Under the pieces are notes generated by a model. The model saw nothing but the letters and a program-made list of their open reading frames with translations. It was not told where the DNA came from and ran no database searches. Shown one piece after another: positions 1-64,000 of a stretch of 64,000 bases of DNA (its first letter is position 1; every line of letters starts with the position of its first letter). Both the position numbers and the translations under genes were made by a program. This DNA comes from Diadema setosum (taxonomy: Eukaryota > Echinodermata > Echinoidea > Diadematoida > Diadematidae), in contig NC_092689.1 of assembly GCF_964275005.1 (NCBI RefSeq), positions 6,152,700 to 6,216,699 of the forward strand, written 5' to 3'.

Positions 1-157
1 AACGAAATTTATAAGTATATATGCGATTAAGAGGGAATGTAAAAGAAATAAAACAAACAAAATCTAAAATATACTAAACAATGTTTACAAGGTATATTCC
101 CTGAAACATGATAATGCAGATCATATTGCTGTGTCGTTCCGAGCAGAAACCTATTGC

Positions 158-162
<5 letters not shown>

Positions 163-221
<59 letters not shown>

Positions 222-240
222 GTATTATTATATATTGTAT
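163..240. repeat. (TA)n microsatellite
   Basis: Nearly pure TA dinucleotide run with a few CATA interruptions, then an AT-rich tail. Confidence 0.95.
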
Positions 241-1322
241 ATTACATATAATATATAATATTGCAAATCTCAATTTCACGATTGATTTCAATGAATGATG
301 AATCAAAAATGAGTTGAAGAATAAACAAATCTTTGACTTATGCTCTTTAAAATAACGTCGTCATTGCCATCATGTCCGCTACTAAGTTTACTTTCCTAAT
401 TCATGGTAATATACTTAACGCACAATTAACAACAGGGTCCAACAAAAGAATGATTTAGAATTGGGTGTATCAATCAATTCGTCAGGTGTGGAAATATTTC
501 TAGCTAAATCATATCCAATCTGGGAGAAATAAAAATCGAATGTATCGGCTGTCAACGCAGGGTCTGTTATTTCCACATCTTGTGGTTTGATTATTGTTAT
601 AATTTATGCAGTTTTTCATTACTTTTGTTAATGTCACTCTTACTTTTCGAAACGTGGTCACTTCATGTTTAAAAAGATATGTCTGGTCCTTTAGATACTT
701 TTTTCTTCTTTTATTTATCACGCAAAGTTCTTGTAAGCGCATTTTTGTACAAAATACAAAGACAGGATTGTTCAGTACGTTTGATTCTATTATGTATAGC
801 ATGACATCTTTTATTGGATTAATAGACCGTAAAAGGGATTTTGTTATCCTTGAAAATCTTGGATGCTGTTAACAGTCATGCTCTTTAGCTTTAAATAAAG
901 AAACATAGTATTTACAATCTGAATAGGTAACTAAAATTTCCCTAAAAACCTGAAACGATAAGCCAGCGTCTTAAGAGTTATGTAGTTCTGTCCAAATTTT
1001 CTTCAGTTTTACTATTCTTCAATTTGTGTAAATTGTAAGGTGCTATACAATTTCATTAAAAGTCTCTATATAGTGGGAGCAGTAATGGGTTTCCAGGTGA
1101 CTGGGATAGAAGTTAAAGTTTTGAAGTGGTCGATATGTCAGAAAGAATGATACTCAATTTAAAGAAGGAGGAGGCGTGACATAGAATGTAATTATTATCA
1201 ACAAGGGAAGCCGTGTAACTTGTTACCTTGGATTGGCTTGGTTAGTGGAAAGAAAGAGGCATTTAGAAATGTCTTTGTTTGAATTACCCATGACAAAACA
1301 GTCTTTGATGATAAAAAAAACA

Positions 1323-1479
1323 GGGGCGGATCCAGGAATTCTGTACAGGGGGGCGTGTTTAATTATTTCTGGTGCCACTTCCGGGTTTCATTTCATTTTT
1401 TTCTTTTTATTTCTTTTGTTTTTAACGAAAAATAAAGGGGGCGTGCGCCGGTTGCGCCCCCCTCTGGATCCGCCACTGA
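1323..1479 (-). mobile_element. GGCGGATCC inverted-repeat MITE, copy 1
   Basis: Ends are GGGGCGGATCCAGGAATT and, inverted, AGTGGCGGATCCAGAG. The interior has the 'CTGGTGCCACTTCCGGG' segment and an A-rich stretch shared with the copies at 15703, 27640 and 47224. Non-autonomous; no coding capacity. Confidence 0.8.
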
Positions 1480-2181
1480 AAAAAGCGCACACTACACTCA
1501 AAACATGACCAAACATCAAGTATCATAAATGGCGTGTAGTTTGAAATACAGAATTACCGGTAGTGAACGTGCAGCATTCACGTGTATTGACAAAGGCATT
1601 CTGTAAAAGGGGGAAAAAATCAGAGCCCAATGAAATAACATAAGCCCCATATATACACAAGAGGCTTAATATAAAGGCCTGCCTTTAGTTGCCCTTGGGC
1701 AAGTATCTTGCACTGAATGCAGACGATGCATATCTGAACACAGACAGTCGTCTTGACTTCAGGTTACATCATGAGCGATGACGTGTGAATGCACTTATCT
1801 TATAACCTTATCTTTTCCTTTGTCTTCGGGATCTACAGCTTTAAGAGTGTACTCTTTATGACGTATTTACGATGTGTAGACTCCATTCGATGGCTTCTTT
1901 TCCTGGATATATTTTGGCTACAAATTTCTATGAACGTTCTTCTAGATATATTTAAATGTGGTGATGATGGACAGCATACAGTCTACTTTGAAAATGAATC
2001 AGGAAAATCAATGCTTGTTTTCAGTCATGCATCGAATGTATAAGTTCATTGTTCCTAGAATGCTTTAAAATTTTATTGCATGAATATATTGACAGTACAA
2101 GAATCTTCGGGATTCGCTTTGATGCAGGGCTAATCAGGGTTTTGTACTCATTCCTCATTCATTTATTTCCTTTTCTTCTAG

Positions 2182-2420
2182 GACTAATACGAGAATTATT
2201 TGCAGATCTCGCCAAGATGAAAGTGTCCTTGAACACTGAGCAAGAGACACATTTGAGTACACAGCTACGGAGTTTCCACCATAGAATAGTCAATCACCCA
2301 GCCGTATACGAAAAAAGGGTGGCCTTCTCAAGGGACAAGCTTGACCATTTGGACCCCGGTTTCTCAGGGCTATCACCGGCATCAACGAGGAAGACGGACC
2401 TTGCATTACACAGAAGTAAA
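2182..2420 (+). CDS. Gene A prodomain exon
   Basis: Open across 239 nt: two bases complete a split codon, then 79 codons. The polypyrimidine tract TTTCCTTTTCTTCTAG precedes it and the donor is AAA|GTAAGT. The residues KRVAFSRDKL about two thirds along match RRIAFSKVRP at the same place in gene B, and both have Pro-Ala several residues before. No cysteine is present, as expected of a neurotrophin-type prodomain. The last residues, HRSK, run directly into AKRS of the next exon to form the processing site. Confidence 0.85.
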
Positions 2421-5400
2421 GTAAGTGCGTCTCGGGGTGCAACATAAACAGAAAGTTGTAATGAATTGATAAAATAGCGAAGAGAAGGTTACGGGATCAA
2501 AGTGTCATGCGTATAAGACCGTCAAGGATTGGAATTTCCATAATACACTAGTTGTAGTATGTCCATCAAGAGACATTATCACAGTATCGTTTCCGTCAGC
2601 AAAAAAGCAGATGCCTATGGCGCACCGTTTGCCCAAAAATTCCTAAAACTTCGTTTATCAGTCGAAAAACTTTGAGAAACTGATATAGAGACCTAATACA
2701 GAGCGATAAAGTAATTTTATCGATAAACAGTATTCATCAAATAAAAAAAGCGGTATATCAAATGAAAAACTAACTTGATCGTATGCAGATGGAAATTACG
2801 GAATATATGAAATTGTGAAGTTTCGCCAATAATTTGTTCACAACACCTAGACATTTTCCGAGTGTGTTTTGTTTGTTTCGCTTTTTGTTCAAACGTAATA
2901 TGCTCCAGCTTCAAATCCTAATACATCTGACTGATCATTATTTTGAAGTTCCGTCAAGAAAAACATTTTACGCCTACATTTTGCACTTCTATAGCAGAAA
3001 AATAATTGCATTTTCGTTAGTGCTTTGTACATGATCAATAGACAGTTTTGAGGTAATGATACGAAAAGCTCACTCACATCTATATCATGTGTCCTGGGAA
3101 CTGCCTAAAGGCCTTGTCACACCTTTCCGGGCAAGCCTTGCGTGCGACATGCGAATAACAATTTTTGCTACCCGAAAGTCCCCGCAGATATCCCGCACAT
3201 GACAGTACCTAGCACGTATCTCACCCGTAGTTACCCGGAGTTGCGCACGCAAGTCCTCTTTACTCGAAGCCAAGTTTTGGCCCTGTCACACCTTTCCGGG
3301 CAAGATACGTGGGCTTAATACGTGTAGGGAGTTTAGGGACTTGTATTAGCTTTACTGGCCTTTAGTATTGAAAGTTTTTAAGATACATGATATGAGTAGT
3401 TTACAAAAAGCTATTGAATTTTCAAGTTTGAATATCATGAAATTATTCCCTTTATACAGTATTCTCTCATTTCTTGGCCTACACAGGCTTGACATGAACT
3501 TTTTTTCTCTGGTTACCAGTTATATGGTGGTCAGTTCGTGCCATGAAAATTTTTAAATTCTGAAGTTTTGGTGGCCTAAAAAAGAATGTAAAGGTCATAA
3601 ATAAAGAAAAATATATTCAAAAAAATCATTTGTAATCTTTTGTCCTTGATCTGGCCACCAAAATATAGGTTGTTGTTTTTTTTTTAATTTGGTGGCCCAA
3701 CGTCAATTCCAGTGACCCCGGGCCACCAAGTCACTGCTATTTTGTCGTGTCCTACCAAGCATATCGTATTCATTACCAAATCATTTCAAACAAATAAACC
3801 TTGTGTCTTCAGACAAATAAACCTCGTGACCTCCTTTTCAAAGTGTGTGAGAAATGTTGTGAAATCAATACGTAATGAATTAATCATATATTTTATTTCT
3901 TTAATGTATACTGGGTAATTGTAAATTTCTTTATATTCATCGCCTAACCTAATACCTAATATATAGATGCTAAAACACACTTTACGGGCACCGTTTATAT
4001 GAAGAAAGTAGATCAATTATGGGCTTCATCTAGAGTTTTCACGCTTTCAACTCGTGCTTTTTGTGTCAACACTGGCAAACATTCTGTAATAGAATACAAT
4101 TCTTATTACTCATTAATCATATTAACCTACAAATTCAGAATGTATCCCTAGTTAGATTAGATATCTTTTATCCATTTTAGGGGTAAAAGTTTGTTTATGC
4201 AAAAAAAAAAACAACAACAACACGCTAAATGCATTTAAATGAAATGAATAGGTCCTGAAGAACAAATAATCATTATTAATCTGCATGATAACTCTTTTGG
4301 GTCTCAAACCAGTCAGACATCGTGGTTCTGACGTGTGGAACTCATTGGCAGGCATACTTTATATCGGAAACAACACTTCATTTTTTTTCTAAAAATCTTC
4401 AGTACAAACATACATATTGAACTGACACTGACTGATGTCTGACATAAGAATTTGAATACAAAATGTTTCATTTGTGTTTCATAATTATACCTGAATTGCA
4501 ATAAATAATCCTTGAAGATTTAACAAAAATAACAATATACATACATTCATACATCCATCCATCCATACATACATACATATATAAATATAATTAAGAACCT
4601 TTGGGTGGCCCATGCACATTCACACACAGGTCAATGCACTTTGCACGATTATCCGCACAACATTTTCCATTTTGTTTTCTCGTTTCCCCTCTCTACAATA
4701 CCCCATTCCCAGGCCATCATCATTTCAAGCATACGCTTAACATTGTTTACGGTGTGCGATCTGGTGCATTTCTCCTTAATGGGTGTTCCTTTAATTTAAC
4801 ATTGATTAGTTTTCTTTGATAAAAAAATAGCTGTTTAAATTGTGTTTTCTTTTTCTCTTTTATTAAAAAAAAGACTTGTTTACATTGTGTTCTGTGGACA
4901 GTAAGGTTGAAAAATATTTTTCAATAATGTTATTTTGTGCTGAAATGTTAAAAATGCAGGAAAAAAGCCAAACAAAAAATGAGTTGAAAATTGTGGTTAA
5001 AAAAAAAAAGAAGAGTCGAATTCTAAAGACGGAAAGCAGCTTTCATCTTATATCAGCAAAACACTCACCCTGTGGAACATCCACTCATTAAGGTGAAGAC
5101 GAAAATGTATAGGAAAATTCCACAGTGCCCTTGGCATTATGACTACTAATGACGTCAGTTAGTAGAAAAAGACCTCAACAAACCAGGTCTATGCTGTCAG
5201 AAAGAAGAAACTACTGGAATCCAGAGATTTCAGGTCTCCTTGAGCACCGTGACGGGACTGCAAGCAAATACTGTAACGACGCCTTTAAAGGACAAGTTCA
5301 AATTCATATAAATTCGAATTGAGTGGATGCAGCAATAACAGCAGAACACATCTGTGGAATTTTGGGGAAGACAGGACAATCCAGTCAAAAGTTATGAATT

Positions 5401-7236
5401 TTTAAAGTTTCTGTGCAGTCACTGCTGGATAAGAAGACTACTACAGTTTATGATGTCACATACGGAGCGCGATATAAGTAGAATATACAGAGAATTTCAC
5501 AAAACTAGACTTTTTGAAAAAAAAAAACACTTTTAAAGTATGGTAAAGGTAATATTATTCCTCCTACCTTTTGAAAGAGGCAACTCAAAGGCTCTTTTTT
5601 TTTCCATGCGAGAAAAGTGAAAAATATGTTGAATTTTCTTTATATTTTCATATCGTTCTACGCACATGACATCACAAGCTGTATATAGTAGTCTTCTCAT
5701 CCAGCTATGGCGTCACTCAAAGTTTAAAAAAATTCACAACTTTTGAACGGATCGTCTGATTTTTCTCAGACATTTGTTGGTGTGTTCTACTAATATTGCT
5801 GCATTCTTTTAATACATATGTATATGATATCATATATGTATATTAAGGTGAGCCTGTTCTTTATGTCTCAGTGAACTTTGCTTCCTTTTTTATCCACGTG
5901 GTACTGCATTGACCTTCTCCTCTCATTTTTCTGTTACTCGTTTCTAGGCTAAACGTAGCATGGAAGACACTTGCCCATCGCATCCGCAATGGAAGATTTT
6001 GGAGTACGGAAATTTGAGAAATGGAACCAGAGTTACAGTTTACTCGCAGACATACTTCTACGTAACAGAATGTCTCCATAACAGGGGGAGGGCCTGTTAT
6101 CTTGGGGTCAATGCTCCGTGAGTTGAAAGTCTTCATTGCTATAGCTAGTTCTTTTCTGCTTTTGGGAGAGAGAGAGAGAGCTTTATTTCGTTATTCCTGT
6201 TGTTACATCTAGAATTATCACTGTCATATGAGAACAAACGAATCTTATTGAGTCAAGTTCAAATTTAGAAGCACTTGTATGAATGAAATTGGAGCGAAAC
6301 TTGAAATTATAAAGTGATGCCAAATGTTCATGTATCGTGTCATGATATTAAGGCAACCAAACAAACAAGCACATAAATGAAAACAAAAAATAGACCGAAA
6401 ACATTTAGGCCCAAATTCTCAAAGCTGGAATAACTATTCCGCGGAATAGTGTTGTTCCGGGGAATAAGTTATTCCACCTTTGAGAATAGATTTCGGGGAA
6501 TAAATCGCGTCATTTTACGTCACGAGGGCCTGATTTGCATAAGAGGCGTAATAAATCGGCGGAATAAGCGGTGTAATAAAGTTATTCCACCTTTGAGAAT
6601 TCGGGCTTTAGAGTGTATTTGTGCAGGGCGTTGTGGCAAAGTGATCAATGTAAATGTAAATTGAGTGTAGAAGTGTGAACACGAGCAAAAGTATAAACAC
6701 TCGATGGTAAATGTCAATATACGTATAAATAAATAGATAAACGTAATCAGATTATGGGTTCCTTGGGTATCAAGTCGACTACTTCTTGTAAATGTTAAAC
6801 ACTTGCAGTTTTATATGGAGTTTAAAAAAGATATATACGCTTTACTTGCTGTCGTCACGAGGGCTACTGTACTGAAAATAGAATATAGACGGATGAGTTA
6901 ATTGAGAGAGTTCAGTCACGTCGGTCCAGTGTTCCTCACAATTTCCAGTTTGTAAAATGCCTTTCAAAACGACAATGAAGAAAATGTTTCCTAGGAATAA
7001 AAGTATTTCACATTTGAAAAGAATAGTGTTACATCAATGCATCAATATTCTTCTGCCAATTTGCAACTTAATTTACTTATGTTTGATATGTTTTCAACAG
7101 TTTGTTCATCGGGTCTACGCAATGCAAGCAGAAGAAAAGCTGGGTTTCAGCATATGTCAAGCAGAAGAATTCCTTCACGTACGATTGGGGCTTTATCAGC
7201 GTTCCTACTTGTTGCAGCTGTGCAATAAGGCGATAA
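2182..7236 (+). CDS. Gene A: neurotrophin/Spaetzle-like cystine-knot growth factor precursor (three 3' coding exons)
   Basis: Predicted secreted dimeric ligand. Exons 2182-2420, 5948-6117 and 7101-7236 join as phase 1 in, phase 0, phase 2, with good splice signals (TTCTTCTAG / AAA|GTAAGT; TTTCTAG / CC|GTGAGT; TTTTCAACAG). The prodomain has 80 residues, then Lys-Ala-Lys-Arg followed by Ser, a furin-type site. The mature chain has 98 residues with cysteines at 6, 39, 47, 62, 91, 92 and 94. Neurotrophin-like landmarks: YFYVTEC (compare YFFETKC of NGF), KKSWV after cysteine 4, and a Trp nine residues before CC-x-C. Spaetzle also ends in CC-x-C with similar spacing, so family placement within the superfamily is open. 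The start codon and signal-peptide exon are not identified; the exon before 2182 must end in phase 1 and may lie left of the window. It is paralogous to gene B, convergent with it. Confidence 0.9.
3105..3330. repeat. Dispersed repeat with duplicated 'TGTCACACCTTTCCGGGC' block
   Basis: The block occurs twice in direct orientation (about 3117 and 3283), each followed by CAAG, around a 'CCCGCA/CCCGTA/CCCGGA'-rich centre. It lies in intron 1 of gene A and looks like overlapping remnants of one dispersed element. Confidence 0.55.
3560..3732. repeat. Inverted 'TTTTGGTGGCC' repeats
   Basis: TTTTGGTGGCC at 3565 pairs with GGCCACCAAAA near 3652. A second pair (TTTGGTGGCCC near 3689, GGGCCACCAA near 3720) follows. 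Likely a degraded foldback element in intron 1 of gene A. Confidence 0.5.
4538..4582. repeat. (CATA)n/(CATC)n tetranucleotide repeat
   Basis: Runs of ACATACAT, CATCCATC and CATACATA in intron 1 of gene A. Confidence 0.85.
5280..5818. repeat. 'GACAAGTTCA' repeat family, copy 1
   Basis: Starts AAAGGACAAGTTCA and includes ACATCTGTGGAATTTT, GGACAATCC, GTCACTGCTGGATAAG and a mirrored second half (AACGGATCGTC, TGTTCTACTAATATTGCTGC), so the ends are inverted. Related copies are at 44772-45290 and 62097-62228. Short frames inside it are noise. It lies in intron 1 of gene A, just before the mature exon. Confidence 0.75.
5948..6117 (+). CDS. Gene A mature-domain exon 1 (cysteines 1-3)
   Basis: It begins AKRSMEDTC and ends in phase 2 inside a Pro codon. 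It carries the basic cleavage site, cysteine 1, a Trp six residues later (QW), the strand NGTRVTVYSQ, YFYVTEC (cysteine 2) and GRAC (cysteine 3). The C1-C2 spacing is 33 residues, identical to gene B. C2-C3 is 8. Confidence 0.9.
6408..6613. mobile_element. Palindromic MITE with TTA target duplication
   Basis: Left end GGCCCAAATTCTCAAAG, right end inverted GCCCGAATTCTCAAAG. The trinucleotide TTA flanks both sides, the TWA pattern of PIF/Harbinger elements. About 205 bp, in intron 2 of gene A. Confidence 0.75.
7101..7236 (+). CDS. Gene A last coding exon (cysteines 4-7)
   Basis: One base completes the split Pro codon, then 44 codons and TAA. It contains QCKQKKSWVSAYV and FISVPTCCSCAIRR before the stop. 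The ending corresponds to FIRIDTACVCVL of mammalian NGF, with one added cysteine before the C-x-C. No clear AATAAA is seen close downstream. Confidence 0.9.
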
Positions 7237-9757
7237 CGACAGAATGAAAAGGACATGCAGTGGAACCTGATACGTCTTAATTCACAACGTTGCCATCAGA
7301 TCTTTTGGTGTTTATCTTTATAATGAAATCATGGGAAAACGTTATCGAGTAACATTTTATTTCATTCTCTATTTTCATTCTTGGATCCTCAGAAAGTATA
7401 GAAAATCGTCGCACGTTGTATGTTCTAGTTATGATAATAACAACACAACGTCTAGAGGCCAACATACAATAGTTCTGCGAAAAATGTTCGTTGGCGATCT
7501 TTCTAATTCCATTCATATTTTCTAAAAATATTTTCTAAAAAAAAAAATCGCTCTAAATGTCTACCAAATTGTAGGAAATTCTTCCACTTTTGTTTTCATC
7601 GCGTTATCATTGAGAATTAACAGAAGATTCTTTTTATTTTGTTGTTGTTGTTTTACAGTAAATCACCCCCTTGTGACTTTCCGTTGCTTCTTTTTCTGCT
7701 TTTCTTTGCAGCTTTGATGCGATGGCCTTTGTTCTGTTTTCCAGTTCCTTCGCTTATTAGTGTACTCTGCATGAAATTATCTTAATATATTCTGCTTCTG
7801 ATTGATTCTAAATATGTATATTTTATAATGTTATGTTCATATTAGCAATCATGTGCTCGTAAACATTCAAATCGTTTGTAGTGATTGCCTATGGGCGGTC
7901 TCTTTCCCTTACCGTTTAACAATGCAACAAGATATGCCTTAAAGATTCCTAAACGATATTTGTGGTGTGGTCAGTGCGTATAGATAGCCCCGTGTTATAT
8001 GTTTTGCTACTAAAACCCCCAGTTTTTACACAATATTTTGGTCGGTGACAGTTCGTCAAATGAATTTATCAGTATTATGCCACGCAGGAGGCTTACGATC
8101 ACCTTAAGATTCAAAGCTGTTTGGTTGTTTGATGGGTAGTTGAGGGCTTCGTTTGGGAAGTTTTCACATTTTGTTGGATGTCATGTTAATATGCTTGCAC
8201 TCAAAGTTTATCACGATGTTCTCCATAATTTGCATAAGGCACGTTGAAGTATACTGTATTATCGGCATGTTTGCTGTTAACATTGGTGTGAAAAGTCACA
8301 TTTATTGTATCAGTCATAGGATACAATTAATCAAAAATATTACTCCTTGTCTGGATGTTGACTTTGAAATGTTGCCGATTGAACGTTACAGCTTCCAATT
8401 AGTATCAAAGACTCACTTTCATCGCCTTGAAAAATGCAAACAAGCAATCCATTTCAGATGTCTGTGATCTTTTTACTCATTTCATGTTGCTATGATACCG
8501 GTATAAAGCTGTATTTTAGTGTCACAATTTATATGTCAAAATAAATGTCAAACTGAGACAGGGTATATGTCTTTCTCTATCTCTGAGGGGTGTTACTGTT
8601 GTGAAATCAATGATACATTTTGTCTCAATTATGCCGTAATATAATTCTCTTGTGCGTAGCTCTCGCGGTAATATTGATATTTCTTGAAATATTATATCTG
8701 TGTGGGACAGATAGTAAACTTTTGTCAGAGTTTGTGTCATTGTGCAAAGTCGTTACTAGTTTAAACATGAAGTAGCTATTTTTTTTTTTAAGTCAGCGGT
8801 GAGAAATCAATAGGCTGGTGATCCTGAATTAATTTCAACTCGACTTTGTTAGACATTCACTGGCGGAATGCCAGTCATCTCAGATAATAGTTCATGTTTA
8901 ATGTTTACAATATGAAACCCATTTGAATATCTCTGCAGCACTTGTTTATCACCGAAGACCTTTTTCTATGTGAATAAAATTTGATGACATTTTAGCTAAT
9001 TGTGACAGAGGTCAATAATGACCATGGGTACTTCGCATTGCAGGTGTGCAGTGGTTTTTGCAAACGACATTACTCTTGTACGTGCTTGTATAAACTGATA
9101 TATATATATAAATATATACATATTCTTTATCTATGTACATGTAAATAATTTCCGATGATAGGTGGGTGGCATTAGGACGTATATGAACGGAGATTGACAA
9201 AATCATCTTGCTTTTCTTTTCCAATATGATGACTGCTTGACACAATCCATGACAAGAACAGGGTATTTTTTTCTTTTTTCTTAATCATTTTGAATGTGTA
9301 CTTTTGAAAATACAGTCTTTCGCACTTAAAGTGTAAGCGCAAATACAGCAATGCTACTTTAGACGTTCGACTTTTACAATATCATGAGTCTGTTCTTCAC
9401 TGTTTTGAAAAATAATACAAAAGTCTTTGTACCTTTCAGTAATAAATCTTGGTAGACATCCGAGAGTCATTAAGTAACTTAGGTATCAGCACGGCTGAGA
9501 ATATGACTTTCACTTTTAATTACTTAACATCAAGATAACTCATACATTGTACACAAATATTTGCACTAGAATTTCTGTATTTTCTTCACTGGTTCTATGT
9601 TGCTCATGAATTTGCAATTATAATACTTGACTTCAATATATTCTTCTTTGTTGCTTTTATCGTGTTTAAGCGATTGGATAATGATGTGTTAGCTGGCTTG
9701 TGTGGCTGTGTTTATTTGTCGTTATACAGTCATTACAATAATGTGTATTCCAGGATG

Positions 9758-9802
<45 letters not shown>

Positions 9803-10680
9803 ATATACGTGAGTATTCGTGATTCTGTGTATGTGTGTTTATTTGAATGTGGGAGTGCTGATGACTTTGCTAAGTTTGGTATACGTGCAATTATGGGCAA
9901 GTATCTATGTAGAGTTTTAAAACAGAACATACGCCGTTTCGTAACTTTTATCAAACATTATGACTCACGTTTAACGCTTTAACACATTCAGGTTTACACA
10001 GTCACGGAAACATTGAAAAGCTTCTGCGAGAGCAATTAAAAGCCAATTAGAGGGTTTTGTTGTTTTGTGCCTGTTTTGCTTGTTGTTGTTGTTATCATTA
10101 TTATTATTATTATTATCATTGCTGTTGTTGTTTTATAGATATCAGGATAACCACAGACTGGTGGTCAAAATGAAGGGATTTATTATTACCGATGACTTTG
10201 TTGACGTCTTTACGATAATCTTTTAATGTTCCACTAAAAAGTCCCATGATCGACAATACAAGATTCACGCAGTCAGTTGCAATATAACAATCGTTATAGA
10301 ATTCAAATGTGCTTCATCAGTGAAAAGAAAAAAAAAAAGATTAGAGCCGAAGTAAGAGGTATGGAAACGGAAATAATACAACTTGTCTTTTTTTTTAATA
10401 AATGAGAAACTTATAGATTTTCGGATATTCATTGGAGTCAGCATAAGATTATCAAAACCGAAATTTATATACGATAGACAGAGTAAACGGCATTTTCTTT
10501 TTGTTTTAATAATTGAGAAAATAGATAAGGCATTGGAGTCAACATAAAATTATAAAAACCAAAATTTACATACGATACACTGAAGTATCCACAAACCTTG
10601 AAAATTGAATACATGTATAATCGTCGAGATTCATTTCTGAAAGGAATTAACATCTTAAATCAAAATCAATTCAATTTTGC
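7237..10680. other. Intergenic region downstream of gene A
   Basis: No convincing exon or conserved element. It contains gene A 3' UTR sequence of unknown length, TA tracts near 9098-9122 and 9762-9802, and a (TTA)n run near 10100-10116. Confidence 0.5.
9762..9802. repeat. (TA)n microsatellite
   Basis: Uninterrupted TA dinucleotides; the Tyr-Ile frames across it are artefacts. Confidence 0.95.
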
Positions 10681-10689
10681 ATCAGAAGA

Positions 10690-11478
10690 GGGTTTTCTAT
10701 ACAGGGATTATGCAATAATCAAATGCGGTGATAATATCGTTGAAAGCACTCGCAAATAGAGAACGTACAATTAGAGTCTACATGGATGTTAGTAAAGCCT
10801 CTGACACTATTGATAATGAACTTCTTACACAATAAACCGCATATTTAGGGCGTCAGAATCACCACTTTCTCATGGTTAAAGAGTTCAGACATTTAACCAT
10901 CACCATTATGTAACCATGCAGTCAACTATTTTTTTTTTGTACAATACCATTAAAGTGCCCCCTATAGGGATACACTTGGACCATTGCTTTTTTCACACGC
11001 GTTAAAGGCATAATTTGCCATTTGCAGATGAAACAAAAACCCAGCTTTAGTGCTAATAGTTCTAAAATGTGAGTTATGGATAAAAACAACCGCTGTAAAT
11101 ATTTGAATTCGTATAATCCATGTTGAGTATTGTTAAATACACAAAATGTGAACAATAAAAAATGTGAACAAACAAATAAAGATGTGTCCAGACTACAGTT
11201 ATAGTTTACTGAGAAAAATACTGATATCTCCTTATATTTTATGCTTTATCACGAAAATTTTATATGGTAGGATGTCTGTGATAAAACAGACCAACACATT
11301 TGCATCAAATGTGATATCTTTAACATTTTTAAAATCACTGCTACCATAGGTAAACAGGACCTTTAATGACAGCAACAGCTCATCCTCTTTTGAAAATTCT
11401 ATTTTATTAGCTGATGACACTAATGTATTTTACTCCCACGAGAGGATTGATTCATGGATTCGTGACCTTAATATAGGT
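10690..11478 (+). mobile_element. Degenerate LINE reverse-transcriptase fragment, interrupted
   Basis: Frames read YMDVSKASDTIDNELL near 10780 (cf. the D-L-S-K-A-F-D-T-I-D-H reverse-transcriptase block), then RDTLGPLLF near 10960, then after an insertion ILLADDTNVFYS near 11410 (the F-A-D-D catalytic block). It is broken by stops, lacks the ends, and is a non-LTR element of undetermined clade. The piece from about 10999 to 11350 is a different repeat inserted between the last two blocks. Confidence 0.75.
10999..11350 (+). repeat. Dispersed repeat R3, copy 1 (inserted in LINE)
   Basis: Begins TTAAAGGCATAATTTGCC, with AGATGAAACAAAAACCCAG, and near its end CTACAGTTATAGTTTACTGAG and AAATCACTGCTACC. 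Recognisable copies: inverted at about 19990-20270, and split at 62795-63690. Noncoding. Confidence 0.7.
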
Positions 11479-12633
11479 TTTCCCGGCCAATTTCGCACTT
11501 TTTTCAGTCCAATTCATAATTTGTGCATTCAATTTATCACAATTTAGCTTAGATGGCATGTTCGGTATTTCAATTTTATAATCTTTTCATTCAAATTCAT
11601 TTTGGAGCATTCAAATTACCTTTAGCCTCATTCTAATTAACACTTTTTTAATTGAAATTCATAAAACAAGCACCATTTCGTTATTCGTTCATTCAATTTA
11701 GAATGATATAGTCGCGTGATCACGGACATGCTGCACTCGTTCATTCGAATTCATTTTTTGTCATCCAATTTAACATCTTTTGCAGTCAATTTAGCAAGCA
11801 TGTTTATGCTTTGGTTCTTTCTTTATTTTTGTCAACGTAGTTATTGTTTTGCAAGCGTCATTACATTTTGTTTCATATTTTCGTATTCATTTTAGAGATT
11901 TTGGCAACAGCTTTTTTTTTTTTTTTTGCTTCAATGTTCTTATTGAATCTTCCAGTCCGAAGATAGTGCATGTGGCCACAACTTATCTGGCCGTTGAGCG
12001 CTTTATTCCGAGTGTGTCGGCCAGTTCTAGGAAGTCAAGGTTATGATCATCAAATGTTCCTATAATTCTTTTTTTTTCTTGAGAAATACGTCTGTATCTA
12101 ACTTGTGCTGTCATGACTGTAAGAAGATGAAGTTAATCTGTAGTATTGGTACATGTAAGCCTAAAATGACATGTATGAAAGAAAATGGGCGTTACAGAAC
12201 AACAAACTCGAGTCATATAGGGTCAAAAATATGATACTTTTAATGCTTAACAGTGCGCGGATGAAACAAAAAGTCACATAGAAATACGTGTTTAAATGTT
12301 CTCACCTTTTCAAAAAAGAAATAACATGACGTTAATTTGAATGAACATGTTTGGAATTTGACTGCCCATACGCGAAATTGAATGATTGAAATACCCTTTT
12401 CGGCCAGTGCTGGCGAATTTGAATGACTGAAGAGCACGTGCCAATTTGAATGCCCGTTTTACGGATTCGAAAGGCACTCGTGCAAATTTCATCGATCGAA
12501 ATGCTAAATTGAACTTGAATTGAAATTGAATGAATGACAGAATGTGCAGTGACGAGGATTTTCGCTAAATTGAGTGAACCTTCTATCAAAATGGAATGAC
12601 AAAAGTGCGAAATTGGCCGGGAAAACCTATATT
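11471..12633. mobile_element. TIR element of about 1.15 kb with GGTTTTCCCGGCC ends
   Basis: Left ATATAGGTTTTCCCGGCC and right, inverted, the same word match over about 35 bp on into CAATTTCGCACTTTT. Flanking TATA is compatible with a TA target duplication. Subterminal 'CATTCAATTT / TTCAAATTCATT' words recur in both halves in opposite orientation. No transposase is recognisable; frames inside are short. A non-autonomous DNA transposon that has cut off the LINE fragment to its left. Confidence 0.8.
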
Positions 12634-12636
12634 GTA

Positions 12637-12703
12637 TAATAATAATAATAATAACTATTATTATTATTATTATTATTGTTATTATCACTGTTGTTGTTGT
12701 TTT

Positions 12704-12705
<2 letters not shown>
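12637..12705. repeat. (AAT)n/(ATT)n microsatellite
   Basis: AAT runs switch to TTA/ATT runs and then GTT, directly beside a TA tract. Confidence 0.9.
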
Positions 12706-12746
<41 letters not shown>

Positions 12747-12749
<3 letters not shown>

Positions 12750-12906
12750 GTCACAATAGAGGAATGCATTAAATGCCAATTGCCTTGATTTTAATTCAAA
12801 ATCCGAATTTTCGGGGGCCTCCCCCTTCGTCAGGGATGAAAATTGGGATTTTGAATCAAAATCGAGGCAATTGGCATTTAATTCATTCCTCTATTGTGAC
12901 ATTATT
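12747..12906. mobile_element. Foldback (hairpin) element between TA tracts
   Basis: The arm AATGTCACAATAGAGGAATG and the rest of a roughly 75-bp arm are matched inverted on the right. The loop holds GAATTTTCGGGGGCCTCC. TA tracts lie on the left (12706-12747) and shortly to the right (12950). Confidence 0.85.
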
Positions 12907-12949
12907 ATTGCTGTTTTAAGTACTGCCGATACGTGGAGTTATTACAATG

Positions 12950-12957
12950 TTTATATA

Positions 12958-13018
<61 letters not shown>

Positions 13019-13055
13019 GTATATACATATATGTGTGTGTGTGTGTGTGTGTTAA
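12950..13055. repeat. (TA)n then (TG)n microsatellite
   Basis: Pure TA run followed by ATATGTATATGT and a TG run. Confidence 0.95.
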
Positions 13056-13155
13056 GGAGTGAGACATGAGCCAGGGCATATTCATCCAAATCCAACTCAT
13101 CGTAACGACATCACGATTTTCATCTAAACAGCCCAAAGCTCTTATCATCCCAGTC

Positions 13156-13327
13156 CAGGGGGGCATTTCATGAAGGAACTTGTCGGATAAAATATCTGAC
13201 AAGTCAATTATATCCGACAAGTTTTGAGAAACTCTTTAGTCTGATTGGCTGATTTTTCTGAACTTGTCGGATATAATTGACTTGTCGGACATTTTATCCG
13301 ACAAGTTCCTTCATGAAATGCCCCCCT
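13156..13327. mobile_element. Foldback MITE with CAGGGGGGCATTTCATGAA ends
   Basis: The two arms of about 75 bp are near-perfect inverted copies, including GAACTTGTCGGATA and internal repeats of CTTGTCGGA. The loop is about 30 bp (TTTGAGAAACTC..). The termini share the word TTTCATGAA with the element at 53109. Confidence 0.9.
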
Positions 13328-13533
13328 GATATCTGGTATACCTTCTTTGAGCATGTAAAATCTTTATAATCATTTAATCCAATTTTATAAAAGCATATTT
13401 TGGCGAAGTATAATTAATTGATTGACAAATCTTGTTATGTTTTTTACTCTTTAGAACCTCAAGCAGCATTTTATTCATACAGCCTTCTTGTAAATTACTA
13501 TCAAATAAGGCCGACCATTTCTTCAAGCTATAT

Positions 13534-13913
13534 AAGCTGAAAAGCAGTGTATGTATTGGTTGAGGTGAAAATTCAGCTTTTAACATCACGTGAGGTACTT
13601 AGAAACCGAAGAGGAATTCAAAGTTTATTATATGAAAATCGGTTTTAAAATGGCTGAGATATCCAAGAACAAAGTAAAAAAAAAACAAAAAAAACAAAAC
13701 AATCCGAATAAAAAGCGGGGACAACCTATTATTATTGTCGCTTTGTTTTGGATAGCTCAGCCAACCAATTTTCATCAAGCAAATTTTGAATTCCTCCTAG
13801 TAAAATTATACGTTCTTTAATATTTCATAAGTGATTTCTCAATATCTAAAAAAAAAAATCATAAAGTTGGAAACCTTCAGCCCCATTCAACTGCAACTGT
13901 ACCATCCCTTTAG
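13534..13913. mobile_element. 'AAAGGGATGGTACAGT' MITE family, copy 1 (left end decayed)
   Basis: The right end is AACTGTACCATCCCTTTA. The interior shares TTCAAAGTTTATTATATGAAAATCG-type, GCTGAGATATCCAA and TTTCATCAA segments with copies at 14505 and 40171. It is interrupted by an A-rich run. Confidence 0.75.
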
Positions 13914-14504
13914 GGGGTCATAATGCACCTTCTAGCTGTTAATAAACCGTTATCTGTGTTCTTCTAAAATGTACAATTAACTGAAGTTTGTGAATATATT
14001 TCTGTTTTGAGTATCGTTTATAAGTTCTGTGATCGATTACACATGTCTCTTTCCTGCTGTTGATTAACATTTTTGTCCAAAAAATACTTACAGAAAGTAT
14101 GGAAAAAAAGTCCTTCTTAAAACAAGGAAGCAGGCCAACATTGAAAGTGTATAGACATGTCACCAATTGAAAGAGATTTTCCAAAATTCTGAAAAAGGTG
14201 AACACTTCGCAATGGTCAACGAACTTTCATGCACAGTGCAAATAATAAGTGTCATCATCTAATCCTGTAATATTTGCCATTTACACGCCCCACTGTAGTC
14301 GCATATTACAGTATCAGAAGAATGGTATTTATCAATAATTGGTCGACTCATCAAAGGAACCTCGCAATGTCTCCTCTTGTCCCTCATTCCGACACAAAGT
14401 AATATTTTATTTTCATCTTGAAGCGGTAGAAAATAATTGAGTTCACATCATCCTTAGTGCCTCACACACGTAAAGCGCAATAAAATTCCAACGAGAGGTA
14501 GAGT

Positions 14505-14982
14505 ATTAAAGGGATGGTACAGTGTCGGTTGAGATGGGGTTTAAGGTCTCTAACGTTTCTTGACGTTGATTTTTTTATTTAGATAATGCGAAACCGTTTA
14601 TGAAATATGAAAAACATATAAATGTAATAGGAATTAAAAGTTCATGTGATGAAAATTAGATTTGGAATAGTTAAGATATCCAAAACAAAGCAATCCTAGT
14701 AAGAGGTGGGACTCAACTTTTGTTAGGATTGCTTTGTTTAACTCTGTTTTTGGATAATTATCTTAAAAGCCATTTCAAAACCGATTTTCATCAAATAAAC
14801 ATTGAATTCCTCTTAGAATTGTAGGCTTGTTAACATTTTATGAAGCTTTTCCTAAATATATTGCATTTAACAACTAATTTAGCATTTAATGATTTTTTTT
14901 TAATAAAAAGTGGTTTCTTAATATCTAAAAAGTTAAATGCTAAATTCTCCCCTCAACCAATACTATACCATCCCTTTAAATT
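14505..14982. mobile_element. 'AAAGGGATGGTACAGT' MITE family, copy 2
   Basis: Intact ends: TTAAAGGGATGGTACAGT and ACTATACCATCCCTTTAA. Both ends sit in TTAA, which may be the target duplication. A central inverted pair surrounds ACAAAGCAATCCTA. Confidence 0.85.
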
Positions 14983-15702
14983 CTCCTCGGCTGTCAGCGT
15001 GTATCTGCCTAAGGACACAGCTTTGCATTTTCATTGTTGGGAGTAGAAACAGGCTCCACTTGCACTTTCAAACTTAGAAATTATGGGGGCGTTTTGCACA
15101 TCCAAAGATTAATAGAACATCTCCCATATTCATGCAAAGAGCTTACAGTTACGTTCAAGATATAATCCACCACCCACTATCACACGATGAGCGGTTACAC
15201 TCGCCAATTTCCACCGGATAGTGCGACGGTGCGCCATGTTCATGATGACCTGACGCCCAGAGTAAAGTCAAACACACAGAATGGTACCGTTTTAACAACA
15301 TTAAACATAGAAAGAAAAGGTTATGGATTTTTTTTTTCACATGTTTCATGGCACATTTTCAGGGGCGTACATGAATGAAATAATAGACGCCCACATGCAG
15401 AACTTACGAACGTGTTGAATGTATTTGTAAGAGCAGTTGTGATAAAATAGGAGAAACCCGTCAGTAGCCATTATAGTAAAAATGTCTATAAAAGGTTTAG
15501 AATAATATTTGCCTTTTGTCTAGTGTCTAGCTCATTGGTCTGATTTACTAGGTGTCTACCAAGTGGGCTTGTTGAACGTGGTGCATAGCTCATAGATTGT
15601 AAGACTCGAGGGCTGGATGACTTGTGGGTGTATGGCTCGTGACCTTTTTTTAATGTTGACCTCGAGGGGCCGTATGACTCGTTGGATGACCCCAAACAGT
15701 CT

Positions 15703-16005
15703 GCAGTGGATCCAGGGGGCACACTGGGCGCGCGTCCCCTTTAATTTTGTTTTTGTTTTTTTTTATAAAAGAAATAGAAAGAAAAAATTAAAGGAAACCT
15801 TGCGCTTTCTTTAGCTTGTGACACAATAAAACTAGAAAATTTGCACTTAAAGCCGATTAACTCCGAAAGTACGAGAGAAAATTCTTGCTAAGGCCTTTTT
15901 TTTTTTTTTTTGCTTCAAGCTGATTAAACCCAAAAGTGACACCAGAAATATAAATCGCTTTGCGCCCCCCCCCCCCACCTTAATTGAATTTCAGGATCCG
16001 CTCTT
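15703..16005. mobile_element. GGCGGATCC-type MITE, copy 2 (diverged)
   Basis: Left AGTGGATCCAGGGGGC, right AATTTCAGGATCCGCTC; the interior has AAGTGACACCAGAAATAT and a poly-C run. Same family as 1323 and 47224. Confidence 0.7.
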
Positions 16006-16146
16006 GGTTTGGGTTGACATTACACCGACTTTCACAGAGTTGTAGTCGTTGTCTTATATTGTCTATTCATGCATATAAAAGTAGTGAGTTAGTGCTCAAA
16101 ATAATGGAATTCTTACGGTACTGTCTGCGTTGAGTTGTTTTTATTG

Positions 16147-16293
16147 CAACAGATTGACAAATTGCCCTACATCACGTACGTATATAAGCACCGCATTAAT
16201 CAGTGTTCACTTTTTTATCATGGCTACTACTACACACTGATTAATTCAGTACTTATATACGTCGACATATTGCAATTTGTCAATCAGTTGCAG
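16147..16293. mobile_element. Imperfect foldback element
   Basis: The arms carry GATTGACAAATTGC, ACGTATATAAG and ATTAATCAGTGT in inverted order on both sides of a loop near ATCATGGCTACTAC. Confidence 0.75.
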
Positions 16294-16654
16294 GTGAGTT
16301 TATTTGTTATCTCAATCAGTGATCAAATTATTGTTCATTAGACAAGAGGGATATTCCAACACCCAATCGTTCATTTCATAATTGATTCACCAACAATGCA
16401 ACTGGCATGTATCTTATTCAGCATCGACGGGTTCCTACATTCGTTTTCAAAATATTCACTGTCTTGAATTTGTGTGAAAAAGCTATAGGCATGAAGCTCA
16501 GAAACACCCGTAAAAACGCAGTGTCCCTTGAGTAACGACAACTGATAAAATCATCCTTCCAAGATGCATCCAGCAACAGTTAAAATAGCTTCTGATATGA
16601 GAATCCGAAAATGGTTTACAGCCGTAGGAACATCTCTGCGATATTATCCAGTCC

Positions 16655-16656
16655 AG

Positions 16657-16707
<51 letters not shown>

Positions 16708-16709
16708 TA

Positions 16710-16757
<48 letters not shown>
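16655..16757. repeat. (TA)n microsatellite then TG run
   Basis: About 100 bp of TA with two short interruptions, then GTGTGTGTGTGT. Confidence 0.95.
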
Positions 16758-16779
16758 CATCTTGTGTGTGTGTGTGTAG

Positions 16780-19560
16780 GGGGTTCTTCGAGAATCATTT
16801 TGCAGTTCACATTGTTATCTTTGTGTGGACTGATCGAATGTTATAAAGGGGGAAAGAAGGTCATGCCACTGCACTGTCGATATTGCGAAGCAGAAAAAGA
16901 GATCAATTGTTTGTACAACGAAGATCTATATGCATAATGGAGAGGAGAATAGAAACAAAGGTTGTTTTATACCTAAACATTTCCGTCGGGTTTATAATTC
17001 TAGTACAGCGTCTTCGCAGATAGGTTAGCTTGGCGTGGACATCATTGTCTCTTGTCATACGATGATCCCTTAATTCTTGACACAAAGGTGGTAGTAATGA
17101 ACAGAATCTGACATCGTCTCTCACGGAAGACATGATTGTACGTGGTTTTTGAGTGAATGTCATAATCATGGCAACACGTGCCAAGGGACAAGCCCCTGAC
17201 CACCAGGTTTAGTGCATTGCTGTGGCGCCATTGTATTTACAGCAGGTATCATAATATGCAAATAGCCACACACACACACACACACACACAAACAAACAAA
17301 TATACCAAAAAAAAAAAAACGTATCATCTTCTCTTCATACATGCATTTCTTTTCTTTTTTTGCTTAATGAAGTGTACGTACCGTAATATTATCATGCTAT
17401 TTTATGTCTAATGCTCTTGTATTTTATAAAAAGTAATGTTTATGAATGCTTTTAACATCATATTTACATAAATAACACATCTCAAATGCTTTAACGGAGC
17501 ACATTTATGTAAAAGTTAGGTATATACATGCAATTTGCATATTTGTTTCCATTGTTTTGTTCTCTCGAGTGATTTACGATGTATACAGACTTCACTCTTT
17601 TCCATTGTTTCAATTTTATCTCAGTTTCTATTGCAAAGTGTGCTTTGGTAGGTTTTTTTTTTCCAGATTTTTTAATTATCTGTACATATATATATTGTAT
17701 TGTATTGTATTTCAGGATATGTATCTTCTTTCTCAAATTGCTTAATTCCATGAACTGAATTTTCTAAAATTTTCTAAATCATTTTTGTTGATGATGAAAA
17801 TGAATTCAATTGAAGATGTATATATATATAGTTGATAGAGATGTGTGTGTGGGGGGAACAATGTCATGGTAGCTATCGGTGAAAGGATACGTCAGGCAAA
17901 GACAAAATGTAATGGCTCTCTGAACAGTATATTTCGGGATACTAGTAGTAAACATGGTAAATTGGCGCATGAAGATTGCACATTTCCTATTGGAAGTTAT
18001 TAGAGATGCATGGCTGTCTTTCTCATGTGAACTGAAGTCCTCCTTTCAACACGGTCTTGGCTCATCACAAGTATATAGGGGGCGAGTTTTGACCCGACCT
18101 ACAAACTTAGCTAGTCGTGACTAAAAGCAATACTTGTAAGTACTATAGTTGATTCTTCCTGGAACCATTATCCTTTGGTCATCATTAATTATGTGATCTT
18201 AATGGTCAATCATACAGTGGATATTTCTTGCATTTCCTGAAAGAGTGTGCATGTCGTTGCTGTTAGTTTTAGGTTTATCATTAGGAGATAAGATATTTAC
18301 CTCCGCTTCTTCTCATGAAATAAGGGGAAAAGGGGGAATTATCTGCAGCCTGATGCAATGTGCCACAAGACCCTAAATTTTCGCCCGTATTTCGTAAACA
18401 ATTAGGGAGTGACAAACTAATAGAATCTCAATACGTCTGAACACCAAAGGATAGAATAGCAATCTTATCATTTATCATGTAGCGGATAAAATTGTTTCGT
18501 TATCGTACCGTTTTAACGCTGATGATTTTAATCTGCTTTTAAATATGAGGTGGAACATCATCAGAAAGGTCATTCATGGCTTTGGGACCAATGCACTCGT
18601 TTGCTTCCTGGGCAAAAACTGTTTTTGTTAATGGTGAATACAAAGAATTGTTTTGCCGGGTAGTGTAAGCATGAAATTCATCATTCCCTTTAAACTAGTT
18701 AAAAATAAACTAGGAAGATCATTAACTTGTGAAAAATGTGTAAACACTATTTTAACATTATGCACAGAAGTAAATTTGTTGTTTTGCATACTTAAAAAGA
18801 TACATTGTATATGTATCGGCAAAAAGAAAAAGAAAAAGAGGTGGCTTCTCGTAAGCTATTTTAACATGATTGATAGCAAGCACGCTTCTGGATGAGAACA
18901 ATCTTGTCAAGAAGAAATGATGGACTATATTTCCCCACGCTAGATTACAACAATACACACAAATTATATTTCAGTCAGTTAAAAAACTGTACATTGTATG
19001 TAAAATATTGATTAGAAAAATATCTAAGTTTCTAGGGAATTCCATCATTTCTTATAAGCAATTTACATACAGAACTGAGTGGGAGTTCCATGATAGGACA
19101 TTATCAATGTATAGTCCGAGAAATTTGATACAATTAATTCTCTGCAAATTAACATTTCCAATGTGGATATCACCGGGGAAGAGATTTGTTTGTACGTGTT
19201 TTGAACATCATTTTTTTAATATTCAGAGATAAATCAAATTCGAAGTATCCCACCTTGGATGAATTTCAATCCGTTGCTGACAGTCTCATATAGAAGGATT
19301 TTAGGATCTCGATGTGAGAAGTATTAAAGTTACAGTTTACCTTTGAAAGCAGTGACTTAAAAATGTTTCGAGATATCACATATGATGCATATGTGTAGGT
19401 CAGTTGTATCACAAAACATTCTATATGTTGTTATTTTAAAGATCGAAAGAAGAGAGAGAGAGAAATGGGGCCCTATAATAATAATTTGCCCCAGACAGCA
19501 CTTATAACATAAAACAAGCATTATAGATCTTAAAGAGATATAAACAAGAATATTTAAATG
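16780..19560. other. Intergenic region without recognised elements
   Basis: Only simple repeats: (CA)n at 17268-17292, a short TA run at 17818-17830. The minus-strand frame 17172-16964 has Arg-rich sequence and ends at TTTAG|GTATAA, but no domain or partner exon was recognised. Confidence 0.4.
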
Positions 19561-19568
19561 CATACCAA

Positions 19569-19703
19569 GTCTCCTCGAGGGAGCTCATATCGTCTCCACG
19601 AGGGAGCTCATATTGTCTCCACAAAGGAGCTCATAAATTCTCCACGAGGGAGATCATTGTCTCCATAAAGGAGCTCATTACGTCTCCACGAGGGAGCTCA
19701 TAT
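19569..19703. repeat. 23-bp minisatellite, six units
   Basis: Six tandem units close to GTCTCCACGAGGGAGCTCAT. Each unit contains CTCC...GGAG, a small dyad, and most contain GAGCTC. Units vary (ACAAAGGAG, ATAAAGGAG). Confidence 0.9.
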
Positions 19704-19989
19704 GATATTGATGAATACCTCATATTCTTCAGACAAACTCAAATAACTACACAATACACGCGCGCGTGTACCGCACACTAACTCATCCACGTGCACACAC
19801 TCAACCACATACACACACCTCCAACCACGCACAGACACACCCATATCATGGTTCAACCCAAAATAATGTACAGTATTTAAATAGAGCACACACACAATGG
19901 TATGTTTTTTACAAAATAGATAAAATTACTATAACTGTATCATTGTTTCGAAGGAAAGAAGAAGAAAAAAATATATATATACAGTGTTT

Positions 19990-20408
19990 ATATCACATTC
20001 TACCATATAAAAGTTTTGCAATAAAGCCTATTATATAAGGAGGTATTACTGTTTTTCTCTATAAACCATAACTGTAGACAGTTTAGTCTAGAACTGTTTT
20101 TATTATATCCGTTGTTCACACTTAAATTTTACAAATTTTTCAATCGATTCAAATTTTTACATAGGTTGTTTCTATTCCTAACTCATATTCTAGAGCTATT
20201 TTGAAGCATTAAAGCTGGGTTTTTGTTTCATCTGCAAATGGTAAATTATGCCTTTAACTTGGAGCAATTGCCGAGAGGGTAAATGGAATGAAACTATATA
20301 GTTAGGGGAATCATTGATATAAAGTATGAAAAATAATAGGCAGAGTAATGAGCCTTGTGAAACACGAGAAGATGTTTCGATGACTAGATTCATCTTCATT
20401 GATAGCAA
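19990..20408 (-). mobile_element. LINE fragment plus repeat R3 copy 2, minus strand
   Basis: On the minus strand 20408-20280 reads SRVSQGSLLCLLFFILYIND, the reverse-transcriptase block G-V-P-Q-G-S...F-I-L-Y-I-N-D. It then passes into R3 sequence (TTAAAGGCATAATTTACC) at about 20270 and on toward the R3 end (ACAGTTATGGTTTATAGAG) at about 20065. The same two repeats are joined here as at 10.7-11.35 kb. Confidence 0.7.
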
Positions 20409-20779
20409 GAATTATTTTTGTTCATTAGACAGACAGCTTTTGAACCACGCCCTTCTCCCGCAGGACAGTGCGTTTTAATGCAATTGTAGGTTTTTAATCA
20501 CAAATTTACATAATAATATGTGCATGAATGTGTATATTTTCCGACACCAAGCCATATCAAATTGATATGGAAATTTTGAAAAAAGGTTGATAAAACAAAA
20601 AGAGAACAAAAATATTATAACCTTTGTCAACTGCCAAAAATCAGTTTGTTTGTTTGTTTGTTAGTTTGTTTGGTTTTGTCATGTATGTCGCCATGAAAGT
20701 TATGCTAGAAGTATCCCAGTCTCTCTGTTATCAACTCTTTACTCTTGATGGCTTAAACATTTATGTTTATACACATATA

Positions 20780-20781
20780 CA

Positions 20782-20830
<49 letters not shown>
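20780..20830. repeat. (TA)n microsatellite
   Basis: Pure TA, followed by (TTTA)n up to the foldback element. Confidence 0.95.
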
Positions 20831-20832
<2 letters not shown>

Positions 20833-20849
20833 TTTATTTATTTATTTAT

Positions 20850-20984
20850 TGGCAGCAAAACTTGCACATAGACGTGGCTGATGTTGGGTTGCACCCCTTT
20901 TTAATCAAGCTATTTCGCCCGAAAGCTTGAATAAAGGGGTGCAACCCAACATCAGCCACGTCTATGTGCAAGTTATGCTGCCAA
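20850..20984. mobile_element. Foldback element between TA tracts
   Basis: GGCAGCAAAACTTGCACATA and the rest of a roughly 58-bp arm are matched inverted, ending GTTATGCTGCC. The short loop is near ATCAAGCTATTTCGC. A TA tract lies before it and another at 21040-21074. Confidence 0.9.
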
Positions 20985-21035
20985 TATATTAAGTCCTTGC
21001 ACCGCCCCGCCATGTTCTGGTTGAGTCCTTTGCTG

Positions 21036-21082
<47 letters not shown>

Positions 21083-21086
21083 ATAA

Positions 21087-21190
21087 AAGAAATAAACTGG
21101 TGATGCATTTTTTTTTGCCAATAAAGAATGAGTTAATTCGACTCGAATTTTCAGCGGCCTCCGCCTTGCTCATTACCAGTTTATATCTTC
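21087..21190. mobile_element. Foldback remnant with GGCCTCCGCCTTGCTC core
   Basis: Left ATAAACTGGTGATGCA and right inverted ATAAACTGGTAATGAG. The inner word GAATTTTCAGCGGCCTCC resembles the loop of the element at 12747. TA tracts are on both sides. Confidence 0.65.
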
Positions 21191-21254
21191 ATTTCTTCGA
21201 GGAGCCAATACGTGAATTCTCAACATGTTTTATATATATATATATATATATATA

Positions 21255-22256
21255 CACTCAGCAAAAAAAGAAAGTAAACACTTTTTCGAGGTCATGTTTT
21301 TCATAGAAGATTTTTATGAAAATCAATGTATTATATACCATATTAAAGATAATTTAATTGCCTATTAAGCTAATAGGGTGATTAAAAAGAAAACTTTACG
21401 CTTGAGTGAGCACATTTGTTTTTGTCCTCCAAGGCACAAAATCAAAAATTTCACAAATTGACATGTTCTTTCCTCATTCGCAAATGCCCTTCACGATAAC
21501 ATTGACTACAAAAGACCAGCTTAACATAATGAGAGACATAAATGAAATAGGAAAAATAAGTTTTTGTTCTCTTTATCTCTTTATATCCTCTAAGAAAAAC
21601 AAAGTGGGAAACTAAAGGGGAAAAATAAGAATTTTCTGTCAAGTCAAACCTCAAATGACATAGGGAATGATAAGCATAAAGATGATTAAATGAGCAGAAT
21701 TTCTTTATTTATTTCTTTTAATCTAGTGATTTCAGAATCCATGTGACAATTTCAAGTACCAAACATTATTTACAATTTCCTAATTTGAAAAAAAAGCTCA
21801 AATTTCTACCATTTTTGTTAATTATTACTTCTTCTCTTACCGGTATTTCATTTCGATTTAGATTTGACATAAGATGCTTCATTTTCCTCCATTATTTTTA
21901 GCCTTCATTGATCTTCTGGGCTTTAAAGATATCATAGAAATCAAAGGTTTATTTTTGCAACTTAATTCATGTTTATTTTTGTGTGAAATTTGTTGTTTGT
22001 TTTTATTGTTCTATGGAAGAGAACATACGCATGAATGACAACTTGTTCAGTTTTGCAATTTTTACTTTTGTGCCCTAGAAGAGAAAAACAATGGTGTTCA
22101 CTCATGCGTAAAGTTTCCCGTTTTGTTGACCTACCAGGTTGATAGCCAATTAAATTATCTTCAATATATTGTTTAATACATTAGCTTTCAGCCAAATATT
22201 TTATGAGAAATCTAAACTTGAAAAAGCGTTTACTTTCTTTTTTTTGCCGAGTGTGT
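21255..22256. mobile_element. Tc1/mariner-like inverted-repeat element, non-autonomous
   Basis: The terminal repeat CACTCAGCAAAAAAAGAAAG matches, inverted, CACTCGGCAAAAAAAAGAAA on the right. Similarity continues for about 170 bp (GATAATTTAATTG, AACTTTACGC.TGAGTGA). It is inserted in TA sequence, as Tc1/mariner elements require. No transposase frame is recognised in the 650-bp centre. Confidence 0.8.
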
Positions 22257-22495
22257 ATTATATATATATTCTCATACATCATATTCATGTCCTTGATCAC
22301 ATCACCACTTACCTGCCAGTGTTCTTGATTTAACTATGACGTTTGAGTGGTGGAAATGATTGATATGAGAAAAAAAAGTGACAGATATTGATGTATGATT
22401 CGTCAAACTTTATTTAGACGTCGACGAGAGTGCAGAACATTATGCTGATGGGTATCTGCTGATGGAAATGGAGGAAGTCAAAAAGCCCGGGAGAC

Positions 22496-22939
22496 ATGCT
22501 TTATAAAAGGTCACTCAAACAATTCAAACTTAGATGGAAAGACCTCCTCACAGTTTACAAGGGGTACGTTAGACCAGTGGTTGAGTATGCCTGTCCAGTT
22601 TGGCATCCCGGCCTCACTACCAAACAACGAAACCAGCTAGAAAGGATTCAAAAAAGAGCCCTCAGAGTCGTGCTTGGACATTTATATGAGACATATGATA
22701 ATGCCCTGCAAATAACCAATCTCCAACCCCTCTATGAAAGAAGAACGGATTTATGCAGTCAGTTCGCAAAATCATTGTTAAAATCACCCCATTTTCGAGA
22801 ATGGCTGCCCACTCCTAGACAAAACCCATACACTAGCTCCCTGAGGAGAGCCGTCCCATTCACTGGTATCAGATGCAGAACTAACAGGTACAAGAAAAGC
22901 CCCATACCATTCCTAGTGGACCTAATGAACAAATGGTAA
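22496..22939 (+). mobile_element. LINE reverse-transcriptase C-terminal fragment
   Basis: An open frame of 147 codons begins LKQFKLRWKDLLTVYKGY and has VVEYACPVWHPGL, QLERIQKRALRVVLG and a Pro-rich tail ending MNKW-stop. This is the thumb/C-terminal region typical of CR1/L2-like non-LTR retrotransposons. It is 5' truncated at about 22496, intact to its stop and probably fairly young. A matching 3' UTR end may be the AT-rich segment closing with TTTGATCAATAAACCATTCC near 24100. Confidence 0.85.
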
Positions 22940-24110
22940 TGTACAGGTATGTGCATTGATGCACATTGTATGCTGAGTTTTAAAGTTGCAGTTTCTTGCG
23001 TACACATTATTTACATGTCATTTTGTTTTTGTATATTTGAAATTAGTAACGTTTTGTGATTTTACTACACAACTCATGTCAGGTTTACTCCCGTCTGATG
23101 GTATAGCGCATGATTTTCATGAAACACAATGCGTTTACAAACTTGTATTAGATATCAGACTTTTTTGGGGTGGGGGCTTGTGTCATTGGGCCAGAGTCTA
23201 AAGGTTAATGGTTAAGAGAATAGGAAGGAAGCAAGTTATGTTTCTGTAATTTTCAATACACGCATGTATGGTGTAAAGATTTGGTGAAAGGTCAAGGCTC
23301 AACTATTTAATGTTGGAATCATATCATCACTACTGTTGTTGCATAATAATGTTCAGACTCGCTTAGTGTATTTATTTTTGTATATATTTTGACAATCAAA
23401 GAACTGGTACGAAGATTTCATAATTTTAAGTATTTAAATGCAGAAGTTTATATAGAAATATGTTTGTTAGTATTTGTCCTTCAACTGAAGAGCAATATAT
23501 GTGCTTACATCTGTATGTCCATTTTGTTTGAATTGTCTTGTTTTTATATTTATCCAGACGCATACAGCTTCTTTCCCTTTCTTTCCTCCCTTTCCCCCTC
23601 TACTCACTCCTCTTCTCCTTTATCCTTACATTCCTCCTGCTCTCTCTTTGTGCCTCCCTTTTCTTCTCCCGTAGCCTTTGTTTTCTTTGTTCTCCTGTCT
23701 CCCCCTCACTCTGTTCCTGTCTCAGCCTCACACTACATGTAGCATCTTCTATCTCTCAACATTCCTCATTCCACGCCTCCTCCCTTATCCTTCTATACCC
23801 TTTTTATTAGCTTAAAGGGTTGTGATACGTCACTAATGGAGGAAATAAGATACATGTATGTAAAACGTTTTTTTTTTTCACTCAACTCTGTTTTTGTTCC
23901 AATATACAAGTAATTTATATACTGAATCTACTTCCACTACTGATGTACCGATGATTTGTTTTGTTGTTGTCGTAATGGTTGTATTTTGTTCGTGTGTTGT
24001 ATACAAATGTATGTAAGTTATTTTGTCTCACTGTATTTTTATCGATGTAAATCAGACACAATTCAGCCGTTCGGCTGCGAAGTTTGATCAATAAACCATT
24101 CCATACCATA
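22940..24110 (+). mobile_element. Probable LINE 3' UTR and inserted sequence
   Basis: After the LINE stop comes noncoding DNA with a pyrimidine-rich stretch (23570-23815) and, near 24060-24100, CAGCCGTTCGGCTGC (a short hairpin) followed by GATCAATAAACC, which looks like a LINE 3' end. The connection to 22939 is inference. Confidence 0.4.
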
Positions 24111-26808
24111 CAAAAACCGAAATGTTTTTTTTACTTATTTCCGACTATATAGGGTCGGGATTTACTCTGCTCGATACAGTTGCAGGTAAAATACTTTCAA
24201 CATCTACCACGATATCTTACAGACGCAAAGTTCATGCTAATAGATAAGTCGTATACATGAAACAATCAGAACATAGTCTTTTCTTATTTTATGAAGGATG
24301 GCTCCACTAGTGAAACACCCTATGTTGCGATATATCATATGGCGGAACGTGAAAACAATAATAACGACTGTTTAATCCTGATTACTAGTAGTGATACTGA
24401 TAAGGGCGTACATCGTTATAGCATGTAAAAGAGAAGGCGATGTTCTTAAGTCATAACACATTCTTTTCATTTTTGGATAAAATATCCTTGAGAGAAGGTC
24501 ATTTAGCTCACTTTATTATTTTTTTTTACGAGAAGTGTATGGTATTACCATAAGTGCTTCTTACTATTTGGGTTACAAGTCGATAAAACCTTACGGCACC
24601 GCACGTAATAGGAGGTTGGCGATAGGAATCTTCGTATATCTCTGCAGCCTTTGGCTTAAATGGAAGAAAAAGAAAGCTTCTTTATTTATCTGTTGTAGAT
24701 CCGCATCAGATTAAATGTGATGCATAAAGGAGCAATCCATAAATTTCTAATTTCTAATTTCAAGCTGTCTATTAATGATCTTGGGCAAGTTGAGATCGAA
24801 GGGACGGAATAATTCCTTTTCTCTTTTTAATTTGTAACAGTTATACGTCATTAACCTTTCAATTGCTGGGTGAGTTCATTTTTTTTTTTAATTACTGTGT
24901 TCACATCTTTATTACTTGATATGCTTCACCCTTTAACCTTCGGATTCCATTGATGGAGACCTTGAGATGCACTTCGTAATACAAGTCCACAGTCATACAT
25001 TCTGGACGGGCTAATTCCCCATACTTTCGTCTGGGTAGTCAGTCAGATGAGGTGTCCCAGAATTGAGAAGTGACGTAGCCAAAGGTCACAATAATCCCGC
25101 AATTTGTTATTCTTCAATTTGAACAACTAAGGAATTACCGAGGTAAACACTGAGGGGAAAAAACGTCATGGTGACATACTAAGCATTGAGTGAGAGAAGA
25201 ATCAACACATTTGCTCTTTAATTGTTCGTCGTTATGCTGAGTTACAATATTTTCAATCATTTAATATGCATATTCTCCGCTTTTTCCGTAATGTGAAGAA
25301 ATTGTCGAAGGCTAGGGGTAAATCGCGCTGCTTCTTAGAAGATTCAGAAGTATGGATTTGCTGTGAATCTGAAGTAATGAGTGGGACAAGGTTTGTCCTC
25401 CTTTCGAAGAGGGTTCATCCTGTAGTGAACTGGCCGAGAAAGACGAAATACGATAGCATCAGAGGGATGACTCTACAGACTGTCGTCAAACATTCGTTGG
25501 TTGGTTTCCTTCTCTTTGTGAATCACTCACGTATCAGTGCCCCTTGACTCACATCTTTTAAATTGTTTCTAATGTTATATTGAACATGTAGCCAAAATGC
25601 TGATTATATTCTTAGTGATTTTTGGGGGTTGTTTTTTAAAAGTAATTAAGTAGTTCATACTTTCCCTCGATATCTCTAAATTTTGATCTCTCAATTTCAC
25701 TTGCATTTCTGATTTTATTTCTCAGATATCAATTACTCCTTATGCAACTCTTTATTCATTCTATTGCCATAAGTCATCAAACTATGACAGTAATGTCGGG
25801 GAAGATTATCTTTTAATATCTCAAACGAATGGTCTCTCACCCATGATTACAAATGTCTTCTTTTGTACATTACTTTAGCTCGATCTAATGATTGTTCAGG
25901 GACCTTTTTTTGTCGCAAAAACTCTTTCTTAAAATCTACAGTGACAGCGTAATTCATTGGGTACAATGAAGAATGTGTCTGCAATTAAAGAAGACATTTG
26001 AAAATGTAATTTAGCGTAAACAAGAGCTGATGAATTTGACAAAATTGGCAAGCGCTTAGTGACATGACATGAACTTTTGTCTGTCAATGCGTTTCAAGCA
26101 GGGTGGGGGGGAGGGGGGCTGGTACAGGCGCGGCAAGGGGAAGTGATCTTGCCACTTATAATTCTGAAAATTCACAAAGTAAGAATTATCAGAAACTGGT
26201 TATTTTCTCATAGAAATAGGTAGAGATAAGGTCTCCCACTTGAGACAGGATGCCACAGACTTACACCCATTGTGAATCCCACGCACTCATATTTTGTATG
26301 GATGTATGAAGTGTGCACATACTTTCCAGGGTCTAAACATTTGCATCAAGTCGTCGCCCATCCGGCAGAAGAGCCTTAAGGCTTTGCGCTCTGGACAAAA
26401 AGAAAAAAATCAAAGAAAATTAATGGAAACATCATATGACAGAGCCTTTCAAATCTCTGTCGAATTATGTCACAAATCAAAGTTCGATTTTTCTGTTGTT
26501 GTTGTTGTTGTTGTTGGCGTTGAAATATCGCTAAAAAGTCTAATACACCGAACTTTTCTCATTAAAAGAATTGTATTTTTAGAGTGCAAGTCTGCGTCAT
26601 TAGCTTATCATAACAATAGGGAGATTATGTATAGAAGTATTACGCACAGACTTGCAGGAATTGCACGACTAATTAGCTGTCGTAAGCAGTCATGATAGTC
26701 TTTTCGTATTCTTCTGTAGCACGTTGGTGACCATGGAAGAAGATGCGATTTTAATTAGCTCATAGCGCAACCTTCCAAGATCATTTCGTTGTGGGTTATT
26801 AATTTTGG
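24111..26808. other. Intergenic region between genes A and B
   Basis: No repeat family recognised apart from (GTT)n at 26496-26517. The open plus-strand frame at about 25297-25545 is discussed as a possible decayed paralogue of genes A and B. Confidence 0.4.
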
Positions 26809-27126
26809 TCAAGACGTGTCATTAACCGCGCACGCGCAGCACGTTGCCAATGCGATATGTCTCCAGCGATAATCCGTCTCGTCCTTCACTCGCGCCCAGG
26901 CGATTACCCAAGATTTCAGCGTGATGCACTTCGAGTACGCTGCGTCCGTTGCCGTTGAGGGCGTGGGGAATCCATGACAACGTTGGCCGTCCTCCATACA
27001 GCTGGTCTCCCAGAAAAATTGTCCACTACTCACTTCCACTTGCTCGTTTTCCACTGTGATCCCATTCGTCAGTTGAACCCATCCACTAACAGATTGACAG
27101 GCTCGAACATATTGATTTTCCTTGCG
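26809..27126 (-). CDS. Gene B mature cystine-knot exon
   Basis: The acceptor is strong (GGTTCTTCTTCTCGGTACACAG). The exon has 105 codons plus TGA, begins RKENQYVRAC and carries all seven cysteines. Spacings are 33, 7, 17, 29, 1 and 2. Compared with human NGF (43, 10, 12, 28, 2) the first loop is shorter and a seventh cysteine is added. It is noticeably GC-richer than flanking DNA, as expected for a real exon. Confidence 0.93.
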   Translation of the reverse strand, partial: RKENQYVRACQSVSGWVQLTNGITVENEQVEVSSGQFFWETSCMEDGQRCHGFPTPSTATDAAYSKCITLKSWVIAWARVKDETDYRWRHIALATCCACAVNDTS

Positions 27127-27876
27127 CTGTGTACCGAGAAGAAGAACCAGATAGAAAATGAGATACAATCGAACCAGACAATACAGTAGTATGATTTCAC
27201 TTATAAAAGGGAAAAAAATGCGTAACTGGGACACAGCTGCACAAGAAATAGAAGGAAAGAAAAGTTATCACAAGAGATATGAATACACAATCAGACTTTA
27301 AAAATGACCTAGATGGGCTAACTTCACATGACCTAAAAGTTATCGCTAGCATCAGTAGGGCTATTGTCGTGAACAATCATGGGGGCTTTCTATTTTTCGT
27401 AAGTGTGCATTTAATATCTTGCCATATTGCCATTACAGAGCAAATTGCCCCGAAGTCCATTCTGCATCCTGATTTTGATTCTTTTTTTTTTTTAAAGACT
27501 GAAATCATGAAGGTAGCCTGAGTTTGATTTAGACAAAGTAGGCCTACCCATGCGGGAAGTCACATAACTCGCACACCCATATAAGTATACTTTATCATGT
27601 TCTTAATCATGCACTCAATACAGTTCGCTTGAGTGAGGCAAGTTTTCTGGGCCGGCACAACCGGGGGCCGGGGGCTCGCTCGGCCCCACCCCACTTTCCC
27701 TCCCCTCCCCCCCCCCCCCCACCCCGGAAGTGGCACCGGAGAAATGGGGTAAAGCCTGTTTTTCTTTTCTTCTTCTTCTTCTTCTTCTTCTTCTTCTTCT
27801 TCTTCTTTTCCTCCTCCTTTTTCTTATTTTATTTTGCATGTCAGCTGATTAAGTAGCGCCAGAAAATTGCGCCCAA

Positions 27877-27921
<45 letters not shown>

Positions 27922-30900
27922 GGGGGGTGGGGACTGGCTTATCAAAAGTGGCACCAAAAATATAAACTGCCCCCTCTTTCCTCCTATTAAAAACGCAGCA
28001 CTGGCACTGGTTTTATAGTTTTGACTAATGCATGAACAACTCATAGGAAGCGATGATATTCCCTCTCAGTCAACAGCACCTCTGACTTCGAACCTTCGGA
28101 TCTTAAACTCTAGTGACCTTCTAAACCGCGTGATCTTTCTATGAATTCCTCTAAGAAGCTCTACCTTAAACACCCTCAGGTACTGCTCTTTTGCGGTAAG
28201 CTCGATGAAATCTGCACTCTGGTCGGGAATGTGTGACGGCCTGACCTTGGAGAAGGCGATCCTCCTCATGTTGGCTTCGCTCATGGCGGGCATCTCCAGA
28301 ATGTCGTAAATCGTCATGCCGTCCGGTAGATGGCGCTCTTCCGGTGGGATGTCAAGAATGTCATGGAACGGCTGCGGCACAGTGTCTCGATTGATGCTGT
28401 CTGCTCGAGAGCGCTGTAACAGTTCGCAAAGAGGGTGTTATGAAAGGGTTTTAGTCAGCTTGGTTCATTTTTCTTATTGACGGTGGCCTATATACAAGCA
28501 TTTGCTCTAAACTTAGAAGATGTTTTGAGCAATTTATACATAAATCTGTGAAATTGAAATTACACTCACAGACACGCACACACACACACACATAAGTCAC
28601 AATTAGAAATCATGGTTGTTATGAGGACACGGTCAAATCAACCATGAATTGAATGTTTCAAATACTCGTCAATTTGTGTCATATAATCATTGAAATGGCA
28701 AAGAGTATTTTAAAAGAGACATTTTGCACCATCTGATTTATGTAAATTTCAGAACATGTAGATTTCCAAATAATAAGTTCTTACGCATGTTAATCACATT
28801 CAGTTCAGTTCAAAAATACTTTATACAATGTAATTCAATTCAATCTTATCTTATTCCCACCCAGCAAAATGTAGTATATACATATTTTTTGTGTGTAAAT
28901 TTGACAAGTATTGATATTGTTTAAAATCAAGTCATGAAGTTCAGCATAAAATGTGTTCGTGAATGATAACATAACAAGAGAGACAATGCATAAAGTCCAA
29001 GGGTGACAAAAAGGTAAAGATAAAATTTGTAAAAAGAGTGATCTTCTAAAACGAAAAGATGTATATCAGTTGATAAACAATATGCAAATAACATATTTAT
29101 TCAAAACTTGTATATATGCAGCTAGAACATTAATTTTGTCAGCTGATATTATGTATGAAAATAATATATTGTAAACAATACTTATTTACATAATTATACA
29201 CATATACAATATGCATATATACATCTACACTCACAAAAATGTTCAGACAAAAAAATGCAGTAACGCAGTGTTGTAGCAAGAACAAACAACAAAAGTGACA
29301 TCACAACACCACGAAGAATGAGGAGAAAGGAAATGGAGTAGAAAAGAAAGACAAGAAGTCTGTATGATAGAACACACCACTCCATCGCCATGACAGGTGA
29401 AAGCAAGAAGGTCATGACAAAAAAAAAAGCAATTTGATTATCCGAAATCGGCTGAGAATAGGGCGTAATGCTAGAGTCACACACGGTCGGATTTCGTACC
29501 GGGTCCATAAGGATATTAAAACCGTATCGACCCGATTCGAGCAGTAGAGACCCGCATTGACCCGCATCGTAACCCGTGTCAATTGCTTCTTCAGCATTCC
29601 TTCCCATCTCCTGCATTTTCGTAATTTCAGAATGGTTTTTTTTTGTGTGCTTTTTTCTTTTTCACCTTCTCATTTGTATATCTATAAATTCCACTTATCA
29701 TATTTTGTAATATTCACATATAGGAGCCCTATATGTATTTATATTTTATGTGGAAGGAAAAATGTATTTACAAGTTCTGTTGGAGATGGAAAAAATAAAT
29801 GAAAAAGAAAATGAAAAAAAAAAATCATGGTGGATTCCGGGGGCAACGATACGGCGGTGAAAAAGTTTTGGTCATGTTCAAAATTTTCTCACGGATTTCA
29901 ATTCCGTATTGATATCCGAATTGACCCGGTTCGAACGGCATTGACCCGCATCGACCCGCTGCAACCCGCAAGGTAAAACAGTACGGACCCTTGCCGGATA
30001 CCGCATTGCCTTCATGCAACGGATGATGACAAGGTTTAGGGTCGGGTCGAAGCGGGTTGACACAGGTCGATAGGGGTCGAAAAGAATTCAATTAAGGATT
30101 TATTAAGCGGATTTTTATACGGTTCGATATGGGTCTATACGGGTCTCTACGGCTCGAACCGGATCGATACGGTTTTAATTCGTTATGGACCCGGTTCGAA
30201 GTCTGGCCGTGTGTGACTGTAGCATAAATTACCTTCCATTCCGGCACTAATCCGGCTCATTTTCAACCGGATCAAATCCGTTTTGTGACCCGGCCGTGTT
30301 TGACTCTAGCATTAGGGTGCCTCGAACACTTATAGGGCTTTAGCGGAAACTTAACGCCCTTATCATTCTCATCCGACGCATGCAGTTGAATGTTGTATGA
30401 AGAAGGCAAATGCGTTCTTCAGTTTGCATTAATATGCAGTGAACCTATATAGAAGATCGTTTCAAACTATTATTTAAGATATTCCAAAATCTGGGTTCTG
30501 GTTTAAAGGAGACCTCCGGATGATTTTCAGATTTTTACATTTGAACAGCTATAAATTATTATACTGAGTACAAAGTTTCAGAATTTATGATAATTGGGAT
30601 GAAGAATAAGAATATTTTCAAAATTTAGAACAATCGGAATGAACAAGGATTGATGACATAGCAGATTCACCATAAGAATGCATGAGTTGGGGCTCAAGAA
30701 AGCAGAACAAAAGAAGAAGACATGCATAGATTATAAACTCGTAACCAAGCGGTATTGTTGTAATGGAATTACGCTGCTACATTTCTGAAATAATTATGTG
30801 AGCCTCCTATGTCATCATCCGTCTTCAGTGTAATTTGTTTAAGGTTTTTCAAAGTATTGTTTCTCTGCTCAAGGACCACAATAAATTCCACAAATCTATA

Positions 30901-33787
30901 CATGGAGTTGTCGATTTATGTACTACATGATGTGAAATATTATGAAAATTGTCTGGAATGCTCTTTAAACATAATGCATTTTGGCTATATACACACACTT
31001 CTCTTTAGGGAGATGTAATTCATAGGATCGTTGCGTGAGAAAGGTTTGTATTGTTTTTGTTTTTTGTTTGTGTTTTTGTACTTTGGTAGTGCTGATTCTG
31101 AGTACAAGATGCATTTTTACAATATTCACAGGGCACAACGAGTGAATCAGGCGCAATTGTAACCTTCAAAGTAGCAACTGACCAGAAGATACATGTGCAC
31201 ATGAGCATGTAACGTAAAATACTACCCTTCCACCCAAAAATATGCCGTGCTAACAAACCTCTGGAATAACGAATCTTATTTCATAATGGGATTAACGAAC
31301 CTTCGGAATAACGAACTGTAACCATAATCATGAGAATAGGGTGTGAAACAAAATGCTCATACTAAGGAATGTCAAGGAACTAACGAATGAATCTTGTAAT
31401 TTGTGTGTGGGTGTGTGTGTGTGCGCGCGCATGTGCGTGACTCAGTGTAAAGATCTATCCCTCTATCATAATCTGAATTATGCGGATAACATTAGTGGTA
31501 AATTCGGAGCGGGACTGCAGCATACTCACAAAAATCTACGCTGATATTATCTGCACTATTATGCACATCGTGGCGAGGGACTTGGAGTTTGAGAAAGCAA
31601 TCTAGAATAAGGTCGAAGGTGCGGTCAAAAGGTCACATTTTTCCCGCACGCAGTATGAGACGGGCGTGTGCCCTTTTTCATAGCGATTATCCGTCTCCAA
31701 CTTTCAGGCTTATCTTTTTTTGTGTGTGCATTATTTTCAGAATTTGTGAATTTCTATTGAATTGACCGCATTACTCTTATGCGGAGACTTTGGGGATATA
31801 TTATTGTGCAAGGGGTATAATACGTAGATGACTCTTTGAGAGCTCCGGATGGTTAGAAAGGCAATAGTGTTCATGATTTATCGGAAGGCTTCTCATTCCG
31901 CCAGATGCGGATTAAATGATAATCCAACGAAATCTAGGATAAGATCCATCAAGCTCATGTAGCACGACTGAACTGGGATTAAGCCTGCATGGCTGGTAAC
32001 CTACTTCACATGCACTACACTGCTATACATTTAACCCACCAAGTCCTGGCAGAAAATTTTCGCTGAAATTATCAGCCTATCATCATTAAGTTGGCAACAC
32101 TAAATTCTCACTGACATACTCCGTATAGGGGAAAACTTACAAGAGACAAATTTGAATGCATGCAATCTGTCCAAAGCATACTTATTAATTATTATATCTT
32201 GTCTCAGCAATTATATAAAAAAAAGTCTTGGGTTTGTTTGTTTGTTTTCATTTTCCAATCGACACGATGGCTAGACTGCCCACATTCAACTGCACGAGCT
32301 GGTCTTCCATCACTGTCCATAGGGGGTGGGGCAGTTGTACTTGAGGCGGGCCAATTCACCGGATAGTTCACCCTGCTCCTTGCCATGAGTGACTAAAGCA
32401 AGATTTTACACAGGACCTCCATTCCATGTCCAGCTGAGGGCCAGAGTGTTTTGCCTCCGCTAGTGGGGACTTCACGATGGCACACAATATATTGCTCAGT
32501 AAGACTCACTTGGATTCGAACCTGAGCAATTCGATTGAAAGGTAGATGAGCTAAAGACTGACCTTTGCCGTCCTACAGTAACAACAAGGAATTGTTTGTT
32601 TGTTTTTTAAGCAAGAGCAGAGTAAATACACACATACATACACACACAAACACGCACACATACACACATACTGTTATATATCTATAAATGTAATTGTGTA
32701 TGTTGGCTGGGCAATCAGAAATATCTTTTTTCTACTCTAAGCTGAGGAATACATGTTAACGTGATAATCTATTTTGCATGACATGAAATTAATGTAATCG
32801 GAATGTAGTCATTCAAAGATGTGAATGTCGGTACATACAACTCCAAGTATGCAATGTCATTTTGCCTGTCTGTTTATAAACGAAATGGGAATGACCGCAG
32901 CAGCTACGAAATGCATTAAAGAAGATCATCTAGCCGGCGCCACGGGCGTCCCATGTTTAACACGCTTGACGAAGCTCTAACGTAGTGACATCGCCGATCT
33001 AATCTTTTCTCAAACCCTCAAAATAACGCCACCAATGACACAGATACGATCAGTAAGACTAAATATGGCGAGCTAATGACATCTTAATGCGTTCCGGAGA
33101 TGTAGAAGCATCTCCAACACCATGTGGTGATTAGATTTATCCTTTTCACAAGTACTAATGAGGAATACATGCAATCGAGTGGGTTTTTTTTTTCTTCTTC
33201 TTCTTCTTCTTGCCGACAGTTCACATATTTCAGCCGAACTTCCTTTCAAGTAAAATATTGTTATATGTAAAGGACACTTCCTCTTCAGAAGGGAACGTTA
33301 CACAAAGATAGGCAGAAATTTGCTCTTTCTGCTTCAACCTTTGCATTAATAGTTGCTATTTTTGTAGCAGGGGTAAAACAAGGAGGTATGCATAACAAAA
33401 TGAAGGGAAGACAGTACACAAGGAGGAAGAGAACGTGCTGACCCACATTCGGAGAGGGAAAAATGCACCAGGACTAAACTCTCTACATCATAGTCAACAG
33501 TCTAATCGAGCAAAATAAACAAAGTTTTTTTCAAGTTTGAAAAAAAAAAGAATGTCATCTCACATCTCGAAAATAATGTTTATTGGTCATTGCCTCAAGT
33601 AATACGTATAAAAAGTAAAACAATTTTTTATATGAAAAAAGAACTTCTCATAAATAGATTTAAGTCTTTTTACCATTCATCACAAAAAGAAAATGCCCCC
33701 TTGGGATTGAATTTCATACTGTTATGTAATAACAATGCCCATGAAATGAGTCGATTAACCGTAAGAAGAGATGGTAGCTTTTCACTC

Positions 33788-33829
<42 letters not shown>

Positions 33830-36800
33830 ATGATCAAAGTTTGAATGACTCCGATAGCGGTTATTACACAACTGTCGAGTTCAATGCACTGATAAAGCAA
33901 AATATATTTCAATCATTTCTTGATTCGTTTAGTCTTCTTCACATCGATGTCAGAAGTTTGAATAAGAATTTTGATTCTATAGAATCATTTCTTTCCTCTT
34001 TACAAAACTTTCAGTTTAGTATAATTGGTATATCAGAAACATGGTCGCCACCAATATTCAACATAGAGCATTATCGAATATATCGTTCCGATCGTTACTT
34101 GGGTAAGGGAGGTGGGGTTGCTTTCTACATTGAAAATAACATTGATTTGAAAGTCAGTCATGATTTACATATCGAGGGTACTGAAGATATTTTTGTTGAA
34201 ATTCTGAACAGTAAAGCAAAACATATAATAATATAGGTATTACATATAGGTCCCCAAGAAATAATATTGATTGTTTTTTAGAAAGTTTTGATCAAATTTT
34301 GAGTTTCTCAAGTCTCAGTCAGCCTTGACCCATACAAAATGTTGTTCGACTTTTTCCATTCCCTCCCGTTCTTTTCTTTGATCATGACTTTACAGTGGAA
34401 CTTATTTGTATATTACCTTTCAGTAAAGCGCATACCTTACCCCCAAAATATGCGTACTATAGCATTCTTTCTCTCTTACACTGTCACCTGCACACACGAC
34501 GCACTCTCACTCTCACACACCTATACTTCTATTGTCTATTATATCAGTAGTCAATGGTGCTGCGTGCTTTTTTTGTTCTCTCTAAAGCGCCAAGTCACTG
34601 TTTTTCTTTTCCGATATTGTTTTTTTCTTTAGCAAAATGTGTTTCGTGTATGAAGATAAAGAGTTTTATGAGTACAGGTACGTTTGGTGTTGTATTATAT
34701 TCGTATTACATATACAGATAGGGCCTCATCCACGTCAAGCTCTGCTTATGATGACGGTCCCCTGTAATGATTTCTTCTTTGTTCATAAATACAGTATGCC
34801 TTAATATGTTGTTTTGATTCATATGTCATTACAGACTGATGTTGTTATGAAAATGACATCTCTTATATTGATTTGTATGTCAAATTTTCTTTTTTTTTTT
34901 TGCATACTCTGTATTACTTTGTGTTCATTTGATATTGCATTTGGAAAAAGAAAATGCAGAAATAAACCAAATCAAACCAGAACCAATTTGTATGATCAAT
35001 CATCTATCTATCATTCAATTTTGTGTATTCCTTATTCATTACCTCCGCCAAGGAAGGAAGCTGTGTTTTCATCGGCGTCTATACCCTCCACCAAGGAAGG
35101 AGGTGATGTTTTCATCGGCGTTTGCTTGTTTGTTTGTTTGTTTGTTTGTTTGTTTGTTTGTCTGTCTGCCTGTGTGCAAAATAACTTCAAAATGTTGTGG
35201 ATGGATTTTGATGAAACTTGCAAGAAAAGTTGATGATGACACAAAGAACAGATGATTAAATTTTGGTAGTGATTCGGGAGTTTTCATGGATTTTTGAAGG
35301 GATTTTGATCATTTTGCAGATAAAGTCAATGAATTTGGGAGTTCAACCTGCGCGAACACGAGCTCTAAATTGCGTGCTCTGCTCGGGCGAGGCGCCGCGG
35401 AGCTGGAAGCTGATGACGTAAACAAAAGGCTTTCAAATTGGGAAATTAGTCGCTCGACGGAGATCTGCGCTCTCATTGTGTTTTTCTAGTTCAATTTGTT
35501 AGTTAGTTTGTTAGTTTGTTTGTTCGTCCGTGTGCAAAATAACTCAGAAAGTTGTGAACGGATTCGGATGAAACTTACAGGAAAGGTTAAGAATGACACA
35601 AGGAACAAATGACTAAATTTGATAGTGATATGCTCAGTCTGAGAAAATGAATTGGGTTGCTGAATATTTTGACCCCTACCCTAACATACTCTAGCACATA
35701 GAAGTGAATGGATAATTGCATGTTAGTGAGATTTCATGCAGATAAGATGGTTTTGTGGAAGGCAAATGCTCCAAGATGTGCCTTGAATAAATTATGCAGT
35801 TCCCAATTGGCAGAAACTCTAAAAGTTTGGTACATTTTCAAGGATAGTATTCTCAAAGATCTATTTCTATCTAATTATCTAATTTTCACTTAAAAGATTT
35901 GATATAGTGGAACAAAGAAGTTAGTCTGAAATACAAGCCATTTTCTTCTACCCTGGGTGGTTTGAGAAGGGAATATGTACCATAGATGACTTAAGAGTTT
36001 GTGGTGATATTGTACAATCCTTTAAGGACTTACTAATTGAATTTGATAAATCAATAAGAGATAGAAGAAAATATAACTCTTTGATGAATGGTATATGCCT
36101 CAGATGGTTTGATGTATCAAAGACAGTTAATGAAAACCTATTTGATAAGAAAGTTTCCAAGTAAGCTTAGGCCCTATGCAATGTTGAGAAGTTCTCAGGA
36201 ACACTTATGTGAGAAAAAAGTAGGTAAATGGAATGAAATATTAGAAGTTGACAATGAGATGTTAACTTGGTCGTCTCTTCATTAAAAAGAAAACCAATTG
36301 TACGATTGAGACTCAATTTCGTTCTTTTTATTTTTCTTTTTTTATGAGACAATATTTCTGAATGCCTTTTTACACAAAATTAAGAAAAAGGACAATCCTA
36401 ACGGCTCATTATGCCGCCAAAGCCCAGAAACAACTCTCCGTTTATTTTGTCAATGCCCGAAGGTTTTACCCATATATGGCAAAAGTTATCTAATTTTATT
36501 AATGAAAAGGCAAAGAAAACAAATACATTTTCAGTTTTTACATGATGTTTGGAGTAAATAAAAGCTCAGAGGCAAGATGCATGTATAGACTTTCAATTTC
36601 TTTGTTTGAAATTTTATATTTACAGGTGCAAATTCCAAGAAGTATAATATATAAGAAAAATACCTTTTTTTTTCGGGGGGAGGGGAGCCTGGGTAAAATC
36701 TAAGCAAAAACAAAGTAGGCTTATATAGGCCCTACTAGATAGCCCGAAAGAGGGGGATATTGAGAACCCACCTTGAAATATGGTCCGTGTTCTGTATAGA

Positions 36801-37635
36801 TTAATCCCCTGTATGAGAATAACAGTTACTTTGGAGAAATTTACAAGATGCACTTTTGTTGATAATATGTTCTGTGATTGGTAGGTGTATGTGCTACATG
36901 TTTGAAATCACAAAATGTATGGTTGTACATGTACATTCATGCCCCATGATTTTGTACTGTAATCTTTGGTATATGTTTACATAGTTTACATACATTGTAT
37001 ATACGTTTCAATAAATACAGAAAGAGAAAAAATATAGTGTTCCTGGAATCTTATGGATTTCATGAAGGATTTTCGATATTTTGGCAGATAGGGTCAATGA
37101 ACTTGGGAGTTCGAGCTGCGCATTTTTTAGGTTTACATACGTGCACTAAAGTGCGTGCAATATTTTGCTCGGGCGAGGCGCCGCGCAGCTGGAATTTGAT
37201 GACGTAACAAAGGTTTCTATATTGGGAAATTGGGCTATTTTCAGCATTGATTGGAAATCACTGATGTCATTTCGAGAACAAGATCAGTGGTGGAAAGAGC
37301 TGCTTGGCGGAGGTCTGCGCTCTCAGAGTGCTTCTCCAGTTTACTCATGCAGTCATCCGGGAAAGTTATGTTAGTATTGTTACGGAGGTTAACTTGGCCT
37401 AACGAACCATCATGACCACCAAAAATACCCAGACTCTCAAACAAGGTGTTTGGTCGATGTCGGTCATCTTGTCGAACTCTTTATTTACATATTCCTCCGC
37501 GAAACAATAAAGTGCCCAGAAATGATAGTGCAATGCACATGTATCTATGTTGATATATGAGTATAACCTCATATTGCATAACCATTCCCTGAATAATGTG
37601 ACATTTTTGTTGTTTGGCTCGTGTTTAATTATAAC

Positions 37636-37686
<51 letters not shown>

Positions 37687-37724
37687 TATTATTATTATTA
37701 ATAATAATAATAATAATAATAATA

Positions 37725-37775
<51 letters not shown>

Positions 37776-38105
37776 TGAATATGGAATTCACCCATTTGTC
37801 AAAGAAGACGAATTTACTGATAAGAGATTTGATTTTTTTAAACAATACAGACACTATCTTTTTTTCATCTTACCTTCAAAAACGTCCGATGTTCACTATG
37901 CGATGCATGCACTGTATCAGGCATGAGTAACCCGAACAACAAATGCAAAAGAAAGGAAAACAAGACTGTGTGTAACCGATATGAAATAATTCATTGATTG
38001 ATATGTCTAAAGCTGCACCTCTTTGAACTTTTATGACAGGTTTTCTCACCTTTTTCACTTTCCCTAAAAAAAAAAAAAAGGTATAGAGGTTATGATTATA
38101 ATATG

Positions 38106-38166
<61 letters not shown>

Positions 38167-38914
38167 TAATAGTCATATTTGTTACTTCTTCGATTCATAA
38201 TTCTTAGAGTTTTCTTTAGAATGGTAAAAGTAACATAATCAATATTCAGAGTGTTCAAATTTAAACGAGATTGTTTTATTTTCACACAGATATCAGTGAG
38301 TCAGTAATCAACATGCAGTATATACAGATTTTTGAAAAAAGAGTTGGACGGTTTTAATTAATAATGTTATACCACACAGCCATGCATGCAAATCATAATA
38401 GACTTTCTTTGTACATTTTGTTTTTTCTTTCAGCAGTAAACACAATGAAACATAACACAAAATATTGCCCGTCGCTACATGCAAATTTTCTACATATATC
38501 ATACAGGCCACTACCACAACGTGGTTTCAGCACTTCAACGATTTTGAATCTTCAAAGGTTACACGTCTCACAGATTATCAACCCACTCGAGCTTAACGAG
38601 ACCCAAAGTTCAAAAGTCTATGGTTAATAAGTGTAAAGAGTAATCAGTGGCATATTTACGTAACACAGAAAAACAATTTATCGTTTGACATGGATGCAAA
38701 CTCACGCGTATCGGACGAATGTTTAGGATATTTCCTGGTCTCTCTCTCTCTCCCCCTCACTTTTTCTATTAGATGAATGAGTGACTTTATGTCTACTGCT
38801 GTTGGACAATAATTGGTAGGAAGATGAAAAAAAAAAAGAAATACAACTGAAGGGATTCTTACCTAACATGAAGCAGACAACGATGTACAGCTGATGGTGG
38901 ACAGTCATTTCCAT
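26809..38914 (-). CDS. Gene B: neurotrophin/Spaetzle-like cystine-knot growth factor precursor
   Basis: Predicted 201-residue secreted precursor from three exons on the minus strand: 38914-38863, 28400-28165 and 27126-26809 (introns of 10.46 and 1.04 kb; phases 1 and 0). Residues 1-17 are a short hydrophobic signal sequence, 18-96 the prodomain, 97-201 the mature region. Cysteines of the precursor lie at 106, 139, 146, 163, 192, 193 and 195. Landmarks: CQSVSGWV (NGF CDSVSVWV), FFWETSC (NGF YFFETKC), KSWVIAWARV after cysteine 4, and YRWRHIALATCCACAV (NGF AAWRFIRIDTACVCVL). An N-glycosylation site, Asn-Asp-Thr, is at the very end. No strong furin site is seen; only Lys-Arg-Lys formed across the exon junction. 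The mature domain is intact and in one exon, unlike gene A. Confidence 0.92.
27640..28000. mobile_element. GGCGGATCC-family relative with microsatellites, intron 2 of gene B
   Basis: Shares the GCACAACCGGGGGCCGG, GGAAGTGGCACCGG and GTGGCACCAAAAATATAAAC segments with the 47224 copy. It has been expanded by (CTT)n at 27766-27808 and (TC)n at 27882-27917. The terminal GGATCC words are lost. Confidence 0.6.
28165..28400 (-). CDS. Gene B prodomain exon
   Basis: The acceptor CTCTCGAGCAG gives two bases that complete the Asp codon left by exon 1. The donor AAG|GTAGAG is the phase-0 donor that fits the next exon. The exon has 78 further codons, starting SINRDTVPQPFHD and ending EQYLRVFK. The RRIAFSK motif matches gene A. 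The frame stays open to 28066 beyond the chosen donor, so a slightly longer exon is possible, but later GT sites are out of phase with the mature exon. Confidence 0.8.
28401..29460. other. Gene B intron 1, proximal part
   Basis: AT-rich sequence with a short (CA)n run at 28570-28592; no exon or element recognised. Confidence 0.4.
29467..30316. mobile_element. GACCCG-rich TIR element(s)
   Basis: Left end TAATGCTAGAGTCACACACG. An inverted match, TTATGCTACAGTCACACACG, closes at about 30228 after more than 100 bp of arm similarity (ACCGGGTCCATAA, TTAAAACCGTATCGA). A second inverted end, CTAATGCTAGAGTCAAACAC, closes at about 30316. The interior is full of GACCCG / CGGGTC words. This reads as one element plus a second, partly deleted one. 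Confidence 0.8.
30317..32240. other. Gene B intron 1, middle part
   Basis: No repeat family or exon recognised; a GT/GC run lies at 31406-31436. Confidence 0.4.
32250..32580 (-). mobile_element. tRNA-derived SINE, minus strand
   Basis: On the minus strand the head reads TTTAGCTCATCTACC (A-box-like) and, 25 bp on, CAGGTTCGAATCC (B box), as in RNA polymerase III promoters. The GC-richer body then extends to about 32300. It is a different family from the SINEs at 41960 and 61262. Confidence 0.6.
33787..33830. repeat. Poly(T) tract
   Basis: About 39 uninterrupted T, just before the LINE endonuclease fragment. Confidence 0.95.
33841..34330 (+). mobile_element. LINE endonuclease-domain fragment
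   Basis: The frame contains LLHIDVRSLNKNFDSIESF, IIGISETW, YRIYRSDR and GKGGGVAFYI, the first motifs of the APE-type endonuclease of non-LTR retrotransposons (L-N-x-R-S-L...T-E-T-W...R-x-G-G-G-V). The frame stops at 34236, and YRSPRNNID continues it shifted. Truncated at both ends. Confidence 0.85.
34331..35040. other. Gene B intron 1 segment with no recognised element
   Basis: AT-rich, with CACTCTCAC-like runs near 34505; no exon seen. Confidence 0.35.
35042..35640 (+). mobile_element. 'CCTCCGCCAAGGAAGGAGG' repeat with internal GTTT microsatellite, 5' part
   Basis: Contains a short tandem of the CCAAGGAAGGA block, (GTTT)n at 35124-35160, GCAAAATAACT, GATGAAACTTGCA and GCTCGGGCGAGGCGCCGCG. 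A second partial copy (GCAAAATAACTCAGAAAG) starts near 35500. The missing 3' half resumes at 37040. Confidence 0.75.
35690..37030 (+). mobile_element. LINE 3' fragment inserted in the previous repeat
   Basis: Broken frames read WFEKGICTIDDLRVCGDIV near 35955, KLRPYAMLRSSQ near 36165 and CRQSPETTLRLFCQCPKVLP near 36410 (a Cys-rich C-terminal motif). This resembles the end of L1/Tx1-type ORF2 proteins. It ends with AATAAATACAGAAAGAG near 37010-37025. It carries several stops, so it is old. Confidence 0.65.
37040..37348 (+). mobile_element. 'CCTCCGCCAAGG' repeat, 3' part
   Basis: GGCAGATAGGGTCAATGAAC, CTCGGGCGAGGCGCCGCG, TGATGACGTAACAAAGG and GCTTGGCGGAGGTCTGCGC continue the element that begins at 35042. 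The shared stretch (GGGAGTTC..GGCGCCGCG) lets the two parts be aligned. Confidence 0.75.
37634..37776. repeat. Alternating (AAT)n/(ATT)n microsatellite
   Basis: Blocks of AAT, ATT, AAT and ATT follow each other, so the tract is self-complementary at long range. Confidence 0.95.
38110..38164. repeat. (TA)n microsatellite
   Basis: Pure TA run in the distal part of gene B intron 1. Confidence 0.95.
38863..38914 (-). CDS. Gene B first coding exon (signal peptide)
   Basis: Seventeen codons beginning MEMTVHHQLYIVVCFML, then a perfect donor TTAG|GTAAG in phase 1, the phase the prodomain exon requires. The hydrophobic core is short (about 9 residues), acceptable for a signal peptide. The link over 10.5 kb rests on phase and hydrophobicity only. 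Confidence 0.55.
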
Positions 38915-38919
38915 TATGG

Positions 38920-40170
38920 AGAGCGCGTCAGATCACATCAGGCAATCACTGAGGTAAAAACAAGAAAACATGCAAAGAAGGTGACACAGATGCTGAAAGT
39001 TTTGTGCGGATTGCGGAAGGACCATCTTTGATCGACTCTATATATGGCAGACTAAAAGGCATGGTGAAAAAAAAAACAAACAAAAAAAAACATCTACTTT
39101 CGTTCGGTCATCTACTATAATGCTTACCAGTATAGGTAAAAGGGGGAAGAAGATGGGGGTGGGGTGGGATGGGGATGGGGAGAAGATGCAGAAACGAAAT
39201 CCTCAAGTGTGACGTGCAGCTTTGGGTTATGTGGTGAGCGTGAATATATGCCATAATGCGGGTGCTCCCAGGGATTTGGGGATCGTGGGTGGATGGTTAA
39301 CATCATGGCATAGAGCTACGACATTTGGAGAGTTGTAGTGGCTTGTTCGAAAGTTTTACATGATAGATATAAAAAAAAAAATAATGAATTGCATATGAAT
39401 ACAAACCTTACCCCCCCCCCAAAAAAAAAAAAAAAACAATTTTTTTTTGTGTGTGCGTGTACTAGCTAATTGTCTTATAAGTTTGTGTTAATACTATAAA
39501 GTGATCAAACAAGGTTCAAATGGAATAAGATTAATCATCAGCGGATAAAGAACAATTTTGTGTTTTTCACACGTTTCATGTGTTTTAACATAGTAATATT
39601 AGGAACCACCTCAAAGGCAAGTCGAATGAGCTTATGGTCTCATCGCTTTTTAAGTCCCCATTTACCTTCACACAAATCTTCACGCAATTTCCTTATTTGA
39701 CACGATATCCAAACGAAAAAAATAAAGATAATCCGTCGCATCACAATTTTGTTCTGTTGCAATATCTAACCAATTATTACATTTGGATGAGAAGGGGGAA
39801 AGCATTTGGTAATCGCACACACAAACACAGACACACGCACACACAAACACACACACACACACATACACATGGAATTCGCAGTATGACTTCAGAAATCAAC
39901 TTTAACATGGTATTATATATCGCACCTTCAGAGACGCTGGAGATGAATAATTTGATTAAACGTGTATTATCATCTTTCTTTCATACTTTGTTTCCATGAG
40001 AAAAGTAGGAAGAAAACTGACAATCAATAAAGTACGATTTTCCATAAGCAGTGTATCAAGCTACAGCTAAATCATTTGTTTTAACTTCACACTACATCGC
40101 CACTTTATACATTCGTATATGTTGCGATGCTTTATTTGCATTCTGATGCAAGAATTTCATATAAATGAAA
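38920..40170. other. Upstream flank of gene B
   Basis: Apart from the TATA-like site it holds a poly-C/poly-A run (39410-39436) and a (CA)n tract at 39812-39868; no exon recognised. Confidence 0.4.
39037..39048 (-). promoter_or_regulatory. Possible TATA box of gene B
   Basis: Minus-strand CATATATAGAG lies about 125 nt upstream of the proposed gene B start codon, the right order and distance for a core promoter with a short 5' leader. TATA-like words are common in this AT-rich window, so this is weak evidence. Confidence 0.25.
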
Positions 40171-40561
40171 TTAAAGGGATGGTACAGTATTAGTGGAGAT
40201 GAGAATTGGGCTTTTAACTTTTTGCGAGATACCAAGAAAACACTTATGATACAGTACAGAGCATGCCATTTCAAGAGGTATTCAAAGTTTATTTGATGAA
40301 AATCGGGTTTGGAATGACTGAAACATCAAAAAACAAAGTAAAACAAAGCGATCGTAATAAAGTGTGGGTCCCACACTTTATAAGAATCGCTCTTTGTTGG
40401 ATATCTCAGCCATTTCAAAACCAATTTTCATCAAATAAACGTTGAATTCCTTATGGAATTACATGCTCTTTCATATTTCATAAGAGGTTTCTCATTATCT
40501 CACCAAAAAATGTTAGAAACCTGAAATTAGGTCTAGAGCAAAACTATACGATCCCTTTAAT
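40171..40561. mobile_element. 'AAAGGGATGGTACAGT' MITE family, copy 3
   Basis: Ends TTAAAGGGATGGTACAGT and ACTATACGATCCCTTTAA. The interior shares TATTCAAAGTTTATTTGATG and TCTCAGCCATTTCAAAACC with copy 2. About 390 bp. Confidence 0.85.
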
Positions 40562-40610
40562 CTGATAGGACAAGACTGTAAGAGAAAAGACGAATCCAAT
40601 TATCTTAAAA

Positions 40611-40641
<31 letters not shown>

Positions 40642-41955
40642 TAGAACGAATTCAATAATTGAGGGGCCAGATCAACAGAAGTGCATACTTTCACTACCAT
40701 TTATTTAAGTGGCATCGATTTCAGTTAACAAGTGCGGGGGGGGGGGGGGGGTGGGGAGCGGAGACTCCGAATGCGAATTATATACCCTCGAGCAGGAAAG
40801 TTGAAAATATACAATTATGTTCACATACATAGCTGTAGGTAGGAATACTTGGGTTGGCAAGAACATACCTTTTGAATAGATTCTGGTACGAAATCAGTAA
40901 GAGATTAACAAAATCAAAAAATAAGAATTTCAGGTTTGAAATTCTGAGGGGTCCCTTTGATGTGTAGAATTTTTTTCGAAGTAAAATAATATTGGAAGTA
41001 AATAGGAAGAAAATGTAGGGGAAAAAACACAGAAAATAACATAGTCATCTGGGCATAAGTCAGTAAGGTATTTGGGGATTTGGGGGATTCATGGTTTGGG
41101 TAACACAGAATCACTTTTTTTTTTGCCTGTGAATTCTCAAGACAGTATAAGGTGGACGCACCTCCAGATTTTTCTGGTTGTTTACTTTCTGTTTATTTAT
41201 TTATCTTGTTTTGCGGTGCAACCCATCATTTTCCGACGTACTTCAAACCACAAGGTCGAAGGTCGATTTAAGATTTCCATTCTATACCCATCCCTGCCAC
41301 CCAATTTACATCAGTTGAATTGACACTGAAACAGTGAATAAAAAGCAACAACACATGGTTGAAGATTAACAAACAAAATGACGTGGTATATTCTGTAATC
41401 TTCGGTCCTAATATGGCACAGCTGAAAGAGGTCATGGCAAGTAATTGGTGCAATTTAAGTCGTTGGTCTATTTTTCTCCTTCAATGGGACCACGGATAAA
41501 ATTTACATGATTATTGAATGAGTCTAGGATTTCATGCACCGTTTCAGCAATCTGTACCATGGCTGGCGGGCGCCGCCATGAGCTGATTGCGCATGCAGAT
41601 GTTGTTAGGAGTATATGATAGGCCAACAGGTTGTTTGTATAATGGTCAGAAGCAAAACGTTTCGTGAGTCTGTTATCATCTCTTTCACCAATTCCCATCA
41701 TTACCCTCTCTAGAGAATCAAAGAGAACAGAGAGAAATAAACTCAGAATGGCGATTAGATTACGCTGGTGAATATCACCCCGGAAAGGTCACACAAAAAG
41801 TATGAAGCAAAGTTGAAGCAAACATATTTTATTTGTTTGTTTGTTTTTTTCAACAAGAAGCTAATAGATAGTGGCACGAAACGGCACTTATGATATACCA
41901 TGAAAGAGATAGTTTTTAAAGGGAGAGAAGGGGGGGGGGGTGGAGAGACATTGTT
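40562..41955. other. Intergenic, simple repeats only
   Basis: (TA)n at 40618-40643 and poly-G at 40735-40751; no element or exon recognised. Confidence 0.4.
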
Positions 41956-41959
41956 CGAC

Positions 41960-42135
41960 TTATTCTTGGTGACTTTAATGGCTTAAACTCTTGACCTTTC
42001 AATCAACTGGAAATCCAGAGTTTGAATCCAGTCAAGTGCCTATACGTTCACGGCAAGGACAAGATGTTTTACCAACCATCTTCCTCTCTCTACCCAAGGG
42101 TATAAATGGGTACCTGGAAATGATAAATAACCCAC
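41960..42135 (+). mobile_element. tRNA-derived SINE, copy 1
   Basis: tRNA-like head with AGAGTTTGAATCCAGTC as B box, followed by GGACAAGATGTTTTACC and GGGTATAAATGGGTACCTGG. The same body is present, inverted, at 61262-61503. Confidence 0.75.
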
Positions 42136-43108
42136 AAAGAAGATCATATTAATATAATCATCATTGTCATCATTGCTATTGTTATTAATCATTTTAATCA
42201 TCATAATCATCACAAGTACTATTGTTATTAGACATGCATGATCATTGCATTAGATAGATAGGTGCCTTGCAGTAGCTAGAGATTGTATTATTTGATGATT
42301 CACTTCCCTAATTTCCCTAAGTAATATTTAGCATAAACAGCTAAGAACACACGTTAAAACCAACACAAACATCGGTCAACCCACACGCACACTGACCAAC
42401 AGACACGCTTTCGCAAGTAATAGTTTGGAACATAGAAAATATAATATAGGGGGTCTACAAAGAAAAATGAGCTCCTTAGACAGCAAAAAAAAAAAAAAAA
42501 GTACGTGTAATTCATTTTGATCCACGACGTATATTTTTTTTTTTCAAGATTATACACAACTTAAATGTTATGTGAGGAGACAAAAAAGTATTCCGAATTG
42601 TAAAATTCTCTATCAATGTGGAATTTGGCTACAAGGCAAACATTAGGCATGCATGGGGGGACGTGCATCGTCGTCTACAAAAATACCACGTAATAAGTTA
42701 CGTGGTAGGTGGTACGTGTGATAACTTGCGTAACACTCTTCATGCGTTTTACAGTTGGTTGCATTTAGGGAAAAGATCATATTCAACCCTCCCAAAACCC
42801 ATTTAGTTTATTGTAAATATTGACATCAGATATTGTTACCAACAATTAGCAGCACATTATGTGTAAACATAAGAGGTTGAGTGAGTATACACTATGACTT
42901 TATAATGCTAAAATTTACCATTAATATGGCAAAAGATGGTCAAACGGTGGCAAAAGGAAAAAAAAAAAAAAACAACGCTTAAACATAATTCATACCAGAA
43001 ATAAAATTTGTCAAAATCTCGTTTTGGAAAACTTAAAAAAAAATAAAAAATAAAAAATAAAAAAAAAAGAGTCTCTTGTGGCTTTTGAAAAGTGACCATT
43101 CATTTGTT

Positions 43109-43140
<32 letters not shown>

Positions 43141-43793
43141 CTGTGTGTCTGTGTGTGCGTGCGTGTGTGTGTATCTTTGTGCTCCACGTACACTACTGAT
43201 TCAACGGATCATTTACATTTTCACATAGAACTTATAAATTAGTTCTGTGTGAAAAGGATAAATGATTTGGTAATCAAGGGTTATTTTCTACAATGAATGT
43301 ATAGAAATACAGTATCTCTGCCAAATTGGTTTACTCCAAACCTTTTCGTAAAAAGTTACGCAATTCTTATTAAGGAGTTGTTTTTTGTGCGTGTGTATAG
43401 GACGCGTTAATAATCATGTTTTCGTGTCTGCATACAGATATCGATGACGATTGTGATTGTGCTACGACGCATCATCCTTTGTGAATTAACGCCGGCCAGG
43501 CTTACTTCAATATCACAAAAACCCCGTAGGCAACATATTCGGTCAATCAGCTTTTATACAGTCCACCCACTGTCAAGTAAATATTCCCATGAAACGTTTC
43601 GATGACTGGCCTAAGAGACTTCAAATTGAAATCGATCATGTTCAGTATAAATGAATACGTAGGAGTGTTGGAATATGAACCCTCTTTCGTTTATTCATTT
43701 ATGGTCAACGCGAGTGACAGGGATAGAACCTTTTGCGCAGTTCGTTCGTTCCCCTTTACCACCCCCACCCCCGCCAACCCCCCCCCCCACGCG

Positions 43794-43838
<45 letters not shown>

Positions 43839-44770
43839 TGCAGAAGAAATGCTTCTTTTCTTATTTGCACTTGTGTTTGTTCTCAATTTGACAGATCGAC
43901 TCTCTTATGAACCTTTCAAATATATTAGATTCGACGGGCGATTGGGGAATTTCCCTCGTTCGACAAACAGTGTAATGGATTATAAATCGGACAGCAGCGG
44001 AATATTACTGAGCGCGCACAAGAAAAAAAAAATAGACAACACACATACTCCATAAATGATTTTGGGCGAAACGAGAAACCTCGACATTTGCCCCTGAAAT
44101 TAAAAGTTCACAGCGTCATGATCTCACAAATCAGTTCTTTAAATGCCAAACTTATATATAAAAATGTGCTATATACTCGTATATACCGCGAAATCCCACG
44201 GGCAAAGGGATGGTAAACAAGTGGACAGTAATTCTCTTAATATGAAATTCCATTTTTAGAATCAAGCTACCTTCTAATCAGATAATTGATGATTGTTAAT
44301 TTTCTTAGAAATTATGTTTTTTAAAGGTTGGAGTTTGTAGTTTTTGTTATATTACAATATCGACCCAAAATGTGATTTTCTAATTGAATATCTCGAATAT
44401 AAACTAACTATTTAGAGCAATAATTGATCACATCATCTTATTTTCTCCAATAAATTGCATATACTTACCATAAAGGCGCACCAATGATTTATTTCGTGAA
44501 CACATCGTAAGTTAATATTGTTAAATATCATTGGAAAGAGAATTGTTACTGCAATTGTTTATCGGTTTGTTCGTTTGTTTGTTTGTTTGTTTGTTTGGGG
44601 TTTTTTGTGCTAGACACATGCATTTATTATAGTATTGTAATCAACGTAAAAATTAGTTCACTTTAAATCATGATGTTATTTAGTGTTTATGTTTAATGAT
44701 TGAGGAAAATTGTGGTACAAACATTGACAAATGCTGGAGATTCGACCCCTTTAATCACATTGGACCCGCG
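42136..44770. other. Intergenic, simple repeats only
   Basis: Contains (ATC)n-like runs near 42150-42225, (GT)n at 43116-43172, poly-C then (CA)n at 43776-43834, and (GTTT)n near 44565-44596. No exon is supported. Confidence 0.4.
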
Positions 44771-44771
44771 A

Positions 44772-45290
44772 ATAAAGGGACATGAAACACAAGTATAAAC
44801 ATGGATTGAGTGAATGCATCAATACTATTGAACACATCAGTTAAATTCATGGAAAACCGGAAAATCCGTTCAAAAGTTGTGAGATTTTAAATGCAGTCAT
44901 TGAGAAGGCTATATTTTGTGACGTCACGCATAGACGATATAAAGAGAATTCAACATATTTTCATTTTTCTTGAATAATGAAAAAGCACTTGACTTGAAAA
45001 CGGGGACTTATATTGTATACCATCAACTATGAGGAGGGAATGTGTAATTTTCATTTATTTAAAGAAATTGTGTGGAATTCTCTTTATATTTTCTTCATAT
45101 CACTGTTTATGCGTGATGTCACGAACTGTTGTAGTCTTCTTATCCAACGATGACGGCAGTGAAATTTTACAAATTCAAAAATTTTCAAAGGTTTGTCCGA
45201 ATTTTCCTCGGACCTCAGTAATTTGTTGTGCTAAATGCCTCGTTTACTCGACACATATTAATGTACATTATCATTCCTCTTTAAAACGAA
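44772..45290. repeat. 'GACAAGTTCA' repeat family, copy 2
   Basis: Diverged copy: AACACATCAGTTAAATTCATG, AAATCCGTTCAAAAGTTGTG, GTGACGTCACGCATA, and the mirrored half with ATGCGTGATGTCACGAA. The internal (TGACGTCA) words face each other. Confidence 0.65.
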
Positions 45291-45299
45291 ACAATGTTC

Positions 45300-47220
45300 T
45301 GATAATATGCTCACAAATTTGTCAATTTTTGTTATGAAATCTACATGGATGCATAGGAAATGTGTGAAATAATACTGTTATAACAAGATTTCAGTTGGTC
45401 AACGACAAGAATTATGCAAAATATTACAACCAAAACGTCGTGTACTCACGTGAGATCGAAATTATTCTACCAGATCTCAAAATACTCGTGTCAGCCAGGT
45501 AAGTTTCTTTGGTAGATCGTGTTTTGATATATTGAAAGCATGCTCCAGATTGTGACAGATGAATTTTGACCCCTACCGAGAAATATGTTTTTGCTCTTAG
45601 CACGACTTCATTTGGAATTTGTATTATGATGTAATGTGAAGGATATACGCACAGGATGAATGCGAATGACTAGACGACACATTAACGTATACGGGCACAG
45701 CTCAAGTGCAAAAGGAAGCCAGAACTGCAATTTCACAGTTTCTGGCTCATCTATTTCTGACAAGTCTTTCGCAGTCAAGCTCACTCATTTTCACATTTTT
45801 CTGAGCTATAGAAACTCTTCCCTTCCTGTATAGTTCAGTTCAATTCAGTTCAGTTTAGTTTGATTTATTTTCCATCAGACATCCAACAAAAAGTACAACA
45901 AAATACAAAGTATGCATTATACACCATCACGTTATTTGAACAGTTTGAAAAAAAAAAGAAAATACATAATAAGATATGAAATGTAAAATAAAGCAGAATA
46001 ACTAAGAACATCGATGTATAACTTGAAGAGTTGACCTAGAAAGATGAAAAAAGGAATGATCCATGAAAAAGCATGGCCTGTAATACGTGCATGGATCACT
46101 CAAATCATAGTAATAGTATGTCCCGGCTGAACAACATCATTATAAACAGTAGTCATTTAGTACAAAAAGAAAAGCAAGTTAGACTAAAGTTACAACGATG
46201 AAGGCACTATTCGCTGAGCCGTGTGTACCCAATAAATGAATGATGGAGAAGAATAAAAACCACACAATAGTAAATACATACACACCATACTCGGACGATT
46301 ACCCACTCATTTTATCAACAAAAAAATGAAAAACAAAAAATGCACATAATATATACAAAAGACGAAACACAAGAATGAGCATGAGTATGTCTGTCTCAAG
46401 TAATTCCCTCCTTTATGCTTGAGGTAAGTCAGCTAAGGTCACTAGCTATTCAGAGGTTGAAAAACAAGGAAGAAATCAGGTAAACACGCCAAATGATGAC
46501 CTTTTCAACTACCTTTTCAAAGTTTTTATTCTTAGTTGATAAAAATCACTGATGCTGATGAGTGGGCGGTCTATAGATTTTCAGGAGAAAGAAGGTCAGC
46601 CGTGCCTCAGAAAAAAAAAAAGCCCTACCTTTTCCTGTCTTATCTTTTGAAAACCTTTACGGCAGGCAGATTGTCTTGCGTGTTTGGAATTCTCATATCC
46701 ACAGTGATAAGGAAATACCTCCTTGTTTTTTTTTTTTGTTTGTTTTTTTTTTTTATGGTCTTACCATCACCATTGCTTCTTGCAGATACCAGACCTGATG
46801 CCCAGCAAAGTCTGTTCGCTTCTGAACTCTTGAAACGGAAACTATTTTCTGGCTTTGGAAATCTACTATCACCACTCAATGGGCTCAGTCTTGTTACCTT
46901 AGGCTGTATATGAAGAGCTTATCAAACAGAATGTACAGGCCATTAATTTTGTTCTTTGACGAAAAAGAAAAAGATAAATAGGCCTACATGAATGTAGTTA
47001 CGCCTCTTTTAAAGCAATGGTCTACGTGAGGTGTGCGAAGTGATTTTGAACACTTTCGTTCAGCTCAGCTACATTATTGAGAGGTATTCAGTTCACTTCG
47101 ATTCAATATACATGTACTAGTAATCCTAATCCTGTCATCAGATCTATGGATCAGAATACAGAAGTAGGCCCTGCATTATACGTGGGTATATATATAGGGT
47201 CTACGTATAGGCCCTATATA
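45300..47220. other. Intergenic region
   Basis: No confirmed gene. An isolated exon-like frame at 46786-46912 (acceptor CATTGCTTCTTGCAG, ending TLGCI-stop) has no partner or homology I recognise. Confidence 0.3.
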
Positions 47221-47223
47221 CAC

Positions 47224-47402
47224 AGTGGCGGATCGGGGGGAGGGGGCGCAACCGGCGGCGCACGCCCTCCCCCCCCCCCCCCTTTTTCGTTGAAAACAAA
47301 AGAAATAAAAAGAAAAATGGAATAAAGCCCAGAAGTGGTACCAGAAATATTAATTGCGCCCCACCCCCCCTTTACAGATTAATTCCTGGATCCGCCCCTA
47401 CT
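47224..47402 (+). mobile_element. GGCGGATCC inverted-repeat MITE, copy 4
   Basis: Starts AGTGGCGGATC and ends CTGGATCCGCCCCTAC, with a poly-C run, an A-rich segment and AAGTGGTACCAGAAATATT. The most complete copy in the window. Confidence 0.85.
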
Positions 47403-48200
47403 ATAGGTTAGCTTAGTTCACAGCAAAACTAGTATGTTGGCCTTTTATGAGGGCCTTTGGCGTCTGAGAGCAAGGCTATGATGCACATGTGATGCGTGCG
47501 ATCAGTGGGAATAATCTAGGCCTACAGTGAACTCAATCGTCTGATGTACGAGACGGGTGCGAGTAAGTTTCAGGCGTGTGTTGGAAATATGTCAAATATT
47601 ATCACTTAAGTTGTATAACCATGTTCCAAATGTGCCATATGCCCCATATACGTATAGGAACTCCCTCGGAGGTATCTAAAATTACGTTATTCCGAGTTAT
47701 TACTGCTGGCACTGTATCATTAGATTCCCATTGGCATGAGCCATGACATTGTTTTCGGTCCCAGCTATTGATAACTAAGTGGGAAATGTAGACAGCGTAA
47801 ACACACAAGGGATATGCAACATCACTAACATGATCTGTTTTGATCTCTTCGTTACGCCCCTGTCCCTGACACATGGACTACAAGTAGATGTAGCTGTTTG
47901 AGACCTCGAAACTTTGGTAGATCTTATGGCAAGAGTTCAATATGTAATTACCCCTTGCCCTGCTATGTCTAGTCTATGTGTTAATCTGAGTGACACTGCA
48001 CCTGTGCACTGCAGTCTGTGGTAAGTGTGGTCTTTAAGTTGAATCATGATGCAAGTAAAAATTCTAGGCCTACGAACATGATGAAGTTTAGGTGGTTTTT
48101 GGATTAGGATTAGAGTTTACTCAGTTTGAAATGTGTGTATAGCTTCTAACCATACGAGCATTGAGAATTTAGGGTTTCTGGGAAGAACAATGAACTAGGG

Positions 48201-48273
48201 TTTTCTATAGCTCAGTGGGTAGAGCACTGGGCTAGCATCTGGAGGTCTCGGGTTCAAATCCCGGTGGAATCCC
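48201..48273 (+). tRNA. tRNA-like sequence (degenerate, probably a pseudogene or SINE head)
   Basis: TAGCTCAGTGGGTAGAGC is a good D arm with A box and CGGGTTCAAATCCCGG a good T arm with B box. The loop CTAGCAT would give anticodon AGC (Ala). But the anticodon stem has two mismatches and two wobble pairs, and the acceptor stem has mismatches at its first two positions. A working tRNA is therefore unlikely. A GAA-repeat near 48414-48427 could be the tail of a SINE with this head. Confidence 0.5.
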
Positions 48274-48429
48274 ATTTTCTTTGCTCAATTTTCCACTAGC
48301 TAGGTAGCTACAATTGTACAATATCCTGTCTTAGATGTGTGTGAAGGTCCACACACTCACACACATTTCACAGTGCAATAATCTTCAAAACTTGAAGCTG
48401 CACTCTACCTGGAAGAAGAAGAAGAAGGG

Positions 48430-50680
48430 TTACCGGTTAGAGTTAGGGTAATGCTAGCCCGACCAGACGCTGTTAATACGCTACGCGATCGCGCTACGTA
48501 TGTACAGCGGCGACTGGGCTGTGTATAGTTGGGGTAATGCGGACTTGCAGAGGAAACTCATAGTAGGCCTATACAATGTAAATTTTTGGTCTATAATAGT
48601 GGGGGGTACATATGGAACTCTTTCCGATTTATAGTTGGTACTATAGTAAGTAGAGGTCCCAAAAAGGAAATATTCTAGACCTAGTCCTAGACCTAGACTT
48701 CTTTCCAATCAATCATAAATTTGAATCAAATTGTACATCAAGAAGTTAAAGTGCAGATATTGACCTTGATCTGCATGTTGTCACTCGGATCTTTGTTGGC
48801 TTAGCAGGGTAAACTGCCTGAACAACCTGAAACTGAAATTACCATCTCCATGGATAATGTAGAAAGTTATTCTCTTAGAGAGTTCTATTTAATTTTACAG
48901 GAATTTGAGGCAGCGAGCTAATAAATAAGTAGGCCTAGAACCTACTGCTGTACTGGTAAATTTATTAATGATCAGTATGTATGACTAGGACTGTAGGAGA
49001 GTGGATCGTATCACTGGATGCTTTTTTGGCTTTGAATTTTGTACTGAAAGGATGAAAATTCAGCCAAAAATAATACTAGTTATTCACAAAGTCCTGAAAA
49101 TTGCAAGTTTTTAATGTATATTATTCACTCCAATTCTTGGAAAATAGACTTCAAGTTCACCCTTCTACAAAAAGTTACCTTTAAGCGTGGTGTAAAATTG
49201 CATTAAATTCCGGACACAATTTTTGTAATGGAATAATCAACTTCTGTCATATCTTGTCCATGCTCCAGAATCACCGTACACGTTTGTACTGAGCAGAGCA
49301 GACGACAAAGAAAAAAAAAAACAAAAAAAAAAAACAGCAAATGAGGCTCAAATTTGTATTCTATGATAAAAGTTCTAACATGAACATTTCAAACAATTTA
49401 TGAAATGAAATCTGGTGATACTGGTAAATCGGCATCTTTTTCTATTAATCTGAGGTGAAATGTGAATTTCTTAGCGTTTCTACATTTTTGTGTCACTTTT
49501 TTTACCGTTTTCAGCCCATACAAGTGATACAATGCTCTGTAAGGCTAGTCTACAAAGTCCAGCGTGTATTGAATGTCATTATCACGCACAGATGTGAGTG
49601 TCCAGAATTACCATGCTATCCCATAATACCATGTTTGTATATACAAATGATTAAGGTATTGCTAAGCCAGTTAGGTGCTAATTATGTACTTTTGTATTCA
49701 TGTAGATATCTTGAATTTCACTGAGCCGAATTGCACCAAAATTACTTGGTTACGTAACTTTCAACCAAATCCGTCATTGGGAAGTGTCAGTATCGACATT
49801 GACTTACAAGTCGTCACTGAAAACAGACTTGTTCTTCGCGAGAGTTGTGGTGTAGGCCTACACTACCTACACAATCTAGAACTAAAGTAAGCCATCTGTA
49901 TTATGCAAATGAGACTTCACGCAAAACCTGAAAATCAATGTGTAGTCATTGTGGCAAGTTAAGAAGTTGGTCATTTAGAAATGGGCATGTATGTCTGTGT
50001 GTCTGTCTGTTGGCCTCTGTCTGTGTCTGTGTCGTCTTGTGCTATCAAGGAACTGCATTTCTCACAAACTAGCAACTTGCCATAAATCGTTTGTACATTT
50101 TTTTTTTTCTCTCACAATTGGTTGAAAGACCTATCATATAATATTAGATGGCTAGCTTCAGTTTCAGAGTGTGCAGCCAGTGTATGCCGCAATTTATTTT
50201 TGAGCAAAGACATGAAAGTCAAAGTTGATATTGACACGTCCAGAAGACTAATTTGGTTCAAATTTACGTAAGTGGTTGGAAATAAGTAAGTGAGTATAAG
50301 AACTACCTTTTGATTTTGGTGCAGTTTGGGTCGGTGGAAGTGAGATATCTTTATGGATATGAAAGTACGTAATTAGCACCTAATTGGCATACAATAATGA
50401 TTTCCTATTACAAGTTGTACTGGTATTACACATAATTACATAGTCAAAAAAATTGAAATTTTGTGTCATATTTCTTTCAAATACTGTAGATTTAATGGGA
50501 CTATTTGAAAACTTGCTATTGTGATTGCAGTGACAACAAATTTACAATCAGTTGCTCAAGTAAAGAAAGGTCATGTTGGCAATTGAATTTCTTTTAAAGT
50601 ACCAATCTTATTTCAAAGTGGAGATGTTGCCAGATTGAACTGTTGTCAGAATACCACTTGCAATGTGTTCTCTTATTTTG
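48430..50680. other. Flank upstream of COX18
   Basis: No exon found; notable only for TAGGCCTA octamers and a (TCTG)n run at 49990-50035. Confidence 0.4.
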
Positions 50681-50697
50681 CAGATAAGGTGTACATC

Positions 50698-53600
50698 ATG
50701 GCAACTATATGTTCCCTTTCAGCAAGCTCACTCCTTAGAACTTTGTCAGGATCTTCTCAGGTACACATATCTGTCAGTTTCCAGTAGAAGGAATTTAAGT
50801 CAGATCAGATATCTATAGTAACTACCTAGGCATGCATTGTCCCAATAGTTTTCACATAGAATCCAGCAGTAGAATCAGAGCATAGACTTGTAAAATAAAT
50901 TCCTTAATGAGTACACATTCAAATAATTATTTTCAAATAGTTGTGGACTTTTTGGATTTTTTTTTTTCACAGACGGGATTTGCTAGTGAACACCTCACTA
51001 CTAGAAGTCTTCTGTCTGATCGATGAGTGCTAGTGAAAAATAATGATAAAATACTTCATACAAATGCAGTAATGGTGAAGTCATTTTCAGGAGACCTTGA
51101 ATGCTAATTACCACAAAACAAAAGGCCTATCAAACTTATCATTCAAGTCATATCATAACCATCTTTAAATTTTCATTGTAATGCAGGAATGGAAAGAAAA
51201 CATTGATGCAGCCATCCACCTGTACACTTATCTCTCCCATTACTAGAAAGTTACTTGCAATGTAATAAAGAAATGAAATATAAAATTTGATATAAAGGCC
51301 ACAGAGTAATATTAAAGTTTATGCGACATAGGCAAGCAAACATTCATTGTAGTTTAAGAAGACGTGTAACTAGATCGATGATCAATATGTTTTAAAAAAA
51401 AAATCTTTTTTGAACTGCTCTCTACAGTTGTCATGTATAACGAGAAGCAGGTTTGCCGTGTATTCCCTGCTGACGTGGTCATGTGCTGCATGTCAACAAA
51501 AAAGGAGGAACGTCGGCCACCAGGTCAAGAGCTGTATTGGAACACATTCTCGTGTCAAAGTAGCTCGGCATGCTCTAGAACACGTTCAATGTGGTATTAA
51601 GAGTGGTCTACCACCCTTTCATCGTTCAGCGCTTCCGGGATGCACTGGCACAGGACTGTTACAGAGTTCACGGGGCTCTCTTTGCCTCGAGCAGGTTGCT
51701 GCATTTTCAATCGGAGTATCCGTCTCCGAGGGGAACACCATGTACATCCCGACACCGACAGAGAAGTGTTACGAGTTCCTGGAGTACATCCACGATACTG
51801 CAGGGCTACCGTGGTGGCTCAGCATCCTTGCCGCGACATTGCTCTTCCGTGGTGCCATCGTGTTCCCGTTCACCGTCTGGCAGCAGCGTATTCTGGCGCG
51901 GATAGAGAATGCGCAGCCGCTGATCAACGCCTATGTGGAGCAGATCAAGCAGCAGCTGGCAATCATGGCCAAAGAGGAGGGGTGGTCCCAGCGGCAGATG
52001 GCCAAAGCTTTCAGTAATGAGGTGAGGCCAAACTATTTCCTGTGCAAACAGTTTGAGCTATTAAAAGGGAGCAGAAGTAGTAAATTACGCATATTTCTCT
52101 CTTTAAATCAAGCGTCAAATCAAGATCAGCAAATCTGTAAACAGTTTGAGCTAAAGGGAACAATAATCGTAAGCACCACAAGTACACATATTTCTCTCTT
52201 TAAATCAGACATCAAATCAGATTAGCAAATCAGCTCTGTCAGTATGTAAGCTCCTTTCATGGACTAGTAAGACTAACTCGAAATGTGGTGAGTTATCATG
52301 CTGTCCTTCAAATAAAGCAAATGGACATACAAACGTACCAACTTTTTGTTGGTTAGTCTAGCTGACAAGCATTTTAAGCAAATGGTATCATCAAGGTAAC
52401 ATCGTCCCATACGGAAAGAGATGCATCTGTTCCAAACAAATATCTGATTTACAGATTTTAAATGCTGGAAAAGTCTGCTTTATGAGGACTCTAAACCGTA
52501 ATGGAACATGTCTGTTTGGAATAATATCTGCCAATCCCCATACTTCAAAGATCTACAAAAATCTTGATCGATATCTGACGATGTTTCATAGAGTATAGAG
52601 ATTGGGTATGCAGTCCTACTGTTCACCGTCAGAATGGCCCTGGTGTTCTAGATCTGAGCAATGCACAGAGATTGGACATCAGCTCAAAAAGACTTATTGT
52701 GTATGTCTCCAAACCCTCTCAGAAGCTTTTAGAAGAATCGATCTGAAAGACTTTGATGTTAATAAAGAGTAAAGATATGGATTTTTATTGCCCTTGGTTT
52801 TCAATCCAAATTGTGTGGCAGGATGGTATTGTAGGCTTTCTTTCAACATATGAAATCTGTGACTGACGTGATATTATCATGTGAGTCTACAAAACTCTTG
52901 ATCATTAATAATCGATCAGATTTAGTAACATTTGATTAAGTAATTATTTTTTCTCTTATGCACCTCTGATTCCATACATGTACAAATGATACCCTGTAAT
53001 GTTTAGTGCTATTGTCTTGTGCTTGTGTGTTGATATGGGGCCATCCCCCTGCCCCTTGCTCCCAATCTGCGAGTAGTACATGGGTCCCATGTACTACTCG
53101 CAGTCCATGGGTCTGTTTCATGAAAGTCTTGAAAGAGACTTTTACTCATACATGAAAGGCTCACTTTTTTTTTCTTAAAACACACTATGAGAGGTGTCAT
53201 GAAATGGAGTTGAAAATTTCTCATAGCTATGCATGAGCGACTTAAGCCATTCTAAGATTTATGCGAAGACTTTTATGTGATGACTTCATGAAACAGACCC
53301 CACGTCCAGTAAGTGACTCCGACTGACAAATTGCTTTAAACCCTTTTGCCGACACAGGTGCGACTGGTGGTGTCCAACATTCATTTTCGGAATCGCTGCA
53401 GCTCCCACAAACTGACGTACCTCCCGTTCTGGCAAGCAGGCATCTGGCTTTCCATGACAATGGCCATTGGGCAGATGACTGGAAAGCACCCAGACTTATT
53501 TTCCACAGGTGCAGCATCACTTACAAAGCATAGTTTAGATAATCCTTCACCTATCCCGAACACAGAGTGAGGAAGAGAATTTTGTGCAAAGAATAGAAAT

Positions 53601-56600
53601 TGTTCATTTCAGAAACATCCTCACGCGAAAATCATTTCCTACATGAGAAGACACCTTATTCACTTAGAACAGAATATTGCACTTTCATCAATGCTTCATT
53701 TAAAAAAAAAAAAAATGGATTCAGAACAACAAGCATTATTGACAGATCATGCCCGACCTGTGATTTTTTAATTGTTTCTTTAAGGCTCATATGTGCCTTT
53801 GAAATCCAATCACAATGTGAGAAAATCATTCCCAATATTTCTCGGCTTTGTTCACACTCTATTGATATTAGGGAGCTTTAGATTTTGATGCGCGGACGTT
53901 TGAGATGACGCTTGCCGTGGACGTTCTCCTCTCCCCTGCGTTGTGCTAAAAAGTAGCTTTAGATTACGCTGGGACGCAACGTATAAAAAATAAAATGGCG
54001 CCCCCATATGATCACTGCATCAAGTAGCTCTCTACGTTGCAAACTGTGCGGACGTAAAAATAACCCAGTACAGGTAGTGAAAAACTCAAGCGACACAAGC
54101 TTAAAATAGATCGACTAGACGCGTGCTTTGCGCATGCTCAGAACATGTTTTTTTCCCTCTGAACATCACTGTCGCCAAATTCTAAAGCTCTCTGTTATTG
54201 CAGCCTAGTATAGATAGGAAGAGACATCGATTAGTGCTATCCATAAGTGCAATAGTATTGTGTATCATTGCTATCACAGCATGATCGCTGATATGCAAAT
54301 AAGAACCAGTACCTGTTCTGTTAATGATGCTCACCCAGCATTGTCAAGTGTCACACTTTGTCACTTGCACAGTCATCGAGGTTAAATCATTGGTACCAAT
54401 CTTACATACAAGTAGCTATAGTATTTCTAAGGAAAAAAAGTAGGTTGTAAAAGCAGGGTATGTACTGTAAAACACGATATTTTTGCAGCATGAAATTTTC
54501 GCGCATTGGAGCCGACGGCCCTTTTCACGGTATGAAATTTTCGCAAGTTCCCTCTAACATTCAGTGCATATAGGATAGACAAGAACTTTCGTGTGCATTT
54601 TAATTTTACGAATCATGGCTCTTGCGAAATTTGCGAAATTAAAATGCCCGCAAATATTCCTTGTTTTACTGTAGTTGGGTAACGATTTCACCATAATAAT
54701 ATTGAATGTTGCAAGTATGCAAATGTGATGGAATGCAGTGAAGGACTATGATCAAAATTAGGTATGCTTGCTGCTCATTGTGTGTCACTACGAATACATC
54801 ATTGTGATTCCCCCTCACACCAGAGTTGGACATAGATGTTCTACCGGCATTGGCCACAGAGGGCATGCTGTGGTTCTCGGATCTCATGCAGACAGACATG
54901 GCTCTAGCTGTCTTACTTGGCATCGTCAACATCACTTTAGTTGAGGTATGGCAAGTCTTGTGATGACATTTTGCAGTAATGTGACCTTATTATACTATTA
55001 CAGGGAGAAAACTGCTGTCAATTTGAAATACACTTAAAACATTATGGGGTGGGGGTGGAATAAAGGAATAATCTCTATGGTTAAATATTATTTAGTCATA
55101 GAGGGAAAGATATCAGGATTTGCTAGGGTCCACATCGTATGAAAGCTGGCCACTGCTAGACCACATTAAACCATTTGAAAGAAAAAAAAAAAGAAAGTAG
55201 ACAAATTAACAGACTTTTACTTATATTTCCTATGCGATGGCCATCTACACATACCGTGAGAAAAAAAGCTTTGAATAAATTCTGAACATTTACACTGTAT
55301 TGTGGGGGAATGTTCTTTTCTGTCATTAGTTTATGTTTTTCTTTGAAGTACAAAGAAATCCATAGTTTTCTCTCAATGATTTCCACTGAAGACTGGAAAG
55401 GGATGATGTCAGCTCAATACCTTTTTACAGACAGTATATGATGGCTCCTATTATTTGTCTGATATGTGATTTGTGTGAGCATACGGATGTGTTGCTACTT
55501 AGCATAGGCTCATATTGTGAGCAAATGAATTTGACCATCCATGAATTCCCGTGCTGCTGGGTCTTTAGAATTCCCCCCCCCCCCCCAAATTGCTCGCTGA
55601 AACAATTTTGCCATCTAAATAAAACTTTGTTCAAGGAATATATAACCACCAACACATTTGGAGGTGATACATGCCATCAGATTTTCAAACATGTCATTTC
55701 TACTTCTTGCCCATCATGAGAAACTCTTGTCTCACATTGTCAACATGTACTGTACATCTATATGGAGACTAATGTGATATAGTGGAGGCATACCATCTGC
55801 CATAGCAGTATGATAACCTGCTTCTAAACAATTTAAAATCCTGTTTAGTTTTGTTGTTGTTGTTGTTGTTGAAACAGCTGTTTCATTGTGTTACCACAAG
55901 TATTTACATAGAGAGAAAGAAATAAAAAACAGTTGCATTAAGAGAGGAGACAGAAACCTAGTTTGATTATATTTGTGCTAATGGAAAGGGTTTGTCCTTA
56001 TAAGTGGGTTACACGTACATTGTTTTATTGTGTCTTTTTTCTCGCTTTCTTGACTACAATCAGTCTCAAGCATCATGCACAATATTTTGTTGTGGTAAGT
56101 GCTGGCATGAAGAGGCCTTGAGAATCATCTTGAAGACGTTTTTAGCTCAATGAACAAATCTTCATCTCTCTCATTTTGTTTTCATTTCAAGTACATCATA
56201 AATGATAATCATTATGTCAGTCTGATGCCTTTATGTCCGTGAAAGATGTAGTTGTTTTAGATACATCGGGTAGCACCCTACATGCTATGTTGTATGTGAA
56301 CACAATCATTAGGCTACTGCTTTCTTAACCCGTTGAGGACAAGTCCCGAGTATACTCAGGCAGGTGTCTATGGGAATTGTGTGTTGTAGCAATATCAAAC
56401 TGTCCTCGATGGGTTAAAAGAGTGAACTTTAGGCTGTGTGATGTATCAGATGATGTTCTCTTTTTTCTTCAGCTGTCGGCTCTCAGAAGAGGACCACTCA
56501 CACGCACTCAGCACTATCTGCAGAATGTTTTCAGGGTTGTAGCCATCGGGTCTATACCAGCAGCCGCCTTGATGCCGGCTGTAAGTTTCACTTCAGATTT

Positions 56601-57551
56601 GTCCGCCATATAGCAACCAGTTGTGGAACTTGTACAGAGTGCCATTCATACAAAAAAATATCAATGCAGCCCAAAAAATAAAGTGAATTGAGCAATCTTT
56701 CCATGCTGTTTCCAGTATTCTCGTGTTTGTTGCAACACCACTGTCAGAAATTACACACAACAGGTTCAATTATGGCACAAAAAATATCAGGTAGTTCAAT
56801 TTTTTTTTTTTTTTTTTTGCGGACAAAATATAAAAAACAAAACAAAAACACATTCAATGGAATATGAGTATCGAGCCAGATATCGGGGTGTGTTTCTCTT
56901 TTCTTGTAGTTGAAAAAAAAAGATACTGTTGGGACTGTTATATTAAAAGAAACCCCTTTTTGTGTTGTGTTATGGTGTGTGTGTGTGTGCATATTACGTG
57001 CAATGGAACATTCAGAACATTTTTAATGCTTTTAAAACATTAAGGTTTGCCCTTTGTAGCCTTCAGTTTCGTTAGTAATCTTATGGAATGTTTGCTGGGG
57101 AGAAGTGCAGTTTTCATCCTTCAGAGTAATGTCATATCATTATGTTTGTATGTAGTTGCCTCGATTGGATATTATGATGCAGATAATTACGGTGGATGGG
57201 TGAAGATCAAAACCTTGTTCTTTATCATTTTGCCTTGTGGGGTCAGGATGTGGTGACTGAAGCTATGACAGGTCAAAATAGGTTATACCCATAGGCACTC
57301 ATTTTGAGGAGTGGAATGAAGCAGCAGAAAGTGCATGTAAGTTATAAGAAATCATTGTTTTCCATCCACTGCAGGCTGTGAGCTTCTACTGGTTGGTATC
57401 CAGTACCATTGGTCTCGGACAGTTGGCCCTCCTGAGGACGCCAGCCATCCGGCGCGCTGTCGGCATCCCGCATGCCCCGAGCGAGATGAAACACCCCCTC
57501 CAGGAGATGCAGACTGCACTGAAGGCCAAGTATGCCAAGAAAGCCTTCTGA
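50698..57551 (+). CDS. COX18: COX18, mitochondrial inner-membrane protein insertase (six exons)
   Basis: A YidC/Oxa1/Alb3-family insertase that exports the C-terminal tail of cytochrome c oxidase subunit II across the inner mitochondrial membrane. Exons: 50698-50760, 51428-52021, 53358-53508, 54824-54945, 56473-56580, 57375-57551; phases 0, 0, 1, 0, 0; all GT-AG. The product has 404 residues. The first 21 (MATICSLSASSLLRTLSGSS..) are Ser/Leu/Arg-rich without acidic residues, a typical mitochondrial presequence. The insertase domain begins near residue 145: GLPWW then a first membrane helix (human COX18 also has GLPWW), RGAIVFP, VWQQ, ENAQP; then the Trp-rich segment in exon 3, GMLWFSDL in exon 4, LVE..AL at the exon 4/5 junction, and VSFYWLVSSTIGLGQ in exon 6. 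It is longer than human COX18 (about 333 residues), mostly through the N-terminal 125. An AG at 50683 suggests an upstream noncoding exon. Confidence 0.95.
53067..53103. repeat. Perfect 37-bp palindrome in COX18 intron 2
   Basis: Arms of 18 bp (CTGCGAGTAGTACATGGG) around a single central T, directly before the MITE at 53109. Confidence 0.9.
53109..53301. mobile_element. MITE with GGGTCTGTTTCATGAA ends
   Basis: The left GGGTCTGTTTCATGAA is matched inverted by TTCATGAAACAGACCCC. Inner inverted words (AAGTCTT / AAGACTT, TCTCATAG / CTATGAGA) extend the fold. In COX18 intron 2, just before exon 3. Confidence 0.85.
53870..54193. mobile_element. MITE with AGGGAGCTTTAGA ends
   Basis: Left AGGGAGCTTTAGATTTTG, right inverted AGAGAGCTTTAGAATTTG; a roughly 325-bp GC-richer body without coding capacity, in COX18 intron 3. 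Confidence 0.75.
54463..54674. mobile_element. MITE with TACTGTAAAACA ends
   Basis: Left TACTGTAAAACACGATATTT, right inverted TACAGTAAAACAAGGAATAT. The interior repeats TGAAATTTTCGC and TTGCGAAATT. In COX18 intron 3. Confidence 0.75.
56325..56417. mobile_element. Short 'AACCCGTTGAGGACAAGTCC' MITE, copy 1
   Basis: TTAACCCGTTGAGGAC is closed by inverted GTCCTCGATGGGTTAA. It contains CAGGTGTCTATGGGAA, shared with the copy at 60492. In COX18 intron 4, about 55 bp before exon 5. Confidence 0.85.
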
Positions 57552-58379
57552 GGATAAAATGACACGATCACGGCAAATGTCGTCTGGCGTGAAAGGACAG
57601 TAAAGAAAGTTTGGACAGAATCAAGTGTGCGTGTGTAGTGTGTAGTCACCTCAACTCCACCTGCTCCTTTGATACCCTTTCTTACTTCTGTGACTACAAG
57701 ATGAGATTGTGCATAGATCTAGATACCATTGAAAACTATGACAACGTGATGTTTGATGGTTCTGTGATGTTATCAGGATTGAGTGAAAAAAATGGAAGGG
57801 AGCCTGACTTTTGACATCCTGAAGGTGACCTCTTAAGATATCAAAAAATAAGGCACGTGTGTGAAGTGGTGTTGTCCAGCCCTTGGCGTGGGCGGACATG
57901 GCATGCATGGCTTTCTATTTGTGGCCATGGCTGATTATGATCATGCTGTTTATCATTGCCAACAAAGACCAGTGGCATAGTTACTTGTACGATGTATTGT
58001 GTGTAGTGCTTTGGCTTCAGGGTCGTCGATCCTTATTCATCTTTGGAAAACTTACTACAGCTATTTGAATGTTCCATCAAATATTATGTAACGACTGAAG
58101 AGATCCTTGTCATTTGATTGGTTGTTTGACATTGATTATTCGGCCCATTTCACTATGACGTCCTCATCCGTGCAATTGTGGTTCCATTTACCGTGCAATT
58201 TTGGATCCATACGATCTGCTCCATTGCACGCTCACTGCGAGCCCGACTTACTATGCGTACACGCTTGCGTGTACGTGTTGCAGTGTATGTATGCGACAGA
58301 GCGCTACTGATAATAGCGTAAAGGCTAAAGCACTCAGTGAGCACTCTCGCGATCTCAGATTCTCTCTTGTTTCTAAATG

Positions 58380-58385
58380 AATAAA
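58380..58385 (+). terminator. Candidate poly(A) signal for COX18
   Basis: AATAAA lies 829 nt past the COX18 stop, the first clean plus-strand hexamer noticed in the 3' flank. A shorter 3' end using a variant signal is possible. Confidence 0.35.
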
Positions 58386-58427
58386 ACATGAAAGGACAAG
58401 GATCTCTTTCAGGCATTATATAAAACA

Positions 58428-58557
58428 AATAATAAATGTTTTTCATTCGTGCAATGGACAGAATATTTCATTCATTTCATTTCATTCAATGGATCATTTC
58501 ATCTTTCACCTCATGAAATATTCTGTCCATTGCACTCATAAACATTCATTATTTGTA
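58428..58557. mobile_element. Foldback element downstream of COX18
   Basis: CAAATAATAAATGTTT.. and its inverted partner share the word TGCAATGGACAGAATATTTC on both arms around a loop rich in CATTT. Confidence 0.85.
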
Positions 58558-58559
58558 TA

Positions 58560-60490
58560 CTGTAATTGGTGATAATTCCATGCAAGTTGCATCTTGAGAG
58601 ATGTGTGCATGGAATCGCTAGGGGGAGGGTGGGGAGGGGGAGGGGGTTGCCCCTCAGTGCAATCTCTTATAATCCCTTGATAAGACGTTATCCATAGTGA
58701 ATTGACACAGACGGAGTAAGGACAATGATGCTGATTATATTTCCTTTACTGCACTGCTTATGACTTGCATCAACAAAAACTTGGTGGGGCTTGGAGCTTT
58801 CCTTAAAAGGTTTCTTGATCTTTGCATTGTGCCGCTGACTGGTAACGCTGAGTTACGTGTCTTCGTATTGGGTAAGGGTCAAAACATTGTCACTGTGATT
58901 CGTATTGTTAAGTTGGGAGACCCATAGAAATGAATCCCAACATGGAATGGCTCCATTGCAGTCCATAGAGGAGATGGAGACCTATCTATCTATTATGCAT
59001 GCTCTATGGTTTGTAACATTTAGGTAGGCAGTAAGGCTCAGATTTACTGACAATTATAGATCCAGTACATTGTATTTATCACTGTTGTCAGCACACTTTC
59101 TTACTATTGTGATTGAAAGGGGTAAGGTTATTTTATAAGGGTGTTATAGTACTTTACCTTGCCAGGCGAAACTACAGAGACTTTAATACCATGCATAAAA
59201 TGCTGATGGCTTCAAATGGGAAGAAAATCTATGAAAGAGTGATACCCTATATCATGTGTGAGGGATGACTTTCACTGTCTTATATGACAAAAAAAAAAAA
59301 AAAGAGAAAGAAAATATGCTTGTTGCATATTAGTATGTGACACGGGTTCTAATTCCTGTGTTGTTCCTTCCCTGTAACTTGGTGTTCATAATGATACTTA
59401 TCAAATGTACATCTTATTCACGGCAAACGAAAATCTCTGTAACTACACTCACTCCACAGAACAAAAATTCCCTTTATGATTTGATATCATCATTGATGTT
59501 AATGATATTGATGCTGAAATGATGACAACAATGTAATTTATGATTCCCATTTCTCCTTTCAATTTGTTTTATCTTGTATTTACAAGGAATCACTGTGCAT
59601 GAAAAGACATTCATTTCACAATTGATGAAGTAAGATATACGTATTCCCACACATGTCTTGCATTTGACCATTTTTTAATCTTGTGGATGCATTAAATCTC
59701 AGTTTGCAAATATGTTGTAATCGCATTTAAGCACATCAGTTTTTCTTCAGTTTGCAGCTGTACATATTAACTTCATCTTGATAATGGCAAGTATACACTG
59801 TTACATTTAACACAATTGGGACTTGAGGTATATTCTGTTATGGTTCAGTCAGAAGAATTTATCTGAAATCTTCACACCCATGTTCAAACGCAGACGAGAA
59901 TGAAGGAGAGTACATTTGAGTATTATTCTGTTTTTAGAGTCTTGGCTACAACTCTTGTATGATGTCTTTCAAATTCAAGGGAAATTGTACCCTAAGTGAA
60001 TTTGTGAATTCAGCAAAACCTCTAATATTAGTACCGTGTAGAAACATATTCTGTGAAGTTTGGGGGAAATGTACAATCCGTTCAAGTTACAAATGTAAAA
60101 ATATAGACATTAAATTTTTTCGGGTGTGAGTTTCTTCAATTTTTCTCCCTCTGCAAGCAAAATCAATATGCCATCAATGAGAATTGAGAAAGCTACCACA
60201 ATTTGTGATGTTACAGTATGGGAATATTAAAAATATGAAAAGAATTAAACATATTCAATATTCCCAGCATAGTTAGAGAGCACTTAACTTTTCTCCTATA
60301 GAACACAGGAGGAATAATGTTACCCGCAACAAATATCTGGAACAAGTTTAGAAAGTATTTACTTTACATAAATTGTAAAGATTTAAATCCGGGTAGTATT
60401 TGTATAGGGACAATTCCTTTTTGAAAGCAAATGCGGGAAAATTATCTGAGATGGCTTCCATTCTTCAGGTGCTGTTCCACAATGGGTGAT
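58560..60490. other. Downstream flank, no recognised element
   Basis: A G-rich run at 58621-58646; otherwise unremarkable AT-rich sequence. Confidence 0.4.
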
Positions 60491-60491
60491 T

Positions 60492-60594
60492 TTAACCCCT
60501 GGAAAACGAGTCCCAATAATACTTGGGCAGGTGTCTATGGGAAATGCGTGTTACACACTTTAGCAAAAATCTGTCCTCAACGGATTTAAAGTTT
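60492..60594. mobile_element. Short 'AACCCGTTGAGGACAAGTCC' MITE, copy 2
   Basis: Diverged ends (TTAACCCCTGGAAAACGAGT; CCTCAACGGATTTAA). The centre TGGGCAGGTGTCTATGGGAA is nearly identical to copy 1. Confidence 0.8.
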
Positions 60595-61261
60595 TGTACT
60601 AGTGCATAAAATCGAACCCCACCCCCGACGTTCAGATATAAAGCTATCTCGATCACGAACGGTGTGATCTTCGGAAGAGCACTCAAGCCTTGATGATATA
60701 TCTTATGATTTAGTGAATGCCTCGAATACCTCATAGCAGATAATGGCCTACCCCGGGAGCTTACCCTGTTAAAGGCCTCCATTTCAGATCCCAGATGAGG
60801 TAATTACTAATTGTTATTGCTCTCTTACTGAATTTCAATGTTATACGGGAATGAGACATTTTTTTGACTGTCGGGATGGTGGATAAAACGTTTATATTTT
60901 GCCATACTTGGTATCAATAATTCTAATAACTGGGACTTCCATGTACTTGTATTAGCTTTGAAGGGCAGGAAAGGTTTAGGGGTTCTAAAGAAGTGAGTGA
61001 GAAGTAGCATATCATGAATGAGTGTTCGTGTTGTACTCATTATTTCACATGTTGAAATGTTCCCAAATAACATTGATTATACAAATGTATTGCCAGTCAT
61101 CAGCAGTCTTTGATGTTTTAAGGGTGCTAGTTTTTGGAACCGAGCATTCGAGTTTTATTGGATAACAGAAAGGTAACTCGACGTGAAGTAAAACGTGTGT
61201 GTGCGTGTGTGTTGTGTGTGTGCGTATGTGTCCTTTGTGAAATAAAACTTTTATACATGTA

Positions 61262-61503
61262 ATAATATTATAGTACAGGGTCTTATTTACCCAGAGTAGC
61301 CTCTTCAGTGTTGCCACTGCTCTATCAGAAGGCCCTGCTATTATTACATGTATTACCCTAGCGTTGCCAGGTACCCATTTATATATCTGGGTCGAGAGGG
61401 ACATAGTGGGTAAAAACATCTTGTCCAAAGACATAAGCACTGGGCAGGATTCGAACTCGGGTCCTCCGATCGGGAGTCTTATCCACTATGCCACAGCGCC
61501 CCT
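61262..61503 (-). mobile_element. tRNA-derived SINE, copy 2
   Basis: On the minus strand it starts GGGGCGCTGTGGCATAGTGG (A box), has CGAGTTCGAATCCTGCC (B box), then GGACAAGATGTTTTTACCC, CTCGACCCAGATATATAAAT and GGGTACCTGGCAACGCTAGG, ending in an AT-rich tail. More complete than the copy at 41960. Confidence 0.85.
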
Positions 61504-61929
61504 TTTCAATTATTGATTCAGCATGGTCAGATACCTCTCAAGAAGTAAACCAACTATGATTAAGCTCGGGTCTGAGAATGCGGTAAAAAGGTCTCGTTTT
61601 GTCCGTGGCACTTACAAAGCTTCCACTGTTGTCAGCAATGTGTGGTGAAAATGGTGGTGTCGTCATTCTCATTGATCGGTCGGGTCTAGATCCGCCGAAA
61701 GGTGTTGATCCCTGACACCATTTAAGCATCTTTGGAGAGCGTTGCAGATGATGTGTCTAATGATCGAATGGTTTTGGTGGTTGATGCCGAATTGACAAAC
61801 TGGTTTTGATTGTGTGATCGCCAGGTGTAAGTTTCTGTCCTGGGAAAAAAAAATATTGCGTCCTGGGATGGAATGACTTTGCTGAGACCAATTTGATGAT
61901 GACGGGTGTAGTGACGACGAGTCCTTGCA

Positions 61930-62096
61930 CTGCAAAAGATCGGTGTTACATTTAACACCTATCAAGTGTCGATAGAGAACCACACCGACAGGTGTAGAAA
62001 GTCATTGTGATGGTGTTGAAAAGTGTTCACCTGACACTTAGTGGTGTTTATTTGACATTGTAGCTGGTGATCTTTTTGACACTACACTAGGTGTTA
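61930..62096. repeat. 'GGTGTTA' repeat remnant
   Basis: Many short direct and inverted words of GGTGTTACATTTAACACC type and TTGACACTACACTAGGTG suggest a foldback element with internal reiteration. Confidence 0.55.
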
Positions 62097-62228
62097 ATTC
62101 AAAGGACAAGTTCACCTTCATTAACACAAGGATTGAGAGAATGTAGCAATATTAGTAGAACACATCATTGAAAGTTTGAGGAAAATCGGACAATCCGTTC
62201 AAAACTTATGAATTTTTGAAGTTTTGTG
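62097..62228 (+). repeat. 'GACAAGTTCA' repeat family, copy 3 (5' end only)
   Basis: AAAGGACAAGTTCACCTTCA, AGTAGAACACATCATTGAAA and GACAATCCGTTCAAAAC. Cut off at GTCACCGCTG by the next element. Confidence 0.8.
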
Positions 62229-62432
62229 CAGTCACCGCTGCATTTTCACTCATTTAGGAGTGACCTTGGGGATCACTCGAAGATTTTGGAGTGATCCCTG
62301 AGGTCACTCTAAAATGAGTGAAAATGAGCATTTTCACTCAAAATTCGCTCCAAATTCACTCTAAATTCACTCTTTTTTTTGTATTCACTCCTTTAAGAGT
62401 GAATATTTTCACTCGCTTTTTTTAGAGAGTAG
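62229..62432. repeat. 'CACTC/GAGTG' foldback repeat
   Basis: ATTTTCACTCATTTAGGAGTGA and inverted CACTCTAAAATGAGTGAAAA form a fold. A further series of CACTC words continues to about 62412. It truncates the preceding repeat. Confidence 0.75.
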
Positions 62433-62794
62433 ATACACAAATAGATACACAGATACATACACAGATAGATAAATAGATAAGATGTAGATACATGTACACA
62501 TATAAATAACAACAATATTAGCTTTTTTTTCAGTATTCTGCTTTAACGCTTTATATTGTTTTACCTACACCTTTTGACCTGCGCTTCGTAATGTGTAGGC
62601 CTACATTGCAATGTGTGTCTCTTTTCCGGATTTAAATGGCCACGACTATCTGGTCTAGCAGTGTATAATGATTTAATGATAAATGATTATCTTTATAATC
62701 CCATCAGCAAAGCTAGATACGGTAGAGGGGTTGAGGTGCATGACTTTTTCTTGTAATACATAACTTGCCGTTCTCGCTCTTTTCATTGCGTCCC

Positions 62795-63690
62795 ATTAAA
62801 GGCACAAATTACCATTTGCAGAGGAAACAAAAACTCAGCCTTATTTGTTCAAAATATTTCTAAAACGTGAGTGAGGGATAGAAGCAACCAATGTAAAGAT
62901 TTGAATCAGTATAAGTAATGTTAAGCATTGTTAATGTACACAATTTTCAATTTCAATTTGCGTTTATTTCATTCAAACAGATTTAAAAAAAATCAGACAA
63001 GGTATATAGATAAATTCAAATTGACAATACAAATGTAACAGAATATGGAGACAGCAAGAAAAACAAAGCATTATGAGCAGCTGCCACCATAACAAAAGTA
63101 TTTATAATAAAAGTCATATTATGTCGAACAAATACATGTGCATAGAAATTAGAACCAAAGTAATTAAAAACATATGTTGAGAGAAATACAGTAGACACAT
63201 AAAAAGACCAAAAAAAAAACAAACAAACAAACAAACAAATAAACAAAACAAACACAGAGTAATACCTACCCGAATGCGTAGGGTACTTTTCTTTTTCCAA
63301 TAAGAATAATTTAAATTTTCGTTTAAAAACATTTAGAGATGGACTCATTGTAATTGCCTGTGGCAAATTATTCCAGATAAAAGGAACTCTACAAAACAGA
63401 ATATAAACCAACATTTGCTTTATTAAGAGGTAAATGATAATTCAGAAGATGTATCAAATGTTCACAATACATTGTAGTTGTGATAAAATGTTTGTAGACA
63501 AAACACCGTCTGCAGTTATGGTTTATTGAGAAAGACAGTGATATCTCTGTATATTTTAGGCTTTATTGCGAAATTTTACATGGTCTAGGATATTTTGTGA
63601 TACAACTGACCTACACATATTCAGCAAATGTGATATTTCGAACGTTTTTTTAAATCACTGCTCTCGGTGGTAAACAGTACCCTTAATAGC
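62795..63690 (+). repeat. Dispersed repeat R3, copy 3, split by a LINE
   Basis: R3 words TTAAAGGCACAAATTACC and GAAACAAAAACTCAGCC at the left, and CAGTTATGGTTTATTGAG and AAATCACTGCTCTCGG at the right, are separated by a LINE 3' end at about 62943-63450. Confidence 0.7.
62943..63450 (-). mobile_element. LINE 3' end, minus strand
   Basis: The minus-strand frame from 63414 reads RVPFIWNNLPQAIT and NVFKRKFKLFLLEKEK, the usual last motif of CR1/L2/RTE-like ORF2 proteins (P-x-x-W-N-x-L-P...F-K-x-x-L). It ends with tandem AATTG (AAATTGAAATTGAAA), a typical LINE tail. 5' truncated; the ORF end is intact. Confidence 0.8.
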
Positions 63691-64000
63691 TTCTAAAGGT
63701 ATATACAAAGCAGTACGTAAAATACGCTACCGACGTGAGCGTGGTGAGAGGCTTCAGAAGTAAACAAACATTAATCATAATAGATAAGCCCCTTGTATAA
63801 AGCTGCCGCAATTGGCTCATTTTCAAGAACATGTATTTTTTTTCGTATATCATAGGTCATGAGACTGATCAACGACTTACAACGTGTCTCTCTTTCTCAT
63901 CATAGGTTTCAGACCTGCAAATTATTATCCCTCCGTGAACCGGAATGTGCATGGAAGATTAAGACAGTGTCCTTCGTGTTTTATAAGCACACCCACTTCC

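Follow-up and report, generated by a model that had tools for sequence, protein, structure and literature searches.

Two seven-cysteine neurotrophin-like genes on a Diadema setosum chromosome that also carries a canonical neurotrophin gene

Where the neurotrophins and Spaetzle parted, and whether both began as one gene, is open. A stretch of 64,000 nucleotides from the sea urchin Diadema setosum, referred to here as the window (C5:6152700-6216699 of a genome of 912,680,840 bases in 102 contigs, C5 being contig NC_092689.1), harbours two genes, A and B, that each encode a domain with seven cysteines. To which of the two families do these genes belong, and how did the pair arise? The initial annotation had described them as paralogous ligands of the neurotrophin superfamily in tail-to-tail arrangement, and its observation was confirmed overall. 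The anatomy of the genes, their family, their paralogues and the location of these are established here from the sequence. The same chromosome also carries a canonical neurotrophin gene and a third seven-cysteine gene, gene C (Table 1).

Structure of genes A and B

Gene A is encoded on the forward strand and gene B on the reverse strand, and their 3' ends are 19.6 kb apart, which bears out the tail-to-tail orientation. As had also been described, a prodomain precedes the cysteine domain in each gene, the prodomains being situated on separate exons. Three exon joins had been predicted per gene, and the window allows two. The donor of the gene A cleavage-site exon is weak (TCC/GTGAGT, score -0.5), and the last exon of gene A matches gene B in an unspliced tblastx comparison (E 4e-7).

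Table 1. Exons of genes A and B (positions in the window) and related genes on the same chromosome (positions on C5)
Feature	Location	Strand	Remarks
Gene A, prodomain exon	2182..2420	+	Phase 1 in, phase 0 out; KRVAFS; open frame flanked by acceptor and good donor
Gene A, cleavage-site exon	5948..6117	+	RSK/AKR, then SMEDTC; cysteines 1-3; weak donor; recovered by search of its own genome with A
Gene A, last exon	7101..7236	+	Cysteines 4-7 (TCCSCA) and stop; preceded by phase-2 intron
Gene B, candidate first exon	38863..38914	-	ATG, hydrophobic stretch MEMTVHHQLYIVVCFML, strong donor, phase 1; weak
Gene B, prodomain exon	28165..28400	-	RRIAFS; start 28400 (phase 1, like A) or 28413 (phase 0)
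Gene B, mature-domain exon	26809..27126	-	Seven cysteines (TCCACA) and stop
Canonical neurotrophin gene	C5:6668572-6668883 (frame 1462-2415 of extracted locus L001)	-	Six cysteines; ~0.48 Mb from B
Gene C	C5:30333416-30334767 (L023:1486-1727 + 2735-2840)	+	Seven cysteines; ~24 Mb away; found with B as query

Gene B possesses two firm exons, for the prodomain and the mature domain. The span 38914-26809 originally given to this gene holds for these two and is weak at the candidate first exon, because chance is expected to give such candidates; a scan of both window strands for first exons yielded five in phase 1, this one among them. For gene A, a scan of window positions 1-2181 revealed no convincing signal-peptide exon, and a scan of the 10 kb upstream of the window, as far as these are not N, no convincing first exon. 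Three first-exon candidates are present in those 10 kb, one of them in phase 1 and poor, none convincing. The signal peptide, with none found for gene A and a weak candidate for gene B, counts against the account of secreted precursors given below.

Both prodomain exons contain the motif R[VI]xFS. In the canonical gene, SQRVAFSVERP aligns with SPRVLFSTQPP of proNGF (PDB 3ij2, which we take to be the mouse protein). The motif was detected in 2 of 287 window frames of at least 60 amino acids, exactly A and B, and three times among the 1070 frames of at least 33 amino acids, and it appeared in 284 of 100000 shuffles for A and 292 of 100000 for B, figures that are partly after the fact, since the motif was spotted in A, B and the canonical gene before it was recognised in proNGF. 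By score alone, the likeness of the prodomains to that of the canonical gene is weak, being reached by 15 of 500 shuffles for A and 30 of 500 for B. The prodomains of A and B compared with each other gave 2 of 500 shuffles, and 4 of 2000 with the short or 25 of 2000 with the long form of the B exon. The prodomain region of the canonical gene, searched alone against the PDB, found no match.

The donor of the gene B prodomain exon is preferably at 28165, and 28087 is possible (rough scores 1.4 vs -1.1). The motif stands 38 residues from the first cysteine in A, and this distance is 43 for the canonical gene; in B it is 37 with the donor at 28165 and 63 with that at 28087, so that the former, which gives a distance close to the other two, is favoured. 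With this donor the cleavage site of gene B is poor (VFK/RKEN, lacking RxxR), which counts against our account; donor 28087 would yield a good site, RFRR. Gene A has a good basic cleavage site.

These gaps in the gene models, namely the first exon of gene A that was not found, the weak cleavage site of gene B and the one weak donor of gene A, would suit copies that are decaying or unexpressed, one or both. We regard such decay as improbable, since the frames of A, B and C remain open through all cysteines at roughly 30 to 45% identity, a state in which unconstrained copies so old would hardly stay, and since the intron phases are consistent.

The window also contains exons similar to the mitochondrial Oxa1 family (51640-57545, forward strand), presumably COX18-like, the first of which matches Pfam 60KD_IMP with 14.4 bits, below the cut-off of 35. 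Two pieces on the forward strand resemble retrotransposon relics, one without a Pfam match (22463-22939) and one with a weak endonuclease match of 17.2 bits, the cut-off being 24.5 (33778-34236). A tRNA-like sequence (48203-48269, forward strand; Rfam 36.9 bits) lacks a clear anticodon and is perhaps a tRNA-derived repeat. A near-palindromic element (6410-6610, forward strand), noticed by eye, is located within the second intron of gene A.

The seven-cysteine domain and the relationships of the genes

The cysteine steps first reported from the raw sequence, 33/8/15/29/1/2 for A and 33/7/17/29/1/2 for B, were found again on spliced A and on the single exon of B, and leave 32/7/14/28/0/1 and 32/6/16/28/0/1 residues between the cysteines, respectively. 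The six knot cysteines are in order in both domains. The landmarks of nerve growth factor described at the outset are also present, including a tryptophan six residues past the first cysteine, a second cysteine that closes YFYVTEC in A and FFWETSC in B, SWV after the fourth cysteine, and a tryptophan eight residues ahead of the first of the final three cysteines. The mature domains of A and B are 32% identical, and their alignment score of 123 was reached by none of 2000 shuffles.

The canonical gene encodes 317 residues in a single open frame with a hydrophobic start and RRRR ahead of the mature part, and scores 89.2 bits with the NGF profile in the genome search and 86.8 bits as a protein. 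Gene C, with cysteine steps 33/14/13/30/1/2 and the end NCCSC, matches B in the genome search with an E of 2e-12. With the NGF profile it reaches 18.9 bits, below the cut-off of 27, which counts against our account. A prodomain of gene C was not found, and the 9.5 kb upstream hold one signal-like candidate, in phase 0 (L026:6460-6513).

Counts of copies from the genome searches are lower bounds, the scoring having covered the best candidates only. None of 14 control genomes matched the NGF profile. Bindin, a sperm protein not known outside echinoderms and named in papers on sea urchins and sea stars, matched this genome strongly (193.3 bits), in keeping with an echinoderm; it too was absent from all 14 controls, which says little because NGF behaved alike. 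Further copies were searched with a six-sequence profile (A, B, C, the canonical gene, and parts of NT3 and BDNF) in 7633 pieces from the window, from four loci elsewhere and from the next 200 kb on its right, which end ~250 kb short of the canonical gene. Six matches had E values under 1e-6, each of them an exon of A, B, C or the canonical gene, and the next had 10.6 bits and E 0.24 over the 7633 pieces. Weak genome matches on contigs C7, C17 and C12 were rejected as further copies, showing no knot when read by eye; other weak matches are situated on C18, at C5:18.56 Mb and on C11.

Genes A, B and C have in common a step of 33 between the first two cysteines, which is 43 in the canonical gene, and an extra cysteine adjoining Cys V. 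In all three, an intron of phase 0 precedes the first cysteine by 8 to 9 residues, seen in C on the acceptor side only. Inside the knot, A has a phase-2 intron between the third and fourth cysteines, C has one between the fourth and fifth, and B has none. In a tree of six sequences (A, B, C, the canonical gene, NT3 and BDNF; 138 columns), built without sea urchin or acorn worm NT2, genes A, B and C form a group separate from the other three (FastTree 0.944 and 0.949; UFBoot 93), and B pairs with C instead of with the adjacent A (FastTree 0.986 and 0.985; UFBoot 94). The tree is a modest result. Plain alignment scores are 127 for A-C and 170 for B-C, compared with the 123 of A-B.

The initial annotation had attributed the pair to a local duplication with inversion, and two genes of the same type, 20 kb apart on opposite strands, are what such a recent event would leave. 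However, the mature domains differ in two thirds of their residues, B is nearer to gene C at 24 Mb, and the knot intron of A is missing from B. The two genes also lack common flanks: a comparison of window positions 1-9000 with 25501-41000 detected just one DNA similarity below E 1e-3, an 82-base stretch of simple repeat, and the best translated match was the last exon. A local duplication with inversion is not supported as stated, and we consider a recent one unlikely. The grouping of B with C, the differing introns and the absence of common flanks instead argue that the pair is old. On this sequence evidence, A and B, though neighbours, appear not to be closest sisters, and they probably originated by old duplications on one chromosome also bearing the canonical neurotrophin gene.

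Assignment to the neurotrophins

The Pfam cut-off is 27 bits both for NGF (PF00243) and for Spaetzle (PF16077). With the NGF profile, mature spliced A scores 32.5 bits (E 1e-7) and mature B 28.7 bits (E 1.5e-6), both above the cut-off, in agreement with the membership in the neurotrophin superfamily proposed earlier. The raw frame of gene B reaches 27.1 bits, and B together with its short prodomain 26.3 bits, just below the cut-off. A profile of A and B searched against the PDB returned 20 rows, of which 18 are neurotrophins, including ovulation-inducing factor, which we take to be an NGF, and the other two are a multicystatin and a thioesterase. As single sequences, A matched NT3 best (E 7.6e-4) and B matched BDNF (E 8.5e-4). 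A motif scan of 1070 window frames of at least 33 amino acids, from which low-complexity frames had been removed, found the C-terminal motif in three frames and the N-terminal motif in three, each time A, B and one unrelated frame. Gene B is the only single frame with both motifs, and A has them on adjacent exons. The sequence evidence supports the view that A and B belong to the neurotrophin superfamily.

Diagnostic sites were taken from Wilson 2009 (PMC2772990), with the numbering mapped via the six-sequence alignment and not via the figure of that paper. Trp130 and Ile133 are present in A, B and C, and a Pro13-like residue is present in none of them. Gln44 is Thr in A, which counts against our account, and is retained in B, C and the canonical gene. 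Position 136 is Pro in A, in favour of our account, but Ala in B and Ser in C, which speaks against it; Asn18 is Asn in C, and the nearest Asn of A and B is shifted in the alignment. The vertebrate neurotrophin motif, present in the canonical gene, is missing from A, B and C, which also counts against our account, and is a vertebrate consensus according to the paper; we did not count it as defining invertebrate members.

Arg103 of NGF is a main Trk contact. Its position is occupied by Ser in A and by Ala in B; the canonical gene also has Ala, so that Arg103 does not separate the types.

Similar to arthropod Spaetzle, which has multi-exon genes and an extra cysteine beside Cys V tied to the inter-chain disulphide, A and B have seven cysteines, a CCxCA end and the seventh cysteine beside Cys V, A has Pro136, and A obtains a weak Spaetzle profile score of 19.1 bits. 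Nevertheless, that the two are deuterostome Spaetzle-like Toll ligands and not neurotrophins is very unlikely: the Spaetzle score of A is below the cut-off and B is without a match, NGF scoring higher for both; Spaetzle is absent among the 20 PDB rows; none of the seven genome matches listed for the Spaetzle profile among the best candidates, searched exon by exon, passes the cut-off; the Spaetzle trait of an aromatic residue at 133 without Trp130 is replaced by Ile and Trp, which are neurotrophin states in the part of Wilson 2009 that treats them; and both prodomains carry the neurotrophin motif. By the profile scores, the PDB rows and the genome search we rejected Spaetzle as the family of A and B. 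Four Spaetzle-profile matches on contigs C3, C15 and C24 are weak and near-equal (20.1 to 20.7 bits), each in a frame of 106 residues, and are probably one repeat family.

Proposed products and significance

In the passages of Wilson 2009 (PMC2772990) considered here, two sea urchin neurotrophins are described, Sp-NT with one coding exon and Sp-NT2 with several, the latter having Pro136 and an extra cysteine beside Cys V, which permit a covalent homodimer, and grouping with the acorn worm genes NTa and NTb. The statement of the initial annotation that single neurotrophin-like genes are known from some invertebrate deuterostomes was therefore incomplete and outdated. The relevant part of Lauri 2016 (PMC4812194) repeats the grouping of Sp-NT2 and adds a second gene of Capitella. 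A and B resemble Sp-NT2 in their several exons, in the extra cysteine, shared with C and with NTb, and, for A, in Pro136; Sp-NT2, NTa and NTb are likened here by description and not by sequence, and the Wilson passages mention no linkage of genes. The canonical deuterostome neurotrophin of the Sp-NT type shares with A and B the cystine-knot core, both tryptophan landmarks and the prodomain motif in the form RVxFS, and differs in its six cysteines, its longer first step, its single-frame precursor and the vertebrate motif. Capitella NT1 and NT2 are likewise more than one neurotrophin in an invertebrate, but in an annelid, the second gene being described in those passages as more chordate-like, with no mention of linkage.

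Genes A and B probably belong to an NT2-type branch of the echinoderm neurotrophins, Sp-NT2-like, with seven cysteines and several exons, and would encode secreted and cleaved ligands that form covalent dimers. Each gene would produce a secreted precursor in which a signal peptide (as yet unsecured) is followed by a short prodomain carrying R[VI]xFS, then by a basic cleavage site and the cystine-knot domain, and a protease may cut it at the basic residues to release the mature ligand. Six cysteines would form the knot, and the seventh, beside Cys V, most likely an inter-subunit disulphide like that of Spaetzle, giving a covalent dimer. The parts of two papers that concern this bond place the central inter-chain disulphide of Spaetzle at Cys-94 (PMC9427763) and report that dimers of Drosophila DNT1 dissociate on reduction (PMC2586362). 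By analogy, the dimer could serve outside the cell as a growth or signalling factor for receptors of the Trk or p75 type or on other leucine-rich-repeat receptors. A search for Trk by LRRCT_2 gave one of two listed matches above the cut-off (26.1 bits, E 0.01, in a frame of 934 residues), which was not convincing. Any neural role would equally be drawn from analogy; in sea urchin embryos of 10 to 32 hours, the part of PMC6371548 on expression reports trk in postoral neurons, and neurotrophin and p75 without discernible pattern.

A bolder proposal is that the neurotrophin genes here are one dispersed chromosomal family, that a neurotrophin lineage within it has a Spaetzle-like covalent dimer, and that the seven-cysteine members signal via Toll-type leucine-rich-repeat receptors and not via Trk. 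We hold it to be a long shot; if true, such signalling would connect, in a living animal, that of vertebrate neurotrophins with that of insect Spaetzle.

The seven-cysteine type had been described before, in sea urchin and acorn worm, and the interesting part is the set on one chromosome and its layout. A literature search of incomplete coverage, which does not prove absence, turned up no description of echinoderm neurotrophin genes as a linked set. Since this chromosome bears the compact canonical gene together with three seven-cysteine genes, a single ancestral locus can be tested by comparing gene order and intron positions among relatives. Related genomes could also test whether the compact gene, similar to those of vertebrates, is derived, as suggested in the Wilson passages (PMC2772990), and the four genes and their arrangement could shed light on the origin of the family.
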